This document shows positions 1 through 64,000 of a stretch of DNA of 64,000 bases, one piece after another. Source of the DNA: Barnesiella sp. An22. GTDB lineage: Bacteria > Bacteroidota > Bacteroidia > Bacteroidales > Barnesiellaceae. Where the stretch lies: NCBI RefSeq assembly GCF_002159975.1, contig NZ_NFJR01000001.1:1-64000 (forward strand), given 5' to 3'. Position 1 is the first letter of the stretch, and each line of letters starts with the position of its first letter. Both the position numbers and the translations under genes were made by a program. The notes beneath the pieces were generated by a model. The model was not told the origin of the DNA, searched no databases, and saw only the letters and a list, made by a program, of their open reading frames with translations.

Positions 1-695
1 CACGAGGTCCACGAGCCGTTGACCATCAGGCCCCAGGCGGGAGCGATGCGCCATTCGATACCCAGGTCGGGGGTGAGGGTAGCCCAGCGCAGCAGGTTGG
101 CCCGCAGGGAGAGGTGGTAGGAGTCGTGCTCCGGGTGCCCGGCCTCGGCCCGCTGCCGTTCGGCCTCCAGGCGTTGCTTCTCTGCCTCCAGACGTTGTTG
201 CTCGGCCTCCAGGCGTTGTTGTTCAGCTTTCAGGCGTTGCTGTTCAGCCTCCAGCCGTTCGGCCTCGGCCTGTTGCTCCGGCCCGCTCTCGGAGGGCTGG
301 ACGGGGATGGCGATTCGCACCGTTACATAGTCGCCGCCGGAGGTGTGGTTGCTTGTGGTGAAGCAGGCTTCGGAGAGCCCCTCGCGAGTGATGAGTTCGC
401 TCTTCACCCGGTTGGATCGGATGCGGGCGATGGCCCGGGCGGCCGCTTCGTCGCGGAGCGAGCTGCAGTAGCCGTCGACCAGGATGGGGATGGTGCCGGC
501 GAGTATCGCCTCTTTGTTCTGTACTACGCACGAGAGCAGACGGGTCAGCTCGGTGCCGTTGTTTCGGTAAGCGGTATAGAGGCCGTCGTTCCCCGGCTCG
601 AACCGAAAGTGGTAGATGGTGTCGCCCTGTGTCTGTGCCACGAGCGGGTATACAACAGCCCATAGCACGAGGGTCATCAACAATTTTTTGAACAT
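1..695 (-). CDS. DUF3575 domain-containing outer membrane protein (C-terminus cut by window edge)
   Basis: Reads leftwards off the window edge, so only the first 231 residues are present. Residues 1-20 form a Sec signal peptide (MFKKLLMTLVLWAVVYPLVA, then Q). Residues 25-135 are a globular region of the OmpA-like kind found ahead of DUF3575; residues about 143-185 are a charged heptad-repeat segment; from about residue 195 the sequence (LSLRANLLRWATLTPDLGIE) matches the start of a DUF3575 barrel, which typically opens with NLLY/LRWATLTPNLG. The family is known from Bacteroidetes, where it often sits in fimbrillin or cell-surface loci. The ATG at 695 lies about 35 nt downstream of a good TTTG/TATCTTTG promoter, which supports the start. 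Function inferred: outer-membrane anchored envelope protein; no partner genes are visible because the rest of the locus lies outside. Confidence 0.8.
   Translation of the reverse strand, partial: MFKKLLMTLVLWAVVYPLVAQTQGDTIYHFRFEPGNDGLYTAYRNNGTELTRLLSCVVQNKEAILAGTIPILVDGYCSSLRDEAAARAIARIRSNRVKSELITREGLSEACFTTSNHTSGGDYVTVRIAIPVQPSESGPEQQAEAERLEAEQQRLKAEQQRLEAEQQRLEAEKQRLEAERQRAEAGHPEHDSYHLSLRANLLRWATLTPDLGIEWRIAPAWGLMVNGSWTS
141..270 (-). repeat. 21-bp in-frame repeats encoding a coiled-coil heptad
   Basis: Within the DUF3575 gene about five to six copies of a 21-bp unit encode the heptad LEAEQQR with small variations (LKAEQQR, LEAEKQR, LEAERQR). This predicts a single straight helix or coiled coil linking the N-terminal domain to the barrel. 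The near identity at the nucleotide level makes the region prone to copy-number change by slippage. Confidence 0.85.
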
Positions 696-737
696 GTCGT
701 TATATAGGATTTGGTATTATCGGGAAGGATTGTATTT

Positions 738-768
738 CAAAGATAATATTCGGAGGAGAAATATGCAA
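738..768 (-). promoter_or_regulatory. Bacteroidetes-type promoter for the DUF3575 gene
   Basis: On the minus strand a -33 TTTG (765-768) is followed after 19 nt by a -7 TATCTTTG (738-745), a full match to the Bacteroidetes housekeeping sigma consensus. Transcription would start near 731, giving a leader of about 35 nt before the ATG at 695. Confidence 0.75.
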
Positions 769-824
769 ATGGTGATTGTTAAAGGATTTAACAATCAAGG
801 CGTTGCACTGTTAAAATTTAACCA

Positions 825-863
825 AAATTGTTGATAGAGCAAAGAAATTGTTGATAGAGCAAA
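825..863. repeat. Tandem 19-bp direct repeat
   Basis: Two exact copies of AAATTGTTGATAGAGCAAA (825-843 and 845-863) separated by one base, giving a 20-bp period, about two helical turns. It lies roughly 60 bp upstream of the -33 box of the DUF3575 promoter, a position suitable for an activator or repressor site. No function can be proved. Confidence 0.7.
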
Positions 864-1060
864 TTTTTCGGCCCTGATTTTTAACATTTGAAATGTTGAA
901 CATCGCTATTTTTTTGTTTCGAGCCCCTGTTTTTTGCTCTTTTTTGGAGGGAATATGTCCGTTTTTTTTATCGTCGAGAGGAACGAAGTCAGAGGTATCG
1001 CCGTTGTTGTCGAGCTCTTTTCCCGGACCTCGCCGTCCCGTCATTCCGCACTCCCTCGCT

Positions 1061-1087
1061 GGACCCCGCATCGCTGTGCGGGGTGAC
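1061..1087. repeat. Short GC-rich hairpin in intergenic DNA
   Basis: CCCCGCA (1064-1070) pairs with TGCGGGG (1077-1083) around a 6-nt loop, with further partial pairing outside. It has no T-tract on either side, so it is not an intrinsic terminator; it resembles an isolated REP-like palindrome. Confidence 0.45.
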
Positions 1088-1316
1088 CCGGTGTGTTCAT
1101 TCTTCTCAGCAGCAAGAAGAACGAACCAAGAAGTGCCGCCGCTGTTATCGGGCATTCTCGCTCGGAGTCTGTCACCGCCCTCGGGGGCTGCGGAACTTGC
1201 TGTGCTCAAACAGTCCTCGCCCTTCTTCCTCGGTCGGCTAGTCTCCTCCCGGCCCGATAAAGGCGGTGTTTGCTTCGTGCTCGCAGCTCGCTTGCGCCAC
1301 GGTGGTTTAAAACAGA

Positions 1317-1347
1317 AGCGGGGACATACATCGTGTATGCCCCCGCT
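1317..1347 (-). terminator. Likely terminator of the M16 peptidase gene
   Basis: A 14-bp stem with one mismatch (AGCGGGG-CATACA arms) and a 3-nt loop lies 45 nt beyond the stop codon of the peptidase gene. On the minus strand it is followed by TCTGTTTTAAA, a weak U-tract, so termination is plausible but not certain. Confidence 0.5.
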
Positions 1348-1392
1348 ATGGGTGTCGTCGGCAAGGATGTGCCTTACCGTACGGTAGAGTCT

Positions 1393-4233
1393 TTATTTAG
1401 CCTCCTCTTCTACGACGCCGGTCATAATTACCTCGATGAGGTTTTTGCCGTTGAAGATCTTCTTGGTGAAGGCCTTCATGTCGTCGATGGTGATGCTGTT
1501 GAGGGTCTCTTCGTAGTTGCTCTCGTTGTCGCCGTAGCCCAACTCGAAGTCAGAAATCACATCTCTCCAATAGGAGTTCTCACGCAGGTTTTGAGCATGT
1601 TTCTTGAGCATATACTCTTTCACCTTGGTGAAATCTTTTTCGCGAGGACCCTCTTTCACAACCTTCATCAACTCGGCATGAGCGCGGTCGGTGAGACGTT
1701 TCTCGTCTTGCGGGTTGGTGTCGAAGCCGAAGAGGAACAACCACTCGTTGTCGATTGACGAGAAGTTGGCCATGGTACCTACGCCGTAGGTTCCACCCTC
1801 TTCTTCACGGATGGTCTCGGTATATACAATGTCCATTACCTGGTTGAGAATGCTGAGCATAAGGTTGTTGCGCAGGTTGTATTTCTCGTCGCCCGAGTAG
1901 ATGGCATAGACGGTCGATTTGGCCGTTTCCATCGGTTGGTTGTAGTGGTTCGTGACGATACCCTTTTGAGTTCCGATCAGTTTGCCCACTTTGTCGCGGC
2001 TCTTGCTGGCCGGGAGCGAAGCGATGTATTTCTCTACATAGGGTTTGAGCGAGTCGGTGTCGAAGTTACCTACGAAGATGAAGGTATAGTCGGCGGCATT
2101 GGCCAGGCGCTCCTTGGCGATTTGGAGAATGCGGTCGTAGCTGATCTGGTCGATGTCTTCGGCTTTCAACTGACGGCGCAAGGGGTTGTGGTCGTAGAGG
2201 GTAGCCGAGAGCGAATCGCTGAAGATGTATTGCGGCGTGTTGGCATAGTTGACGAGAGCTGCTTTCGATTGCTCTTTCCAGGCGGCAAATGCCTCGTCGT
2301 CGCGGTGCAGGTCGGTGAAGGTGAGGTATACGAGTTGCATCATCGTCTCGAGGTCTTTCGTGGCACACGAAGCGAATACCGATTCCTGAGCCCCGCCCAT
2401 CGAGAAGCTTGACGATACCTTCTTGCCGGCCAGGGCTTTCATCAGGTCGGTCTTGCCGAATTGGCCGAGGCCACCCAGTTCAACGATTTCGTTGAGCGAT
2501 TTCAGGTCGCGGGCCAGAGCCGGGTCGTTGGTGTTGTAGAGCGAATATCCACCTTTGCTGACAGCCAGCATGGTGATTTCGTCGCCCTTGAAGTCGGTGG
2601 GTTTGAGCACCACTTTGGCACCGTTGGAGAGGGTCCACTCGGTCGTGCCGAATTTCTTACCGGCAGCGCTCTTGGTCACTTTGCCGGCAGCGGGCTCTTT
2701 CGAGATGAGGGGCTCGTTCGATACCTTGTCGACATAGGGGGCAACCTCTTCGGCCTCTACCTCTTTGATGGCAGCCAGTACCTGGTCTTTGTCGGGGTAG
2801 GTAACACCCTCTTTGTCGGGACCGGTAAGCGAGATGACCATGTTCTCTTCGCTGATGAGCGATTTTACATATTGGTTCACCATATCGACCGTGATAGCGG
2901 GCGACATCTGCTTGATGAGGTTATACTCCATTTCGATGCCGGGGATGTAGCCGCCGTCGATGAAGTGACGGATATATTCTTCGGCATAGTCGACGTTCTT
3001 GCGGTTGTTACGTTCGTTGTAGAGGTTCTCGTAGTTCGAGAGCATCGTGGCGCGTGCCCGGTCGTACTCCGAAGCGGTGAACCCGAAGCGGTCTATACGC
3101 TCGGCCTCGCGGATGATACCCTTGATGGCGTCGATGGCACCGTTGTCTTTACCCACGGCAATGAGGGTGAAGGCGCTTTTGGTCTTCGATACGAAGAAGT
3201 CGCCGTCGAAGATGGCACCGGCAATGAAGGGAGCATCGGGTTTCTGGGTAATCTCGGTGATGCGGTCGTTGAACATGATACCAATCACGCCGTTCATGTA
3301 GTCGGTGATGGCCCCGTTGATGGTACCGCGCATTTCACGGGGCATGGGGTCGTGTTTCATGTAGATGTCTACACGAGTGTAGGCGGCCTCTTTGTCCTTG
3401 TGGAAGGCAAAGATGGGCTCTTTGTTGTCGGGTACGGGATAGTATACGCGCTCGGCAGCGTTCTCGGGCATTTTGATTTTGCCGAAGAGCTCTTTGATTT
3501 GAGCCTCCATCTTGTCGGCGTCGAAGTCACCGATTACGATGATACCCTGTTGGTCGGGGCGATACCATTTGTGGTAGTAGTCGCGCAGAGCCTGGTAGGG
3601 GAAGTTCATCACTACCTCCATGGTACCGATAGGCATGCGGTTGGCATACTGGCTGCCTGCAAACATGACGGGCACCGTAGCCTCCCAGGTACGCCAGTTG
3701 GCATCGGCACGCGTACGCCACTCTTCGTGGATAACGCCGCGCTCTTCGTCGATATCCTTATCGTTGAGCGAGATGGCGCAGGCCCAGTCGTAGAGCACGA
3801 GCAGACACGAGTCTACCAGATTCTGATTCTGCGTGGGGACGTTGGAGATGCGGTATACCGTTTCGTCGAAACCGGTATAAGCATTGAGGTCGACACCGAA
3901 TTTGATACCGTTGTTCTCGAGGTAGTTGAGCATCGTCTTCCCGGGGAAGTGCTCGGTACCGTTGAAAGCCATGTGCTCGAGGAAGTGGGCCAAACCGCGT
4001 TGGTCTTCGTTCTCGAGAATCGAGCCTACCTTTTGGGCAATGTGGAACTCGGCACGGTTCTTGGGGGTTTCGTTGTGACGTACATAGTAGGTGAGACCGT
4101 TGTCAAGCACACCGTAGCGCACGTTGGGATCGATGGGCAATGCTTCCATCTGAGGAGCTTGCTGTGCCGATACCCATTGGGCTACGGCCAGGAAAGCAAG
4201 CACTAATCCCGATTTTACCATTCGTAAATTCAT
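1393..4233 (-). CDS. M16 family (pitrilysin/insulinase) zinc peptidase, exported
   Basis: A 946-residue protein with a signal peptide (residues 1-23, ending VSAQ) followed by two tandem M16 halves. The inverted zinc motif HxxEH is intact at H83-F-L-E86-H87, with the usual AFNGTEHFPGK downstream. The length of about 940 residues fits the periplasmic two-domain M16 peptidases common in Bacteroidetes, which degrade peptides inside a closed chamber. The second half (from about residue 530) lacks HxxEH, as expected for the non-catalytic half. Monocistronic, with its own terminator. Substrate unknown. Confidence 0.93.
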   Translation of the reverse strand: MNLRMVKSGLVLAFLAVAQWVSAQQAPQMEALPIDPNVRYGVLDNGLTYYVRHNETPKNRAEFHIAQKVGSILENEDQRGLAHFLEHMAFNGTEHFPGKTMLNYLENNGIKFGVDLNAYTGFDETVYRISNVPTQNQNLVDSCLLVLYDWACAISLNDKDIDEERGVIHEEWRTRADANWRTWEATVPVMFAGSQYANRMPIGTMEVVMNFPYQALRDYYHKWYRPDQQGIIVIGDFDADKMEAQIKELFGKIKMPENAAERVYYPVPDNKEPIFAFHKDKEAAYTRVDIYMKHDPMPREMRGTINGAITDYMNGVIGIMFNDRITEITQKPDAPFIAGAIFDGDFFVSKTKSAFTLIAVGKDNGAIDAIKGIIREAERIDRFGFTASEYDRARATMLSNYENLYNERNNRKNVDYAEEYIRHFIDGGYIPGIEMEYNLIKQMSPAITVDMVNQYVKSLISEENMVISLTGPDKEGVTYPDKDQVLAAIKEVEAEEVAPYVDKVSNEPLISKEPAAGKVTKSAAGKKFGTTEWTLSNGAKVVLKPTDFKGDEITMLAVSKGGYSLYNTNDPALARDLKSLNEIVELGGLGQFGKTDLMKALAGKKVSSSFSMGGAQESVFASCATKDLETMMQLVYLTFTDLHRDDEAFAAWKEQSKAALVNYANTPQYIFSDSLSATLYDHNPLRRQLKAEDIDQISYDRILQIAKERLANAADYTFIFVGNFDTDSLKPYVEKYIASLPASKSRDKVGKLIGTQKGIVTNHYNQPMETAKSTVYAIYSGDEKYNLRNNLMLSILNQVMDIVYTETIREEEGGTYGVGTMANFSSIDNEWLFLFGFDTNPQDEKRLTDRAHAELMKVVKEGPREKDFTKVKEYMLKKHAQNLRENSYWRDVISDFELGYGDNESNYEETLNSITIDDMKAFTKKIFNGKNLIEVIMTGVVEEEAK

Positions 4234-4269
4234 TGTGTTTTGATTTAATGATAAATATTGGTGTTTGTG

Positions 4270-4494
4270 TTATTTTGTTGTCTCTTCGTTATCTCCCTGA
4301 TATTCGAGTATGTCGCCGGGCTGGCAGTTCAACTCCTTGCAGATGGCCTCGAGGGTCGAGAAGCGTATGGCTTTGGCCTTCCCGGTCTTGAGTATAGAGA
4401 GGTTGGCGGGAGTAATCTCTATCTTGCCCGAAAGTTCGTTGAGCGAAATTTTCCGTTTCGCCATCATGACATCAAGGTTCACAATAATCGGCAT
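4270..4494 (-). CDS. Small XRE/YozG-type helix-turn-helix regulator
   Basis: A 74-residue protein that is essentially a single helix-turn-helix domain (MAKRKISLNELSGKIEITPANLS as core, recognition helix around residues 28-42). I chose the start at MPIIVN (4494) rather than 17 codons upstream because that extension would overlap the preceding gene and family members begin with this motif. It follows the DUF2975 gene by 10 nt. YozG-type regulators are typically paired with DUF2975 membrane proteins; the regulator probably controls its own operon in response to a signal sensed at the membrane (inference). Confidence 0.85.
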   Translation of the reverse strand: MPIIVNLDVMMAKRKISLNELSGKIEITPANLSILKTGKAKAIRFSTLEAICKELNCQPGDILEYQGDNEETTK

Positions 4495-4504
4495 AGGCAA
4501 TGAT

Positions 4505-5134
4505 TTATATGGTGAGGTCCAACTCTTCGCGTTGTTTGTGGGCAATGTTCAGTATCTCGGCCAGCAGCAGCAAGATAAAGGGGATGGTGACTGCCGGGCT
4601 CATCTCGGGGTAGCAAAGGGTGTAACCGCCCAGGTCGAGGTGCGAACGGTAGTATCCGGTTGCAATGAACAGGTCGATATAGCTGATGAAGTAGAAGGCA
4701 ATCATGTAGTAGGAGAGGAGCCGCAGGCGTCGGATGTTCTTGTGGTTCATCAAACCGTCGGCCGCTACCGAACGGATGAGCTTGACCAGCATCACAATCA
4801 TGGCTATGAACGAGGCCAGTGAGAGCAGAGTAAAGATTGCAGCACAGATTCTCAGCCCTTGCGGTACCATCGAGTCGGGTATGTAGAGGATCCCGCCGGT
4901 CGATAGCGTGAGGCCCGGTATCGAACCGAACTCGCTCAGTTGCAGGTTGTCGGGCTTGATGGTGCTTATCTGTAACGACGATTTTCCCAGTCCGTTTTCA
5001 AATCCGATAAACGAAGAGTTGAACCCAATCGTGAATCCCTTGGAGAAGTCGAGTACGATGGGAATGAGTATAAGCAATGCAATTAACAGGTTGAGTAATT
5101 GTATTTTCCGTTTTGTCTGCTTGTCGTAAAACAT
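4505..5134 (-). CDS. DUF2975 family membrane protein
   Basis: A 209-residue integral membrane protein with about four transmembrane helices: near residues 10-30 (LLNLLIALLILIPIVL), 120-145, 165-185 and 180-200 (TIPFILLLLAEILNIA). A soluble extracytoplasmic segment of about 70 residues lies between helices 1 and 2. The first possible codon is a TTG at 5161, but it overlaps a likely -7 region, so I prefer the ATG at 5134. Paired with the downstream XRE regulator. Function of the family is unknown. Confidence 0.8.
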   Translation of the reverse strand: MFYDKQTKRKIQLLNLLIALLILIPIVLDFSKGFTIGFNSSFIGFENGLGKSSLQISTIKPDNLQLSEFGSIPGLTLSTGGILYIPDSMVPQGLRICAAIFTLLSLASFIAMIVMLVKLIRSVAADGLMNHKNIRRLRLLSYYMIAFYFISYIDLFIATGYYRSHLDLGGYTLCYPEMSPAVTIPFILLLLAEILNIAHKQREELDLTI

Positions 5135-5153
5135 ATAAGCTGTGTTGTATTGG

Positions 5154-5184
5154 TAAGACAAAGGAAAGCAATGTTTTTGAGAAA
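5154..5184 (-). promoter_or_regulatory. Possible promoter of the DUF2975-XRE operon
   Basis: On the minus strand TTGT, a 19-nt spacer and TTCCTTTG give a near match to the TTTG/TAnnTTTG consensus (the -7 box starts TT instead of TA). A start site just downstream of it agrees with initiation at the ATG at 5134. Confidence 0.4.
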
Positions 5185-5256
5185 AACAAGAAAAACAGTA
5201 TATTTTTATCGAAAAACGATAAAATTTGATTCCGTGCGGGGTGTGGAGGAAGCCGA

Positions 5257-5811
5257 TTATTTGTTGTCGATGTCCGAGATATAGCCGTTCATCATGGCAT
5301 AGAAACTGAGTCCCGATACGGTTTTGATGCCCAGTTTGGCGGTGAGGTTCTTGCGGTGGCTGAGCACGGTGTTGATGCTGATGTTGAGTTGGTCGGCAAT
5401 CTCTTTGTTCATAAATCCCTTGGCCACCAGTTTCAACACCTCGGTCTCGCGAGGCGAAAGCTCTTGGGGCAGGCTTTCGGCTTGTCGGCCGAGCTGTTCG
5501 ACAAAGCGTTCGAGGCGTTCGAGCAGGCTCTCCTTCTCTTCGTCGATGGGGAGTGTGGGGGCAAACGATTCGGACGATTGGTCGCCGTGAGCCGTAAGCA
5601 GCATGATGCGGCTCTTGCGGGGTAGGAAGAAGTCGCTGTATTTCAATACCGTGTCGGCGAAGAGCAGGTAGGCGTCGAACTGTTCGGGGGTGTCGTCGAA
5701 GAAATCTTCTGCTCGGTTGTAGAGTGCAGGGGTCACGTCGAAGTATCGTTGGAACAGATGCTTCAGACCTAAGTTCAGCAGGGTATGCGGGGTGACGACG
5801 GCGATACGCAT
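5257..5811 (-). CDS. LuxR/NarL-type response regulator-like transcription factor
   Basis: 184 residues. The C-terminal region (about 119-175) is a clear LuxR helix-turn-helix (SPRETEVLKLVAKGFMNKEI, then NTVLSHRKNLTAKLGI). The N-terminal 100 residues have a receiver-like pattern, but the position of the phospho-accepting aspartate appears to be Phe51, so classical phosphorelay control is doubtful. It is the last gene of a minus-strand run and follows the hemerythrin-like gene by 15 nt; the two occur together in many Bacteroidetes. Inference: it reports redox or iron stress sensed together with that neighbour. Confidence 0.85.
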   Translation of the reverse strand: MRIAVVTPHTLLNLGLKHLFQRYFDVTPALYNRAEDFFDDTPEQFDAYLLFADTVLKYSDFFLPRKSRIMLLTAHGDQSSESFAPTLPIDEEKESLLERLERFVEQLGRQAESLPQELSPRETEVLKLVAKGFMNKEIADQLNISINTVLSHRKNLTAKLGIKTVSGLSFYAMMNGYISDIDNK

Positions 5812-5826
5812 GAGCAGTTTCTTGGG

Positions 5827-6531
5827 TTATTCTTTATCGTGGCAGGCTTTGAGCATGGCATCGGCAATGGGGCGCAGGATGCGGTTGCGTATGCGGTTGT
5901 GCTGCTTGATGTCTTTCTCGAGGCTGTACAGGGCGAAGATAACACCGTGGCACAGGTTGAGGTCGTACTCGCCCCGCAGATGAATGACGAAGAGGCTCTT
6001 GAGGTCGTCGAGCTTCTCTTCGAGCGAGTCGGGCTCGTCGTGGTCGTAGCGTATGTGCTCGCCATAATATTCGCCTTGCAGCTGCTCGGCCGCGGCCCTG
6101 ATGGCGGGGAACCAGCTGGTGCGGTCGCGCTCGATGCGCGAGAGCAGCTCTTTCTTCAGCTCCTCGAAAAACTGCTTCATCAGCTCGAGGTTGTTGTTGT
6201 CGCTGTCGCTCTGCGAGATGAGTGAGTTGAAGTGCCGCTCGATATTGGGTATCTGGAATTGCTGGTAGTAGCTGTTGGTGAGAGTGAGGTAGTCGACGAT
6301 CTGGGTGGCACAGAACGATTTGAGGCGGTTCTCGGGGAAATAGTCTTCGTTGATGAAGGTGTTGAGAATCGTCACGAAAAACTCGCAGTCGAGGTTTTTC
6401 TCTTCGCATACGGTGCGTATGCTCTTGTCGCCGACACCCAGAATAATCCCGAATCGGTTGATGACCGGGATAATCGAGGGCTCGTTCAGGATGACGTCGC
6501 AAAGTTTACAATCGGCGTTTATCAGTGCCAT
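5827..6531 (-). CDS. Hemerythrin-like / RIC (ScdA)-type protein
   Basis: 234 residues. The N-terminal about 75 residues (ADCKLCDVILNEP, then INRFGIILGVGDKSI) match the short ScdA_N/RIC domain with its Cys pair (residues 8 and 11). Residues 80-230 form the all-alpha hemerythrin fold, but only some iron ligands are evident (H in IERHF, H in YDHDEP, H in VIHLRGEYD, H in LCHGVIF). RIC proteins repair iron-sulfur clusters after nitrosative or oxidative damage. The start overlaps the end of the cyclo-ligase gene by 10 bp, so translation is probably coupled. Confidence 0.75.
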   Translation of the reverse strand: MALINADCKLCDVILNEPSIIPVINRFGIILGVGDKSIRTVCEEKNLDCEFFVTILNTFINEDYFPENRLKSFCATQIVDYLTLTNSYYQQFQIPNIERHFNSLISQSDSDNNNLELMKQFFEELKKELLSRIERDRTSWFPAIRAAAEQLQGEYYGEHIRYDHDEPDSLEEKLDDLKSLFVIHLRGEYDLNLCHGVIFALYSLEKDIKQHNRIRNRILRPIADAMLKACHDKE

Positions 6532-7085
6532 GGTTCGTTGTTTTTATAGATGATGTCGTTTTCGGTAATAATCAGGTCCATCTGTATGTCGTGAGGCTCG
6601 GCCGGAATTTCGTCGACCAGTTGCAGCCCGTAGCAGATGCCTATCTTTCGGGCCGAGGTCTGCCGCAACAGGCGGTCGTAGTAGCCTTTGCCGCGGCCCA
6701 ACCGGTTCATGCGGCGGTCAAAAGCTACCCCCGGCACGACAATCCACTCGAGCAGCGAGGGGTCTACGGCCGTGTCGTCGGCCGGCTCCCAGATGCCGAA
6801 GGCTCCCTGTTTCACGGCCCCTTCGTCATAGGCGGCCACCACCAGGTCGTCGCCGGCGACAATGGGCAGATAGAGCTGTTTGGCCGTGCTCCATCTCGAG
6901 AGCAGCGGTCGAGTGTCTACCTCGTCGGGCAGAGCGTGATAGAGCATGAGGCGGCTCACCCGGTCGAAGCCGGGCAGCGACTCTATGGCCGCGCAGATGC
7001 GTCGCGAGAGCTCCTCCCGCTCGGCAGAAGTGAGGGCCCGCTTCAACTGCTTGATTGTTTGCCTGAGCTGGTGTTTGTCGTGCAT
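6522..7085 (-). CDS. 5-formyltetrahydrofolate cyclo-ligase
   Basis: 187 residues, normal for the family. It converts 5-formyl-THF to 5,10-methenyl-THF with ATP in the cytosol. The substrate-binding signature GRGKGYYDRLL is intact near residues 130-140, preceded by VVPGVAFDRRMNRLG. It lies 12 nt after the S41 peptidase gene and overlaps the hemerythrin-like gene by 10 bp, so it sits mid-operon. The same peptidase-cyclo-ligase order is common in Bacteroidales. Confidence 0.93.
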   Translation of the reverse strand: MHDKHQLRQTIKQLKRALTSAEREELSRRICAAIESLPGFDRVSRLMLYHALPDEVDTRPLLSRWSTAKQLYLPIVAGDDLVVAAYDEGAVKQGAFGIWEPADDTAVDPSLLEWIVVPGVAFDRRMNRLGRGKGYYDRLLRQTSARKIGICYGLQLVDEIPAEPHDIQMDLIITENDIIYKNNEPWH

Positions 7086-7097
7086 GACGTGTCGCTC

Positions 7098-8747
7098 CTA
7101 TTTCGTGCCCGTGCTTGCGGTCGAGGTCCCGCTCAACAGCCGGTTGTAGTTCTGCTCGTCGGCCAGTACCTCCTGGGCTTTGCGCAGCGTCTCGTCGTCA
7201 CGCAGCAGCAGTTTGTAGAAAGCCTCTTCACCCAGGATGTTGCGGGCAATGTAGGCCTGCAAGGTGTTGATGATGAGTCGGCGCGAGATGTTGATGTAGA
7301 CGGGGCGCGGGCGTATGCCTTTTTGTGCCGCATATTGCACGAAGCTGTTCAGCAGACTGTTGCCCTCGATCATCGGCATCAGGTCGTCGAGGTCTTTGGC
7401 TTTCGACAGGCGGTCGCGGTTCTTGTCGGTGAAGTCGAAGGCATACTGGTAGAGGGTACCCTCGTTGATTACGTTGTTGAAGTACGAGGTGTATCCGGTC
7501 GTATCGCGCGGTACGAAGATGTCGGGCATGATGCCGCCTCCACCGTATACCTCGCGTCCGTTGACTGTGTGGTATACCAGTTCTTTGTTCTGTTTGATGC
7601 TGTCGGCGTTGAAGAACTCGCCGTGTTTATAGCGGTTGACAATATCCATGCTGTAATCGTCGGCCTTGCCCAGCTCATACTGTTTCTGGATGCAGCGGCC
7701 CGAAGGGGTGTAGTAGCGGGCTACCGTAAGGCGTATGGCCGAGCCGTCGCGGAAGGGAATCTGCTGTTGTACCAACCCCTTGCCGAAGGTACGGCGGCCT
7801 ACAATCAGACCTCGGTCGTTGTCTTGTATGGCCCCGGCAAAGATTTCGCTCGACGAGGCCGACCATTCGTCGGTGAGGACGATAAGCGGAGCATCCTGGA
7901 AGGTGCCGGTCCCGTTCGAGACGGCATCCTCACGCTCGAAGGCCCGGCCTTCGGCATAGACAATCAGCCGGTTGGCCGGGAGCAGTTCGTTGGCCATGTT
8001 GATGGGAATATCCATCAGACCACCGCTGTTGCCGCGCAGGTCGATGATAAAGCTCCGGGCTCCCTCGTTGTTCAGCTTGGAGAGGGCATTGATGAACTCG
8101 TCGTAGGTGGTGCGTCCAAATTTGCTTACCTTGATGTAGCCAGCCTGGTCGTCGAGCATGAAGGCGACGTCGATGCTGTTCACGGGAATGTCGCCCCGGG
8201 TTACCTCGTAGGTGAGGGGCTTCTTGGCCGTCTTGCGCACGATGGTGAGTTTGACTACCGAGTCTTTGGGACCTTTCAGATTTTTTATCACGCTCTCGTT
8301 GCTGATGCCTTCGCCCACGAAGGCCGAGTCGTTGATGGCGACGATGCGGTCGCCGGCCAGAATGCCCACCTTTTCGGAGGGACCGCCCGGGATTACACTC
8401 ACTACGTTGATGGTGTCGTTGAGGATATTGAACTGAATGCCGATGCCGCTGAACGAGCCTTCCAACTCTTCATTGACACTCTCCAGGTCTTGGGCCGGAA
8501 TATAGGCCGAGTGGGGGTCGAGCTCGCCCAGAATCTTGGGCATGACGTTTTCGATAAGGTCGTCTCGGTTTACGGTATCGACATACTGTTGTTCGATACA
8601 TTGCAGCAGGCTTTCGATTTTGTCGTATTGCGCGCTGCCGCCGAAGGGATTTTGAATGGAGAAGAATCGTCCGATTAAGATGCCCCCCACGATAGCTACG
8701 GCTACGAGCAGGGGAATCCAGACGAAGCGGGCTTTGTTATTGTTCAT
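7098..8747 (-). CDS. S41 family C-terminal processing peptidase
   Basis: 549 residues. A single N-terminal membrane anchor or signal (residues 8-27, VWIPLLVAVAIVGGILIG), an N-terminal helical region, a PDZ domain about 88-175 (SGIGIQFNI...VIPGGPSEKVGI), and the S41 core. The Ser/Lys dyad is Ser298 in SASSSEIFAG and Lys323 in TFGKGLVQ, spaced 25 apart as in CtpA/Prc. It should cleave proteins near their C-termini in the periplasm. The C-terminal about 150 residues are a family-specific extension. First of the run with cyclo-ligase, RIC-like protein and LuxR factor. Confidence 0.95.
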   Translation of the reverse strand: MNNNKARFVWIPLLVAVAIVGGILIGRFFSIQNPFGGSAQYDKIESLLQCIEQQYVDTVNRDDLIENVMPKILGELDPHSAYIPAQDLESVNEELEGSFSGIGIQFNILNDTINVVSVIPGGPSEKVGILAGDRIVAINDSAFVGEGISNESVIKNLKGPKDSVVKLTIVRKTAKKPLTYEVTRGDIPVNSIDVAFMLDDQAGYIKVSKFGRTTYDEFINALSKLNNEGARSFIIDLRGNSGGLMDIPINMANELLPANRLIVYAEGRAFEREDAVSNGTGTFQDAPLIVLTDEWSASSSEIFAGAIQDNDRGLIVGRRTFGKGLVQQQIPFRDGSAIRLTVARYYTPSGRCIQKQYELGKADDYSMDIVNRYKHGEFFNADSIKQNKELVYHTVNGREVYGGGGIMPDIFVPRDTTGYTSYFNNVINEGTLYQYAFDFTDKNRDRLSKAKDLDDLMPMIEGNSLLNSFVQYAAQKGIRPRPVYINISRRLIINTLQAYIARNILGEEAFYKLLLRDDETLRKAQEVLADEQNYNRLLSGTSTASTGTK

Positions 8748-8944
8748 AATCGATGCGGATAATTTAAACGCGTTCTGTTGTTATAGAAGAAAAACATATT
8801 ATCGGCGAGATTGCTCACACGGGTGACGGGCTTTTCCCAGTTTCTCTCTGGAGCCTCTCGTCTTGGTATCTATCTTTTTCGATGGTTCGGGCGGTATTGA
8901 CTCCCGATTGACAAATCGCTTGCGGCGCGATTGTCTCCGTGGGG

Positions 8945-9418
8945 TTACTGTCCCGACTCCTGCGGTTTGTGCTCGTCGGCTTGCGGGTCGATGAAGTCGA
9001 CCTTGACATGAGCATTCCGCAAGAGGTCGATACCGTCTTGCAGCCGGTAATACTCCGAGAATACCACACGCTTGATGCCTGCCTGAATAATCAGTTTGGC
9101 ACATTCGATACAAGGCGATGAGGTGACATACAGGGTGGCTCCGTCGCTGCTATTGTTGCTGCGGGCCACTTTGGTAATGGCGTTGGCCTCGGCATGCAGC
9201 ACGAAGGGGAAGGTGTGTCCGCTCTCGTCTTCGCAGCAGTTTTCAAATCCGGCCGGCGTACCGTTGTATCCGTCGGAGATAATCATCTTGTCTTTGACAA
9301 TCAAGGCTCCGACCTTACGCCTTTGGCAATAGGAGTTTTCGGCCCAGATTTGCGCCATGCGTATGTAGCGCTTGTCCAGGTTCAGTTGTTTGTCGGTGCT
9401 ATTTAATTTCGTATCCAT
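8945..9418 (-). CDS. dCMP deaminase (ComEB-like)
   Basis: 157 residues. The cytidine/deoxycytidylate deaminase zinc site is complete: His75 with catalytic Glu77 in LHAEANA, and Cys103/Cys106 in SSPCIECAK. Residues 35-60 (GALIVKDKMIISDGYNGTP) are typical of dCMP deaminase. It makes dUMP for thymidylate synthesis. A -7 box TATTTTTG lies at 9440-9447, about 15 nt before the likely start site. A gap of 197 nt separates it from the S41 gene, so co-transcription is possible but not shown. Confidence 0.93.
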   Translation of the reverse strand: MDTKLNSTDKQLNLDKRYIRMAQIWAENSYCQRRKVGALIVKDKMIISDGYNGTPAGFENCCEDESGHTFPFVLHAEANAITKVARSNNSSDGATLYVTSSPCIECAKLIIQAGIKRVVFSEYYRLQDGIDLLRNAHVKVDFIDPQADEHKPQESGQ

Positions 9419-9439
9419 ATATCCTGCGATAATGATTTA

Positions 9440-9447
9440 CAAAAATA
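9440..9447 (-). promoter_or_regulatory. -7 box upstream of the dCMP deaminase gene
   Basis: TATTTTTG on the minus strand, 22 nt upstream of the ATG; no matching -33 TTTG at the expected spacing. Confidence 0.45.
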
Positions 9448-9538
9448 GCTGTTTTGCGGTTATTTATCCTCTTTTTTTATCAAATAATAACGGTGCACCG
9501 GCAAGAAAAATGAGCCGGGCATCGGGCCGCATAGTAAA

Positions 9539-9569
9539 ACGGGGTGTCGGATAGCCTCCGACACCCCGT
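9539..9569 (-). terminator. Intrinsic terminator of the DUF2148-aguA-aguB operon
   Basis: A perfect 13-bp stem (ACGGGGTGTCGGA with its complement) and a 5-nt loop, located 4 nt after the aguB stop codon. On the minus strand it is followed by TTTTAC. Confidence 0.85.
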
Positions 9570-9573
9570 GTAA

Positions 9574-10464
9574 TCAGTCGATAAAGCGGCGTAATATGTT
9601 GTCGTAGGCATCGATGCGGCGGTCGCGCAGGAAGGGCCACCAGCGGCGCACATTCTCGCTGCGGCCGAGGTCGACCTCGACTACCTGGCTCCATTCGTTG
9701 TCGCTGGGTGCTGCGGCCAATATCTCACCCTGAGGACCACACACGAAACTGTGGCCCCAGAACTGGATGCCCCGGGTCTGTTGCGAGGGGTCGGGCTCGT
9801 GTCCCACCCGGTTGACGGCGATGACCGGCAGACCGTTGGCTACGGCGTGTCCCCGTTGCGAGATAATCCAGGCATCCTGCTGGCGCTTTTGCTCCTCGGG
9901 GGTATCGGAGCTTTCCCAACCGATGGCGGTGGGGTAGATGAGCAGGTCGGCTCCCTGCAGGGCCATGAGGCGGGCAGCCTCGGGGTACCACTGGTCCCAG
10001 CACACCAGCACGCCCAGTGTACCTATCGAGGTCTGGATAGGCTTGAAGCCCAGGTCGCCGGGGGTAAAGTAGAACTTCTCGTAATAGGCGGGGTCGTCGG
10101 GGATGTGCATCTTGCGGTATTTCCCGGCCATGGAGCCGTCGGTGTCGAAGACGACGGCCGTGTTGTGATAGAGCCCGGGGGCGCGGCGTTCGAAGAGCGA
10201 GGTGACCAGCACGATGTGCAGGTCGCCGGCCAGGCGGCCGAAGAATTCGGTCGACGGGCCTGGTATGGGTTCGGCCAGGTCGAAGTTGTCGGTCGATTCG
10301 GTTTGGCAGAAGTAGAGGCTGTTGTGCAGCTCTTGCAGCACCACGAGTTGGGCCCCCTGGGCGGCACACTGTTCGATGCGCTGTTTCAGCCGGTTCATGT
10401 TGTCGGCCCTATCGCCGCTGTTATGTTGTTGGACGAGTCCGACTTTGATTTTCTTTTCGGTCAT
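9574..10464 (-). CDS. aguB: N-carbamoylputrescine amidase
   Basis: 296 residues of the nitrilase/carbon-nitrogen hydrolase fold. The catalytic triad is visible as Glu45 (VLQELH), Lys118 (YRKMHIPDD) and Cys155 (LVCWDQWYPE). It hydrolyses N-carbamoylputrescine to putrescine, CO2 and ammonia. The frame is open further upstream, but MTEKKIKVGL at 10464 is the family start and lies 13 nt after the agmatine deiminase stop. Together with aguA it forms the agmatine route to putrescine. Confidence 0.95.
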   Translation of the reverse strand: MTEKKIKVGLVQQHNSGDRADNMNRLKQRIEQCAAQGAQLVVLQELHNSLYFCQTESTDNFDLAEPIPGPSTEFFGRLAGDLHIVLVTSLFERRAPGLYHNTAVVFDTDGSMAGKYRKMHIPDDPAYYEKFYFTPGDLGFKPIQTSIGTLGVLVCWDQWYPEAARLMALQGADLLIYPTAIGWESSDTPEEQKRQQDAWIISQRGHAVANGLPVIAVNRVGHEPDPSQQTRGIQFWGHSFVCGPQGEILAAAPSDNEWSQVVEVDLGRSENVRRWWPFLRDRRIDAYDNILRRFID

Positions 10465-10477
10465 GTTATATAGCATT

Positions 10478-11509
10478 TTATCGTAATACATTCTCGGGGT
10501 ATTGCATGGTAACGCAGTGCAGCGACCCGTGTTGCCGGATGAGCGGCGAGCAGTCGATACCCACCATCTCCCGGCCGGGGAAGGCGGCTTGCAGAACCTC
10601 GGCGGCAGCCCGGTCGTTGGCCGGTTGCCGGTAGGTGGGGTATAGCACGGCATCGTTCATGATGAGGAAGTTGGCGTAGGTGGCAGGCAGCCGCTCGCCA
10701 TTCTCGTCATGTACCGCATCGGCCATGGGCAGGGGCAGCAGCCGGTAGGGCGAGCCATCGAGGGTGGTGAAGGTGCGCAGTTGTTCCTCCATGCGGCGCA
10801 GCGCCTCGTAGTGCTCGTCGGTGGTATCGGTACACCGTACGTAGACAATGGTATCGTCGGGGGCGAACCGGGCCAGGGTGTCGATGTGGCTGTCGGTGTC
10901 GTCGCCGGCCAGATAACCGTGGTCGAGCCACAAGACGCGTTGCAGTCCGAAGGTCTCTTTCAGATACTCTTCGATGCGTTCCTTCGACCACTCGCCGTTG
11001 CGGTTGGGCGAGAGCAGGCATTCGCTTGTGGTGAGCAGGGTGCCGGCGCCGTCGCTTTCGAGGGCTCCCCCCTCGACTACGAAGTTGAGCCGGTTTTCGT
11101 ACCGGGCCTGGAATCGCTGCTGCCGATAGAGCGTCGAGGTGATGAGGTTGTCGTAGTTGGCGGCAAACTTGAGTCCCCACCCGTTGAACTTGAAGTCGTA
11201 GATGCAGGGCTCGCCGTTGCGCAGGAGGGTAATGCCACCGTGGTCGCGAGCCCACGTGTCGTTGGTGGGGCACTCGGCGAAGGTCTCCGCATCGGGGTCG
11301 ACCACCCCTTGCAACAGTTGCTTTACCTGCTCGGGGTGAGGGGTGACAATCAACAGATGCTCGCGTTTGGCAATCTCACGGGCGAGGTCGATGTAGCAGG
11401 CCGTCACTTCGTCGAGCATGTAGGCCCAGTCGGTCGCTTCGTGGGGCCAGGTGAGCTGGATACCCGATTGCGGGTACCACTCGGCCGGGAAGAGTATCGT
11501 GGGGGTCAT
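10478..11509 (-). CDS. aguA: Agmatine deiminase
   Basis: 343 residues of the peptidyl-arginine deiminase fold. The opening FPAEWYPQSGIQLTWPHEATDW, the TWARDHG motif near residue 87, the EGGALESDG motif near 147 and the nucleophile Cys332 in GSLHCVTMQYP are all present. It converts agmatine to N-carbamoylputrescine plus ammonia. Its start codon overlaps the stop of the DUF2148 gene by 4 bp (ATGA), so translation is coupled. The substrate requires an arginine decarboxylase, which is not in this window. Confidence 0.95.
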   Translation of the reverse strand: MTPTILFPAEWYPQSGIQLTWPHEATDWAYMLDEVTACYIDLAREIAKREHLLIVTPHPEQVKQLLQGVVDPDAETFAECPTNDTWARDHGGITLLRNGEPCIYDFKFNGWGLKFAANYDNLITSTLYRQQRFQARYENRLNFVVEGGALESDGAGTLLTTSECLLSPNRNGEWSKERIEEYLKETFGLQRVLWLDHGYLAGDDTDSHIDTLARFAPDDTIVYVRCTDTTDEHYEALRRMEEQLRTFTTLDGSPYRLLPLPMADAVHDENGERLPATYANFLIMNDAVLYPTYRQPANDRAAAEVLQAAFPGREMVGIDCSPLIRQHGSLHCVTMQYPENVLR

Positions 11510-12045
11510 GCTTTCGGGGTTTGCGATTTACGGTCGAAGTAGGGACTCTTCGACGATACACTCAGTGCCAGCGCAATCACCTGTCGGCAGCCGGGCAACA
11601 GATTCATCTCTTGAGCTGCGGCTCCGGCCGAGAACATCACCCGGGTGTCGATGCGCAGGTCGGCCGCTTTGGAGCAGGCCGAGCCGATGGCAATGCCCAC
11701 GTCGATCGAATTGATGGCACAGGGATTCTCCTGCGGGTTCTCGGCACAGGTCTTGTAGCCGCAATAGGCACAGTTGAGGCCCTGTACCTGGCGGCGGGTA
11801 CCGATGAGGATAACGGCGTCGGACTGTTCGATGTTGCCGGCATCGCGCAGGAAAAACTTCATGTCGCGCTTCTCGCTCTCCTCTCTCATCCGGCGGGCCA
11901 GCGCCAGCAGGTCGTCGCCGGTGACGGTAGCAATCTCGATAATATCCACCCCCTTGCCTTTGGGTGCGGTACGTGCCGCCATCATAATCTGTTTGGCAGC
12001 TTTGCATACAACCTCTTTACGAGTATCACGTTCGTTGTAAATCAT
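11506..12045 (-). CDS. DUF2148 ferredoxin-domain protein, first gene of the agmatine operon
   Basis: 179 residues. It has a Cys cluster C92-x2-C95-x4-C100-x8-C109 and a later Cys124, which fits the iron-sulfur-like DUF2148 (ferredoxin domain) family. Family function is unknown. I start it at MIYNERDTRK (12045): an extension to 12180 in the same frame would only translate the upstream promoter repeat. The 4-bp overlap with aguA and the shared terminator after aguB show that it is part of the putrescine operon. No membrane segment or signal peptide. Confidence 0.85.
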   Translation of the reverse strand: MIYNERDTRKEVVCKAAKQIMMAARTAPKGKGVDIIEIATVTGDDLLALARRMREESEKRDMKFFLRDAGNIEQSDAVILIGTRRQVQGLNCAYCGYKTCAENPQENPCAINSIDVGIAIGSACSKAADLRIDTRVMFSAGAAAQEMNLLPGCRQVIALALSVSSKSPYFDRKSQTPKA

Positions 12046-12065
12046 GTTGTCTTCTTTATTTGATA

Positions 12066-12192
12066 CAAAGATAATAAAAGGTGAGAGCAGAGGCAAATGG
12101 AAAACGCAGTTTTCAACTTTGCCTGGGCCGAGCCGCATCCTGTCTTCTTCAAAGATAGCGAAAGGTGAGAGCAGAGGCAAATGGGAAACACG
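12066..12192 (-). repeat. Promoter-bearing hairpin repeat, locus 1 (two units, minus orientation)
   Basis: One full unit (12066-12149) and a truncated one (12150 to about 12192), both facing the DUF2148-aguAB operon. The full unit has hairpin arms CAAATGGAAAAC (12094-12105) and GTTTTCAACTTTG, a -33 TTTG (12094-12097) and, 20 nt on, a -7 TATCTTTG (12066-12073). A start site near 12059 would give a leader of about 14 nt before the ATG at 12045. The second unit repeats the -7 box at 12150-12157. Confidence 0.8.
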
Positions 12193-12274
12193 GAATGTGA
12201 AAAGATGATGCGTAAAGGTCTAATTTGTTTTCGCTTTTTTACAAGTTTTCAATCACTTTTTATAAAAGATTTTC

Positions 12275-12282
12275 TATATTTG
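12275..12282 (+). promoter_or_regulatory. -7 box upstream of the small acidic protein gene
   Basis: TATATTTG in an AT-rich stretch, 47 nt before the ATG at 12330. No clear -33 TTTG at 19-21 nt. Confidence 0.4.
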
Positions 12283-12329
12283 TAAACCAAGATATGCAAT
12301 AATGTGTTCATTTGATAAATAGGAATGCC

Positions 12330-12569
12330 ATGAGTAATGATATTACAATCATATTTGATGATATTATTAAGCAATATCGCACTTTGGATTTGGCGGAAGA
12401 GATGTTTCGGTCGATGATGGAGGACGATAAGCAGTTGGAAGCCGATTATCAAGAGTGGTGCGATACGATGGGAGTCTCGGGACGAAAGGGTTTTGCTTAC
12501 TATTATGAAGAGTATCTCGAACAGCAAGATTCGGTATGGGATAGTCTCGATGATCACGATGAGAGATAG
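12330..12569 (+). CDS. Small acidic protein of unknown function
   Basis: 79 residues, strongly acidic, rich in Asp, Glu and Tyr, with predicted helices and no signal peptide or membrane segment. The ATG at 12330 is preferred to the one 18 nt upstream because it lies closer to the usual position and the next residues (MSNDITIIFDD) look like a natural N-terminus. Flanked by its own -7 box and by a separate promoter for the next gene, so probably monocistronic. I do not recognise the family. Codon use resembles the surroundings, which supports it being real. Confidence 0.6.
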   Translation: MSNDITIIFDDIIKQYRTLDLAEEMFRSMMEDDKQLEADYQEWCDTMGVSGRKGFAYYYEEYLEQQDSVWDSLDDHDER

Positions 12570-12697
12570 TCATCCGGGCAAATGAGTGCGTTTGCCCAAC
12601 CATGAAGAGGGACTGTTGTACGATTTTCTACGGGCTTTGAACGTAGAAAAATAGAGGATCGTGGGGCAATCGAGAGGGAATGAACAAAAATCTTCTT

Positions 12698-12705
12698 TAT
12701 CTTTG
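12698..12705 (+). promoter_or_regulatory. -7 box of the TlpA-like lipoprotein / MBL operon
   Basis: TATCTTTG, 20 nt before the start codon region at 12720-12726. No -33 TTTG at the expected distance. Confidence 0.5.
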
Positions 12706-12725
12706 TTCACGAGAAATCGATGTGT

Positions 12726-13898
12726 ATGAACCGAGTTTATTATTGGATAGTGCCGCTGTTGCTGTGTGCTGGTTGCCAGGGCGGCGTAGAGACTTCGTAT
12801 GTAATCGACGGGCATGTAAACAATGCCGACGCCAATGGAAATATTATCTATCTCTCTCATAGCAATGGCGACGAGCTGGTTAATCTCGACAGTGCGATTG
12901 TCGACGACGGGCTCTTTTCGTTTCGCGGTGAGCAAGAGGTGCCTATCATGGCTTATTTGCGATTCAACCGTTCGCTCGACTCGCTGGCCGTGCCGGTGCT
13001 GTTTATTCTGGAGAACGGTTCGATGGAGGCCACGATGGACACCCTGTTTTCGACCGTGACGGGTACCGAGCAAAACGAGGCTTTCGAGGCGTACAGGGTA
13101 GAGGCCCATCGGCTCGACTCGCTGCGCAACCGGTTGCATGAGCGTTATCTCGAGCAGGTGGCCGACAGCCAGATGACAGCCGAGCTCGAGTCGTCGATGT
13201 ATGGACAATATGGTCGTCTCGACGACGAGGCAACCGATCGGGCCTACCGGTTTATCCGCAAGAACCGTAATTCGCCGGCAGCACTCTGGTTGCTCGAGTC
13301 GATGCAGAGCCGTTTCAGCGAAGCCCAGTTGGAGCAGCTTCTGTCGGAGCTGGGTAGCCGCAACAAGAGTGCACAGGTGCTGACCGATATAGCTCAGCGG
13401 CTGCGCAGTGCCGATAAGATAGAGCCGGGCAGCCCGTACGTAGATGTACCGTTGGTCGATATGTGGGGGCGAAGCACCTCGCTGTCGGGCTATGTGGGGT
13501 ATGCTCGGTATGTGGTCGTGGGGTTCTGGCAAGCCGGCAGCGACCCTTCATGCCGGGCCATGGTCAAGTTGGGTGAACTGTATCGTGAGTATGGCTACCG
13601 AGGTGCAATCTTCCTGTCGGTCTCGCTCGACAGCGATGCCGAGTTGTGGCGCGAGCAGGTGCAGGCTTCGAAGTTGCCGGCCCACCAGTGTATCGCCGCC
13701 AACCCCGACGAGGTGGAGTCGCGCTATGCGCTGGCCGCGGTCCCTGCGTTTATAATCATCAATCCCGACGGGACCATAAATTCCCGCAATCTCACGCTCG
13801 AGCAGTTGGGCAGCAAGTTGCAGGAGCTGTTGCCCTATCGGATGCGTCGCGATACGGTGTCGGCCAAGTCGGACAGTTTGGCGAAAAAGAAAATATAG
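12726..13898 (+). CDS. DUF4369/TlpA-like lipoprotein with a degenerate thioredoxin active site
   Basis: About 390 residues. A lipoprotein signal ends in LLCAGC (Cys about residue 17). Residues 25-110 resemble the DUF4369 domain, residues 110-230 are helical, and 235-375 form a thioredoxin/AhpC-like domain. Where redox-active relatives have WCxxC, this protein has FWQAGSDPSC: only the second cysteine (about residue 276) remains. The cis-Pro region VPAFIIINPDG is intact. It is therefore probably not a disulfide reductase; it may bind rather than reduce a partner. It is followed 4 nt later by the MBL-fold gene. An alternative start two codons upstream (12720) is possible. Confidence 0.82.
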   Translation: MNRVYYWIVPLLLCAGCQGGVETSYVIDGHVNNADANGNIIYLSHSNGDELVNLDSAIVDDGLFSFRGEQEVPIMAYLRFNRSLDSLAVPVLFILENGSMEATMDTLFSTVTGTEQNEAFEAYRVEAHRLDSLRNRLHERYLEQVADSQMTAELESSMYGQYGRLDDEATDRAYRFIRKNRNSPAALWLLESMQSRFSEAQLEQLLSELGSRNKSAQVLTDIAQRLRSADKIEPGSPYVDVPLVDMWGRSTSLSGYVGYARYVVVGFWQAGSDPSCRAMVKLGELYREYGYRGAIFLSVSLDSDAELWREQVQASKLPAHQCIAANPDEVESRYALAAVPAFIIINPDGTINSRNLTLEQLGSKLQELLPYRMRRDTVSAKSDSLAKKKI

Positions 13899-13902
13899 GC
13901 GT

Positions 13903-14703
13903 ATGCGCATCGTATCGCTGGTAGAGAATACTACAAACTCGGAGCTGACGGCTAAACATGGCCTCTCGTTGTATATAGAGACTCGTCGGCACAGGATTTT
14001 GTTCGACTTGGGTCCCGATAATACCTTGTTTGAGAATGCCGCCAAGCGAGGCATCGATATTTCAACGGTCGATACGGTCGTCATTTCTCACGGGCACGCA
14101 GACCATGGGGGAGCTTTGAAGAAGTTTCTGGAGATAAACTCCCGGGCTGCCGTTTATGTGCAGAGAGAGGCTTTTGAACCCCATTACAGCAAGGTCTGGT
14201 TTTGCAAGGTGCCAATCGGGCTCGATCGGAGTCTGATGTCGCACCGGCAACTGGTGTTGCTGGAGGGCGATTGTACAATTGATGATGAGCTGCGGCTGTT
14301 TACCGTGAAGAGCCGGAGCGATAGATTTTACTCTCCGGCCAACCGTGTCCTCTATGATGAACGGGGGCAGGACGCTTTCGGGCACGAGCAGAACCTGATT
14401 ATCGCCGAAAACAAGATGGTCTTGATTATGGGCTGCGGCCACTCGGGCGTCGTGAATATTATGGACGTTGCGGCAAAGTATCGCCCCTCCTTGTGTGTGG
14501 GCGGTTTCCATCTGTTCAATCCCGTTACCCGGAAATCGGTACCCGAGAGTCTGCTCGACGACATAGCCGCCGAGTTGCGTGGCAAATACGCGGATACCCT
14601 GTTCTATACGTGCCACTGCACGGGAAAGCCGGCATTCGACTATTTGGCCCGGCACATGGATAATATGCACTATATCGCTTGCGGCGACACTCTTGAAATT
14701 TAG
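13903..14703 (+). CDS. MBL-fold metallo-hydrolase
   Basis: 266 residues. The metal site HGHADHGG (His63, His65, Asp67, His68) is intact, with further ligand candidates in MGCGHSGVVN and TCHCTGKPA. The overall layout matches the group annotated as dihydropterin ribofuranosylaminobenzene 5'-phosphate synthase-like hydrolases in cluster with flavoprotein-type beta-lactamase folds; substrate is not known. Cytosolic (no signal peptide). It follows the lipoprotein gene by 4 nt and likely shares its transcript, ending at the hairpin at 14729. Confidence 0.9.
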   Translation: MRIVSLVENTTNSELTAKHGLSLYIETRRHRILFDLGPDNTLFENAAKRGIDISTVDTVVISHGHADHGGALKKFLEINSRAAVYVQREAFEPHYSKVWFCKVPIGLDRSLMSHRQLVLLEGDCTIDDELRLFTVKSRSDRFYSPANRVLYDERGQDAFGHEQNLIIAENKMVLIMGCGHSGVVNIMDVAAKYRPSLCVGGFHLFNPVTRKSVPESLLDDIAAELRGKYADTLFYTCHCTGKPAFDYLARHMDNMHYIACGDTLEI

Positions 14704-14728
14704 TGAAGCATTATATGACTGCATAAAA

Positions 14729-14755
14729 AAAGCGCTCGACAGTGTCGGGCGCTTT
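14729..14755. terminator. Bidirectional terminator between the MBL and rplI genes
   Basis: Stem AAAGCGCTCGACA with TGTCGGGCGCTTT (one G-T pair), minimal loop. On the minus strand it is followed by seven T residues, so it serves the rpsF-rpsR-rplI operon best; the convergent plus-strand MBL gene ends 25 nt before it. Confidence 0.8.
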
Positions 14756-14775
14756 CCTTATTATAGATTCGTCGA

Positions 14776-15219
14776 TTATTCAGCAACGACTTCGAAGGGG
14801 ATTTCTACGCTAACCTCTTTGTGGAGTTTGATAGTAGCTTTGTAGTGGCCCACTTCTTTTACAGGGTCTTTGATAATGATTTGTTTGCGGTCTACGTTGT
14901 GGCCCAGTTTCTCGAGAGCCTCGGCGATTTGGATGTTGTTAACCGAACCGAAGATGGTACCCGTCGAGCTGGTTTTTGCACCGATGGTGAGCGATACACC
15001 TTCGAGGGCAGCAGCCAGAGCTTGAGCGTCAGCTTTGATTTTCTCGAGTTTGTGAGCACGTTGTTTCAGGTCCTCTTCACGCATTTTCAGAGCCATGGGC
15101 GAAGCGATAACAGCTTTTCCTTGGGGGATGAGGTAGTTACGACCGTATCCGCTTTTTACCGTAACGACATCGTCTTTGTAACCGAGGTTGGCGATGTCTT
15201 CTTTCAATATTACTTGCAT
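14776..15219 (-). CDS. rplI: 50S ribosomal protein L9
   Basis: 147 residues. The N-terminal signature [37 protein letters not shown] is a direct match to L9, followed by the long connecting helix (residues 45-75) and the C-terminal RNA-binding domain. It binds 23S rRNA near the L1 stalk and limits frameshifting. Last gene of the rpsF-rpsR-rplI operon, 23 nt after rpsR, with a terminator directly downstream. Confidence 0.98.
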
Positions 15220-15242
15220 GCTAAAATTCCTCCTTCGTTTAA

Positions 15243-15512
15243 TTATTTCATCAAATCAGTTACATAAGGGAGCAGCGCCAGGTGACGGGCTCTTTTCACA
15301 GCTTGTGCAATACGACGTTGAAATTTCAACGAAGTTCCTGTGATACGACGGGGCAGGATTTTGCCTTGTTCGTTCAAGAATTTTTTCAGGAATTCAGGAT
15401 CTTTGTAGTCGATATACTTGATACCGTTTTTCTTGAAACGGCAGTATTTTTTCTTTTTGATGTCAACCGACGGAGGGGTCAAATATCTGATTTCGGATTG
15501 TGCTTGTGCCAT
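15243..15512 (-). CDS. rpsR: 30S ribosomal protein S18
   Basis: 89 residues. The core [20 protein letters not shown] and the basic C-terminus [19 protein letters not shown] are diagnostic for S18. It binds 16S rRNA as a heterodimer with S6, encoded 3 nt upstream. Normal length. Confidence 0.98.
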
Positions 15513-15515
15513 TTT

Positions 15516-15875
15516 TTAGTTCTCCTTTACTTCTTCTACTTTGTTAGACGATTTAACACTTCTTCTCTTTGCAGCGTATTCGGCAGCAAATTTGTCCATT
15601 CTGAACGTCAAGAAACGGATTACACGTTCGTCACGACGGAATTGAATTTCCAGTTTGGCGATGACAGAAGGGTCGGCGTCAAATTCCAGCAGGTTGTAAA
15701 AACCGGTGGTTTTCTTTTGAATAGGATAGGCGAGCTTGCGCAATCCCCAGTTTTCCTCATTCACGATTACGGCACCTTGCTCGGTGAGAATCGTTTTGAA
15801 TTTGTCTACCGCTTCCTTCATCTGTACATCAGACAAAACGGGAGTTAAAATGAAAACGGTTTCGTAATGATTCAT
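15516..15875 (-). CDS. rpsF: 30S ribosomal protein S6
   Basis: 119 residues with the S6 start [18 protein letters not shown] and the core [12 protein letters not shown] and [11 protein letters not shown]. Partner of S18 in the platform of the 30S subunit. First gene of the operon. The leader of about 40 nt could carry S6:S18 autoregulation known in other bacteria, but I cannot identify the motif. Confidence 0.98.
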
Positions 15876-15921
15876 ACTCGTTTAGTTTAACGTATTTGGT
15901 TAATAGTTTTTATTAGCGGGG

Positions 15922-15952
15922 CAAAGGTAGAGATTATCTTGCAATTATACAA
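15922..15952 (-). promoter_or_regulatory. Promoter of the rpsF-rpsR-rplI operon
   Basis: On the minus strand TTG (15950-15952), a 20-nt spacer and TACCTTTG (15922-15929). The start site near 15915 leaves a leader of about 40 nt. Confidence 0.75.
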
Positions 15953-16010
15953 CCCTTTGCGACGGTTTTTTCTCTTTTTTCTGCCGGTGCTCGTTCAATC
16001 GGGACAAAAT

Positions 16011-17162
16011 TCAGGCTTTGGTCGACTCGTATTTTTTGTAAAAGAGGGTGAGCAGTACAAAACCGACCAGGGCGAGCGGTGCCCCGATGAGGGCGGGGTA
16101 GCGGTAGTCGAGACCAGCCTCGAGCGGCAGGCCTCCCAGGAAGGCTCCGATGGCATTCCCCAGGTTGAAGGCTACCTGCACGCAGGCGGCACCCAGCAGC
16201 TCGCCACCCTTGGCAAAGTGAATGATTGAGATTTGCTGAGGGCTCGACACGGCAAAGAGTCCGGCGGTGCACAGGCACATGAGCAGTACGGTGAGCCATC
16301 CGACAGGAGCCGCGAAAAAGATGGCGAGCAGGGCCATGAAGAGCAGCAGTTGGGTGTAGGCAGCCACGCGGCCGGGGGTGTAGATATCCGACAGGCGTCC
16401 GCCCAACAGATTGCCTACCACCATGCCGAATCCGGCCAGCACCATCAGCAGGGTGACACTTTCGGTCGGGAAGCCCGAGACTTGGGTGAGCAGCGGGTTG
16501 ATGTAGCTGTACCAGCAGAACACGCCGCCGTTGCCCAGCATGGTGGCTCCCAGGATGAGCCAGGGGGCTTTGGTCTTCAAGAAACGGAACTGTCCTTTGA
16601 ATCCCGTGTCGGGCAATCCCTCGACCTGAGGTACCCACTTCCAGATGTAGTAGAGCACGATGAGGCCCCACACACCCACCAGCAGGAAGGTGAGCCGCCA
16701 CGAGAGCAGCGTGCTGAGCGAGGTGCCCAGCGGTACCCCGAAGAGGTTGGCGATGGTCATGCCGGCAATCATAATCGAGACCGCCTCCGAGCCCTTCCCT
16801 TTATCGGCCAGCTTCTCGGCCACAATCGACGCTACCCCGAAGTAGGCTCCGTGGGGGAGCCCCGAGATGAACCGGGCCATCATCATGGTCCAGTAGTTGG
16901 GGGCCAGCGAGGCAAACAGGTTGCCGGCCATCATCACGGCTACCAGACCGAGCAGGATATTTTTCAACGGCAGTTTGCGGGCCATGGTCAGAAGGGGAGC
17001 TCCGGCACATACGCCCAGAGCGTAGGCCGAAATCAAATGGCCGGCCGTAGGAATAGTGATGTGTAGATCGGCGGCTATGTAGGGGAGGATAGCCATCATG
17101 ACAAACTCGGCGATTCCAAGCCCCAATGTGCCGAACGCCAATGCAATAAGACTCTTTTTCAT
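16011..17162 (-). CDS. MFS transporter, AraJ-like exporter
   Basis: 383 residues, 12 predicted membrane helices starting with MKKSLIALAFGTLGLGIAEF. The motif between helices 2 and 3 (GAPLLTMARKLPLKN) and the FISGLPHGAYFGVASIVAEKLA segment are typical of the DHA1 group that includes AraJ. Such proteins export sugars or drugs by proton antiport across the inner membrane. Start at 17162 chosen because upstream in-frame sequence is non-hydrophobic and contains the promoter region. Monocistronic; no clear terminator. Confidence 0.92.
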   Translation of the reverse strand: MKKSLIALAFGTLGLGIAEFVMMAILPYIAADLHITIPTAGHLISAYALGVCAGAPLLTMARKLPLKNILLGLVAVMMAGNLFASLAPNYWTMMMARFISGLPHGAYFGVASIVAEKLADKGKGSEAVSIMIAGMTIANLFGVPLGTSLSTLLSWRLTFLLVGVWGLIVLYYIWKWVPQVEGLPDTGFKGQFRFLKTKAPWLILGATMLGNGGVFCWYSYINPLLTQVSGFPTESVTLLMVLAGFGMVVGNLLGGRLSDIYTPGRVAAYTQLLLFMALLAIFFAAPVGWLTVLLMCLCTAGLFAVSSPQQISIIHFAKGGELLGAACVQVAFNLGNAIGAFLGGLPLEAGLDYRYPALIGAPLALVGFVLLTLFYKKYESTKA

Positions 17163-17231
17163 ACGATACCTTAATAACCTATTGAACGCAGGGAGCAACC
17201 TGCCCGGGCAGACCCTCCCTGAAAATCGGGT

Positions 17232-17263
17232 GCAAAGGACGCAAAATCTTGCGGGTTGTACAA
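17232..17263 (-). promoter_or_regulatory. Possible promoter of the AraJ-like MFS gene
   Basis: On the minus strand a TTTG, a 20-nt spacer and GTCCTTTG. The -7 box departs from TAnnTTTG at its first two bases. It lies about 70 nt upstream of the ATG. Confidence 0.4.
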
Positions 17264-17307
17264 ACTTTGTGTCTCTTTTTTTTGCCAGGGGAACAGGCAT
17301 AAAAAAA

Positions 17308-17336
17308 CCGCTGCCTTTTTGTGCAAAAGGTAGCGG
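17308..17336 (-). terminator. Terminator of the hsp20 gene
   Basis: A 12-bp stem with one mismatch (CCGCTGCCTTTT with AAAAGGTAGCGG), 5-nt loop, followed on the minus strand by seven T residues (17301-17307). It lies 28 nt after the Hsp20 stop codon. Confidence 0.85.
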
Positions 17337-17364
17337 CCTTGCTGGGGATTGCTCCCGAAATTGT

Positions 17365-17793
17365 TTACTTAACTTCGATCGATTTTCTTACACCGGCATT
17401 GTTTTCAACAGGCAGTTTGGGAAGTTCGACCGACAAAACGCCATGTTCGACATGAGCCGAAATTTTGTTTTTGTCGACATCGTCGGGCAGAATCATGGTC
17501 TGCTGGAATTTCGAATAAGAGAATTCGCGACGCAGATAGTGCTCTTTCTTCTTTTCGTCTTTGTTTTCGATTTTCTTCTCCATCGTGATTACGAGGTTGT
17601 CGTTCTCATCGACGTGAACTTGGAAATCGTCTTTCGTCATACCCGGAGCAGCCACTTCTACGCAGTAGTCGTTTTCATGTTCGATCACATTGATGGCAGG
17701 TGCTGTAGCATTGGCTTTTTCCATCCATTCATTATCAAAGAAATCATTGAAAATGTCGGGCAACCAACCTTGGTTTTTTCTCATGGGTACCAT
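17365..17793 (-). CDS. Hsp20/alpha-crystallin small heat shock protein
   Basis: 142 residues. The alpha-crystallin domain runs from about residue 40 to 130 (VEVAAPGMTKDDFQVHVDEN to GVLSVELPKL), with the C-terminal GVLxxxLPK motif and an N-terminal arm with WLPDIFNDFFD. It is an ATP-independent holdase that forms oligomers in the cytosol. Start at 17793 has a GGAG nearby; a second Met four codons later is possible. No CIRCE or HrcA-like inverted repeat is seen upstream. Confidence 0.95.
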   Translation of the reverse strand: MVPMRKNQGWLPDIFNDFFDNEWMEKANATAPAINVIEHENDYCVEVAAPGMTKDDFQVHVDENDNLVITMEKKIENKDEKKKEHYLRREFSYSKFQQTMILPDDVDKNKISAHVEHGVLSVELPKLPVENNAGVRKSIEVK

Positions 17794-17885
17794 AATTATA
17801 ATCTCCTATCTTTAAGTTGTTTATTATCTGTTTTGCTTTCGGCTCTCTTTCGATTACCGAAATCACCTATCTACTTGCAAAGGGT

Positions 17886-17905
17886 GTGCCAATACCCTTT
17901 GGCAC
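17886..17905. promoter_or_regulatory. Inverted repeat GTGCCAA-N6-TTGGCAC between hsp20 and MATE genes
   Basis: A perfect 7-bp inverted repeat with a 6-nt centre, about 95 nt upstream of the hsp20 start and about 125 nt beyond the MATE stop. Such a dyad is a reasonable operator for hsp20, but no regulator is known and there is no recognisable -7 box beside it. Confidence 0.35.
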
Positions 17906-17934
17906 CTGTTTTGCCCCGGATGTGGTGACAAGAG

Positions 17935-18015
17935 TGCGCCGAAGTGGACAGACTTGCGCCGAAGTGGCCTATTTGTCACATCGGGTGCGAGGCTCGTAAG
18001 GTTCGGGTGCGAGGC
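17935..18015. repeat. Two pairs of short tandem repeats
   Basis: TGCGCCGAAGTGG occurs at 17935-17947 and 17955-17967 (20-bp period) and TCGGGTGCGAGGC at 17981-17993 and 18003-18015 (22-bp period). They lie just past the MATE gene stop. No coding or terminator role is visible. Confidence 0.65.
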
Positions 18016-18031
18016 CTCGGACGGCAGAGTC

Positions 18032-19381
18032 TCACCGCCTTCTCCGGCGATACAGGCACATGCCGTAGATGATTGTCGAGGTAAGTGCTTCGGTCACCGG
18101 CATGGCCAGCCACATACCAGTGGTTCCCCACACGGCGGGGAGCAGGTAGAAGCATGGAATGAGGAGGATTACACCGCGCATCAGCACAAACAGAATCGAC
18201 TCTCTTATCCGTTCCAGACTCTGGAAGTAGCCGATGACAGCCACGTTGGCAATGAAAAAGACGGTGCCTGTACCCAGGTAGGGAAATCCCGCCGTAGCTA
18301 TTCTTCCGGCTTGGCTCTGGGTGTCGACAAACAGCCCTACCAGTTCTCGTGGAAACAGAATAAACAGCAGCGACAGGCACACGCCGAACAGGGTTGCCGT
18401 GCGCAACAGCAGGCGGCGGGTCTCTCTCACTTTGTGCCAGAGGCCGGTGCCGTAGTTGTAGCTGATGATGGGTTGGGCCGACTGGGCTATGGCATTTCCG
18501 ATCATGAAGAAGAAGGGGGCATAGTAGCAGGCAATGCCAAAAGCGCCCACGCCCGAATCGCCCAGATAGTGCATAAACTGCCAGTTGCCTATGTAGATAA
18601 AGATGGCCATTGTCAGTTCGCCCAGCAGCGACGACAAGCCTATCTTGCACTGGTAGCCGAGGTTTCGGCCGGCCAGGCAGAGGCTCTTGACGCTTGTTTT
18701 CAAGGCGATTATGCGTAGCGACCGGCCCATGAATAGCAGATAGTACAAGGCCATGACACCGCCGGCCATAATGCTGAGGGTAGTGGCTATTGCCGCCCCT
18801 TTTACTCCCATGCCAAGGGGGAAGATGAAGAGCCAGTCGAGCACGATATTCAGCAGGGCCGGCACAATGTTGCACCACATGGCAAAGCGGGGTGAGCCAT
18901 CGAGGCGGATAATGAAGAGCCCTATCAGCATCCAGGTCTGGAAGACAAAGGCCGGCATAATCCATTGCAGGTAGTCGAGAACTTGCGGCATCAGGCTCTC
19001 CGACGAGCCCAGCAGCCGGGCCGTCTCGGCCGGGAATATCAGTACCAGCACCGTGAGTACGGTTATAAACAAGGTAGTCGCCAGCAGGGCTTGGGAAATG
19101 TTGAGCCGGGCAGTCTTCACCTTTTTATAAGAGAGGTGAATGGACGATACTACCGAGCAGCCGGAGCCGATCATGAGCCCCAGGCCGGCTACGAATTGGT
19201 AGATGGGAACGACCAGGTTTACGGCGGCAACCCCGTCGGCACCGGTGCCGTGCCCTACAAAGATACCGTCGATAGTACATACAGCCGACATGGCGAACGA
19301 ACCCAGCAGGGTGGGAATCAGTAGTTTGCGGAAGAGTGTGGCGACAGGCTCTTTCTGAAAGTCGATAGCGTCTCGGTTCAT
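18032..19381 (-). CDS. MATE family efflux transporter
   Basis: 449 residues with 12 predicted membrane helices and the twofold MATE repeat (LLIPTLLGSFAMSAVCTIDGIFVGHGTGADGVAAVN in the first half). MATE proteins export cationic drugs or metabolites using Na+ or H+. It starts 167 nt from the divergently transcribed AraC-type regulator, which suggests the regulator controls it. -7 box TACCTTTG at 19419-19426. Confidence 0.93.
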   Translation of the reverse strand: MNRDAIDFQKEPVATLFRKLLIPTLLGSFAMSAVCTIDGIFVGHGTGADGVAAVNLVVPIYQFVAGLGLMIGSGCSVVSSIHLSYKKVKTARLNISQALLATTLFITVLTVLVLIFPAETARLLGSSESLMPQVLDYLQWIMPAFVFQTWMLIGLFIIRLDGSPRFAMWCNIVPALLNIVLDWLFIFPLGMGVKGAAIATTLSIMAGGVMALYYLLFMGRSLRIIALKTSVKSLCLAGRNLGYQCKIGLSSLLGELTMAIFIYIGNWQFMHYLGDSGVGAFGIACYYAPFFFMIGNAIAQSAQPIISYNYGTGLWHKVRETRRLLLRTATLFGVCLSLLFILFPRELVGLFVDTQSQAGRIATAGFPYLGTGTVFFIANVAVIGYFQSLERIRESILFVLMRGVILLIPCFYLLPAVWGTTGMWLAMPVTEALTSTIIYGMCLYRRRRR

Positions 19382-19418
19382 ACAAGCAGAGTTGTGTTTG
19401 TGGGTCTTTTACGAGGGG

Positions 19419-19426
19419 CAAAGGTA
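19419..19426 (-). promoter_or_regulatory. -7 box of the MATE gene
   Basis: TACCTTTG on the minus strand, 38 nt upstream of the ATG; no convincing -33 TTTG, consistent with an activated promoter. Confidence 0.5.
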
Positions 19427-19514
19427 GTGAGATGTATCTTCCCGGAGGGGAGCAGAACCCCGACAAGTAGGGTACTTTTCCGAACAAAATGGGGCGTAAG
19501 TTGGGGAAATACCC

Positions 19515-19522
19515 TATTTTTG
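19515..19522 (+). promoter_or_regulatory. -7 box of the AraC-type regulator gene
   Basis: TATTTTTG, 27 nt upstream of the ATG at 19549; the -33 TTTG is missing. It is about 90 bp from the divergent MATE -7 box, so one operator could serve both. Confidence 0.45.
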
Positions 19523-19548
19523 CATCTCAGAAAGGTATTTTTCAATAT

Positions 19549-20403
19549 ATGAAGTCGTTCAAGTACAGGCTCTCGCCCGAGGGCAGCGAATGCAGCTACG
19601 GCACAACCGACCTTCGCCCCTGTCTGGGGTGTCCTATCGAGGTCGAGGGGTGTGTGGTGCTGATGTGTACCGAGGGGGTAGCGCTTTTCTCCATCGACTT
19701 TCACAACTACACCTTCCGTCGGGGCGATTTGCTGGTGGTCATGTATGACCGCACGGTAATCCCGCTCAAGGTCTCGGCCGGATTCCGGGTCGAATGGGTA
19801 TCGCTGTCGCTTTCGGTTTGCAACGATACCTTCTATAAAATCTCTTCGGTAAAGTTTTGGGACCGCTTCTATTTCTACCCGGTTTGCCGTCTGGAGCCTG
19901 AGCATCCACGGCTGGTCGAGTCTTGGCTGTTGCAGGTGAAGTGGATTGCCCGACACACGGAGGATACCTACCGCACCGAACTGTTGCAAAGTGTATTCTA
20001 TCAGCTCATGCTCTCGCTCTGCTGCGAAATGGAGAGGCTGTCGCTGGCTTCGGGCAAGAGCGAGAAACGAAGTCATGCCTGGGTGGTCGCCAATGACTTT
20101 ATGGTGCTGGTGGGTCGCCACTATGTCAAGCACCGCGACGTGGCCTATTATGCCACCCGCCTTTGTGTCAGTCCCGATTACCTCAATAAACTGTCGCTCA
20201 AATATATCTTGATGACCCCCAAGGAGTATATCAACCGGCAGTGTATTATGGCTATCAAGACCTATTTGAGTAGTACCGACCTGTCGGTCAAGAATATTGC
20301 CAACGAACTTAACTACGAGGATGCCTCGTATTTGTGCCGTTTCTTTCGTCGAATGACGGGTATGTCGCCTCTGGAATACCGCGAGCGGTTGGGCAAGCCG
20401 TGA
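19549..20403 (+). CDS. AraC family transcriptional regulator
   Basis: 284 residues. The N-terminal about 160 residues look like a cupin-type sensor; residues about 185-282 form the double helix-turn-helix of AraC/XylS proteins (VAYYATRLCVSPDYLNKLSL, then SVKNIANELNYEDASYLCRF and FRRMTGMSPLEYR). The start at MKSFKYRLS is preferred because the open frame further upstream (from 19489) includes the -7 box. Divergent from the MATE exporter, its most likely target (inference). Confidence 0.88.
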   Translation: MKSFKYRLSPEGSECSYGTTDLRPCLGCPIEVEGCVVLMCTEGVALFSIDFHNYTFRRGDLLVVMYDRTVIPLKVSAGFRVEWVSLSLSVCNDTFYKISSVKFWDRFYFYPVCRLEPEHPRLVESWLLQVKWIARHTEDTYRTELLQSVFYQLMLSLCCEMERLSLASGKSEKRSHAWVVANDFMVLVGRHYVKHRDVAYYATRLCVSPDYLNKLSLKYILMTPKEYINRQCIMAIKTYLSSTDLSVKNIANELNYEDASYLCRFFRRMTGMSPLEYRERLGKP

Positions 20404-20410
20404 GCGACCG

Positions 20411-20637
20411 GGGCCGGAAAAAGTCCGGGCGAGCTTGTTTCTCTGCATTCACCTTTCAGTATCTTTTACTAAGACAGGAGGCGGTTTGGCATAGTCAAAT
20501 TTGAAAACGTGGTTTTCATTTGCCTTTGCAATCTTCTTTCGCTATCTTTGTTACACGAAGACAGGAGGCGGCTCGGCATGGTCAAATTTGAAAACAAAGT
20601 TTTCATTTGCCACTGCTCTCGCCTTTCACTATCTTTG
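20411..20637 (+). repeat. Promoter-bearing hairpin repeat, locus 2 (two full units and one decayed)
   Basis: A decayed unit (about 20411-20467, ending TATCTTTT) precedes two full units (20468-20550 and 20551-20637). In both, GACAGGAGGCGG and TCGGCAT-like sequence leads into hairpin arms CAAATTTGAAAAC and GTTTTCATTTG. The right arm ends in the -33 TTTG (20519-20522; 20606-20609), followed after 20 nt by TATCTTTG (20543-20550; 20630-20637). Transcription from the last unit would start near 20644, 17 nt before the sdaA ATG. Confidence 0.85.
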
Positions 20638-20660
20638 TATTTACATTATACATAAATGAG

Positions 20661-21866
20661 ATGAAAACCATACGGGAAATATATCGCATAGGGTATGGCC
20701 CTTCGAGCAGCCATACGATGGGGCCGCGCAAGGCTTCGGAAATGTTTTTGGAACGCCATCGCGATGCGGCGGCATTCGAAGTGACGTTATACGGCAGTCT
20801 GGCCGCTACGGGGCGGGGCCACTTGACCGACGTGGCTATCCTCGACACGCTGCGTCCCCATGCGCCGGTCGAGATTGTGTGGAAGCCTTCGGTATTTCTG
20901 CCTTTTCACCCCAATGGCATGACCTTCCGCTCGAAGAACAGCCGGGGCGAGGTGACCGACGAATGGACGGTCTTCAGCATCGGAGGCGGTGCTTTGGCCG
21001 AAGAGGGGAAGGCTCTCGACGAGTCGCCCGAGCTGTATGAAATGAATCACATGACCGAGATACTCAACTGGTGCGAGCGCACGGGGCGCAGCTATTGGGA
21101 GTATGTGCAGGAGTGCGAGGACGATGACCTCTGGAACTACCTGGCCGAGGTGTGGGCGGTAATGCGCCAGGCCATCGAGCGGGGTCTCGACCAGGAGGGC
21201 GTGTTGCCGGGGCCGTTGAACCTGCGGCGCAAAGCCTCTTCCTACTATATAAAGGCCAAGGGGTATAAGGATAGCTTGAAGAGCCGTGGGCTGGTCTTTG
21301 CCTATGCCCTGGCCGTGAGCGAAGAGAATGCCTCGGGTGGCCGTATTGTCACGGCACCTACCTGCGGCTCGTGCGGGGTGGTACCTGCCGTGCTGTATCA
21401 TTTGCAGAAGAGCCGCGACTTCAGCGACATGCGCATCCTGCGGGCGTTGGCTACGGCCGGTTTGGTGGGTAATATCGTGAAACAGAATGCCTCGATTTCG
21501 GGGGCCGAGGTGGGCTGCCAGGGCGAGGTAGGCGTGGCGTGTGCCATGGCTTCGGCGGCAGCCAGCCAACTGTTCGGGGGCAGCCCGGCACAGATCGAGT
21601 ATGCCGCCGAGATGGGTCTCGAGCATCACCTGGGCATGACGTGTGACCCGGTGTGCGGCCTGGTGCAGATTCCCTGCATCGAGCGGAATGCCTATGCCGC
21701 GGCCCGGGCTCTCGATGCCAATATCTATTCGGCCTTTACCGATGGCAACCACCGGGTTTCGTTCGACAAGGTGGTGGCGGTAATGAAGCAGACCGGGCAC
21801 GACCTGCCGTCGCTCTACAAGGAGACGGGCGAAGGTGGCTTGGCCAAGGATTACGAGCAGATGTAG
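20661..21866 (+). CDS. sdaA: L-serine ammonia-lyase (single-chain, iron-sulfur)
   Basis: 401 residues. The beta region opens with [13 protein letters not shown]; the alpha region carries [14 protein letters not shown] and [16 protein letters not shown], giving the cysteines for the [4Fe-4S] cluster. It deaminates L-serine to pyruvate and ammonia in the cytosol. The start at MKTIREI (20661) is right because the frame upstream is the promoter repeat. Expression should depend on the two tandem repeat promoters. Confidence 0.95.
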
Positions 21867-21954
21867 CACCGGGAGGGCCGCGCTCGGCAACTGTCTTTAT
21901 CCGATTGATTCGGGTAGATGGGGCCGGTGGCGATGGTTTGATGGAAAAAAATAA

Positions 21955-21993
21955 TAGCCTCTTTTTCGCCGATAGTGAGCAAAAAGGAGGCTA
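21955..21993 (+). terminator. Terminator of sdaA
   Basis: TAGCCTCTTTTT pairs with AAAAAGGAGGCTA (one bulge) across a 14-nt loop, about 90 nt after the sdaA stop, followed by AATTTGTTTTTG. A-rich sequence on the other side may make it bidirectional. Confidence 0.65.
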
Positions 21994-21995
21994 AA

Positions 21996-22027
21996 TTTGT
22001 TTTTGTAGCAAAGTTGAGTTACTTTTG
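21996..22027 (+). promoter_or_regulatory. Promoter of the MarR-type regulator gene
   Basis: TTTG (21996-21999), 20-nt spacer, TACTTTTG (22020-22027); start near 22034, leader about 20 nt to the ATG at 22053. It abuts the sdaA terminator. Confidence 0.75.
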
Positions 22028-22052
22028 TAGTTGTTTAAGCAATGATTCGTAT

Positions 22053-22508
22053 ATGAACTTTTCGGAATTAAATATAGAGATGCTCTTTGCTCTGATGAGC
22101 GGTAAGTTGTCGGCAGCCATCAATCGGAAGTTGCACCGCAGTTTTCGCAAGTTGTCAATCGACATTACGCCCGAGCAATGGACGGTGCTCTACTATTTGT
22201 GGTCGCGCGACGGGGTAACTCAGCAAGAGTTGTGTAATGTCACTTTCAAAGACAAGCCGAGTATGACCCGGTTGATTGACAATCTGGAGAAACAGCAGCT
22301 GGTGGTTCGTTCGCCGGGTGTGAAAGATCGCCGTATCAACCTCATTCATCTCACGGACAAGGGACGTGAACTCGAGGTTGCTACCAAGCCGTTGGTAACG
22401 GCCATCATGCGTACCGCTCTCGAGGGATTTTCCGACAGCGAGGTCGAGATGGCCGGTGCGATGCTGGCCAAGGTCTTCGGCAATTTGAAAAACTCGTTGA
22501 ACGACTAA
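22053..22508 (+). CDS. MarR family transcriptional regulator
   Basis: 151 residues, winged helix. The recognition region QQELCNVTFKDKPSMTRLID and the wing VVRSPGVKDRRINLIHLT followed by KGREL are typical of MarR/SlyA. Family members sense phenolic or oxidative signals and repress nearby transporter or enzyme genes. The alpha/beta hydrolase gene starts 20 nt after it and is probably in the same transcript. I place the start at MNFSELNIEM because the sequence before it holds the promoter. Confidence 0.92.
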   Translation: MNFSELNIEMLFALMSGKLSAAINRKLHRSFRKLSIDITPEQWTVLYYLWSRDGVTQQELCNVTFKDKPSMTRLIDNLEKQQLVVRSPGVKDRRINLIHLTDKGRELEVATKPLVTAIMRTALEGFSDSEVEMAGAMLAKVFGNLKNSLND

Positions 22509-22528
22509 TCTCTAAAAAGACGATAGCG

Positions 22529-23557
22529 ATGATCAAGTATGCCAAACTGTTTGTGGCGGTTTTGCTGTGTGGGCTGGCCGCAACCACATCATTCACCTTT
22601 GCACAGTACCAACCCGATCGCCTGGGCGAGGGGTTCGAATCGAAAACACTCGTCATGCCCGACGATTACAGCGGTCGGGTGGTGACTACGCTCGTGCGCA
22701 GTCTGTCGCCTTGCCCCGATGTGCATCGGGCCGTGCTCTACGTACACGGGTATAACGACTATTTTTTCCAAAAGGAGATGGCCCGGACCTTTACCGACTC
22801 GTGTTTCAACTTCTACGCCGTGGACCTGCGCAAGTATGGGCGTTCGCTTCTGCCGGAGCAAACCCCTTTCGAGGTGCGCGACTTGAGCGAGTATTTTGCC
22901 GATCTCGACACGGCGTTGACACTTGTCCGGCAGGAGGGCAATACCGAGGTTGTGCTGATGGGGCACTCGACCGGAGGGCTCATCACCTCGCTCTATTGCG
23001 AGGCGCATCGCGACTCCCTGCCGGTGCAGGGGCTTATCCTCAACAGCCCGTTCCTCGACATGAACATGAGCGGCTTTTACGAAAAGGTATTGGTGCCTTT
23101 GGTTTCGGCCTGGGGCGGTTGTTTCAAGAATACGAAAATCAGCCAAGGCAACTCCACTGCCTATGCCGAGAGTCTGTTGAAACAGTATCACGGCGAGTGG
23201 GACTACGACACCAACCTGAAGTTTATGGCCTCGCGGCCGGTCACCGCGGCCTGGGTACGGGCCATACATCGGGGGCATAACCAGGTGCACAAGGGGTTGC
23301 ACATACCGTGTCCCATCCTGTTGATGTATTCGAGCCAGTCGGTGCAGGGCGACGAGTGGACCCCGCAGCACCAGTCGGGCGACGCGGTGCTCGATGTGAA
23401 AGATATAGCCCGCTACGGGCGTACGCTGGGGCCGCATGTCACCGAGTTTGAGGTGAAGGAGGGGTTGCACGACCTCGTGTTGTCGAAGCCGGCTGCACGG
23501 GCATCGGTCTATGCCGAGATATTCCGGTGGTTGCGCAGCAACGGGTTGGAGCGTTGA
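22529..23557 (+). CDS. Alpha/beta hydrolase (S33-type, monoacylglycerol lipase-like), exported
   Basis: 342 residues. Signal peptide of about 25 residues (LFVAVLLCGLAATTSFTFAQ). The nucleophile elbow GHSTGG places catalytic Ser147, with HGYNDY as oxyanion region near residue 73 and a likely acid/base pair at the C-terminus (His in KEGLHDLVLS). Resembles the serine aminopeptidase S33/lysophospholipase group. Substrate unknown; periplasmic or lumenal location inferred. Followed by a strong terminator. Confidence 0.9.
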   Translation: MIKYAKLFVAVLLCGLAATTSFTFAQYQPDRLGEGFESKTLVMPDDYSGRVVTTLVRSLSPCPDVHRAVLYVHGYNDYFFQKEMARTFTDSCFNFYAVDLRKYGRSLLPEQTPFEVRDLSEYFADLDTALTLVRQEGNTEVVLMGHSTGGLITSLYCEAHRDSLPVQGLILNSPFLDMNMSGFYEKVLVPLVSAWGGCFKNTKISQGNSTAYAESLLKQYHGEWDYDTNLKFMASRPVTAAWVRAIHRGHNQVHKGLHIPCPILLMYSSQSVQGDEWTPQHQSGDAVLDVKDIARYGRTLGPHVTEFEVKEGLHDLVLSKPAARASVYAEIFRWLRSNGLER

Positions 23558-23582
23558 ACTGCAGGAAATAAAAACTTATTAT

Positions 23583-23623
23583 AAGAAGAACGGCCGGAGG
23601 TGTTTGCCCCGGCCGTTCTTCTT
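23583..23623 (+). terminator. Terminator of the MarR-hydrolase operon
   Basis: A perfect 15-bp stem (AAGAAGAACGGCCGG with its complement) and 11-nt loop, followed by TTCG after a short T run; the A-rich opposite side also suits the convergent lipoprotein gene. Confidence 0.85.
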
Positions 23624-23641
23624 TTCGTCGTGATACGACTG

Positions 23642-24505
23642 TTATTGTTTCTTTGATTTCTGTTGTTTCTCCAGTTGCATTACCTGCTTGTCGGCCAGTT
23701 CGAGGGTACGGATGTTGAGCTGATATTCCCGGGTGAGGTCATCGACATTACGCATCAGAGTGTAGAGGTTGCGGGTCTCTTTCACCGCTTCGCGAGTCGT
23801 CCGGTCGAGAGCGAGCGTGTAACGGTTTCCGCCCAGATAGGTGAGAGTGATGGCCTTGTCGGTGTTGTCGGCAATAAGCGAAGCGACGGCCGAACATTGT
23901 CCATCCTTGTAGGTGACGATTTCGGTATACTTGCCGTTGTCGGTAAACCGGTAGTTATTGGCTCCGTCGTATCCGATAGCCAGGGTCTCGGCCTTGCTCT
24001 TGTCGGGTAGGGTGACCCGTATCGAACTATGCTTCAGCGGGGTGCTGCCGTAGTATACGCTGGCCAGCTGCATCTGACCGTTTTCGGTAACCTGCACCTT
24101 CAGCTGGCTGCGGGTGATGGCGTTTTGTTTGGGCAGTTTGTTGTACACGTAGTTGCCTTCGGTCTGATATTTGGCATCTTTCTCGAAGCGGAATTTCTTT
24201 TTGGCTGCCTCGAGTTCGGCCTGTCTTACCTTGAGTACGCTGTCGATATAGAGCAGGTTTCGCTCGCTCTCTTTCTGCTTGACCCGGCACATGAGCAACA
24301 TGCCCTCTCTGATCTGTTTGAAGGCTTTGGGGTATAGCTGCTCGATACTGTCTATCGCATTTCGGGCGCTTTCGTACTGTCCCGCCTCGAAGAGTTTCAA
24401 GGCTTTTTCGTATTGCTCGCCGGCTTCGTGGCTACCGTCGCCGCAGGCCGGAAACAGAAGAATACAGGAGCATATCCAAAGGTAGAGGTATTTTGTCATA
24501 TTCAT
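23642..24505 (-). CDS. Lipoprotein of unknown function with TPR-like N-terminus and C-terminal coil
   Basis: 287 residues. Lipobox LLFPACGD (Cys about 21). Residues 28-60 resemble one TPR-type helix pair (YEKALKLFEAGQYESARNAID); residues 80-110 and 240-285 are charged helices likely to form coiled coils, with a beta-rich domain between. It ends just before the convergent terminator and starts 20 nt after the RelA/SpoT gene stop. I do not recognise a named family. Likely outer-membrane lipoprotein facing the periplasm. Confidence 0.75.
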   Translation of the reverse strand: MNMTKYLYLWICSCILLFPACGDGSHEAGEQYEKALKLFEAGQYESARNAIDSIEQLYPKAFKQIREGMLLMCRVKQKESERNLLYIDSVLKVRQAELEAAKKKFRFEKDAKYQTEGNYVYNKLPKQNAITRSQLKVQVTENGQMQLASVYYGSTPLKHSSIRVTLPDKSKAETLAIGYDGANNYRFTDNGKYTEIVTYKDGQCSAVASLIADNTDKAITLTYLGGNRYTLALDRTTREAVKETRNLYTLMRNVDDLTREYQLNIRTLELADKQVMQLEKQQKSKKQ

Positions 24506-24525
24506 ATTGTGTTTTTAATGGGTCA

Positions 24526-26745
24526 TTAACAGTTTATCGAACTCCGTTGTACATCTTTTACCCCTTTCACGGTCTTGAGCTTCTTGATGAGGCTGTTGAG
24601 GCTCGAGGTGTCGTCGACCATGACGGTGATGTGTCCCTGGAAGAGTCCGTCGTTCGAGTCGATCGAGATGTTGCGCATGTAGATGTTTTTCTCTTTCGAG
24701 ATGATTGAGGTAATGTTGGTGACGATGCCGATGTCGTCGTTGCCCACGACACGCAGCACACAGACATATTTTGAGCCCATCTTTCCCGACCATCGGGCAT
24801 TGACCACCCGATAGCGGTAGCGGCTGTAGATGTGGCGGGCATTGGGGCAGTCCTTGCGGTGTATCTTGATGGTCCCCTCGGTTGATACGAACCCGAAGAT
24901 GTCGTCGCCGAAAATGGGGTTGCAACACTTGGCCAGCTTGTAGTCGATACCCTTCACGTCGCCGCCGATGATGAGCTCGTCCTCTTTCGAGTCGTCGTGC
25001 TCGCTGGGTTGCAGCGTGAACTCTTCGGCCGTGCGGGCTTCGTATTGCTCGTTGTTCTCTTTGTGTTCGATTTCGAGGTAGAGGTCGATGACTCGGTTCA
25101 CGTCGATGCGCTCGGCGGCCAGCTCGTTGTAGAAGTCGGTCACGGTCTTGTAGCCCATCTTTTTGATGAGCTTCATCATGATGCCGTCTTCCATCTCCAT
25201 CTTGCGATTCTTGAACCGGCGTTGCAGCAGCTCCTTGCCATACTCGGCATCTTTGTTCTGCTGTTCGTTGAGGGCCTGTTTTATCTTGACGCGCCCTTTC
25301 GAAGTGGAGGCAATGTTAAGCCAGTCTTGCTTGGGGGTCTGGTTGGGCGAGGTGAGTACCTCGATGGTATCGCCGCTTTTGAGCTTGTATTTGATGGTCT
25401 CTATCTTTCCGTTCACTCGGCCGCCCACGCATTTGCACCCCAGTCCCGTGTGGATGAGAAAGGCAAAGTCGAGCAGGGTAGCCCCCAGTGGCAGCTTGTA
25501 GAGGTCGCCCTTGGGAGTAAAGACAAACACCTCTTTGTCGTAGAGGTCCATCTTGAAGTCGCGCATCAGTTCCAGAGCACCGCCATGTTCGGCCGCTTCG
25601 AGCACTTCGCGCACGTTGTTCATCCAGTCGTCGAGCCCCGATTCGCTCTTGATACCCTTGTATTTCCAGTGGGCTGCCAGTCCGCGTTCGGCGATTTCGT
25701 CCATGCGTCGGGTACGTATCTGCACCTCGACCCATCGTTGTCCGGGCCCCAGCACGGTGATGTGCAGCGACTCGTACCCGTTCGACTTGGGTATCGACAG
25801 CCAGTCTTTCATACGCTTGGGGTTGGGCTGGTACATGTCGGTCACAATCGAGTAGACTTTCCAGCAGTCGGCCTTCTCCTGGTCGAGCGGAGTCTCCAGA
25901 ATCACCCGTATGGCAAACAGGTCGTAGATGTCTTCGAGGTCGGCCTTCTGTTTCTTCATCTTGTTCCAGATGGAGAAGATCGACTTCGTGCGACCCTTGA
26001 TTTCGAAGTTGAGCCCCTCGGCCTCGAGTTTCTGTTTGACCGGCTCGATAAACTCGGTGATGTACTTGTCGCGGTTGCGCTTCGTTTCGTTGAGCTTGTG
26101 GGCTATCTGGTCGTAGATTTCGCGATTGGTATATTTGAGCGAGAGGTCCTCGAGCTCCGATTTGATGGAGTAGAGGCCCAGCCGGTGGGCCAGCGGTGCG
26201 TAGAGGTACGACGCCTCGCAGGCTACGTCGTAGCGATACTTCTCGTTGGGGTGGTGGTTGATCATCTTCATCACGCACAGACGGTCGGCAATCATGATGA
26301 TAATCACCCGTATGTCTTCGGCAAAAGAGAGCAACAGCTTGCGGAAGTTCTCGCTCTCGACAGCCGCCTGCTTGGCATAGAGGCTGTTCGATTTGATAAG
26401 TCCCCGAATGAGTTGGGCAATGTCGTCGCCAAACTCTTTCTGTACAGTTTCGATAGTGAGAAATTCGCTCACTACCAGATTGAAAAGCAATACCGAGATG
26501 AGCATGCTGCGCTCCAGTCCCACCCGGTCGCACAGGATAAGCGCCGTATTCAAGTTGCGAACGACCGGATTGATGCCCTGTTTGTTGCGCTGGTAATGTC
26601 CTGTTTCTACCGCTTCGGTGATGAGTTTGCGCATGCGGGTGAAGTCGTTGAGCGACATCACCGGCCGGCTGTTGCGCAGAAGTTGCCGATAAACCGATAG
26701 GACATTTCCTCTTTCCTCGGGGGTGAAATAGCTTTTTTCGGGCAT
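24526..26745 (-). CDS. RelA/SpoT family (p)ppGpp synthetase with degenerate hydrolase domain
   Basis: 739 residues in RelA/SpoT order: HD-like region (about 25-190), synthetase (about 235-365), TGS (about 400-460), helical and CC regions, and ACT (about 655-735). The synthetase is intact (GRTKSIFSIWNKM, RMKD at 311-314, NGYESLHITV, EVQIRT). The HD motif that should read HD within LLHDVVED is instead LLFNLVV (86-92), so hydrolysis of ppGpp is unlikely. RxKD at the synthetase is the type of bifunctional enzymes, so this looks like a bifunctional ancestor that lost hydrolysis. Function: stringent response alarmone synthesis in the cytosol. Confidence 0.9.
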   Translation of the reverse strand: MPEKSYFTPEERGNVLSVYRQLLRNSRPVMSLNDFTRMRKLITEAVETGHYQRNKQGINPVVRNLNTALILCDRVGLERSMLISVLLFNLVVSEFLTIETVQKEFGDDIAQLIRGLIKSNSLYAKQAAVESENFRKLLLSFAEDIRVIIIMIADRLCVMKMINHHPNEKYRYDVACEASYLYAPLAHRLGLYSIKSELEDLSLKYTNREIYDQIAHKLNETKRNRDKYITEFIEPVKQKLEAEGLNFEIKGRTKSIFSIWNKMKKQKADLEDIYDLFAIRVILETPLDQEKADCWKVYSIVTDMYQPNPKRMKDWLSIPKSNGYESLHITVLGPGQRWVEVQIRTRRMDEIAERGLAAHWKYKGIKSESGLDDWMNNVREVLEAAEHGGALELMRDFKMDLYDKEVFVFTPKGDLYKLPLGATLLDFAFLIHTGLGCKCVGGRVNGKIETIKYKLKSGDTIEVLTSPNQTPKQDWLNIASTSKGRVKIKQALNEQQNKDAEYGKELLQRRFKNRKMEMEDGIMMKLIKKMGYKTVTDFYNELAAERIDVNRVIDLYLEIEHKENNEQYEARTAEEFTLQPSEHDDSKEDELIIGGDVKGIDYKLAKCCNPIFGDDIFGFVSTEGTIKIHRKDCPNARHIYSRYRYRVVNARWSGKMGSKYVCVLRVVGNDDIGIVTNITSIISKEKNIYMRNISIDSNDGLFQGHITVMVDDTSSLNSLIKKLKTVKGVKDVQRSSINC

Positions 26746-26826
26746 AAGTTGTGACTGTTATCGGAAAATTATGTCTCAAATATATATTTTTATAGTTAAA
26801 AGTGCACTTTTTTTTAGAGCTTTTTG

Positions 26827-26834
26827 TAGTTTTG
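26827..26834 (+). promoter_or_regulatory. -7 box upstream of the DUF4301 gene
   Basis: TAGTTTTG, 35 nt before the ATG at 26869, in the 123-bp divergent spacer with the RelA/SpoT gene; a run of eight T residues lies where the -33 box would be. Confidence 0.45.
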
Positions 26835-26868
26835 GGAACAGAATTAAAATTCATTATTCATTATAGAT

Positions 26869-28389
26869 ATGTTTACAACAGAGGATTTAAACTTGTTTAC
26901 CGAAAAAGGTCTCGACCTGCGGGTAGTCGAGGACCAGTTGGCATCTTTCAAAAGGGGATTCCCGTTCCTGAAAATCGCCTCCTCGGCATCGGTAGGGAAT
27001 GGCATTTTGTCGCTCGATGAGCAACAGACGCAATATTACCTGGATCTTTGGGAAGGATACTTGAAAGACAATCACAAAGTGGTGAAGTTTATTCCCGCAT
27101 CGGGAGCGGCCAGCCGCATGTTCAAGGATTTGTTCGCTTTTCTGTCGGCCGAGTACACCGAACCGAAAACCGATTTTGAAAAGAAATTTTTCGACTCGAT
27201 CGAGCACTTTGCCTTCTATGCCGATCTCGATGCCGCCTGTCTGAAAAACGAGGGTATGGGCATTGCCGACCTGGTGGCTGCCGGGCGCTACAAGGCTGTC
27301 GTGTCGAATCTGCTCGAGGCCAAGGGGCTCAACTACGGCTCGTTGCCCAAGGGGCTGCTCAAGTTCCACCACTATGCCACGACCAATCGCACGGCCATGG
27401 AGGAGCACCTCACCGAGGGGGCTCTCTATGCTGCCAGCTCCGATGGCGAGGTGAATATTCACTTCACGGTTTCGCACGAGCATCTGCCTCACTTCAAAGA
27501 GCTGGTCGCCTCGAAGAAGGCCGATTACGAGAAACGCTACGGGGTGCGCTACAACATCAGTTTCTCGGAGCAGAAACCCTCGACCGATACCATTGCCGTG
27601 GATATGAACGACGAGCCGTTCCGCGAAGAGAACGGTAAAATCCTGTTCCGTCCCGGTGGTCACGGTGCCCTGATTGAAAACCTCAACGACATCGATGCCG
27701 AGGTAATTTTCGTGAAGAATATCGACAATGTGGTGCCCGATCGCCTCAAAGAGCCCACCGTGCGCTACAAGAAAGTGATAGGCGGTGTGCTGGTGGCCTT
27801 GCAGGCCGAGGTCAATCGCTACACGGCCATGCTGAAGAGCGGCAAGTACACCATCGACGACTTGCGCGAAATGGTGAAGTTCCTGCAACAGAAGCTCTTT
27901 GTGCGAAACGAAGAGACCAAGAATCTCGAGGATGCCGAGTTGGCGCTCTATCTGTTGCGCAAGTTCGACCGTCCTATCCGGGTGTGCGGTATGGTGCGCA
28001 ATTCGGGCGAGCCGGGTGGTGGTCCGTTTGTGGCATACAATCCCGACGGTACTACCTCGTTGCAGATTCTGGAGAGTTCGCAAATCGATATGGCCAACCC
28101 CGAAGCCAAGCGGCAATTCGAGGCCGGTACACACTTCAACCCGGTCGATCTGGTTTGTGCCGTGCGCGACGGTCAGGGTGTCAAGTACGATTTGCCTCGC
28201 TATGTCGACAAAAATACCGGATTCATTTCGCATAAGTCGAAAAATGGCCGCGAGCTGAAAGCTCTCGAGTTGCCGGGCTTGTGGAATGGCGCCATGAGCG
28301 ACTGGAACACCGTGTTTGTCGAGGTTCCCGCCGAGACCTTCAACCCGGTGAAGACCGTGAACGACCTGTTGCGGCCTCAACATCAGTAA
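26869..28389 (+). CDS. DUF4301 family protein
   Basis: 506 residues without signal peptide. The segment KVVKFIPASGAASRMFKDLF, the HGALIENLND motif and the C-terminal GLWNGAMSDWNTVFVEVP are characteristic of DUF4301, a Bacteroidetes cytosolic family resembling nucleotidyl-transferase folds (inference from the FIPASGAASRM loop). Function unknown. It has its own promoter and a perfect terminator. It is transcribed divergently from the RelA/SpoT gene. Confidence 0.9.
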   Translation: MFTTEDLNLFTEKGLDLRVVEDQLASFKRGFPFLKIASSASVGNGILSLDEQQTQYYLDLWEGYLKDNHKVVKFIPASGAASRMFKDLFAFLSAEYTEPKTDFEKKFFDSIEHFAFYADLDAACLKNEGMGIADLVAAGRYKAVVSNLLEAKGLNYGSLPKGLLKFHHYATTNRTAMEEHLTEGALYAASSDGEVNIHFTVSHEHLPHFKELVASKKADYEKRYGVRYNISFSEQKPSTDTIAVDMNDEPFREENGKILFRPGGHGALIENLNDIDAEVIFVKNIDNVVPDRLKEPTVRYKKVIGGVLVALQAEVNRYTAMLKSGKYTIDDLREMVKFLQQKLFVRNEETKNLEDAELALYLLRKFDRPIRVCGMVRNSGEPGGGPFVAYNPDGTTSLQILESSQIDMANPEAKRQFEAGTHFNPVDLVCAVRDGQGVKYDLPRYVDKNTGFISHKSKNGRELKALELPGLWNGAMSDWNTVFVEVPAETFNPVKTVNDLLRPQHQ

Positions 28390-28418
28390 GCTATGTAACG
28401 GCTTAATAACGAATAGAG

Positions 28419-28450
28419 GGCGATATGCTGCGGCATATCGCCTTTTTTTT
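28419..28450 (+). terminator. Terminator of the DUF4301 gene
   Basis: Perfect 10-bp stem GGCGATATGC/GCATATCGCC, loop TGCG, then eight T residues. Confidence 0.95.
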
Positions 28451-28451
28451 A

Positions 28452-28459
28452 TAACTTTG
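28452..28459 (+). promoter_or_regulatory. -7 box of the DEAD-box helicase gene, with a long leader
   Basis: TAACTTTG immediately after the preceding terminator. Transcription from about 28466 gives a leader of about 93 nt, unusually long here; cold-shock helicase genes often have long regulated leaders. Confidence 0.5.
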
Positions 28460-28558
28460 TCACCGAAAAATTATTACTCGGGAAAATGGAAGCCTCGAGG
28501 GCTTGTAATTTCCTGCAAGAGTTAGATAGACGAAAAGAAAAATTTAAGGAAAAAAGAT

Positions 28559-30013
28559 ATGACATTTGAAGAATTCGGATTGTCGGAAGAGGTCATGCAA
28601 GGACTCGACGCCATGAATTTTCAAGAGGCGACCCCGGTTCAGGAACAGACCATTCCCGTGATATTGCAGAAAAAAGATTTGATTGCTTGTGCCCAGACGG
28701 GTACGGGTAAAACAGCTGCCTATATATTGCCTTTGTTGAACTTGCTTACCGAGTTTCCCGGCAGCGGCGACAAGGTGCGCGCGGTGATTGTGGCGCCTAC
28801 GCGCGAGTTGGCCCAGCAGATTGACATGCAGTTTGCCGGCTTCTCCTATTTCTTGCCCATCTCTACGGCCGTAGTTTCGGGGGGTGGCGACGGTTCGTCG
28901 TGGGAGCAGCAGAAGCGGGGCCTGACCATGGGTGCCGATGTGATTATAGCCACGCCGGGCCGGCTCATCTCGCATCTGAATATCTCGAACATCGACTTTT
29001 CGGGAGTCGAGTATTTTATCCTCGACGAGGCCGACCGCATGCTCGATATGGGATTCTACGACGATATTATGAAGATAGGCAAGAGCCTGCCGGCCAAGCG
29101 ACAGACGATTATGTTCTCGGCTACCATGCCGCCCAAGATTCGCCAGCTGGCCAAGAATATCATGGACAATCCTGTGGAGGTGAACGTGGCTATTTCGAAA
29201 CCCAACGAAGCCATCGACCAGTCGGCCTATGTCTGCTACGAAAATCAGAAGATGGGGATTATAGATTACCTCTTCAGAGAGCCGACCGGAACGAAGACCA
29301 TCATCTTCTCGTCGTCGAAGCAGAAGGTCAAGGAGCTGGCTTTTGCCTTGAAACGGAAAAAATACAGAGTGGCCGCCATGCACTCCGACCTGGAGCAGCC
29401 CGAGCGTGAGGCAGTGATGCTCGATTTCAAAAACAACAAGATAGATATTCTGGTGGCTACCGATGTCATTTCGCGAGGCATCGACATCGATCAGATCGGG
29501 TTGGTCATCAACTACGACGTGCCTCACGACCCCGAGGATTACATTCACCGCATCGGTCGTACGGCTCGTGCCAATGCCGAGGGTACCGCCATTACCTTCG
29601 TGTCGGAGAAGGAGCAGGGCAAGTTCAACCGCATCGAGACTTTTCTGGGTTATGAAATTGCCAAGCGCGAGATGCCAGAGGGGGTAGGTGAAGGGCCGGT
29701 ATATGCTCCCAAGCAAGAGAAGGGTGGCCGTCACGGCCGGGGTGGAAACCGGGGAGGCGAGGGGCGTGGCCGCTCGCGCAATCGCCGTCGGGGCGACAAG
29801 GGTACCCCCAAAGACAATGCTGCCAAGAATACCGCCCCGAAGGGAGACAAGTCGGCTCCGGCTTCGGAGAAACCGGTTAAGGAGAAGAGCGAGAATGCCG
29901 CTTCGCAGAATCAGAGTGGTTCGTCGTCGCGTCGTCGCAATCATCGCCGGCGCAAGCCTCGCTCGGGTAATAACGGCAATGGCGGTAACAACTCACCGAG
30001 CCAGGAGGCATAA
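28559..30013 (+). CDS. DEAD-box ATP-dependent RNA helicase
   Basis: 484 residues. Motifs in order: Q motif (FQEATPVQEQTIP), Walker A AQTGTGKT (about 45-52), PTRELAQQ, TPGRL, DEAD (ILDEADRMLDMGF), SAT (FSATMPPKI), then HRIGRTARA in domain 2. The last about 110 residues are a basic Gly/Arg/Asn-rich tail for RNA binding. It unwinds structured RNA in ribosome assembly or mRNA decay; RhlE/DeaD-like. Monocistronic. Confidence 0.94.
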   Translation: MTFEEFGLSEEVMQGLDAMNFQEATPVQEQTIPVILQKKDLIACAQTGTGKTAAYILPLLNLLTEFPGSGDKVRAVIVAPTRELAQQIDMQFAGFSYFLPISTAVVSGGGDGSSWEQQKRGLTMGADVIIATPGRLISHLNISNIDFSGVEYFILDEADRMLDMGFYDDIMKIGKSLPAKRQTIMFSATMPPKIRQLAKNIMDNPVEVNVAISKPNEAIDQSAYVCYENQKMGIIDYLFREPTGTKTIIFSSSKQKVKELAFALKRKKYRVAAMHSDLEQPEREAVMLDFKNNKIDILVATDVISRGIDIDQIGLVINYDVPHDPEDYIHRIGRTARANAEGTAITFVSEKEQGKFNRIETFLGYEIAKREMPEGVGEGPVYAPKQEKGGRHGRGGNRGGEGRGRSRNRRRGDKGTPKDNAAKNTAPKGDKSAPASEKPVKEKSENAASQNQSGSSSRRRNHRRRKPRSGNNGNGGNNSPSQEA

Positions 30014-30336
30014 CGAATGTGATTTTGTAGACTATGGCTTTAGATTTATTTGTAAATAGTTTGTAAATCAAATACTTTTTTATTTGGATATATAAGTAGC
30101 GAATATATGGCGTTTGTTATGTAGCAAACGCCATTCGCGTTACATAGAGGTTTATCGTATGGATATGGATGTTTATAAGTGTCTTGTAATCAGTGCGTTG
30201 TAGGTTTTACCGATTTTTATTCAAGTGGAGATATAAGTATCATTCATAATAGTACTATAAACCAGTTGATTATAATTTATACAGCTATAAAACCTTGCAA
30301 ATGGAAAACTTTTGTCGTGTGGGGTATGTTTAGCAC
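30014..30336. other. AT-rich intergenic region with one hairpin
   Basis: About 320 bp, clearly richer in A+T than the flanks. It holds a repeat of TTTGTAAAT (near 30041 and 30051), the hairpin at 30099-30138 and no credible coding frame. It may contain promoter elements for the GNAT gene that I could not pin down. Confidence 0.5.
30099..30138. repeat. Large hairpin without T-tract downstream of the helicase gene
   Basis: ATGGCGTTTG (30107-30116) and CAAACGCCAT (30125-30134) pair around an 8-nt loop, extended by GCGA/TCGC with a 4-nt bulge. The 3' side lacks a T run in both directions, so it is not a standard terminator; it may stabilise the helicase mRNA end. Confidence 0.65.
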
Positions 30337-31407
30337 ATGAAAGATAAAGTAATCATGGAGATTTCGGAGAAGAAAGCCCGTATTCGGGAGTTGTGGCAAC
30401 TCTGTTTTCACGACGACGAGCAATTTGTCGACCTCTTGTTCGGCCACTTGTATCGCGATGAAAATGCCCTTTGTTTCGAGGAGCGGGGCGTGTTGACGTC
30501 GGCCTTGCAAATGCTCCCTTACCGCATGACTTATGGGGAGTCGGTGTTGGAGGTAAGTTATATTTCGGGAGCGGCTACTCGTCCCGAGTATCGCAACCGG
30601 GGATTGATGGGCCGGTTGTTGCGGGAGTCGTTCGAGACGATGCGGTCGCGTGCCATTCCGCTGTCGGCGCTCATCCCGGCCGAGCCGTGGTTGTATGGCT
30701 ATTATGCCACCAAGGGGTATGCCCCGGTATTCTTTCGGCGCGAGAGTCACTTCACGGCCGTGCATCGTTTCGAGGGTGCCGGGTATCGGCGGGTGGTTCC
30801 GTCGCTCGATCGGCTTTACTCCTTTTTTGATGCCCAGATGCGCCGCCGGCCTTGCTGCATGTTGCATGCGCGGAACGACTTTGAGGTGATTTGCGGCGAC
30901 AACCGTCTCGACGGGGGCGAGGTGATTGCCTTGGCCGATGAGGCGGGTGAGCTTTCGGCGCTGGCTTTTGCCGTGCCATACGACGATGGCACACGGGTAA
31001 AAGAGCTCTTGGCAGTCGACGACCAGGCTCGCGAAGCGGCCCTGCACGAGGTCGAACGCACGTTCCCCGGCCTGCCGGTTACGGTGGCGCTGCCACCCGA
31101 TAGCGGGGAGGGGGTGTTGCAGCGCATGGGCATGATGCGCATCGTGGATGTGCCGGCCATGCTCTCGACTGTAGCGCAGAACCATCCTTCGCTGCAGGTG
31201 GTCGTGCGGGTGTCCGACCCGCTGTTGCCTGCGAATAACGGCGTTTATCGAATTGCCGATGGTGCGTGTGGTCGTGTAGAGGCCGATACGTGCGACTTCG
31301 ATGTCGACGTGGCCGAGTTGGCACTTCTGGTATTTGGCGATTCCCGTCAGGATTCGCTCGTCGATTTCCCGGCCATGCCTCCCTATATGAGTCTCATGCT
31401 CGACTGA
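30337..31407 (+). CDS. GNAT family N-acetyltransferase (Eis-like, two-domain)
   Basis: 356 residues. The N-terminal GNAT core has the acetyl-CoA loop ATRPEYRNRGLMGRLLRE (about 77-95); the following region (about 150-350) resembles the second domain of Eis-type acetyltransferases, with a C-terminal sterol carrier-like fold. Substrate unknown. Alternative start at the Met seven codons in. No operon partner on this strand. Confidence 0.87.
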   Translation: MKDKVIMEISEKKARIRELWQLCFHDDEQFVDLLFGHLYRDENALCFEERGVLTSALQMLPYRMTYGESVLEVSYISGAATRPEYRNRGLMGRLLRESFETMRSRAIPLSALIPAEPWLYGYYATKGYAPVFFRRESHFTAVHRFEGAGYRRVVPSLDRLYSFFDAQMRRRPCCMLHARNDFEVICGDNRLDGGEVIALADEAGELSALAFAVPYDDGTRVKELLAVDDQAREAALHEVERTFPGLPVTVALPPDSGEGVLQRMGMMRIVDVPAMLSTVAQNHPSLQVVVRVSDPLLPANNGVYRIADGACGRVEADTCDFDVDVAELALLVFGDSRQDSLVDFPAMPPYMSLMLD

Positions 31408-31471
31408 ACCGGTGTGGAGCGGGGCTGCTTTGATCTCTCTTTATAGAGTTGAGGTCAGCCTCTTCACGGGT

Positions 31472-32110
31472 TTACAAAAAGAAGCGATACCCCACCGAGA
31501 TGCCTATGTGGCGACTCTCGAAGGCACTCTCTGCGTCGCGAATGGAGTGGGTGAGCCCCCAGGTATAGCGGGCATCGACAAAGAGACCGGAACCAAATTC
31601 GTATCCCAGCCCGGCGACCACGCCCAGTTCGGCTCCTGCCGGTTGCTGAAAAGCCTCCACCCCTTTCCACGAATCGGTAGCGGCACACCCGATACTCAGT
31701 TGCGGACCGGCCTGAATGTTGAAACCGGCTATGGGGAAAAACTTGACCAGCAGCGGAATATCGATGTAGTGGATGCGGTACGAATACCCCTTGTACATCG
31801 TGTCGCCTCGCTCGTCGTTGAAGATAAGCGTCTTGTCTTTGTAGCCGTGTGTGGCGTAGAGCAGCTCGAGTTGCAGGTCGAAATAGGTATTGCATGTGTA
31901 GGTCGCTACTACTCCCGCTTGACCGCCCACGATATAGCTGGCCTTGTCGTTGAGTACGTTTTTGGGGTATCTCACCGTCGACCAGTTGATACCCGCTTTA
32001 CCGCCTACACTCCATTGGGCCCGTGCCGGGATGGCGACCAGGCAAAGCAACAACAGTCCGACAACGTATTTGCGACAGAAATTAGAGGGGGTTAGGTAGG
32101 GTGTTTTCAT
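31472..32110 (-). CDS. PorT-like outer membrane beta-barrel protein
   Basis: 212 residues. Signal peptide ending in PARAQ (about residue 35 from the ATG at 32110). The rest alternates hydrophobic and polar residues with eight predicted strands (GGKAGINWSTVRYP at the start, HIGISVGYRFFL at the end), the pattern of PorT/OMP_b-brl_2. The terminal Phe-Leu is typical of outer-membrane barrels. I take the ATG at 32110, not the one 30 nt upstream, because the shorter form begins directly with a signal peptide. Role unknown; not in a transport locus. Confidence 0.88.
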   Translation of the reverse strand: MKTPYLTPSNFCRKYVVGLLLLCLVAIPARAQWSVGGKAGINWSTVRYPKNVLNDKASYIVGGQAGVVATYTCNTYFDLQLELLYATHGYKDKTLIFNDERGDTMYKGYSYRIHYIDIPLLVKFFPIAGFNIQAGPQLSIGCAATDSWKGVEAFQQPAGAELGVVAGLGYEFGSGLFVDARYTWGLTHSIRDAESAFESRHIGISVGYRFFL

Positions 32111-32224
32111 GTGGCACATCTTGTTTTGACAGGTAGACAAATATAGTCGATTTCTTTGGTTTGGTAAAATTATTTTCGTTTCTTTACACGGGTGACTTTA
32201 ATCAGAATCTAAACGCTTATAGCT

Positions 32225-32362
32225 ATGACTACACTGGAATTTATCCTGATCTGTATCCTCATTCCCGGGCTATTGGGTGGAATCTTTGCCCCTATGGTGG
32301 TGAAGGGGTGTAAAAGGCTCTGTGCCAAGTGGAGCAGCAGACGTAAGCCATCTCGAGAATAA
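32225..32362 (+). CDS. Possible small membrane protein of 45 residues
   Basis: An ATG-initiated frame that encodes a hydrophobic N-terminal helix of about 20 residues (TLEFILICILIPGLLGGIFA) followed by a strongly basic tail (KGCKRLCAKW, SSRRKPSRE), the topology of a single-pass inner-membrane microprotein with cytosolic C-terminus. It lies between the divergent PorT-like gene and the exporter gene. No classical promoter was found; I regard it as a candidate only. Confidence 0.45.
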   Translation: MTTLEFILICILIPGLLGGIFAPMVVKGCKRLCAKWSSRRKPSRE

Positions 32363-32424
32363 ATCTTGAGGAAAGTTCGGTATACTTGCAGACGGGGTGT
32401 GTATTTCCTGCTTTTTTTGTTTTT

Positions 32425-32506
32425 TACCTTTGAGGTGAGCAGAGATTGAGCAAACGGGAAAAACGGAGTTTTTCGTTTGCCTCTATGTCCATTTTCACTA
32501 CCTTTG
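32425..32506 (+). repeat. Promoter-bearing hairpin repeat, locus 3 (single unit)
   Basis: Hairpin arms GCAAACGGGAAAAAC (32450-32464) and GTTTTTCGTTTGC (32468-32480) pair with a 2-nt bulge. The right arm contains the -33 TTTG (32476-32479); after 19 nt comes TACCTTTG (32499-32506). The left flank AGGTGAGCAGAGA matches the inverse of the usual right flank, making this copy nearly palindromic. It drives the DHA2 exporter gene. Confidence 0.75.
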
Positions 32507-32548
32507 CGGCCGATATGCGTGAGCATGGTTTTCAAGAAAGGTAAAAAG

Positions 32549-33946
32549 ATGAAACAGGAAGAGGAAGACAAGATTGTAGGAGATTTGAATTGGGACGGTC
32601 TGCATCGCCCGCGTATTTACTACGCCATGGCGACGACCTTTTGCGGGTTGTTCCTGTCGGTGCTCGACGGTTCTATCTGCAACGTGGCGTTGCCCAGCAT
32701 AGCCCAGCAGCTGCACGTATCGTCGTCCGATTCCATCTGGATCGTCAACTCTTTCCAGCTGATCATTATGATGACCCTGCTTCCCTTCTCGTCGATGGGC
32801 GAGCGTTGGGGCTACAAGCAGGTCTATCTGCGCGGAGTCGTGGTCTTCACCATCGGGTCTCTGCTCTGTGCCCTGTCGCACAACCTGCCGCTGCTGGTGG
32901 TCTCGCGGGTGTTCCAGGGTTTCGGAGCCTCCATGATTATGAGTGTGAATACCTCGCTCATCAAGCTCATCTATCCCAAACACCGGTTGGGCGAGGGGGT
33001 AGGACTCAATGCTACGGTGGTGGCCATCGCTTCGGTCACCGGGCCTACATTGGCGGCCGCCATTCTGTCGTTCGCTTCGTGGCCGTGGCTCTTTGCCATC
33101 AATGTGCCGGTAGGTATCGCCACCTTTATCCTGGGACGCAAATATCTGCCCGACAATGCCGTGCGGCGTCTGGGGCATCGCTTCAACTGGAAAGAGGCAC
33201 TGCTCAATGCGGCCACCTTCGGGCTCTTCATCGGGTGTGTCGAGGCCTATTCGCACGATGTGCCGGTGCGCTGGGTGTTGTGCGGTGTCGTGTTATTGGC
33301 CGTGGTGGCTGCCTTCTATGTGCGCATGCAGTTGGGTGAGCGCTATCCCATGCTTCCCTTCGACCTGCTCAAAATACCCATCTTCTCGATGTCGGTGATG
33401 ACGAGTATTCTCTCCTTTACGGCACAGATGATGAGTCTGGTGGCCATGCCCTTCCTGCTGGTCAATACTTTCCACTACGATGCCGTGGGCACCGGGTTGT
33501 TGATGACCTCGTGGCCGCTGGTCATTGTCTTTGTAGCACCGCTGGCCGGTGTGCTCATTGGTAAGATTCACCCCGGAATCCTGGGTGGAGTGGGGTTGAT
33601 TATCATGAGTATCGGTTGTTTCAGTCTTTCGTTCGTACCCGTCGATACCAACCATTTCGGCCTCGTGTGGCGGTTGATGCTCTGCGGTATGGGCTTCGGC
33701 TTTTTCCAGTCGCCCAACAACCACATGCTGCTCACCTCGGCACCCCCGCAACGTACCGGCAGCGCCAGCGGCATGCTCGCTACCGCCCGACTCACGGGGC
33801 AGACTATCGGAGCCGCTCTGGTCGCTCTGCTCTTCCACATCCATGGCGATACCGCACCGCACGATGCCATGCTTCTGGCCGGTATCCTCACCTTGTGCGG
33901 CGCGCTCTCTTCGGCCCTCCGTCTGCGGGTAAGTCTGCCGAAGTAG
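32549..33946 (+). CDS. MFS transporter of the DHA2 (EmrB/QacA) group
   Basis: 465 residues with about 14 predicted membrane helices. The motif LDGSICNVALPSIAQQL (the DHA2 motif D1 region, residue about 40) and GFGASMIMSVNTSLI with PKHRLGEGVGLNATV (motif C-like and between-helix loop) fit drug:H+ antiporters of 14 TM. Starts at 32525 or 32549; the latter keeps a leader of about 36 nt from the repeat promoter and begins with MKQEEEDK. No EmrA or TolC partner is adjacent. Confidence 0.9.
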   Translation: MKQEEEDKIVGDLNWDGLHRPRIYYAMATTFCGLFLSVLDGSICNVALPSIAQQLHVSSSDSIWIVNSFQLIIMMTLLPFSSMGERWGYKQVYLRGVVVFTIGSLLCALSHNLPLLVVSRVFQGFGASMIMSVNTSLIKLIYPKHRLGEGVGLNATVVAIASVTGPTLAAAILSFASWPWLFAINVPVGIATFILGRKYLPDNAVRRLGHRFNWKEALLNAATFGLFIGCVEAYSHDVPVRWVLCGVVLLAVVAAFYVRMQLGERYPMLPFDLLKIPIFSMSVMTSILSFTAQMMSLVAMPFLLVNTFHYDAVGTGLLMTSWPLVIVFVAPLAGVLIGKIHPGILGGVGLIIMSIGCFSLSFVPVDTNHFGLVWRLMLCGMGFGFFQSPNNHMLLTSAPPQRTGSASGMLATARLTGQTIGAALVALLFHIHGDTAPHDAMLLAGILTLCGALSSALRLRVSLPK

Positions 33947-34052
33947 GGTGGTGGACCTGTGTCTTGTTTCGTGAAGTTTATGTCTGAATTTATGGATTTC
34001 TCGAGAGGGGGGACCGTTGTCTTCTTGGGGTATCCATCTGAAAAAGGGGTAT

Positions 34053-34091
34053 AAAAAAAGAGCAAATCAACCTGCGCGATTTGCTCTTTTT
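34053..34091. terminator. Terminator of tRNA-Ser (bidirectional)
   Basis: AAAAAGAGCAAATC and GATTTGCTCTTTTT form a perfect 14-bp stem with a 9-nt loop. On the minus strand it ends in a run of T residues 4 nt after the tRNA; on the plus strand it could end the exporter transcript. Confidence 0.92.
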
Positions 34092-34094
34092 CTG

Positions 34095-34181
34095 CGGAAA
34101 GAGAGGGATTCGAACCCTCGGTACCCGTAAGGGTACAACGGTTTTCGAGACCGTCCCGATCGACCACTCCGGCATCTTTCC
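34095..34181 (-). tRNA. tRNA-Ser, anticodon CGA
   Basis: 87 nt. Acceptor stem GGAAAGA/TCTTTCC with discriminator G, D arm, anticodon arm ACGGT-CTCGAAA-ACCGT (anticodon CGA, reading UCG), long variable arm built on TACCC/GGGTA as expected for serine, and T arm GAGGG-TTCGAAT-CCCTC. CCA is not encoded. -7 box TACCTTTG lies 25 nt upstream and the terminator immediately downstream. Confidence 0.96.
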
Positions 34182-34206
34182 AATGGTCTGTCGTTTTTGA
34201 CGGGGG

Positions 34207-34214
34207 CAAAGGTA
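34207..34214 (-). promoter_or_regulatory. -7 box of tRNA-Ser
   Basis: TACCTTTG on the minus strand, 25 nt upstream of the tRNA 5' end. Confidence 0.6.
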
Positions 34215-34270
34215 CGGAAAAGATTCGATATGCAATGGCTTTAATTGTAAAAAAAAGCTAAATGCGGAAA

Positions 34271-34750
34271 TTATTCTTTCTCCTCCCAGTTTTTATAGGG
34301 ATTTTGGGCCAGGCAAGAGTTGTAGTAACGCGGGTCGCCGGTCACTTCGCGGCCGATGAACGGGGGCAACTGTACCGCTTCCGACTCCGATTGCAATTCA
34401 ACTTCGGCCACAATCAGCCCTTCGTTGTCGCCCATAAATTCGTCAATCTCCCATGTGTGCCCGGCATAGGGGTAGAGGTACCGCCTCTTTTCGATGAGGC
34501 CCGACTGGCACAACGAGTCGAGCATTCGGGTAGCGTCGGCTACGGGTATGGGGTATTCGTACTCCTGCCGGGAGCAGCCGGTAGTGGTACCCTTGATGGT
34601 GATGAAGGCCTGGTCGCCGGCGATGCGTATGCGCACGGTGGCCGCAGGGGCTGCCGACAGGTATCCCTGTTTGTAGTAGGTGCAGCGGGTGGCTTGGGCG
34701 CGATACGAGGTATCGGTCACCCGATATTTGCGTTCGATCTCTATATTCAT
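34271..34750 (-). CDS. CYTH domain (triphosphate tunnel) protein
   Basis: 159 residues. The signature ExExK is intact as EIERK at residues 4-8, and alternating charged strands follow (VRIRIAGDQAFITIKGT, YPYAGHTWEIDEF, VAEVELQSE), giving the beta-tunnel that binds triphosphates with Mg2+. Small bacterial CYTH proteins are usually inorganic triphosphatases. Single gene; cytosolic. Confidence 0.92.
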   Translation of the reverse strand: MNIEIERKYRVTDTSYRAQATRCTYYKQGYLSAAPAATVRIRIAGDQAFITIKGTTTGCSRQEYEYPIPVADATRMLDSLCQSGLIEKRRYLYPYAGHTWEIDEFMGDNEGLIVAEVELQSESEAVQLPPFIGREVTGDPRYYNSCLAQNPYKNWEEKE

Positions 34751-34890
34751 GAATTAACAAAAATAAATAGTGAACCGAATATAATACATTTATTTGGTTT
34801 AAGAGATGGAATAAAGATGCGGGCATTATTAAACATTGTTAAACCCGTGAACTGTTGGAGATAAAAGCCCGGTGAGCGGCAGTTTTTTTG

Positions 34891-34898
34891 TACTTTTG
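34891..34898 (+). promoter_or_regulatory. -7 box of the DUF5686 gene
   Basis: TACTTTTG, 66 nt before the ATG at 34964, after a run of T residues; no clear -33 TTTG at 19-21 nt. Confidence 0.45.
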
Positions 34899-34963
34899 TC
34901 ACCCGGATATTCGAGTGAATCGAATGGTGGTACCGGTTACTTTGTACAGTATTTGAGACTTTT

Positions 34964-37510
34964 ATGGCAAAAAAGATATATGTGGTATTGGCCCTTTGCT
35001 TGTTGTGTGTAGGGCTTCCTGTTTCGGTTAAGGCACAACAGACGACGGTGGTGAAGGGAATCGTAAGGGACTCTATAACCCATGAACCCATATCCTATGC
35101 TTCGGTTTTTTTTGTGGGAAGTGACAAAGGTGTCATGACCGATGATGATGGCAAATTTGCTGTGGCCGTGCGCGATAACTTCCTGAATGTGCGTATTGCT
35201 ACGCTGGGTTACCGTGAGAAGACGGTTTTCGTCAAGAAGGGTGCCGAGAACAATCTGGAGGTCGATTTGGTGCCGTCGGACTATACGCTGCAGGAGGTGG
35301 TGGTAAAGCCCAAGAAGGAGAAGTACAGCAAGAAGAATAACCCCGCGGTAGAGTTTGTCAAGAAGCTGATTGAGCGGCGCGACGTGGGCGACCCCAAGCG
35401 TCACGACTTTTTCAATTACGAGAAATACGAGAAGATGACTTTTGCCCTCAACGACTTTTCGGAGGAGCAAAAGAAGAAGTGGCTTTTCAAGAAATTCCAG
35501 TTTATATTCGACTATGTAGATACGTCGGAGGTGTCGGGAAAGCCTATCCTGACGGTTTCGATCAAGGAGAAGATTGCCGAGAACTACTACCGCCGTAGCC
35601 CCGAGACCGAGAAGTCGATTGTGACGGGTATCAAGCGGGCCGGTATCGACGAGATATTCAACGAGGAGAGCGTGCAGATGCTGTGCGACGACCTGTTCCG
35701 CGAAATCGATATTTTCAGAAACGACATCACGCTGCTGAACAACCGGTTTGTGAGCCCGTTGTCGAGCATTGGTACTTCGTTTTACAAATACTATCTGCTC
35801 GACACCATTCCCGTAGACGGGGTGCGTTGCATCGACCTGGCGTTTGTGCCCTTCAACTCCGAGTCGTTCGGTTTTACGGGCCACATCTATGTGCCCGAGG
35901 GCGACTCGACCTATTTCATCAAGAAGGTGAAGCTGAACGTCCCCCGCGACATCAACCTCAACTATGTGGAGAACATGTACCTCGAGCAGGATTACAAGCA
36001 GCTGGACGACGGAACCCGCATCAAGACAAAGGACGATGCCATCATCGAGTTCAAGGTGATGCCGGCCACGCAGGGGTTGTATGCCCGCCGTATGACCACA
36101 TACGACAAGTTTTCGTTCACGCCGCCCGACGACCTGTCGGTCTACAATTTCGAGGGGCGCGAGCGGGTCGAGGTCGATGCACAGGCCAAGCCCGAGGAGT
36201 TCTGGGTCGATAACCGCCATGTGCCGGTGAAGAAGAAGGAGGGGGCGGTCGACAAGCTCCTGGCCCGGTTGCGCGAGGTGCCTGCCTTTTACTATACCGA
36301 GAAGGTGTTGGGTATACTCATAGCCGGGTATATCGAGACCAGCGAGGAGAGCAAGTTCGACTTTGGTCCCATGAATACCACCATCAGTGCCAACGAGGTG
36401 GAAGGGGCCCGTTTCAGAGTAGGCGGTGTCACTACCGCACAGCTCAATCCGCACTGGTTTGCCCGCGGATACGTGGCCTATGGTACGAAGGACGAGAAGA
36501 TGAAATATTCGGGCGAGGTGGAATATTCGTTCAACAAGAAGAAGTTCCACTCGCGGGAGTTCCCCATCCACTCCATCAAGCTGAACCACACCTACGACAT
36601 CGACCAGTTGGGACAGCAGTACATGTATACCAACAAGGATAATGTATTCCTCTCGCTCAAGCGCAAGTCGGACAACAAGGCTACCTATCTGCGCAAGACC
36701 GAGCTCTCGTACCTGCAGGAGCGCAAGGGCGGTTTTTCGTTCGGGTTGGGTATCCGCAACGAGATTCAGCAGATGGCAACCGACCGCATCGCCTTTATCG
36801 ACGGTTTCGGTAACGAGACAAAAGATTACATGCAGACCTATTTCGATGTGAAGTTGCGGTTTGCCCCCAACGAGAAGTTCTACCAGACCCGCAGCAACCG
36901 CTATCCCATCAACCTCGACGCCCCGGTGCTCACCCTCTCGCACAGCTTTGCCTTCAAGGATGTGCTGGGCAGCCGCTACTCCTACAACCGCACCGAGTTC
37001 GGTATCCAGAAACGGTTCTGGTTCTCGGCCTTCGGCTACTTCGACGGTATCGTCAAGGCCGGCAAGGTGTGGGACAAGGTGCCTTTCCCCATGCTGTTGC
37101 TCCCCAACGCCAACCTCTCGTACACGATACAACCCGAGTCGTATGCCTTGATGAATGCCCTCGAGTTTATCAACGACCAGTACGTGTCGTGGGACTTCAC
37201 CTACAACGCCAACGGCGCCCTGTTCAACCGCATTCCGCTGCTCAAGTACATGAAGCTGCGCGAGGTCTTCTCGTTCCGCGGTCTCTACGGTTCGCTCAGC
37301 AAGAAGAACAACCCGCTCTACAATCAAGACCTCTTCGTATTCCCCAAGGGCAGTACCGAGATGGACAAGATGCCCTACATGGAGTGCGGCGTGGGTCTCG
37401 ACAACATCTTTACCATCTTGCGGGTCGATTACGTGTGGCGGTTGACCTATCGCGACAGCCCCAACGTGAGCAAGAGCGGCGTGCGCATTTCGCTCCACTT
37501 CTCGTTCTAA
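34964..37510 (+). CDS. DUF5686 / carboxypeptidase-regulatory-like outer membrane protein
   Basis: 848 residues. Signal peptide 1-25 (ends VKAQ), a carboxypeptidase regulatory-like Ig domain (about 30-110, VVKGIVRDSITHEPISYASV), then the DUF5686 region and a beta-strand-rich C-terminal barrel ending in Phe (SGVRISLHFSF). Such proteins are outer-membrane barrels of Bacteroidetes with unknown cargo. Long open frames on the opposite strand are codon-bias shadows. Confidence 0.92.
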   Translation: MAKKIYVVLALCLLCVGLPVSVKAQQTTVVKGIVRDSITHEPISYASVFFVGSDKGVMTDDDGKFAVAVRDNFLNVRIATLGYREKTVFVKKGAENNLEVDLVPSDYTLQEVVVKPKKEKYSKKNNPAVEFVKKLIERRDVGDPKRHDFFNYEKYEKMTFALNDFSEEQKKKWLFKKFQFIFDYVDTSEVSGKPILTVSIKEKIAENYYRRSPETEKSIVTGIKRAGIDEIFNEESVQMLCDDLFREIDIFRNDITLLNNRFVSPLSSIGTSFYKYYLLDTIPVDGVRCIDLAFVPFNSESFGFTGHIYVPEGDSTYFIKKVKLNVPRDINLNYVENMYLEQDYKQLDDGTRIKTKDDAIIEFKVMPATQGLYARRMTTYDKFSFTPPDDLSVYNFEGRERVEVDAQAKPEEFWVDNRHVPVKKKEGAVDKLLARLREVPAFYYTEKVLGILIAGYIETSEESKFDFGPMNTTISANEVEGARFRVGGVTTAQLNPHWFARGYVAYGTKDEKMKYSGEVEYSFNKKKFHSREFPIHSIKLNHTYDIDQLGQQYMYTNKDNVFLSLKRKSDNKATYLRKTELSYLQERKGGFSFGLGIRNEIQQMATDRIAFIDGFGNETKDYMQTYFDVKLRFAPNEKFYQTRSNRYPINLDAPVLTLSHSFAFKDVLGSRYSYNRTEFGIQKRFWFSAFGYFDGIVKAGKVWDKVPFPMLLLPNANLSYTIQPESYALMNALEFINDQYVSWDFTYNANGALFNRIPLLKYMKLREVFSFRGLYGSLSKKNNPLYNQDLFVFPKGSTEMDKMPYMECGVGLDNIFTILRVDYVWRLTYRDSPNVSKSGVRISLHFSF

Positions 37511-37815
37511 ACCGGGAGTCGCCGGGGGTACAGAAGGATATTTCGATTATCTCAAATCTATACGAAAGGGCTGCTTTGCCGTGAGCAAGGCGGCCCTTGT
37601 TGGTATCTCCTTTTACTACTTCTGTGTCGACTGGATTCCGAGTCGTATCGTGGGATAATCGACTTTATGGCGCCTATGCATTCGGTGTGAGTAGTCCAGC
37701 GGGGGGGGAGGCAGTTGGCATCAATCCCTTGGCCGAACAAGGGTCTGATACAGGTAAAAAAATAACGGAGCCCGCAGTGTGGCGGACTCCGTCATGTGAT
37801 GCGTGAGGAGCGATA
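37511..37815. other. Intergenic region between convergent genes
   Basis: About 300 bp with no gene. The only recognisable element is the terminator at 37765-37792 of the M3 peptidase gene. No clear terminator for the DUF5686 gene on the plus strand. Confidence 0.5.
37765..37792 (-). terminator. Terminator of the M3 peptidase gene
   Basis: 11-bp stem with one mismatch (ACGGAGCCCGC arm), 6-nt loop, then TTATTTTTTTA on the minus strand, 24 nt past the stop codon. Confidence 0.85.
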
Positions 37816-39900
37816 TTATTTGATGATACCGTCGCGGCGCATGAGGGCCTCGATGGTAGGCTCGCTGCCTTTGAAGCGTTTGTAGAGGGTCATGGGGTTC
37901 TCGGCACCGCCGCGTTTCAGGATGTTGTCGCGGAACGAAGCTGCGGTAGCCGGGTCGAAGATACCGTGGGCCTTGAACACGGCAAAGGCATCGGCGTCGA
38001 GCACCTCGGCCCATTTGTATCCGTAGTATCCGGCAGCATAACCGCCCGAGAAGATGTGACCGAATTGAGGAGCGATGAGGGTTCCCTCCACGTCGGGCAA
38101 CACGAGGGTTTTGGCGATGGCCTGTTTCTCGAAGGCTACAGCGTCGTCGACAGGAGCTTCGATGGTGTGGTAGGCCATGTCGAGGAAGCCGAAGGTGAGC
38201 TGACGTACGCACAGGTAGGCGGCCAGGTATTGGCTCGACTCCTTGATTTTCTCAACCAGTTCGACCGGCATCTTTTCGCCTGTCTTGTAGTGAACGGCAA
38301 AACTGTCGAGGAACTCTTTCTCGGCGAGGAAGTTCTCGTTGAACTGCGAGGGCAGCTCTACGAAGTCGCGGTATACGTTGGTACCCGAGAGGGTCGAGTA
38401 GGTAACGTCGGAGAGCAGGCCGTGCAGGGCGTGGCCAAACTCGTGCAGGAAGGTCTCCACCTCGTCGTAGGTGAGCAGGGCGGGAGCATCGGCCGTGGGG
38501 CGCGAGAAGTTCATCACGATCGTTACCTGCGGACGGCTGTCGGTTCCGTCTTCCTCTTTCCATTGCCCTTTGAATTCGGTCATCCAGGCACCGGCACGTT
38601 TGGTCTCGCGGGGGAAGAAGTCGGTGTAGATTACACCCACATAGTTACCGTCGTTGTCGGTTACCTCGAAAGCCTCGACCTCGGGGTGGTATACGGGGAT
38701 TTTGGGATTTTTCGTGAAGTGCAGGCCGTAGAGGCGGGTAGCCAGACCGAATACTCCCTTGATGGTGTTGTTCACCTCGAAGTAGGGGCGCAGCATCTCG
38801 TCGTTGAGGTCGTATTTGATGTGCTTGAGTTGCTCGGAGTAGTAGCTGAAGTCCCAGGGCATGAGCGTCATGTCTTTGCCCTCTTTACCAATGGCGAAAC
38901 CCTGAATCTCTTTCACCTCTTGCAGGGCGGCCGGCTTGTAGGCGTCGAGCAGTTGGTTCAGCAGATTGTACACGTTGGCGCTGTTGCCGGCCATGGTGGT
39001 TTGCAGGTTGTATTCGGCGAAGTTGGGTTTACCGAAGAGCTTGGCAATCTCGAGGCGTACCTCGGCGATACGTTTCAGGATGGGGATGTTGTTGTATTCG
39101 CCCGATTGGTTGCGCGTGTTGTAGGCGCGATAGAGTTTCTCGCGCAGGTCGCGACGCGACGAATATTTCATAAAGGCGCTGTAACTGGGGTAGGAGAGGT
39201 TGACCATGTAACCCTCTTTGCCTTTGCTCTTGGCCAGAGCGGCAGCAGCGTCGCGGGCGCTTTGGGGCAGACCTTCGAGCTCATCCTCGGTGAGCATCAT
39301 CGAGAAGAGGTTGGTATCCTTCAATACGTTCTGTCCGAAGTCGAGGGTGAGTTGGCTCAACTCCGACGAGAGTTTGCGGTATTTTTCGCGGTCTTCGCCT
39401 TGCAATTCGGCTCCGCTCAGGGCAAACGACTCGTAGGTCTCCTTGAGCAGCATCTGTTGCTCGGGGGTGAGGTCGAGCTGGTCGCGACGGTCATACACGA
39501 ACTTGATGCGTTCGAAGAGCTTCTCGTTCAGGCTGATGTTGTTGCTGTGCTCCGACAGCATGGGTTGTACGCGTTGCGAGATTTCCATCATCTCGTCGTT
39601 GCCCTCGGCGCTCAATACGGCAAAAAAGACGTTGGCCACGCGGTTGAGCATACGGCCGCTGCGGTCGAGTGCCTCGATGGTGTTCTCGAATGTGGGGGTC
39701 GAGCGCTGGTTCACGATGGCGTCGATCTCCTTTTGATTCTCTTCAATGGCTTTCTTGAAAGCCGGTTCGTAGTGCGACAGTTTTATCTTGTCGAACGGAA
39801 CTGTTTGATGGGGCGTCTTGTAGGGCCCGAAAAAGGGGTTAGCAGCTTGTGCCATGATTGCAAAAACAGTTAAGGCTGATAATAATAAAATTTTTTTCAT
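37816..39900 (-). CDS. M3 family peptidyl-dipeptidase / oligopeptidase, exported
   Basis: 694 residues from the ATG at 39900. Signal peptide of about 20 residues (ILLLSALTVFAIMAQAA). Zinc motif H486-E-F-G-H490 with the downstream Glu of the family (in LPSQFNENF region). Resembles bacterial Dcp: removes dipeptides or cleaves small peptides, here in the periplasm. The next upstream Met (39939) would add a non-signal N-terminus, so 39900 is used. Confidence 0.94.
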   Translation of the reverse strand: MKKILLLSALTVFAIMAQAANPFFGPYKTPHQTVPFDKIKLSHYEPAFKKAIEENQKEIDAIVNQRSTPTFENTIEALDRSGRMLNRVANVFFAVLSAEGNDEMMEISQRVQPMLSEHSNNISLNEKLFERIKFVYDRRDQLDLTPEQQMLLKETYESFALSGAELQGEDREKYRKLSSELSQLTLDFGQNVLKDTNLFSMMLTEDELEGLPQSARDAAAALAKSKGKEGYMVNLSYPSYSAFMKYSSRRDLREKLYRAYNTRNQSGEYNNIPILKRIAEVRLEIAKLFGKPNFAEYNLQTTMAGNSANVYNLLNQLLDAYKPAALQEVKEIQGFAIGKEGKDMTLMPWDFSYYSEQLKHIKYDLNDEMLRPYFEVNNTIKGVFGLATRLYGLHFTKNPKIPVYHPEVEAFEVTDNDGNYVGVIYTDFFPRETKRAGAWMTEFKGQWKEEDGTDSRPQVTIVMNFSRPTADAPALLTYDEVETFLHEFGHALHGLLSDVTYSTLSGTNVYRDFVELPSQFNENFLAEKEFLDSFAVHYKTGEKMPVELVEKIKESSQYLAAYLCVRQLTFGFLDMAYHTIEAPVDDAVAFEKQAIAKTLVLPDVEGTLIAPQFGHIFSGGYAAGYYGYKWAEVLDADAFAVFKAHGIFDPATAASFRDNILKRGGAENPMTLYKRFKGSEPTIEALMRRDGIIK

Positions 39901-40040
39901 TACTACTGTGTTAGGTGATACAAATGGTAATTGTAACAAAGTTCACGATTTATAATCATTCTAACTAATCTTCGACCCTTAATAAATATTAAACAAATCG
40001 TTTCACCGGTTTAATTTCGCCCCGAAGGCCATTTTTATAT

Positions 40041-40048
40041 TAGCTTTG
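40041..40048 (+). promoter_or_regulatory. -7 box of the LTA-synthase-like gene
   Basis: TAGCTTTG, 14-23 nt before the possible start codons at 40062 and 40071. It favours the second ATG (40071). Confidence 0.45.
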
Positions 40049-40061
40049 CAGCTTATAAACA

Positions 40062-41903
40062 GTGCCGAATATGAAACGACGATTCTATTTTTTGGTGTGG
40101 ATATATTGCTGGTTTCTCATCATGTTTGCCGTGCAAAAGCCCCTCTTCATGCTGTATCATTGGAATCTTTACGGCGACGAGCCTCTGTCGCAGTGGCTGG
40201 CGGTGATATGGCACGGCCGGGGACTCGACGCCTCGATGGCTGCCTATATTACGGCTTTGCCTGCTCTGCTCACTGCCGTTACCGTCTATTTGCGGGGCGC
40301 GTGGTGGAAACCGGTGTTCCGGGCCTACTTCGTGCTGATAGCCGCAGTGGTCTCGGCCATCACCTTGAGCGATGCGGTGCTCTACAGCTTCTGGGGATTC
40401 CGCATCGATGCTACGCCGCTCTTCTATTTGGCCTCGCCGGCCGATGCCGTGGCCAGTATCCCGGTGTGGCAAACGGTGGTGATTCTGCTTCTTATCGTGG
40501 CCTATGCCGCGCTGCTCGTGTGGCCGTTGTGGCGCTGGTCGGGTAGGGAGGCCCAATGGGAGAAACCCCGTCGTCCACACCTTTCGTTTGCGGTCTTGCT
40601 GTTGCTCACGGCGTCGTTGTTCATCCCCATACGAGGCGGCTTCACGGTCTCGACCATGAATGTGGGCAAGGCCTATTTCAGCGAGCGTATGGAGTTGAAC
40701 CATGCTGCCATCAACCCGGTATTCAGTCTGATGTCGTCGCTCTCCAAGTCGGAGGATTTCTCGACACAATACCGTTTCTTCGAACCGGCCGAGGCCGATG
40801 CTCTGTTCGCACCGTTGCGGGGTGGCGGACCGTCGGTATTCCCGGCCGACTCGGCTCAATGGGTCGAGCCCGGTGCCAACGTGGTGCTGGTGGTGCTCGA
40901 GAGTTTCTCGGGAGCGGCCATGGAGAGCCTGGGCGGTCTGTCGGGGGTGATGCCCAATCTCGAGCAGATTGCCTCGGAGGGTATCCTCTTCACCCACTGC
41001 TATGCCAACAGTTTCCGTACCGACCGGGGGCTCACCTCGATTTTGAGCGGCTACCCGGCCCAGCCTACGGCCTCGATTATGAAATATCCCGCCAAGTCGC
41101 AATCGCTCCCGGCCATCTCCAAGTCGTTGCGCAATGAGGGGTACGACACCCAGTTTATCTATGGCGGCGATGCCGACTTTACCAACATGCGCTCCTACTT
41201 CATCTCGATGGGCATGAACCGTATCGTGTGCGACAGCGACTTCCCGCTGAGCCAGCGGCTGAGCAAATGGGGTGTGCCCGACCATGTGACGTTCGACGAG
41301 CTCTATCGTCTCATAGCCGAGCAGCCGGCCGATAAACCCTTTATGAAGATGTTTCTCACCCTCAGCAGCCACGAGCCGTTCGATGTGCCCATGCACCGCC
41401 TCGAGGACAAGTATCTGAACTCGGTCGCCTATACCGACAGTTGCCTCGGTGCGTTTGTATCGCGACTCAAGCAGCTCCCCGTGTGGAAGAACACCCTGCT
41501 GGTGTTCGTGGCCGATCATGCCTTCCGTTACCCCTACAACGTGCAGAATCACGACATCGACTATCACCACATACCGCTGGTGTGGGCCGGTGGAGCCGTA
41601 CGCTCGCCGCGGGTAGTCGACGACTACATGTCGCAGATTGACCTGGCGGCTACGTTGCTGGCCCAGTTACATATCCCTTACGACGACTTTACCTTCAGCA
41701 AGAATCTGGCCGACCCCACGCGGGAGCGTTTTGCCTACTATACCTTCCCCGACGGGTTCGGATATGTCGACCGCGATGGCGCTGCCGTCTACGACTGTGC
41801 CGCACAGTCGGTGCTCGTCGAGCAGAACGACAGCAACGCCTTACGGTTGAAGCGGGGGAAAGCCTATTTGCAAAAACTCTACGACGACTTGGCTTCGCGA
41901 TAA
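40062..41903 (+). CDS. LTA-synthase-like membrane sulfatase family protein
   Basis: 613 residues. Five or so N-terminal membrane helices (residues 8-190) precede a sulfatase-fold domain (from about 270). The metal/nucleophile region VLVVLESFSG, then NSFRTDRGLTSILSGYP with the likely catalytic Thr, and VADHAFRYP near 480 match phosphoglycerol/phosphoethanolamine transferases. It would decorate lipid- or glycan-bound polymers on the periplasmic face. A second Met three codons in (40071) may be the true start. The acetyltransferase gene follows by 12 nt. Confidence 0.9.
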   Translation: MPNMKRRFYFLVWIYCWFLIMFAVQKPLFMLYHWNLYGDEPLSQWLAVIWHGRGLDASMAAYITALPALLTAVTVYLRGAWWKPVFRAYFVLIAAVVSAITLSDAVLYSFWGFRIDATPLFYLASPADAVASIPVWQTVVILLLIVAYAALLVWPLWRWSGREAQWEKPRRPHLSFAVLLLLTASLFIPIRGGFTVSTMNVGKAYFSERMELNHAAINPVFSLMSSLSKSEDFSTQYRFFEPAEADALFAPLRGGGPSVFPADSAQWVEPGANVVLVVLESFSGAAMESLGGLSGVMPNLEQIASEGILFTHCYANSFRTDRGLTSILSGYPAQPTASIMKYPAKSQSLPAISKSLRNEGYDTQFIYGGDADFTNMRSYFISMGMNRIVCDSDFPLSQRLSKWGVPDHVTFDELYRLIAEQPADKPFMKMFLTLSSHEPFDVPMHRLEDKYLNSVAYTDSCLGAFVSRLKQLPVWKNTLLVFVADHAFRYPYNVQNHDIDYHHIPLVWAGGAVRSPRVVDDYMSQIDLAATLLAQLHIPYDDFTFSKNLADPTRERFAYYTFPDGFGYVDRDGAAVYDCAAQSVLVEQNDSNALRLKRGKAYLQKLYDDLASR

Positions 41904-41915
41904 AACCGACACGAA

Positions 41916-42416
41916 ATGGAAATAAGACCCACGACAATCGACGATTTGGAACAGGTGATGCCCGTGTTTGAGCAGGCCAAACGGTTCATGCGGCAGCACG
42001 GAAACCTCCACCAATGGACGGGTGGCTACCCCTCGCGCGAAATCATCCAGGCCGATATGGAGGCTGCCAGCAGCTTCGTCTGCCTCGACGACGAGGGGGC
42101 GATTGTGGGAACCTTCTGTTTCCGCTACGGTGTGGCGCCCGAGCCCACCTATGCCACCATCTACGACGGGGCCTGGCTCAACGACAAGCCCTACGGCGTG
42201 ATACACCGCATCGCCTCGGCCGGTCGGGTGGGCGGTATCTTTGCCGCGGCTCTGGATTACTGTTGGGGCCATGTCGACAATATCCGCATCGATACCCATC
42301 GCGACAACCGGGTGATGCAGGAGTTGCTCGTGCGCCACGGCTTCAGCCGGTGCGGCATCATCTATCTGGCCAACGGCGACGAGCGCATCGCCTTTCAGCG
42401 GGAATTTCTTCGATAG
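41916..42416 (+). CDS. GNAT family N-acetyltransferase
   Basis: 166 residues. N-terminal GNAT fold (IRPTTIDDLEQVMPVFEQAK), with core VGTFCFRYG and a C-terminal TxNVRNxxLxxxxGF-like helix (DTHRDNRVMQELLVRHGF). Substrate not known. It follows the sulfatase gene by 12 nt and is probably co-transcribed. The IS3 element starts 7 bp after its stop codon; the gene itself is intact. Confidence 0.9.
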   Translation: MEIRPTTIDDLEQVMPVFEQAKRFMRQHGNLHQWTGGYPSREIIQADMEAASSFVCLDDEGAIVGTFCFRYGVAPEPTYATIYDGAWLNDKPYGVIHRIASAGRVGGIFAAALDYCWGHVDNIRIDTHRDNRVMQELLVRHGFSRCGIIYLANGDERIAFQREFLR

Positions 42417-42474
42417 CTTGTTGTCTAGTCCTGAATAACCGTTACAGTTATTTTAGACAAAAATAAATCATTTA

Positions 42475-43371
42475 TCACAGTCCAGCAAGAGTCTTGCTGG
42501 ACTGTTTGTTTCTGTAATTTCTAATTTTGATCTGATTCTGATGATGCATATACTCGGGCGTTTTGTATCCACAGGAGTAGTGAGGCCTAAGATTGTTATA
42601 CTTATAGACAGCATCCTTTATGATGCACCTCATGTCCTGTAAAGGCAGATCAAGTTTCTCAAGCAGGAACTCCTGCTTGAGTATTCCGTTCACACGCTCT
42701 GCCACAGCATTGGAATAAGGGTCATAGGATTCTGTCATACTGGGCGTTATGCGATACCGGCTCAGCATTTTCTGGTATGCGTCGGAGCAGTATTGTATGC
42801 CGCGGTCCGAGTGATGAATCAATGGATCTCCCTTATACAGACGGTTCCTGTTTGCCATTTTCAATGCGTTCAGGGGCCCCTGCGTGTCCAATGAACCGGA
42901 GAGGCAATATCCCATGATTTTCTTCGAATATGCGTCCGTCACCAGTGAGAGATACATATGCCTGCTCCTGTTGCCTATGTAGGTGATGTCCGACACCCAT
43001 ATTTCCTCCGGGCGTGTCGCCTCCATATTCTCCACAAGATTCTTGTGCTTCCTGAAACGGTGATGCGAGTTGGTTGTGACATGATATGAGCGGACGGGCT
43101 TTATGAGCATGTGGTTGGCACGCAGTATGTCGAAGAGCCTGTCGCGGCCGACATGCCTTTCCCTCAGGTCTGACCGCAGGATGTGATATAGCTTCCGGGT
43201 GCCTATGCGAGGCATCTCCAGCCGGATGTCCTGCACCATCTCCACGACTTCCGTAGCCTTCTGTCGGCTCCTGCATATACTCCACTGCTGCCGGTAATAT
43301 TTCTGCCTGCTTATCCCGAGCAGTCGGCAGACTCCGCTTATACTCACGGACTTCATCTCTCTGTATCGCAT
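42475..43371 (-). CDS. IS3 family transposase OrfB (rve integrase core)
   Basis: 298 residues. HTH_21-like N-terminus, then the integrase core with catalytic Asp in WVSDITYI, Asp in HHSDRGIQY and Glu in NAVAERVNGILKQE, spaced as in IS3 (DD(35)E). It is probably made mainly as an OrfAB fusion by -1 frameshifting from orfA at 43389-43395. A second possible Met five codons in. Confidence 0.95.
   Translation of the reverse strand: MRYREMKSVSISGVCRLLGISRQKYYRQQWSICRSRQKATEVVEMVQDIRLEMPRIGTRKLYHILRSDLRERHVGRDRLFDILRANHMLIKPVRSYHVTTNSHHRFRKHKNLVENMEATRPEEIWVSDITYIGNRSRHMYLSLVTDAYSKKIMGYCLSGSLDTQGPLNALKMANRNRLYKGDPLIHHSDRGIQYCSDAYQKMLSRYRITPSMTESYDPYSNAVAERVNGILKQEFLLEKLDLPLQDMRCIIKDAVYKYNNLRPHYSCGYKTPEYMHHQNQIKIRNYRNKQSSKTLAGL
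42478..42504. terminator. Hairpin at the end of the IS transposase gene
   Basis: CAGTCCAGCAAG pairs with CTTGCTGGACTG (12 bp, 3-nt loop) inside the last codons of orfB; on the plus strand it is followed by TTTGTTTCTG. It could stop read-through from the upstream GNAT operon into the element. A weak poly-T makes its strength doubtful. Confidence 0.5.
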
Positions 43372-43769
43372 GACTGTTCGGGAAAGGAGTTTTTTCTTAT
43401 GTCGATGTTGTATTCCTTTTCGGCGATGTCTATCATCAGATCGAAAAACTCGGCCTTCATGTCCTTCTGCTCCAGCTCCTTCTCCAGGCGGGCGTTCTTG
43501 CGTTCCAGCAGCCTCACCTTTTGCCGCAGCTCTAGAAGCTCCTGGTCCTTACTCTTTTCCATTGGCTTGCGGGATTTGTTCGAGACGTCAAAGTTACTGT
43601 ATTTTTCAATCCAGCGCTTCAGTGTGTTGTTGCCCTGTATGCCATATTTGCGCTGGAGCGCCATCTGGCTTATTCCGGTGTTCTCATACTCTTGAACAAC
43701 CGCCAATTTAAAGGACATGCTGTAGTCCTTTTGCGTTCGCTTAATGTACTCTCTTCCTGTCTTATCCAT
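43353..43769 (-). CDS. IS3 family OrfA (helix-turn-helix)
   Basis: 138 residues. HTH_Tnp_1-like domain at about 12-60 (SFKLAVVQEYENTG, ALQRKYGIQGNNTLKRW), followed by a leucine-zipper coil (residues 80-115). It overlaps orfB by 19 bp. In this family OrfA binds the ends and, fused to OrfB, forms the transposase. Confidence 0.95.
   Translation of the reverse strand: MDKTGREYIKRTQKDYSMSFKLAVVQEYENTGISQMALQRKYGIQGNNTLKRWIEKYSNFDVSNKSRKPMEKSKDQELLELRQKVRLLERKNARLEKELEQKDMKAEFFDLMIDIAEKEYNIDIRKNSFPEQSCDTER
43389..43395 (-). promoter_or_regulatory. Programmed -1 frameshift site of the IS3 element
   Basis: The heptamer A AAA AAC lies in the orfA reading frame (last base of AGA, then AAA AAC). A -1 slip leads directly into the orfB frame before its Met codon, the standard OrfAB scheme. 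Confidence 0.8.
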
Positions 43770-43823
43770 TTCGTTGCTCTTTTTGTTGTAACGCTATTTT
43801 AGGACTAGACCTGTAATAAAAAA

Positions 43824-43857
43824 AGAGAGGGGGCGGAATTTTTTCCGCCCCCTCTCT
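43824..43857 (-). terminator. Terminator of the subtilase operon
   Basis: A perfect 15-bp stem (AGAGAGGGGGCGGAA with its complement), 4-nt loop, followed on the minus strand by a run of seven T residues; 27 nt beyond the stop codon. Confidence 0.92.
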
Positions 43858-43883
43858 GTATGGGTGAGACCTGTCGGTTGTGG

Positions 43884-46088
43884 TTACTTGACGGTCAGTT
43901 TGGTCGTGATTTGGTTCTTTTCGCTGGTAATGCGCATGAGGTAGATACCCGGGGCAATACCGTTCAGCGATACGGCCCTCTGTTCGCCGGCCACGACATC
44001 GCCAGCATAAAGGTTGAGCACCTGGGCACCGTTGAGCGAGTAGAGGGCTACGGTTACCTGCTGGTCGTCGCTGGGCAACACGAAGTAGCAGCTCTCTGCA
44101 GCCGGGTTTGGATAGACCATCGAGCGGGTAGGAGCTCCGGTCTCTTCAATACCCGAGAATTCGTTGAGGCAATAGACCAGACCGTTGTAGGCATCGATTT
44201 TGCCATAACCCCACTGGTTGTTGCCTACACCGGCAATGCTGCCCGTGTAGCTGTCGGTCTTGGCCGATTTGGCGAATACTTCGCGCACCTGCTCGGGGGT
44301 GAGGGTAGGCCGGGCCTGCAACCAGGTGGCCAATACGCCCGTTACTACCGGTGCAGCCATCGAGGTGCCCTCCATCGAACCGTAGTAATAATTGGTACCG
44401 TTTACGTTGTATTGGCCTACCACGGTTGCGTAATAGTCGCTGCGGCTGGTGCTGCAGGTCGAACTGTTATACGACGATACGATCATTGTACCCGGTGCGG
44501 CTATATCGGGTTTCATACGGCCGTCGGCCGTCGGTCCGTGGCTCGAGAAGGTGGCCAGTTGGTCTACCGTCTGGTAGGATTGGTTGTACATCGAGCTGTT
44601 TCTGTGTTCGATATAGTTGCTGCTGGTGTAGGCACCTACCGAGATGATTCGTGAGCCTGTTCCACCGATTTCGCCCATGCTGGAGTCGTTGTCGCCGTTG
44701 GTAAATCCGCTTATCCCGAAGTTGGAGAACGCGGTATACGGCGTGTTGGTCCAGGCATTGACGGTACACTCTTCGGTTGCCGATACCTCGAAGCCCACAT
44801 GGTAATAGCTGCTCATCGGGATTACGTTCATATCGATTGTAATGTTGCCCTTCTGGTTATTGGGGTCGGTAGCCGTGGAGACATAGACTTCGCCGTAGGT
44901 ACCGGTGGGGCTGGATATCCGTTTGCTGGTGCTGGTCGCTGTCGAAAATTCGGTGGAGGTATAGACCTCTGTCTGGTTGCGGGTATCGTAAACGATAACT
45001 TTGAGCGATAAGGTCTTGTTGGCATCGCCCCAAATGTCGACGGTCGTATTTTGATTCTGACCCAGGTCGACCAGCGTTTTCATCGAAGAGTCGTCGGCAG
45101 TCAGCGTCTTTTTTACGTGTATGTTGGTCTCGGCTTCGTTACCGGCGGCACCTACCAGCAAGCGGCCTTCGCCTTGCAGCGAGTCGCAGATGCGGTCGAA
45201 GGTCGAGGTTCCGTCGTGCGGCCCGATGTGGTAACCGAGACTCATGTTGATAACACACGGTTTGCCTACCGATTCGGCATAGTCGTAGATGTACTTGATA
45301 CCGTCGCTGATGCTCGTGTTGCTGCTGCTGGTATCGTAGAGGTTGTAGCTTACAAACACCAGGTCGGCGTCGGGAGCCACGCCGTAGTAACTGTTGCCGT
45401 GATAGGCTCCGGCTGCGATACCGGCCACGTGAGTGGCGTGGCAGTCGGCCATATCCTGTTTGGCCGATACGATCGACTCGGAGGTCGTATATTCCCGACC
45501 GTAGTAGTAACCCGAGGGAGGCGTACCCGTAGCGTTTTGGTTCCATACCCTCTTCACGCGCAGGTTTTCTCCGGCCGTATCGTAGAAGTTGATGTGGTTG
45601 TATTGGAAACCGCCGTCGATGATACCCACCACGACATCTTTACCCGTGTAGGCCTGGGTGAGGCCCGTACCGGCGTGCAGGGCGTCGACATTGGCGAAGG
45701 CGGCGCTGCGTACCGTGTTCATGAGTTTATGTACCGGACGTCCGATCTCGATATACTCGACCGACGGCAGTTGCGATACCGCCTCGAGTTTGTCGGCCGG
45801 AATGCGTATCGAGAGGATGGTACCGTATTGGGCATTGACGGTTACACCGTTGTCGGCCAGGCCTTCGAGGTCGTTTTCATCGTTAAGGTGGAGGAATGCC
45901 GAGACGATGGTCTGGCTATTCTCCTGGTCTACGGCATAGGTCGATTTCAGTTTGGCGCGTTGCATCGTAGGGGTCGATTCGTAACTGCGCAGAAAATTTT
46001 GAGTCGATGGCGACATCTTCTCTTCAGCGGTTGCGCCAAATTGACAGGCAAGCGCTAAGAGATAAACTGATAGTAATACTTTTTTCAT
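43884..46088 (-). CDS. S8 family subtilisin-like peptidase with T9SS type A sorting domain
   Basis: 734 residues: signal peptide (1-21), an N-terminal I9-like propeptide (about 45-118), a subtilase domain with Asp158 (GIIDGGFQ), His217 (CHATHVAG) and Ser575 (GTSMAAP), with a long insert between His and Ser, and a C-terminal T9SS type A sorting domain (about 655-734, MVYPNPAAESCYFVLP ... KNQITTKLTVK). The protein should be exported across the outer membrane by T9SS and fixed on the surface or released. Lies 42 nt after the propeptide-like lipoprotein gene, in the same transcript. Confidence 0.96.
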   Translation of the reverse strand: MKKVLLSVYLLALACQFGATAEEKMSPSTQNFLRSYESTPTMQRAKLKSTYAVDQENSQTIVSAFLHLNDENDLEGLADNGVTVNAQYGTILSIRIPADKLEAVSQLPSVEYIEIGRPVHKLMNTVRSAAFANVDALHAGTGLTQAYTGKDVVVGIIDGGFQYNHINFYDTAGENLRVKRVWNQNATGTPPSGYYYGREYTTSESIVSAKQDMADCHATHVAGIAAGAYHGNSYYGVAPDADLVFVSYNLYDTSSSNTSISDGIKYIYDYAESVGKPCVINMSLGYHIGPHDGTSTFDRICDSLQGEGRLLVGAAGNEAETNIHVKKTLTADDSSMKTLVDLGQNQNTTVDIWGDANKTLSLKVIVYDTRNQTEVYTSTEFSTATSTSKRISSPTGTYGEVYVSTATDPNNQKGNITIDMNVIPMSSYYHVGFEVSATEECTVNAWTNTPYTAFSNFGISGFTNGDNDSSMGEIGGTGSRIISVGAYTSSNYIEHRNSSMYNQSYQTVDQLATFSSHGPTADGRMKPDIAAPGTMIVSSYNSSTCSTSRSDYYATVVGQYNVNGTNYYYGSMEGTSMAAPVVTGVLATWLQARPTLTPEQVREVFAKSAKTDSYTGSIAGVGNNQWGYGKIDAYNGLVYCLNEFSGIEETGAPTRSMVYPNPAAESCYFVLPSDDQQVTVALYSLNGAQVLNLYAGDVVAGEQRAVSLNGIAPGIYLMRITSEKNQITTKLTVK

Positions 46089-46130
46089 CGATTTAGTTAT
46101 TAAAACAATAGATAATTCGTAAAGGTTTAG

Positions 46131-46580
46131 TTATCGGGGACGTGCAGGCGACGATGCCTCGATATAGGTAATGCCCGGCAGGGTAACGAAGCGGGTAAGG
46201 CTTCGCAAGGGTACGGCAAAACTGTACATCGTCTCGTTGTACTTCACGCAATAGCCGCCCAGTTGGGTGAGGGCGTCGGCATCGAATTCGGCATCGGCGT
46301 GCAGAAATCCGGTGGCGAGGTATTGGCCGTTCTGGTTGCGCAGGGAGAAGCGTTGTGTCAGCAACGACGAGGGGGTATAGTCGTCGATAGTCTTGCCCGA
46401 TTGTGCGAGGTCGGCTTGCCAGGCTTCCCAAAACATACGGAACGATGCAGATACGGGTAACTCCTGCGGCAGGGTGTAGTCGGTCGTCACGACCGTGTTT
46501 TCAGTCTTCGACATATTCTTGTTGGTGTGGCATCCTGCCAGGGCGATGATTGCCATCGCTGTGCATATAAATCTCCACAT
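46131..46580 (-). CDS. Lipoprotein resembling the propeptide of the adjacent subtilase
   Basis: 149 residues. Lipobox ALAGC with Cys17. Residues about 88-146 align with residues 62-119 of the neighbouring subtilase, its I9-like propeptide: GFLHADAEFD against AFLHLNDEND, and LPGITYIEASSPARP against LPSVEYIEIGRP. The protease domain is absent. In known systems a subtilase propeptide acts as folding helper and inhibitor; here a membrane-anchored free copy lies first in the operon. The role as chaperone or periplasmic inhibitor is inference. Confidence 0.7.
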   Translation of the reverse strand: MWRFICTAMAIIALAGCHTNKNMSKTENTVVTTDYTLPQELPVSASFRMFWEAWQADLAQSGKTIDDYTPSSLLTQRFSLRNQNGQYLATGFLHADAEFDADALTQLGGYCVKYNETMYSFAVPLRSLTRFVTLPGITYIEASSPARPR

Positions 46581-46582
46581 GG

Positions 46583-46599
46583 TGATAAATTTTTTATCA
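46583..46599. promoter_or_regulatory. Palindrome TGATAAA-N3-TTTATCA at the start of the subtilase operon
   Basis: A 17-bp inverted repeat immediately upstream of the lipoprotein ATG, beside the predicted start site. It would fit a repressor site. No regulator known. Confidence 0.4.
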
Positions 46600-46608
46600 T
46601 TAGGCGGG

Positions 46609-46616
46609 CAAATATA
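46609..46616 (-). promoter_or_regulatory. -7 box of the propeptide-lipoprotein / subtilase operon
   Basis: TATATTTG on the minus strand, 29 nt upstream of the lipoprotein ATG. No -33 TTTG at 19-21 nt. Confidence 0.5.
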
Positions 46617-46735
46617 GAAATTTTTTTCTCTTCCTATTATTTTTACAACAAAAATATTATCACTTGTAAATTTTTATACACAGAATAGTAGCTATTTGGC
46701 AGGGCTGATAAGGGAAAAAGAACCAAATTTTACAT

Positions 46736-47848
46736 TTATTGCCGTTTCAGCCGGGAGGCCAGCAGAGTATTCAGCTCCTCTTCCGAAGGGTTATTGGCCA
46801 CGATGGTGCCGTCGGGGGCGATGAGGACGAAGTGGGGGATGCCTTGAATCACATACGACAGGATGGCGTCGGAGTCCCACCCCTTGGGGTCGCCCAGTTG
46901 CGGCCACGTCATCTGGTTTTCGCGCACATAGGTGAGCCAGGCTTCGCGATCGGTATCGAGCGAGATGCTCACTATCGAGAGTTGTCCGTTGCCGTATCGG
47001 CTGTACAACTGTTTCAGATAGGGAGTCTGTCGCTGGCAGGGCGGACACCACGAGGCCCAGAAGTCGAGCAGCACATACCGGCCGTGCCCTACGTATTGCG
47101 AGAGCGAGGCCATTGTTCCCTCGGGCGTTTGCAGGGTCAGGTCGGTGTAGGGCATGTCGGGGGCCACGTTTTTCAGGCGCGAGAGCATGTGCGACAGCTT
47201 CTGGATGGCCGGATTCTTTTTGAACGAGGTGGCGGCATTGGCGATGAGGCTACGTTGCTCGTCGGGCGAGAAGAGAAAGCTGTTTTGCAGAAACAGGTAG
47301 ACCGAGGTCACGTTGTCGGTATTGGCCGCGATGTATTTGCGGGTCAGCCGTTCGAGCCCCTGCTGCTCTTTTTCGAAAGCCTGTTTCAGGGTGTTGAAGG
47401 TGCTGTCGGTGAGTTGTCCGGCGAGATAGTCCTTCAGGTAAAGTCGGGTAATCTCCTGTATGTGGCTGTCGAAGGTCTGACGTTGCTCCTCGTAGACTTG
47501 CAGCCGGTCGTTGAGCGGAGTGCCCGACAGGTGGGTGACCGAGTCGAATGTCACCTCGATGGTGCCGGGTTCGAGGGCGAGCAGCAGCGGGGGATATTGT
47601 GACGCCCGCTCGTCGCGGGGTACCAGTATGGCAATAGCTGGTTCTGTCTGGTCTCCTTCGAACGTAAAGGCGCCGTTTCGGACTACGGCGCTGTCGATGA
47701 TTTCGAATTGTTGTCCGGTCAGCTTTTGCAGAAAGAGCGTAGTTCCGTCGGGGAGCAGTTGGGTGTGTCCCTCTATTTCGTATTTCCCGTTGCAGTTGGC
47801 CAGGCTTACCCCGATGGCGATATATCCGATCAGTCGTACTAATTTCAT
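46736..47848 (-). CDS. TlpA-family disulfide reductase lipoprotein with DUF4369
   Basis: 370 residues. Lipobox SLANC (Cys19), DUF4369-like domain (about 22-110), helical linker (about 110-235) and a TlpA/ResA-type thioredoxin domain (about 240-365) with intact W267-C-P-P-C271 and cis-Pro region (IPHFVLIAPDG). It would reduce disulfides in the periplasm or on haem proteins. The paralogue at 12.7 kb has the same layout without the CxxC. Confidence 0.92.
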   Translation of the reverse strand: MKLVRLIGYIAIGVSLANCNGKYEIEGHTQLLPDGTTLFLQKLTGQQFEIIDSAVVRNGAFTFEGDQTEPAIAILVPRDERASQYPPLLLALEPGTIEVTFDSVTHLSGTPLNDRLQVYEEQRQTFDSHIQEITRLYLKDYLAGQLTDSTFNTLKQAFEKEQQGLERLTRKYIAANTDNVTSVYLFLQNSFLFSPDEQRSLIANAATSFKKNPAIQKLSHMLSRLKNVAPDMPYTDLTLQTPEGTMASLSQYVGHGRYVLLDFWASWCPPCQRQTPYLKQLYSRYGNGQLSIVSISLDTDREAWLTYVRENQMTWPQLGDPKGWDSDAILSYVIQGIPHFVLIAPDGTIVANNPSEEELNTLLASRLKRQ

Positions 47849-47865
47849 GGTCGTTTCATATTTCC

Positions 47866-47879
47866 GTTTATCTATAAAC
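47866..47879. promoter_or_regulatory. Palindrome GTTTAT-CT-ATAAAC upstream of the TlpA gene
   Basis: A perfect 14-bp dyad 18 nt upstream of the ATG, where it would overlap the transcription start. Function unproven. Confidence 0.35.
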
Positions 47880-48035
47880 AGAAGATAATCAACAAGGTTT
47901 AGCCGACGTCGGGGATTAACAATTATCGGTCAGGCTCGACTTCTGCGGGGTGTCGGGGCGAGGGGTTTCGGTGATGAGGATTGTATGTGGAGGCCAGTCT
48001 TGGTGCATAATGGTCTCGAAGGAGATAAGGGAGGA

Positions 48036-48299
48036 TTAGCGAAACCGTTTGAACAGACGGAATATTCGTGATACCAGTCGGAATCCCCACATGGCGCTCT
48101 CGAGCAGGGTGACACCGCCGAGCAGGTTGCTGCCGATGTATTTGGTAATTGATCGAGCTTCGGTAAAGGGCGAGATGACCTGTCGATAAGCCTCGTCGAC
48201 ACACTTTCGTTGTTCGGCAATAGCCGTTTTCAGGGCTTGTCGTCGAGCGGCAATCTCTTCGAGGGTAAGACCTTTGGATGGGGTTTTCGGTGTATCCAT
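48036..48299 (-). CDS. Small protein (87 aa) of the envelope trio, unknown family
   Basis: 87 residues. Starts 1 nt after the holin-like gene stop, so translation is coupled. A charged helical N-terminus (LEEIAARRQALKTAIAEQR) precedes a short, only moderately hydrophobic C-terminal helix (SNLLGGVTLLESAMWGFRL) and a basic end. Possibly a membrane-associated partner of the holin-like protein. I do not recognise a named family. Confidence 0.7.
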   Translation of the reverse strand: MDTPKTPSKGLTLEEIAARRQALKTAIAEQRKCVDEAYRQVISPFTEARSITKYIGSNLLGGVTLLESAMWGFRLVSRIFRLFKRFR

Positions 48300-48300
48300 G

Positions 48301-48660
48301 TTATTGAGGAGTTTTGTCGTTATCTAATAGTACGCGCGAAATGAATCGGGTGATGGGGGCGAGGATGAGTTGCCGTTTGAAGATGACTACAATGGCAATG
48401 AGCACCAGGAACAGCGCACCGAGCAGGGCATAGCTGCCCACGATGCCCACGAGCGGTTCCAGCAGATAGACCAGGGCAAACGACAGGTATATGCCGGCCC
48501 CTACGGCCAGAACCAGAATGATGATAAAGAGTACCGACATGCCCAGAATGACCGAAATCTTTTCGGTGGCCGTCAGTTTGGCATAGTCGATTTGCAGGGT
48601 GAGGTATTTTTTACCTTCGTCGAATAGTCGCTTGAATGAGTTGTCGGGGGTATCGGGCAT
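48301..48660 (-). CDS. Phage holin superfamily / YqjE-like membrane protein
   Basis: 119 residues with two transmembrane helices (about 37-60, LGMSVLFIIILVLAVGAGIYL, and 75-100, VGSYALLGALFLVLIAIVVIF) and a cytosolic amphipathic N-terminus (LTLQIDYAKLTATEKISVI). This matches the YqjE/phage_holin_3-like family that sits beside YtxH and small stress proteins; it is not a lytic phage gene. Part of a three-gene envelope-stress cluster with the YtxH protein (48766-48969) and the 87-aa protein. Confidence 0.82.
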   Translation of the reverse strand: MPDTPDNSFKRLFDEGKKYLTLQIDYAKLTATEKISVILGMSVLFIIILVLAVGAGIYLSFALVYLLEPLVGIVGSYALLGALFLVLIAIVVIFKRQLILAPITRFISRVLLDNDKTPQ

Positions 48661-48765
48661 AATATAGCAGGGTTAGAGGAGATACATAAGGTATAGATAC
48701 ACAATGAGAGTATCAAGACTACCGAAGGTCTGTCTTGATATTCCCATTGTGGTAACGGGCGCAGT

Positions 48766-48969
48766 CTATTTTACGCCTTTCACTTCTTCGGCAATCTGGT
48801 CGACGAGTTGCTCCATCTCTTCTTTCTTCAGGTGGATACCCTTGTCGTGAAGCATTTTACAGATGCGAGCTCTCATGTCCGAGCCCTTTTCGGGGGCAAA
48901 CAAGATGCCGGCCACAGCACCCACGGCGGCTCCGCCGAGGAATGCAAACAGTAAATTAAGACCTTTCAT
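48766..48969 (-). CDS. YtxH domain protein
   Basis: 67 residues with a single glycine-rich membrane helix (LLFAFLGGAAVGAVAGILFAP) followed by a charged helix, as in YtxH stress proteins. The frame is open further upstream to 49041, but the ATG at 48969 lies 28 nt below a TATCTTTG box and has the family N-terminus (MKGLNLL). A 105-nt gap separates it from the holin-like gene. Confidence 0.85.
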   Translation of the reverse strand: MKGLNLLFAFLGGAAVGAVAGILFAPEKGSDMRARICKMLHDKGIHLKKEEMEQLVDQIAEEVKGVK

Positions 48970-48997
48970 AATCTTTATCGTTTTTAATGTGACTATA

Positions 48998-49005
48998 CAA
49001 AGATA
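48998..49005 (-). promoter_or_regulatory. -7 box of the YtxH gene
   Basis: TATCTTTG on the minus strand, 29 nt upstream of the ATG. No -33 TTTG at the usual distance. Confidence 0.5.
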
Positions 49006-49120
49006 ACAAAGTATTTGGATTTTTGTTAGTCTGCGCGCCAAAGATTTTCGCTTTTATGAATTGTTTTACAAAAAAGTATAAAGGATAGAAGCGGGCCGAA
49101 TCACGAATGGCGAAAGTTCG

Positions 49121-49359
49121 TATCTTTGCTTGATGCGAAGATACGATACGGCTCGGCCAAGCAAATTGTGCAAGCATCTTTGCTTGTCTCTCGCCTTTCA
49201 CTATCTTTCCAGAAGATAGGATGCGGCTCGGCCAAGCAAATTGTGCAAGCATCTTTGCTTGTCTCTCGCCTTTCACTATCTTTCCAGAAGATAGGATGTG
49301 GCTCGGCAAAAAAACTCAAACAAGTTTGGCTTTTTTGCTCTCGCCTTTCACTATCTTTG
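49121..49359 (+). repeat. Promoter-bearing hairpin repeat, locus 4 (three tandem 75-bp units) upstream of uvrA
   Basis: Three units of exactly 75 bp: 49134-49208, 49209-49283 and 49284-49358. The first two share arms CAAGCAAA and TTTGCTTG; the third has a different arm pair, CAAAC/GTTTG flanked by A and T runs, so pairing is kept while sequence changes. -7 boxes: TATCTTTG at 49121-49128, TATCTTTC at 49202 and 49277, and TATCTTTG at 49352-49359 (the box nearest uvrA). The internal boxes have lost the final G. Leader to the uvrA ATG about 90 nt. Confidence 0.88.
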
Positions 49360-49456
49360 CACTCACTTTGCCGGGCCGGGCGCGACCTCATGGGGCAACG
49401 CATCGGGAGGCATGTCGAAAAAGCAACAAAGGAACCAAAAGTTATTTCCGGGAACT

Positions 49457-52246
49457 ATGTCTGAACAGTCAATCTTTATCAAAGGGGCACGCGTCAACAA
49501 TCTGAAGAATATCGATATAGAGATACCTCGCAACCGCTTTATCGTCATTACGGGCCTGTCGGGCTCGGGCAAGTCGTCGCTGGCGTTCGATACGCTCTAT
49601 GCCGAGGGGCAGCGGCGCTATGTCGAGAGTCTCTCGGCCTACGCCCGCCAGTTTCTGGGTCGGATGAGCAAGCCCGAGTGTGACTACATCAAGGGCATAC
49701 CGCCAGCCATCGCTATCGAGCAGAAGGTCAACACCCGCAATCCGCGCTCGACGGTGGGCACCTCGACCGAGATATACGACTACCTGCGGTTGCTCTATGC
49801 CCGCATCGGCAAGACCTATTCGCCCATCTCGGGCGAACTGGTCAAGAAGCACCAGGTCGACGATGTGGTGAACTGTGCCCTCGGTTTCCCCGACGGTACC
49901 CGCTTTGCCTTGCTTACCAACCTGATTCTCCCCGAGGGGCGCGACCTGAAAACCCAGTTGCAGATATGGCAGAAGGAGGGTTTTCCGCGTGTCGAGGTCG
50001 AGGGCCGCTTCGTGGCGATAGAAGATTTGCTGGCCGGCGATACGCTGCCCGATGCGTCGAAGGTGCGCCTGGTAATCGACCGCTTGAGCGTGTCGCACGA
50101 GAACGATACCGTGAGCCGACTGGCCGACTCGGTCGAGACCGCCTTCTTCGAAGGGGGTGGGGAGTGCGTCGTACAGATGCACACGGCCGAAGGGGTGAAA
50201 GAGTTCCATTTTTCGAAACGGTTCGAGGCCGACGGCATCACCTTCAACGAGCCGAGCGACCTGATGTTCAACTTCAACAACCCCGTGGGCGCTTGTCCCG
50301 AGTGCGAAGGCTTCGGGCGGGTAATCGGTATCGACGAAGATCTGGTGGTGCCCAACAAGACCCTCTCGGTCTACGACGATGCGGTGATGTGCTGGCGGGG
50401 CGAGAAGATGAGCGAGTGGAAAAACGACCTTATCCGTCGGGCCGATTCGTTGCACTTCCCGATACATCGGCCCTACTACAAACTGACCGATCGCGAGAAA
50501 GATATATTGTGGCACGGCTCGGGCGACTTCGAGGGCATCGACGGTTTCTTTGCCATGCTCGAGGCCAATCAGTACAAGATACAATACCGGGTGATGCTCG
50601 CCCGCTATCGGGGCAAAACCATCTGTCCGGTGTGCAAGGGCAGCCGGTTGAAACCCGAGGCCGAATATGTGAAGGTGGGTGGCCGCTCCATTACCGAGCT
50701 GGTGAATCTGCCGGTAGGCGAACTGAAAGCCTTCTTCGACAACCTGCAGCTCGACGAGCACGACACGGCTATTGCCAAGCGATTGCTCACCGAAATCAAG
50801 AACCGTATCCGTTTCTTGCAGGAGGTGGGGCTCGACTACCTCACTCTCAATCGGTTGTCGTCGACTCTCTCGGGTGGTGAAAGCCAACGCATCAATCTGG
50901 CTACTTCGCTGGGCAGCAGTCTGGTAGGCTCGCTCTATATCCTCGACGAGCCCAGCATCGGCCTCCATTCGCGCGACACGCACCTGCTCATCAAGGTGCT
51001 CCGCGAGTTGCAGGAGCTGGGCAACACGGTGGTTGTGGTCGAACACGACGAGGAGATTATCCGGGCGGCCGACTACATTATCGACATCGGTCCGTTGGCC
51101 GGTCGGTTGGGCGGCGAGGTGGTCTATCAGGGCGACCTTTCGCGTCTGCCCAAGGCGACCCGCAGCTACACCATGCGCTACCTGACGGGCGAGTGCAAGA
51201 TAGAGGTACCGGCCGTACGTCGCAAGTGGAACCAGTATATCGAGGTCGAAGGGGCTGCCCAGAACAACCTGAAGTCGGTCAATGTGCGGTTCCCGCTCCA
51301 TGTAATGACCGTGGTTACCGGCGTGAGCGGCTCGGGCAAGTCGTCGCTCGTGCGCGATGTATTCTATCGTGGACTCTTGCGCTATTATGGCGAGGGGGGC
51401 GAGATGCCGGGAACCTACTCCCGCTTCACGGGCGATATGGACCGCATCAAGGCGGTTGAGTTTGTCGACCAGAATCCTATCGGCAAATCGACCCGTTCCA
51501 ATCCCGCCACCTATTTGAAGGCGTTCGACGAGATACGCAAGCTCTTTGCCGACCAGCAGGGGGCTAAGCAGATGGGCTTTTCGCCGTCGTACTTCTCGTT
51601 CAACTCCGAGGGTGGCCGCTGCGAAGAGTGCAAGGGCGAGGGTACCATCACGGTCGAGATGCAGTTCATGGCCGACATCGTGCTGGAGTGCGAGGCTTGC
51701 CATGGCAAACGCTATAAACAAGATGTACTTGAAATCGAGTATCGGGGCAAAAACATAAGCGATGTGCTCGACATGACCATCAACCAGGCCATCGAGTTCT
51801 TCTCCGAGGTCGACGGCAGTCAGGAGAAGCGTATCGTCAAACGGCTGAAACCGTTGCAGGATGTGGGGCTGGGGTATATCAAGCTGGGGCAATCGTCATC
51901 GACCCTCTCGGGCGGTGAGAACCAGCGTGTGAAGTTGGCTTTCTTCCTCAGCAACGAACGGCAGGAGCCCACGCTCTTCATCTTCGACGAGCCCACTACG
52001 GGGCTCCATTTCCACGACATCAACACGCTGCTGAAGTCGTTCAACCAACTGATTGAGCGGGGGCACACCGTGGTGATTATCGAGCACAACATGGACGTCA
52101 TCAAGTGTGCCGACCACATTATCGACCTGGGCCCCGAAGGGGGCAAGGCCGGTGGCTACGTGGTATGTACAGGCACACCCGAAGAGGTGGCCCGTTGCGA
52201 GGCCTCCTATACGGGCAGATTCCTGAAAGAGAAGTTGGCGCTTTAG
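49457..52246 (+). CDS. uvrA: Excinuclease ABC subunit A
   Basis: 929 residues with two ABC ATPase cassettes: Walker A GLSGSGKS (33-40) and a second GVSGSGKS near 620, signature LSGGESQR and LSGGENQR, and zinc-finger Cys motifs [31 protein letters not shown]. It recognises bulky DNA damage with UvrB. The start at [10 protein letters not shown] is used; the longer open frame upstream translates only the leader. The stop codon overlaps that of DUF4293. Confidence 0.96.
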
Positions 52247-52740
52247 CGGATGCGGTCCATGCTGCGCACCAGTTGCTCGTCTTTGTTGATGGCGCGATAG
52301 GCCAGAATGTCGAGCACGAGTGCTACGAACGGCATCACAAGATAGGCCGACCACGACGTGTGCGTAGCGGCAAGGTCGTTCTGGAAGGTGTAACCGCTCA
52401 AGAAAATGATGATGTAGAAGGTCACCATAAAGAAGGCGTTGATCATGCAGACGCGAGCCTGGTTGGGCCGGTTCTTGTACAGGAAGATGGCGACGAGCGA
52501 CAGTACGGTAATGACAGCACCCAATGCCAATACACCCCACGTGGCCGTGAATACCGAGGTTTGGGCAATTGTAGCTTCGGACCCGTCCGTAGCCGGTTCG
52601 GCCATTACGGTAGATACCCCTTGCGAGGTGAAGCTGTAAAGTCCGTCGGGGGTATCGAACTGAGCGATGGGACAGAAAAGGAACGTGGCCATCAGGGCGG
52701 CGGCCAGCAGCAGGTAAATAGTTTGAATACGTTGTATCAT
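52243..52740 (-). CDS. DUF4293 family membrane protein
   Basis: 165 residues with four predicted membrane helices (MIQRIQTIYLLLAAALMATF, then about 62-82, 90-110 and 125-145), the conserved start MIQRIQT of the family, no known function. The stop codon TAA shares two bases with the uvrA stop (convergent, 4-bp overlap). Its upstream sequence is full of promoter repeats on both strands. Start at 52740 rather than the upstream in-frame Met. Confidence 0.88.
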   Translation of the reverse strand: MIQRIQTIYLLLAAALMATFLFCPIAQFDTPDGLYSFTSQGVSTVMAEPATDGSEATIAQTSVFTATWGVLALGAVITVLSLVAIFLYKNRPNQARVCMINAFFMVTFYIIIFLSGYTFQNDLAATHTSWSAYLVMPFVALVLDILAYRAINKDEQLVRSMDRIR

Positions 52741-53214
52741 AGCTTGTTTATATGTTTTGTTATTTGTAGAAGACAGGATGCGTCTCGGTATGAAAATCAA
52801 GCGAGCTCGTTTTTCGGTTTCCGACTTTCTCTATCTTTATGCAAAGATAATGAAAGGTGAGCGCAGAGGCAAATGGAAAACGAAGTTTTCAACATTTGTC
52901 TATGCCGAACCGACTCCTATCTTATCCAAAGATAAAAAAAGGTGAACGCAGAAAGTCAAGTTTACTTGAACTTTATGCTGAACCATATCTTATCTTCTAC
53001 AAAGATAGTGTAAAGCCATTGTAGAAACAAATTTTGAAAGATTGAGATTTTGCAGATAACTCTCTTTAAGGAGGAAAGTGTATTCGAGCATGCGGGTATG
53101 TGCCGCAAGGTAAGGGCAATAGGAAAATGATTTTTCCCGGCACACTATTTGCAAGTTAAGTTTGTTATATTGGAGAAAGCTCCTTAATTTTACTACGGAT
53201 TTAGAATAGAACAG
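52741..53214. other. Intergenic region with head-to-head promoter repeats
   Basis: About 470 bp without a gene. It holds the repeat cluster described separately (52769-53007); the stretch 53008-53214 carries no clear box (the DNA upstream of the TPR gene is AT-rich) and I see no other gene. Confidence 0.6.
52769..53007 (-). repeat. Promoter-bearing hairpin repeat, locus 5 (inverted pair plus extra units)
   Basis: A plus-oriented unit (52769-52839, -7 TATCTTTA) meets two minus-oriented units (52842-52926 and 52927-52999) and a fragment (-7 at 53000-53007). The facing -7 boxes form the palindrome TATCTTTATGCAAAGATA. The first minus unit has -33 TTTG (52870-52873), a 20-nt spacer and TATCTTTG (52842-52849), so it drives DUF4293. 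Arms differ between units: CGAGCTCG in the plus unit, GAAAAC/GTTTTC in the first minus unit, CAAGT/ACTTG in the second. Confidence 0.85.
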
Positions 53215-55440
53215 ATGATTACGACCGAGATTGAAAAACAGCGACACGAAATATATGGACTGTTGGCCGAGCGCCGTTTGAAGGATGCCTTTGGCAAGCT
53301 GGCCGTTCTGGTGAACGAATTGCAAGATTGGATCAGCCGTGACAAACTCAACGAGATGGAGATGTCGTACAAGTATATGATACAGTACATGCTCGACGGA
53401 GTGGAAGATCCTGAGCGCAAACGTATCTACGACCACCTGGTGGTGTCGGCCTATATGCTCACCGACCGCGTGTCCGACGAACTGGTTGCCCGGGTCTCTC
53501 CGTCCCAGTATTACGGTTGGCGCCGCTATGTGAAAGCCAGTAGGGCCAACGAGACTCTGGCCTCGCAGTGCGACCGATGTGACCAGGCGCTCAACGACCT
53601 GTCGCTGGCCTCGCTGCTGAGCGAGCAGGAACGCGATGCCGCCAAAATCAAATCGTTGAAGCATCGGGTCGAGGATGAAGCCGGCACGCTCTTTATGGAT
53701 GTGTGGACCAACTATCCGGCACGAGAGGAGGATTATTCCACCTTGCGCGAGGCGCTTTATGCCAATCGTTTCCCCGACGACCTGGTGTCGCTGCTGATTT
53801 CGGCCCTGTTGCTGAATCTGCTGCATCGGTTCGACGAGGAGAAACTGCTTCTTCTCCTCGACGGTTATCGGCACATCTCGCCCGAGATACAGTTGCGTTC
53901 ACTCTGTGCCGCCCTCATGGTGATGTATATCTATCGCGAGCGGTTGCCGCTCTTTCCGAGTGTGCAGCATCGCATCGACGCCTTGAGCGAGGAGCCTCGT
54001 TTCAAGAACGACGTGCGCACGGTCTTTCTGCAACTGATTAAAACCCAGGAGACCGAGAAGATTACCCGCAAGATGACCGAGGAGCTGCTCCCCGAGATGA
54101 TGAAATTGGGCCCGTCGCTCTATAAGAAAATCAAACAGGAGGACTTGATGAACGACATCAATGCGCTCGAGGAGAATCCCGAGTGGCAGGATATGCTCGA
54201 CAAGACGGGCATTGCCGACAAACTGAAAGAGTTGACCGACCTGCAGATGGAGGGGGCCGATGTCTTTATGAGCACCTTCTCGCATTTGAAGAGCTTCCCC
54301 TTCTTCCAGTCGATACAAAACTGGTTCATGCCCTTCAATCCCGACCACACGGCTCTCTCGGGTCTGCTCGAGGGGCAGGGGGGCGCCATGTTCAAGAAGA
54401 TGCTTTCGGCTTCGTCGCTCTTGTGCAACTCCGACAAGTATTCGTTCTGCCTCAGTCTGTCGCAAGTGCCCGAGTCGCAACGTCAGTTGATGATGGGGCA
54501 GTTTGGGGCCGAGAACGCCGCCGTGCAGGAGATGGCCAACCAGGAGCTGATGAAGAAGGAACTGAGTCGCGAGAATATCTCGAACCGGTACATTCAGGAT
54601 TTGTATCGCTTCTTCAAACTCTATATCCGTCGGTCGGAGTTTACCGACCCCTTTGCCGGACACATCAACCTGCTGCATGTCTCTACGCTCGAGTCGCTGT
54701 TGAGCGGGCAGGAGAGCCTGCGGCTCATCGGCGAATATTATTTCCGTCGCGGGTATTACGACGATGCGCTCGAACTCTTCGAACGGCTCTCGGCTACCTA
54801 TCACTCCGATGCCGAGATATACCAGAAGATAGGGTTCTGCTACCAGAAGCAGGGCGACTATGCCGAGGCGCTCGAGGCCTTCCTCAAGGCCGAGATTATC
54901 GCCCCCGACAACTTCTGGACCATCCGGCGCATTGCTACCTGCTACCGTAATCTGAAGAAGCCCGAGATGGCCCTCTCGTATTACCATCGGGCCGAAAAGA
55001 TACAGCCCGACAATCTGTCGGTGCAGATGAACATAGGCCATTGCTATGTCGAGCAGAAAGATTATGAGGAGGCTCTGAAGTATTACTTCAAGGTCGACTA
55101 TCTCGACCCCGACGGCGGGAAGGCCTGGCAACCCATTGCCTGGTGCTCGTTCCTGGTGGGGAAGAAGGATCAGGCGCGCCGCTATTACGAGAAGATTCTG
55201 GCCGGGAAGCCCACGGCACTCGACTATCTCAATGCCGGGCATGTGGAGTTTTCGCTGGGTCATATCCGGCAGGCCATCGATTACTATCGCCGCAGCATCG
55301 AGCTCGACGGGGGCGATACCGCCAAGTTTATGGCCAACTTCAAGCAGGATGTGCCCGATCTCGTAGCCTCGGGCATTGCCGCGAGTGATATACCCATTTT
55401 GCTCGACCAGCTGATGTATGGCATTACCGATACCCATTAA
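53215..55440 (+). CDS. Large tetratricopeptide repeat protein, cytosolic
   Basis: 741 residues without signal peptide or membrane helix. The N-terminal half is all-helical and unassigned. From about residue 500 at least five TPR-like repeats follow, for example YDDALELFERLS, YAEALEAFLKAEIIAPDN, EMALSYYHRAEKIQPDN, YEEALKYYFKVDYLDPDG, RQAIDYYRRSIELDGGD. Proteins of this kind scaffold other proteins; the target is unknown. Transcribed away from the DUF4293 gene. Confidence 0.88.
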   Translation: MITTEIEKQRHEIYGLLAERRLKDAFGKLAVLVNELQDWISRDKLNEMEMSYKYMIQYMLDGVEDPERKRIYDHLVVSAYMLTDRVSDELVARVSPSQYYGWRRYVKASRANETLASQCDRCDQALNDLSLASLLSEQERDAAKIKSLKHRVEDEAGTLFMDVWTNYPAREEDYSTLREALYANRFPDDLVSLLISALLLNLLHRFDEEKLLLLLDGYRHISPEIQLRSLCAALMVMYIYRERLPLFPSVQHRIDALSEEPRFKNDVRTVFLQLIKTQETEKITRKMTEELLPEMMKLGPSLYKKIKQEDLMNDINALEENPEWQDMLDKTGIADKLKELTDLQMEGADVFMSTFSHLKSFPFFQSIQNWFMPFNPDHTALSGLLEGQGGAMFKKMLSASSLLCNSDKYSFCLSLSQVPESQRQLMMGQFGAENAAVQEMANQELMKKELSRENISNRYIQDLYRFFKLYIRRSEFTDPFAGHINLLHVSTLESLLSGQESLRLIGEYYFRRGYYDDALELFERLSATYHSDAEIYQKIGFCYQKQGDYAEALEAFLKAEIIAPDNFWTIRRIATCYRNLKKPEMALSYYHRAEKIQPDNLSVQMNIGHCYVEQKDYEEALKYYFKVDYLDPDGGKAWQPIAWCSFLVGKKDQARRYYEKILAGKPTALDYLNAGHVEFSLGHIRQAIDYYRRSIELDGGDTAKFMANFKQDVPDLVASGIAASDIPILLDQLMYGITDTH

Positions 55441-55529
55441 AGGTTGTCGGGTAGAAAGAGCTGGGGAATGCTGCCGGTATCTCAGATTGTAGAGTATTCT
55501 CTTTTTGATGTATAGCTTGAGAGAAGATG

Positions 55530-55667
55530 GAGTGTGAAAAGTCCGTTTTCATTTGTCTCTGCTCTCACCTTTTCCTATCTTTGAATAAGATAGGGGCGGT
55601 TCGGCATAGCCAAAAGATGAAAACTTTGTTTTCTTTTTGTCTCTGCTCTCACCTTTTACTATCTTTG
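55530..55667 (+). repeat. Promoter-bearing hairpin repeat, locus 6 (two units)
   Basis: Unit 1 (to 55583): GAAAA/GTTTTC arms, TTTG at 55552-55555, 20-nt spacer, TATCTTTG 55576-55583. Unit 2 (55584-55667): CAAAAGATGAAAAC arm and GTTTTCTTTTTG arm, TTTG 55636-55639, 20-nt spacer, TATCTTTG 55660-55667. A start near 55674 leaves a short leader before the ATG at 55691/55697. Confidence 0.88.
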
Positions 55668-55690
55668 CGCCCTTGTACAGAAGAGAATAA

Positions 55691-56452
55691 ATGGATATGA
55701 AACGAATTGTATGTTTGTTGCTTTTCTGGGCTGCCCTTTCGCATCTGCCCATGTGGGGAGCGTCGCTCACCGACTATCGTGAAAAATTGTACAACCTGTT
55801 TATCGAGCAGAAGATTCCGCAGTGGAGTGGGGTGTTGTCGCAAATGAGTGCCGACAAATCGTGCGAGACCCTTGACGGGCGGCACGAAATCTTGTGCGGA
55901 TATTACGGTCTGGTAGGCCATCTGGTCGACAAGAAACGCAAGACCGAAGCCCAATCGAATCTGAAAACGGCCTTGGCTCTGGCCGAGAAGTATCAGAAAC
56001 TCTACCCGCACGATGCCCGTTTCAAGGCATTGTATGCCAATCTGCTGGGCCTTAAGATAGCGCTTTCGCCCTTGAAGGCTACCACTTTGGCTTCCGATAT
56101 GTTATCGTCGGCCCGTGAGGCCTACAAGATGGCTCCCGACGACAGTTGGGTCTCCATATTATACGGTAATATTCTTTTTTATATGCCGGGCATGTTTGGT
56201 GGCGACAAGGCGCAGGGGTTGAGTTGCTATCAGCACGCCCGCCAGGGGATGGAGAAGAATCTCTCGGCCAACTCTCACAACTGGCTCTATGTGCAACTGC
56301 TGGTGACTATCGGTGTCGTCAACGAGAAGAACGAACATTACGAGCAGGCGTTGGCCATGTATAAGAACATCATGAACAAATACCCCAATTATGCCTTTGT
56401 GCGCGATGTCCTCTATCCGCGTGCACAGAAAGCTATGCGGGAGAAAAAATAG
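55691..56452 (+). CDS. TPR-like protein with signal peptide, unknown function
   Basis: 253 residues. Signal peptide (KRIVCLLLFWAALSHLPMWG, cut near residue 24). TPR-like helix pairs around 75-105 (KTEAQSNLKTALALAEKYQKLYP) and 215-250 (YEQALAMYKNIMNKYP). Conserved family unknown. First gene of an operon with prmA (3-nt gap) and mtgA (6-nt gap). An alternative Met two codons in (55697) is possible. Confidence 0.8.
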   Translation: MDMKRIVCLLLFWAALSHLPMWGASLTDYREKLYNLFIEQKIPQWSGVLSQMSADKSCETLDGRHEILCGYYGLVGHLVDKKRKTEAQSNLKTALALAEKYQKLYPHDARFKALYANLLGLKIALSPLKATTLASDMLSSAREAYKMAPDDSWVSILYGNILFYMPGMFGGDKAQGLSCYQHARQGMEKNLSANSHNWLYVQLLVTIGVVNEKNEHYEQALAMYKNIMNKYPNYAFVRDVLYPRAQKAMREKK

Positions 56453-56455
56453 GCT

Positions 56456-57301
56456 ATGAACGATTATATGCAGGTGCGGCTCGAGGTAGAGCCGTGTAGC
56501 GAGGTGGCTACCGATGTGCTGGCCGCCATGTTGGGCGAGATTGGTTACGAGAGTTTTGTTCCCGACGAGACGGGTGTGACGGCTTTTGTTCCGCAGGGTA
56601 CCTACGACGAGCCACAGCTCGAAGCGGTGCTGGCCCAGTTCCCGCTCGAGGGGGTAAAGGTGACTCGGCAGACAACCTTTGTGCCGGGTCAAGACTGGAA
56701 CGAAGAGTGGGAGAAACACTACTTCAAACCCATTGTCGTGGGCGACGAGTGTGTGATACACAGCACTTTTCACAAAGATGTGCCCCAGGCTCGCTACGAT
56801 GTGCTCATCGACCCGAAAATGGCATTCGGCACGGGGCATCACGAGACTACGACCCTCATGTTGCAGGCCATATTGGCTACCGACTTTACCGGTTGCTCGG
56901 TGCTCGATATGGGGTGTGGAACCGCCGTGTTGGCTATCCTGGCCGGCATGAAGGGGGCTTCGCCGGTGGTCGCTGTCGACATCGACGAGTTTGCCACTGA
57001 AAATGCCCAGGAGAATGTGCGCTTGAACGGAGAGCCCGACATCGAGGTGCGTCTGGGTGGTATCGAGGTACTGAAGCAAGAGACCTTCGACTTTATCTTT
57101 GCCAACATCAACCGCAACATTCTGCTGTCCGACATGCATGCCTATGCAGAACGAATGAAGAGTGGGTCGCATCTCTTTATGAGTGGATTTTATGTTGAAG
57201 ATATTCCGGCCATCCGGTCCGAGGCCGAGCGTCTGGGGCTGCGGTTTGCAGGTCATGCCGAGAAAAACCGGTGGGCCCGGGTCGAATGTGTGAAAGATTG
57301 A
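56456..57301 (+). CDS. prmA: Ribosomal protein L11 methyltransferase
   Basis: 281 residues. N-terminal L11-binding domain, then SAM-dependent methyltransferase with VLDMGCGTAVLAILAG (about 153-170), VDIDEFA and the NINRNI motif (about 217-223) that stands for the catalytic loop. Methylates L11 lysines and N-terminus in the cytosol. Sits 3 nt after the TPR-like gene. Confidence 0.95.
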   Translation: MNDYMQVRLEVEPCSEVATDVLAAMLGEIGYESFVPDETGVTAFVPQGTYDEPQLEAVLAQFPLEGVKVTRQTTFVPGQDWNEEWEKHYFKPIVVGDECVIHSTFHKDVPQARYDVLIDPKMAFGTGHHETTTLMLQAILATDFTGCSVLDMGCGTAVLAILAGMKGASPVVAVDIDEFATENAQENVRLNGEPDIEVRLGGIEVLKQETFDFIFANINRNILLSDMHAYAERMKSGSHLFMSGFYVEDIPAIRSEAERLGLRFAGHAEKNRWARVECVKD

Positions 57302-57307
57302 CGAGCG

Positions 57308-57994
57308 ATGATGCGTAAGATTTGGCGTTGGACAAAACGGCTTGTGTTGTTTTTCTTTCTCTCGACCATCATTGTCGTGCTGCTGTATCGGTTTGTCCCC
57401 GTGTATGTAACCCCTTTGATGGTTATCCGCACGGTCGAGCAACTGGTCGATGGGAAGAAGGTCGAGTGGCACCACCGGTGGGTACCTATCGAGAAGATGT
57501 CGCGCTATATGCCCATGGCGGTGATTGCCTCGGAAGACAATCGCTTTATGACCCATCACGGATTCGACTTCGAGGAGCTGCGAAAAGTTATCGAGGAGAA
57601 CAAGCACCGCAAGCGTCCGCGGGGAGCCAGCACCATCACGCAGCAGACAGCCAAGAATGTGTTCCTCTGGCCCGGTCACTCCTATGTGCGCAAAGGGTTT
57701 GAAGCTTATTTCACCGTACTTATCGAGCTCTTCTGGGGGAAGGAGCGTATCATGGAAGTCTATCTCAACTCCATAGAGACCGGCAAGGGCATTTATGGGG
57801 TAGAGGCGGTCGCGCAGCAGCATTTCCACAAAACGGCTGCTCGGCTCACTCGGTCGCAATGTGCACTGATTGCCGCTACGTTGCCCAATCCGCGGCGGTT
57901 CAATTCGGCTGCGCCGTCGGGGTATATGTTGCGCCGGCAGGCACAAATCGTGTCGTTGATGGGGAAGATAGCACCTGTCGATTTTACACACTAA
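57308..57994 (+). CDS. mtgA: Monofunctional peptidoglycan glycosyltransferase
   Basis: 228 residues. One N-terminal membrane helix (about 11-30, [18 protein letters not shown]), then the GT51 domain with [11 protein letters not shown] (catalytic Glu in SEDN, about 78), [17 protein letters not shown] and [27 protein letters not shown]. Polymerises lipid II without a transpeptidase. Last gene of the operon. Confidence 0.96.
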
Positions 57995-58048
57995 AATCGG
58001 TAGAAGCAAAAATCGTTTTGCAAGTTATAAGTGGATTGGATGGGGGGG

Positions 58049-58510
58049 CTAATAGGAATGGTTTTGTTCCAACTCTTGTTGCAGTATTTCGATTCTTTTC
58101 CGGTAATTGTTGATAAGGTTTTGCAGCAGTTCGATCTCTTGCTGTTTCGATTCGTAAATAGCACTCTTTTTGTTTACTGATTTTGTGATGTTTTTATATA
58201 ATTTAAGGGGTTCGTCGGCGGTTGCAGCCCCGTTCCCCTCGTCGAAGACATACTGGTTAGGACTAATAAAATAGGCCTCCCGGCTCTCGTCGCAATTGAT
58301 AAAAGTAAAGAAATCGGTGATGGGTAGATTCCAATGATTGGCAATGGTGAGCAATACATTGATGTTCATGTTGCCACCTCTTACGGCTTTGCCTATGGTA
58401 TTCTTGTCCAGCCCCAGTTCTTTAGCGGCCTCTTTGTAGGTAATCCCTTTCTGGTGCAAGAATTTTCGCAGCAGATCTCCAGTATAAACAAGTTTCTTAC
58501 CCTCTTTCAT
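58049..58510 (-). CDS. XRE family transcriptional regulator with C-terminal coil
   Basis: 153 residues. Helix-turn-helix at about 12-65 (LLRKFLHQKGITYKEAAKEL, GLDKNTIGKAVRGGNMNINV), an intervening acidic region, and a long C-terminal coiled coil (about 115-150, ESKQQEIELLQNLINNYRKR). Function unknown. It is convergent with mtgA and divergent from mutA, separated by 315 bp that hold a structured stretch on its own strand. Confidence 0.85.
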   Translation of the reverse strand: MKEGKKLVYTGDLLRKFLHQKGITYKEAAKELGLDKNTIGKAVRGGNMNINVLLTIANHWNLPITDFFTFINCDESREAYFISPNQYVFDEGNGAATADEPLKLYKNITKSVNKKSAIYESKQQEIELLQNLINNYRKRIEILQQELEQNHSY

Positions 58511-58580
58511 ATGGACACGGAGTGTAAACAGTTAAATCCTATTCGAACCTATTATGTTGGTTTGTATTCTACTAATATAC

Positions 58581-58656
58581 AAAAAAAATCGACAACTGCG
58601 TGGTGACGGTAGTTCTGGCGGGTAACCAGGGGGTGAGACCGCAATACGAAGCCGGT
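58581..58656 (-). ncRNA. Candidate small RNA or structured leader on the minus strand
   Basis: Starts just below a TACCTTTG box and ends in eight T residues (58581-58588). The predicted about 76-nt transcript has nested pairing: an outer TGCGGT with ACC..GCA and an inner CTGG/CCAG hairpin. It may be a free small RNA or an attenuator in the leader of the XRE gene. No known family recognised. Confidence 0.3.
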
Positions 58657-58662
58657 TTGTCC

Positions 58663-58693
58663 CAAAGGTAGGGGCGTTCATAAAAATTACAGA
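58663..58693 (-). promoter_or_regulatory. Promoter candidate for the structured RNA / XRE gene
   Basis: On the minus strand TCTG, 19-nt spacer and TACCTTTG (58663-58670). The -33 box is one base off TTTG. Confidence 0.5.
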
Positions 58694-58722
58694 AAAAATT
58701 CTTTATTTCAAACTATTTGTAC

Positions 58723-58730
58723 TACTTTTG
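58723..58730 (+). promoter_or_regulatory. -7 box of mutA
   Basis: TACTTTTG, with the start site about 90 nt before the ATG at 58826; no clear -33 TTTG at the usual spacing. Confidence 0.5.
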
Positions 58731-58825
58731 TTCTCAGATGTCTGGTGCAAGTATTTTGTGCCGGGCCTATTTTGTGAATAATCCAATCCAATAGTTTGGC
58801 TTAAACAACTTAACTAATAACAACT

Positions 58826-60697
58826 ATGGCAGAAAGTAAAGAAAAACTGTTTGACCAGTTCCCTCCGGTCTCCACACAAGAATGGAAAGACAAGGTTATC
58901 GCCGACCTGAAAGGAGCTGATTTTGACAAAAAGCTCGTATGGAGGACAAACGAAGGGTTTAACGTAAACCCCATGTATCGTGCCGAAGACATTGCGAACC
59001 TGCACACGACCGATTCGCTTCCCGGTGAATATCCTTACGTGCGTGGCACTCGTACCGACAACAACTGGCTGGTACGTCAGGACATCAAAGTGACCGATGT
59101 CAAAGAGGCCAACGCCAAGGCTCTGGACATCCTGACGAAGGGTGTCGAGTCGCTGGGCTTTGAGCTCCCGAAAGATTTGATTTCGGTAGAGAATATGGAA
59201 ACTTTGCTGCATGGTATCGAGTTGGAGAAAGTCGAGTTGAACTTCTCCTCTTGCATGAAAAGCACAGTGAAACTTGCCGAAACGGTAGCCGCCTATTTGA
59301 AAAAGAGTGGAGCCGACCTTTCGAAAGTTTCGGGTTCTATCCGATTCAATCCGTTTAAGCGCATGTTGACCAAAGGCCGCGACTTTGCCGACTATGCCGA
59401 TGAGGCCGTTGCCGTAATCGAAGCCGTGAAAGAGTTGCCGCTCTTCAGAGTGCTGGCTGTCGATGCCGTGATGCTGAACAATGCCGGTTCGTTCATTTCG
59501 CAGGAGCTGGGTTTCGCCCTGGCTTGGGGTAACGAATGGTTGGCCGCTCTTACCGAGAAAGGTCTCTCGGTCGATGAGGTTGCCAATCGAATCAAATTCA
59601 ACTTCGGCATCTCGTCCAACTACTTCATGGAGTTGGCCAAGTTCCGTGCCGCCCGCATGTTGTGGGCTCAGATTGTAAAACAATACAATCCCGCTTGCGA
59701 CTGTGCCTGCAAGATGAAGGCTCATGCTCAGACTTCGGAATTCAACCAAACCGTATTCGATGCTTATGTCAATCTGCTCCGCTCGCAAACCGAGACCATG
59801 TCGGCTGCTTTGGCTGGTGTAGATTCGATTACGACCACTCCCTTCGATAAAGCCTACAAGGAGCCCGATGAATTTTCGGAGCGTATCGCCCGCAACCAGC
59901 AACTGTTGCTCAAGGAGGAGTCGCATATCAACCGCATTGCCGACCCGGGAGCCGGCTCGTACTATGTAGAGACCCTCACCGTGTCGATTGCCGAGCAGGC
60001 TTGGAAACTCTTCCTCGAAGTAGAGGAGAAGGGCGGTTTCTACAAAGCCGTGAAAGAGGGCTTTGTTCAAAATCAGGTCAACGCTTCGGCCGAGACCCGT
60101 CACACCAATGTGGCTCGCCGCAAAGAGATTCTGTTGGGTACCAACCAATATCCCAACTTCAACGAGGTAGCCGGCGACAAGATTGCCAAAGGCGAGGCTT
60201 GTGGCTGCGGTTGCAGCAAACACGAAGGCGAGCACCATTGCGAACCCGAATTCCCGGTACTGAATACCAAACGTGCCGCCAGCGATTTCGAAGCCTTGCG
60301 CCTGGCTACCGAGCACTCGGGCAAGCGTCCGTCGGTATTCATGCTTACCATCGGCAACTTGGCCATGCGTCTGGCCCGTTCGCAATTCTCGGCCAACTTC
60401 TTTGCTTGTGCCGGATACAAGATTATCGACAACCTCGGTTTCGAAACTGTACAAGCCGGTATCGATGCCGCCCTCGAAGCTAAAGCCGATATAGTGGTAC
60501 TTTGCTCGAGCGACGACGAATATGCCCAATATGCCCCCGAAGCCTTCAAGCTGCTCGACGGCCGTGCGCTCTTCGTCGTAGCCGGTGCCCCCGCTTGTAT
60601 GGACGATTTGAAAGCTCAGGGTATTACCGAGTTTATCCACGTACGTTCCAACGTGCTTGATACGTTGAGATCGTTTAACGAGAAACTCTCGATTTAA
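58826..60697 (+). CDS. mutA: Methylmalonyl-CoA mutase, small (beta) subunit
   Basis: 623 residues. Homologous to the large subunit but without the DxHxxG cobalamin motif, as usual for the non-catalytic partner. N-terminal TIM-barrel-like domain (about 20-440) and C-terminal flavodoxin-like domain (about 480-620). Between them, residues about 455-472, lies a short segment with Cys and His residues (GEACGCGCSKHEGEHHC). Forms a heterodimer with mutB and takes part in succinyl-CoA to methylmalonyl-CoA conversion on the way to propionate. mutB follows after 42 nt. Confidence 0.95.
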   Translation: MAESKEKLFDQFPPVSTQEWKDKVIADLKGADFDKKLVWRTNEGFNVNPMYRAEDIANLHTTDSLPGEYPYVRGTRTDNNWLVRQDIKVTDVKEANAKALDILTKGVESLGFELPKDLISVENMETLLHGIELEKVELNFSSCMKSTVKLAETVAAYLKKSGADLSKVSGSIRFNPFKRMLTKGRDFADYADEAVAVIEAVKELPLFRVLAVDAVMLNNAGSFISQELGFALAWGNEWLAALTEKGLSVDEVANRIKFNFGISSNYFMELAKFRAARMLWAQIVKQYNPACDCACKMKAHAQTSEFNQTVFDAYVNLLRSQTETMSAALAGVDSITTTPFDKAYKEPDEFSERIARNQQLLLKEESHINRIADPGAGSYYVETLTVSIAEQAWKLFLEVEEKGGFYKAVKEGFVQNQVNASAETRHTNVARRKEILLGTNQYPNFNEVAGDKIAKGEACGCGCSKHEGEHHCEPEFPVLNTKRAASDFEALRLATEHSGKRPSVFMLTIGNLAMRLARSQFSANFFACAGYKIIDNLGFETVQAGIDAALEAKADIVVLCSSDDEYAQYAPEAFKLLDGRALFVVAGAPACMDDLKAQGITEFIHVRSNVLDTLRSFNEKLSI

Positions 60698-60739
60698 AAG
60701 TCGTACAATTTTGTATCACTCAAAGAAAAACAGAAAACT

Positions 60740-62875
60740 ATGAGACCTAATTTCAAGAACATAGATATTACAAAGGATGCTTTCGCTCACTCGGCAGGGA
60801 AAGTAGCCAGCGAGGGTGAAAACTGGATAACCCCGGAACAGATCCCCGTAAAACCCATTTATACCAAAGAAGACCTCGAGGGTCTTGAACACCTCAACTA
60901 CGTAGCCGGTATTCCGCCCTTCCTGCGTGGCCCGTACAGCGGCATGTATGCGATTCGTCCCTGGACTATCCGTCAGTATGCCGGTTTCTCCACCGCCGAA
61001 GAATCCAACGCATTCTATCGTCGTAACCTGGCTTCGGGTCAGAAAGGTCTTTCGGTAGCATTCGACCTCCCTACACACCGCGGATACGATGCCGATCACG
61101 AGCGTGTAGTAGGCGACGTAGGTAAAGCCGGTGTTTCCATCTGCTCGCTCGAGGATATGAAGGTGCTCTTCGACGGTATCCCCTTGAACAAGATGTCGGT
61201 GTCGATGACCATGAACGGTGCCGTGTTGCCCATTCTGGCCTTCTACATCAACGCCGGTCTGGAGCAGGGTGCCAAACTCGAAGAGATGGCCGGTACCATC
61301 CAGAACGATATCCTCAAGGAGTTCATGGTGCGTAACACCTATATCTATCCGCCCGAATTTTCGATGCGAATCATTGCCGATATCTTCGAGTTCACGTCGC
61401 AATACATGCCCAAGTTCAACTCGATTTCAATTTCGGGTTACCACATGCAAGAGGCCGGTGCCACGGCCGACATCGAGCTGGCCTACACGTTGGCCGACGG
61501 TCTCGAGTACCTGCGCGCCGGTATCAATGCCGGTATGGACATCGACTCGTTTGCACCGCGTTTGTCGTTCTTCTGGGCTATCGGTATGAACTTCTTCATG
61601 GAGATTGCCAAGATGCGTGCCGCCCGTATGTTGTGGGCCAAGATTGTAAAACAGTTCAATCCCAAGAACCCCAAATCGCTGGCTCTGCGTACGCACTCGC
61701 AAACTTCGGGTTGGTCGCTCACCGAGCAAGACCCCTTCAACAACGTAGGCCGTACCTGTATCGAGGCCATGGGCGCCGCTCTGGGTCACACCCAGTCGTT
61801 GCACACCAACGCCCTCGACGAGGCCATCGCATTGCCTACCGACTTCTCGGCCCGTATCGCCCGTAATACTCAGATTTATATTCAGGAAGAGACCTACATT
61901 ACCAAAGAAATCGACCCGTGGGCCGGTTCGTACTATGTAGAGGCTCTGACCAACGAGCTCGCTCACAAGGCTTGGGAACACATTCAGGAAATCGAGAAGC
62001 TGGGCGGTATGGCCAAGGCTATCGAGACCGGTATCCCCAAACTCCGTATCGAGGAGGCTGCCGCTCGTACACAGGCTCGTATCGACTCGGGCAAACAGAC
62101 TATCGTGGGTGTGAACAAATATCGTCTCGAGAAAGAGGCTCCCATCGACATCCTCGAGGTGGACAACACCGCCGTGCGTAAAGAGCAGATTGAGCGCTTG
62201 CAATACCTGAAGTCGCACCGCGACAACGAGGCCGTACAAGCTGCCCTCGATGCCATTACCGAGTGCGTGAAGACCAAACAGGGCAACTTGCTCGACCTGG
62301 CCGTGAAAGCCGCCAAGGTGCGCGCTACGTTGGGCGAAATCTCCTACGCTTGCGAAAAAGTGGTAGGTCGTTATAAAGCAGTAATCAGAACTATTTCAGG
62401 CGTGTATTCTTCAGAAACCAAAAAAGATGCCGATTTCGTTCGGGCAACGGAATTGTGCGAAAAATTTGCCAAGAAAGAGGGCCGTCAACCGCGTATCATG
62501 ATTGCGAAGATGGGACAGGATGGTCACGACCGTGGTGCCAAGGTGGTAGCTACGGGATATGCCGACTGTGGCTTCGACGTAGATATGGGCCCGTTGTTCC
62601 AGACTCCGGCCGAGGCTGCTCGCCAGGCTGTCGAGAACGACGTGCATGTGCTGGGCGTCTCTTCACTGGCTGCCGGTCACAAGACTTTGATTCCGCAGGT
62701 AATCGAGGAGTTGAAGAAACTGGGTCGTGAAGATATTGTAGTCATTGCCGGTGGTGTAATTCCTCCCCAGGATTACGACTTCCTTTACAAGGCCGGTGTG
62801 GCAGCTATCTTCGGTCCCGGTACTTCGGTAGCCAAGGCTGCTTGTCAGATTCTCGAAATTCTTCTCGACGAATAA
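60740..62875 (+). CDS. mutB: Methylmalonyl-CoA mutase, large (alpha) subunit
   Basis: 711 residues. TIM barrel for CoA substrate binding (about 50-440), then the B12-binding domain with Asp594-x-His596-x-x-Gly599 ([12 protein letters not shown]), which supplies the lower His ligand to cobalt. This is the adenosylcobalamin-dependent catalytic subunit that interconverts methylmalonyl-CoA and succinyl-CoA. In gut Bacteroidales the enzyme works in propionate production. A terminator follows. Confidence 0.97.
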
Positions 62876-62902
62876 TTCTTTTGCAGAAGATATTGTTTCA
62901 GG

Positions 62903-62939
62903 GCAAGGCGCACCCGCAATGGGAGTGCCTTGCTTTTTT
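62903..62939 (+). terminator. Terminator of the mutA-mutB operon
   Basis: GCAAGGC/GCCTTGC stem, extended by further partial pairing and a 5-nt loop, followed by six T residues. Confidence 0.88.
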
Positions 62940-63024
62940 ATTTGAAAAAATAATATAAAATAATTGTATGTAATTCGAAAAATAACCAAATTTACACCAT
63001 GGAATAACCGCTTAATTGATATAT

Positions 63025-64000
63025 ATGAAAAATAGCATTGCACTGGCAGCCTGCCTTTCGCTCGGCTTAGTCGCTCAAGCCGAGAAACCCCAGTGGGGTA
63101 CCCCCGACACGATAGCACACTATCCCATAGGACCGGGGGCGGTGTATACCCACATCGAGTTTACTCAGAAACCTATCCAGCTCTTTCAGGTTACACTCGA
63201 CCTGAACGACGAGTATAATGCCGTGGAGGTATATCCGTCGAACGGGAAGACTCCCGATGCCACGCGTGAGACCACCTCGTCGCAGTGTCGTAGCAATTCG
63301 TACGAAGGTCACCGGGCCTTCTTCGGTGTGAACCACGATTTGTTCCATTACAGCGGCCAGACTACGGCGGCGGGAATCAACGTGCGCAATGGCGAAATCA
63401 TCAGCCATTACGGCGATTACGGACGGTCGGTCCTCTCAATCAACAAGGACAAGGTGGCCGAGGTATTTCCGCCCTGCTACGAGGCCAAGGTCATTTGCCC
63501 GGACCAGACCGAAATCAAAATCGACAACGTCAACGAGTCGGCCTACGGGATACAGTCTTATCGGAATTGTGTTCTCTTCAATACATACAGCAGCCTCACC
63601 CTTACGACCGAGGGACTCTATGCCAAGCTGGAGCCGCAGGGCGAGTGGATTATCAACGGTGAGCCTACCCCTTGCCGGGTGGTCTCGATAGGCCACACCC
63701 CCATACAGCCCGACGGGAAGAGCCATATTCTCTTCATGCGCAACGATGCCGCTACCCAGTTCGAGAGTCGGGTGCAGGTAGGCGATGTGGTGCAGATCGA
63801 CCAGCGTTTTGTCAATACCACCTTTCCCAATTCGGGACTGTCGGTTCCGCCGGCCCAGCAGGTGCTGCAGGCCTTCCACGGTTGGCCCAGCGTCATCTTG
63901 AACGGCGAGCTGCATGACAAGGAGTATAACGACTTCGTGACTCCGGGGCGTGAGTTTCAGGACTATCCCTGCACGCTGGTGGGAATCACCAAAGACGGCA
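63025..64000 (+). CDS. Phosphodiester glycosidase-family exported protein (C-terminus cut by window edge)
   Basis: At least 325 residues; the end lies outside. Signal peptide (SIALAACLSLGLVAQA). The region FFGVNHDLFHY and TTAAGINVRNGEIISH fit the NAGPA/DUF2233 phosphodiester glycosidase domain, which removes phosphodiester-linked GlcNAc from glycans. Its signature catalytic Asp cannot be confirmed in the visible part. The ATG at 63025 begins the first signal-like sequence after the mutB terminator. Whether it carries a T9SS C-terminal domain is not visible. Confidence 0.8.
   Translation, partial: MKNSIALAACLSLGLVAQAEKPQWGTPDTIAHYPIGPGAVYTHIEFTQKPIQLFQVTLDLNDEYNAVEVYPSNGKTPDATRETTSSQCRSNSYEGHRAFFGVNHDLFHYSGQTTAAGINVRNGEIISHYGDYGRSVLSINKDKVAEVFPPCYEAKVICPDQTEIKIDNVNESAYGIQSYRNCVLFNTYSSLTLTTEGLYAKLEPQGEWIINGEPTPCRVVSIGHTPIQPDGKSHILFMRNDAATQFESRVQVGDVVQIDQRFVNTTFPNSGLSVPPAQQVLQAFHGWPSVILNGELHDKEYNDFVTPGREFQDYPCTLVGITKDG

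Follow-up and report, generated by a model that had tools for sequence, protein, structure and literature searches.

A dispersed, promoter-bearing hairpin repeat of about 80 bp (units, about 71–83 bp; model matches, about 71–90 bp) is better described as an insertion element without genes than as an amplified promoter cassette. Probably, this hairpin-bearing element, most copies of which lie in promoter boxes of ordinary genes, is aimed at the -7 box of Bacteroidetes-type promoters and restores the box on entry.

Units in the window

The window, i.e., the whole 64-kb stretch of DNA analysed, was searched with model R1, which was trained on units of the same genome, including several of those in the window. 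Ten strong units, each with E ≤ 3.8e-9, were noted (Table 1). Matches were present at five of the six loci named in a first-pass annotation, while the sixth, 32425-32506, scored marginally and is at best possibly a decayed unit. The window also contained one worn unit and one remnant. Two segments counted as units in that annotation are instead parts of native promoters: 20411-20467, which matches in alignment the one promoter of sdaA in genome G008, and 53000-53007. Plus- and minus-strand units are opposed at 52769-53007, and not all copies therefore point at a gene.

Table 1. Repeat units and native promoter parts in the window
Position	Strand	Feature	Evidence
12066..12147	-	Full unit, last of array, facing DUF2148-PAD_porph-CN_hydrolase genes (Pfam names)	R1 80.1 bits
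12150..12192	-	Right-half unit remnant	Right-end match; R1 match 12150-12230, 14.5 bits, E 0.58
20446..20467	+	Native sdaA promoter, no unit; changed terminal box TATCTTTT	G008 alignment
20470..20550	+	Full unit, sdaA promoter	R1 82.0 bits
20557..20637	+	Full unit, last one preceding sdaA	R1 96.4 bits
32431..32506	+	Marginal match upstream of MFS transporter gene	R1 16.5 bits, E 0.17
49121..49128	+	Native uvrA -7 box TATCTTTG	Alone in G001, G004, G005, G007, G008
49137..49209	+	uvrA promoter, unit 1	R1 59.9 bits
49212..49284	+	uvrA promoter, unit 2, box TATCTTTC	R1 69.1 bits
49287..49359	+	uvrA promoter, final unit; TATCTTTG continues into native leader	R1 75.0 bits; empty orthologous sites
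52769..52839	+	Unit opposing minus-strand array; box TATCTTTA	R1 45.7 bits
52842..52924	-	DUF4293 promoter, final unit	R1 90.9 bits
52927..52997	-	DUF4293 promoter, unit 1	R1 62.2 bits
53000..53007	-	Native DUF4293 -7 box TATCTTTG	Unit-free box in 8/8 relatives compared
55518..55583	+	Worn unit, left end indistinct	R1 27.0 bits, E 3e-4
55586..55667	+	Final unit preceding prmA-transglycosylase gene group (Pfam names)	R1 81.0 bits

Anatomy of the unit

Each unit is bounded by covarying terminal inverted repeats, AAGATAG on the left and CTATCTT on the right, the latter being the -7 box. In most units, the inner hairpin contains a -33-like TTTG in its right arm. Of 148 distinct full units from two genomes, 100 had TTTG 19–21 nt upstream of the box, which would give these units the predicted layout of a sigma-ABfr promoter, with TAnnTTTG as the -7 and TTTG close to -33. 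This layout agrees with the Bacteroidetes consensus of TAnnTTTG plus TTTG as worded in passages of PMC7366714. Thus, the repeat combines a hairpin with a complete promoter in most but not all units, as the first-pass annotation had proposed; the 48 units without TTTG at this distance were counted against the insertion reading. Compared with shuffles of its sequence, the inner hairpin was no more than moderately stronger: z averaged -1.8, and 32 of 148 units fell below each of their 60 shuffles. Wobble pairs in 55 distinct pairings of box and left end, which bear on the strand that forms the hairpin, numbered 34 for the lower and 25 for the upper strand, with no clear preference. Rfam models gave no match to the repeat and only a tRNA in the window, and no description of a family of this kind was found in the open-access PMC literature searched.

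Copy number and orientation

Unit 20557-20637 was the first genome-wide query, and genome-wide counts were obtained with a covariance model of 34 units. Matches to this model numbered 132 in the 3.35-Mb genome that contains the window, copies that like those of a MITE are many, short and without genes, and 81 in one genome of the same genus; across the order, 295 genomes were sampled and 21 of them had matches, and units of the same plan occur in other families. In 166 kb of unit-enriched DNA, right-end matches scoring ≥ 9 numbered 113, as opposed to none scoring ≥ 8 in one mononucleotide shuffle, while left-end matches scoring ≥ 10 were less clean (92 compared with 3 in the shuffle).

With genes called by a simple purpose-made gene finder, 104 of 112 array groups from two genomes were directed at the next gene, and the median distance between the final -7 box and the called start was 35 nt. 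The genome-wide profile search suggested by the first-pass annotation revealed many copies facing start codons, in line with its claim that most units are aimed at the next start. This direction would follow from insertion of the element at native -7 boxes.

Empty and filled promoters

Empty orthologous sites in genomes of the same genus contained a single ordinary -7 box, either TATCTTTG or a variant, while at filled sites units were present directly 3' of the native box and the TATCTTTG of the final unit continued into the native leader. The uvrA promoter, for example, was filled in four genomes of the genus and empty in five, and the left end of unit 49137..49209, AAGATAC, is complementary to the native GTATCTT. 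Similarly, the native box stood alone in G001 and G008 at the site of unit 12066..12147, the sites of units 20470..20550 and 55586..55667 were each empty in G001, G004, G005, G007 and G008, and the site of unit 52842..52924 contained no unit in any of the eight relatives. The comparison with element-free loci that had been recommended earlier thus showed one native -7 box at empty sites. Elsewhere, one unit occurred within a CRISPR repeat that contains TATCTTTG, the neighbouring repeats being intact, and another had a tRNA promoter as its target. The empty and filled promoters together with the unit in the CRISPR repeat indicate that the element targets -7 boxes and supplies its own -33 and, probably, -7 motifs; that the new box is itself a target explains the arrays.

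A -7-like 8-mer was present within 12 nt upstream of 41 of 62 first-in-array left ends compared with 9.7% of random positions, and the 21 left ends with no recognisable upstream box were counted against the insertion reading. Position 8 of the box was G in 101 of 110 terminal boxes but in only 50 of 97 internal boxes.

Only 17 of the 69 array groups read in the window's own genome, two of the 17 being short matches, had a counterpart at the same downstream gene in G001, a lower bound since 43 groups were fetched for this comparison and about 12 weaker clusters were left out. From sequence comparison, such low sharing of sites suggests turnover more than conservation of a regulon. The first-pass view of an amplified promoter cassette, kept by selection as a common regulatory input for many genes, would account for the conserved promoter parts and for the gene-facing direction of array groups. 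However, orthologous genes of relatives already have native promoters at the same sites, with units placed within the native -7 box, and the targets include a CRISPR repeat and a tRNA promoter; moreover, occupancy, unit number and hairpin class differ between species of the genus, and a common input for housekeeping genes found no support. We consider this explanation very improbable.

Proposed mechanism

The steps proposed for the insertion element build on its copy number, position and direction, on empty and filled sites, and on the restored box and covarying ends, all as read from the DNA. Insertion would occur directly 3' of TATCTTT, and each copy would terminate in its own TATCTTT, such that the native G and leader complete TATCTTTG. 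A promoter and the original start region would remain with the gene, and its upstream control DNA would be displaced by about 80 bp per unit; given the fresh box at the end of each copy, the gene probably retains its on-switch. We infer transcription from the restored box and ongoing movement of units, with the restored box serving as a new target at which more units would enter and arrays lengthen.

If this is true, dozens of promoters in a single genome have been rewritten by an inconspicuous repeat, and a genetic parasite persists at a gene's most sensitive point because it brings along what it disrupts. This would account for differences among sister species in the DNA preceding uvrA, sdaA and further ordinary genes, and caution would be needed before such repeats are taken for regulons. 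Filled and empty promoters would constitute a ready-made natural promoter-swap series, and the covarying ends a natural test of DNA-guided insertion.

As to the mode of movement, we tentatively prefer base pairing by analogy with IS200/IS605 elements: the left end AAGATAG, the complement of the box, may act as a guide that pairs with the target box as well as with the right end of the same unit, with an enzyme acting in trans. The left end is complementary to the terminal box of its own unit and, less strictly, to the target box, and covariation of the ends was seen in 17.0 of 19.0 non-C arrays compared with 2.8 after permutation. At box position 5, the left end followed its own right end in 35 of 37 first units (also 88 of 99) and the upstream box in 27 of 37 (also 86 of 99), but where the upstream box was non-C at this position the left end followed in just 4 of 12 first units. 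This poorer fit to the upstream box than to the own right end weakens the guide idea. A single variant subfamily was rejected as the source of covariation, as many A- and T-type units were nearest to C-type units of other arrays; those of C17 with C3, plus several from G001, do cluster. More speculatively, the units may represent a class of ~80-bp Bacteroidales elements that pick targets by base pairing, in which a 7-nt left-end guide fits both the right end and the -7 box entered, guide, right end and target switch jointly between C, A and T at the free position of the box, and survival depends on rebuilding the promoter as the next landing site.

The covariation also bears on an alternative in which the repeat is a MITE of the conventional type: a DDE transposase would move it, duplicating 7 bp of the target (TATCTTT) and strongly preferring -7 boxes. 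Each unit is indeed flanked by two copies of the box, although the right one may be either the element's own or a copy of the target; TATTTTTG, the variant present at the empty sites (G003, G004, G007), occurs on both sides of the unit at C12:44 kb, and A/A boxes were noted at three single-unit or first-unit sites. Such a MITE would leave unexplained why the left end, 3–9 nt inside the element, complements the box including its variants, and no longer transposase-bearing element was seen in the stretches read. On balance it appears unlikely. The target core of CTnDOT, GTANNTTTGC, is almost the -7 consensus, and a CTnDOT-like tyrosine recombinase could treat box and left end as inverted half-sites, which lie 4–10 nt apart with the exchange point immediately after TTT. 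Such an explanation is improbable, since a second half-site was not seen in empty sites and covariation is not required of half-sites bound by protein.

Comparison with known elements

According to portions of PMC5934647, IS608 and other IS200/IS605 elements enter DNA 3' of a short, fixed sequence, which is retained in the left flank, and a short internal guide pairs with this sequence and with the cleavage sites, hairpins being located near the ends. The repeat likewise has a fixed sequence retained on its left, 3' of which it is inserted, a putative guide and hairpins near its ends. Unlike the IS608-type elements of those portions, it is only ~80 bp long and without a gene, has a 7-nt box complement rather than a 4-nt guide and carries a second box at its right end. 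No mobilising enzyme was found: the genome that contains the window has no Y1_Tnp (IS200/RAYT), and of 26 carriers overall 19 lack it. This absence led to rejection of a RAYT/REP origin. High-copy intergenic hairpins, frequently in arrays, would suit a REP-like element whose movement is catalysed by a RAYT/Y1 transposase encoded in the same genome, but PF01797 was absent from 10 of 11 carriers (G006 being the sole holder) and present in 24 of 30 other genomes, while in a second carrier set it occurred in 6 of 21, five of the six with ≤7 listed units; movement of this kind is most improbable.

BrickBuilt and other MITEs of Porphyromonas gingivalis, for which promoter activity in E. coli is reported, are also intergenic, geneless repeats in Bacteroidales, but BrickBuilt differs in that it contains tandem repeats of 23 nt and has 19 numbered copies, and insertion at a -7 box is not mentioned in the sections of PMC4596501 considered here.

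Correia/NEMIS and BOX elements, too, are abundant, short and hairpin-forming and can carry promoters; they are not known to follow any rule for entering and restoring a -7 box. Some integrative elements repair the tRNA gene into which they insert by bringing a copy of the part displaced. The repeat follows the same logic, except that a promoter box is restored instead and that the element is ~80 bp long with more than 100 copies.

Viral carriage was considered and rejected: 21 IMG/VR stretches contained an exact 16-nt match, and R1 confirmed none of the 21, so that these matches probably arose by chance. Separately, three phage scaffolds, all unverified, and one plasmid record contained a unit-like stretch.

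Unit plan and copies in the window

Alignment of the repeat copies indicated a unit that reads, 5' to 3', left end [GT]AAGATAGG, flank ATGCGGCTCGGCA, a sequence-variable inner hairpin, flank CTGCTCTCGCCTTTCAC and the promoter -7 box TATCTTT, followed in the last unit of an array mostly by G. The whole unit was predicted to fold into a single long imperfect hairpin. Inner hairpins varied among units (66 distinct longest helices in 148 units), and their strength was moderately above that of shuffled sequence (mean z -1.8). A scan of the window with R1, a covariance model of 81 positions built from 34 units of the An22 genome, returned 10 strong units, one worn unit and one right-half remnant, and the repeat was plain at five of the six loci named in the first-pass annotation. 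Two stretches counted there as units, 20411-20467 and that from 53000 onward, were shown by relatives to be native promoter.

Sites and stretches compared (G001-G008, same-genus genomes; L, fetched stretches; C, contigs)
Feature	Position	Empty or without unit	With units	Remark
uvrA promoter		G001, G004, G005, G007, G008	An22, G002, G003, G006	
sdaA promoter		G001, G004, G005, G007, G008	An22, G002, G003, G006	split identical to uvrA
prmA group promoter		G001, G004, G005, G007, G008	An22, G003 (worn right end), G006	no box recognised in G002
DUF4293 promoter		8 of 8 relatives	An22	
Gene promoter	C12:44 kb	G002-G007	An22 (two); G001, G008 (one worn)	
DUF2148 promoter		G001, G008	G002, G004, G005	G006, G007 worn or unclear; seven relatives, G003 left out
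Marginal R1 match	window 32431-32506			
Split CRISPR repeat	G001:C1:573352-573432 (L232 953-1033)			
Unit at matching spot, An22	G000:C25:5452-5523 (L212)			
Unit by tRNA-Gly gene	G149:C16 (L181 ~1473-1600)			
Weakly matching arrays	L077 60-260; L073 1-110			
Unit-like stretch	OY726013.1:16434-16515 (L281 2501-2582)			
75-nt shared stretch	window 59618-59692 / 61589-61663			
21-nt direct repeats	window 142-282			

Empty and filled orthologous promoters

Orthologous promoters were compared across G001-G008. An empty site holds a lone box, e.g., GTATCTTTGCAGTCGCTTTG in G001, as opposed to GTATCTTTG, then three units, then CTATCTTTGCACTCACTTTG at the filled An22 site, which indicates that the unit starts directly 3' of the native box and that the native leader directly follows the last box. 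These comparisons show where the unit inserts, that the box is restored and that the unit targets its own box, and the account as a whole, i.e., insertion into an existing -7 box with restoration of the promoter box, is in our judgement probable. The target rule of the element is well supported and unusual. The unit had been proposed to carry a promoter, which from its sequence appears correct, and to wire genes to a common input; the empty and filled orthologues instead indicate insertion into existing promoters as the cause.

Number or class of units differed at the 14 promoters examined among 17 found occupied in both An22 and G001; two of these 14 (C11:4604 and C11:1861) have a TATATTTG box in both species. 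Between the DUF4293 and TPR orthologues, about 1.3 kb of extra DNA was noted in G005 only (L135, G005:C24), the stretch measuring 1612 nt as opposed to 229-299 nt in the others.

Boxes, orientation and insertion outside protein gene promoters

Counts were confined to An22 and G001 stretches around most R1 or single-unit query matches. A -7-like 8-mer was present no more than 12 nt upstream of 144 of the 165 left ends found, 103 of these 144 coming after another unit; for left ends first in an array the proportion was 41/62, compared with 9.7% of random positions. The G after the box was kept at 101 of 110 terminal and 50 of 97 internal boxes, as expected if the native leader is the source of this G while the upstream copy takes the element's first base. 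By the genes and starts of our own codon-usage gene finder, 104 of 112 array groups pointed toward the next gene (median of 35 nt between last -7 box and called start), one opposed it, three lay within a called gene and four lacked a called gene.

Two of the eight groups not aimed at the next gene were CRISPR cases. In G001 a CRISPR repeat is split by a unit after TATCTTT and its end reads ...CACTATCTTTGACTTATTAAATACAGC; the intact repeats after it (CRISPR-DR49 in Rfam, with 12 listed) read ...TTTGTATCTTTGACTTATTAAATACAGC and contain the -7 box. Judged by its sequence, this array is a clean case of insertion into a -7 box. The unit at the matching spot in An22 is of a different hairpin class. 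In a further genome, G149, direct repeats of about 28 nt, which take in the -7 box together with the 5' end of the tRNA, lie on both sides of a unit directly upstream of a tRNA-Gly gene (ARAGORN); insertion in that family may therefore involve a longer duplicated core.

Paired ends and possible modes of movement

Agreement between box position 5, one of the free positions in TAnnTTTG, and the left-end base opposite it, tested over 92 arrays with 152 full units, was 17/17 for A-T, 6/8 for T-A and 110/127 for C-G. Reducing each array to a single unit left agreement in 17.0 of 19.0 non-C arrays, compared with 2.8 after permutation (maximum 8 in 2000). For first units preceded by a recognised box, left ends matched their own right end in 35/37 and the upstream box in 27/37 (4/12 where that box was non-C); corresponding values for internal units were 88/99 and 86/99. 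Pairing is thus firmest within the unit. Where the loop between box and left end was long, its own sequence was palindromic in 8 of the 13 distinct cases, compared with a mean of 0.9 and a maximum of 6 after shuffling. Units of other families (e.g., L170, L176, L179, L188 and L196), judged by eye, had the same plan and end agreement.

A MITE moved by a DDE enzyme with a 7-bp duplication would account for the two boxes but leaves the matching left end unaccounted for. Movement by a CTnDOT-like recombinase is suggested solely by an apparent resemblance of the CTnDOT core to the -7 consensus. According to PMC5934647, the insertion point of IS608 lies 3' of a fixed sequence that remains in its left flank and pairs with a guide; the unit likewise enters 3' of a fixed sequence retained at left, and its left end may act as such a guide. 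Against such movement, the transposase domain Y1_Tnp was absent from 19 of 26 carriers and the left end fits the upstream box less well in first units. Pairing-guided movement of the unit is a tentative and rather doubtful proposal.

Copy number and spread

The repeat family proposed in the first-pass annotation is real, with copies found by R1 in An22 and its relatives. At least 132 matches at E <= 0.01 were obtained in the An22 genome (3.35 Mb, 56 contigs), a lower bound from 150 of 1984 candidates scored, and at least 81 in G001 (150 of 1804 scored). In an order-wide sample of 295 genomes, with up to 15 candidates scored in each, 21 genomes gave matches at E <= 1e-6, representing 13 of 183 genera and 12 family labels. 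A class-wide sample (n = 295) gave matches in five genomes, four belonging to the order, An22 included, and the fifth having a single weak match. A one-unit search was positive in 9/9 same-genus genomes (An22 included) and 2/32 others.

Among 80 UvrA loci from named contigs, a clear unit was noted upstream of uvrA in L051, and weak matches only in L077, a diverged array with the same plan, and L073. The L077 and L073 arrays, from other Bacteroidales contigs, have longer box-to-left-end palindromes (TATCTTTGAGCTAAAGCTCGAAGATA) and perhaps represent a wider superfamily of box-embedded hairpins. A unit-like stretch of 89% identity was also present in a record labelled as a plasmid of Phocaeicola massiliensis.

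Elsewhere in the window, two neighbouring genes, probably paralogous subunits, have a 75-nt stretch in common (87% identity), and 21-nt direct repeats lie within a probable coding region.
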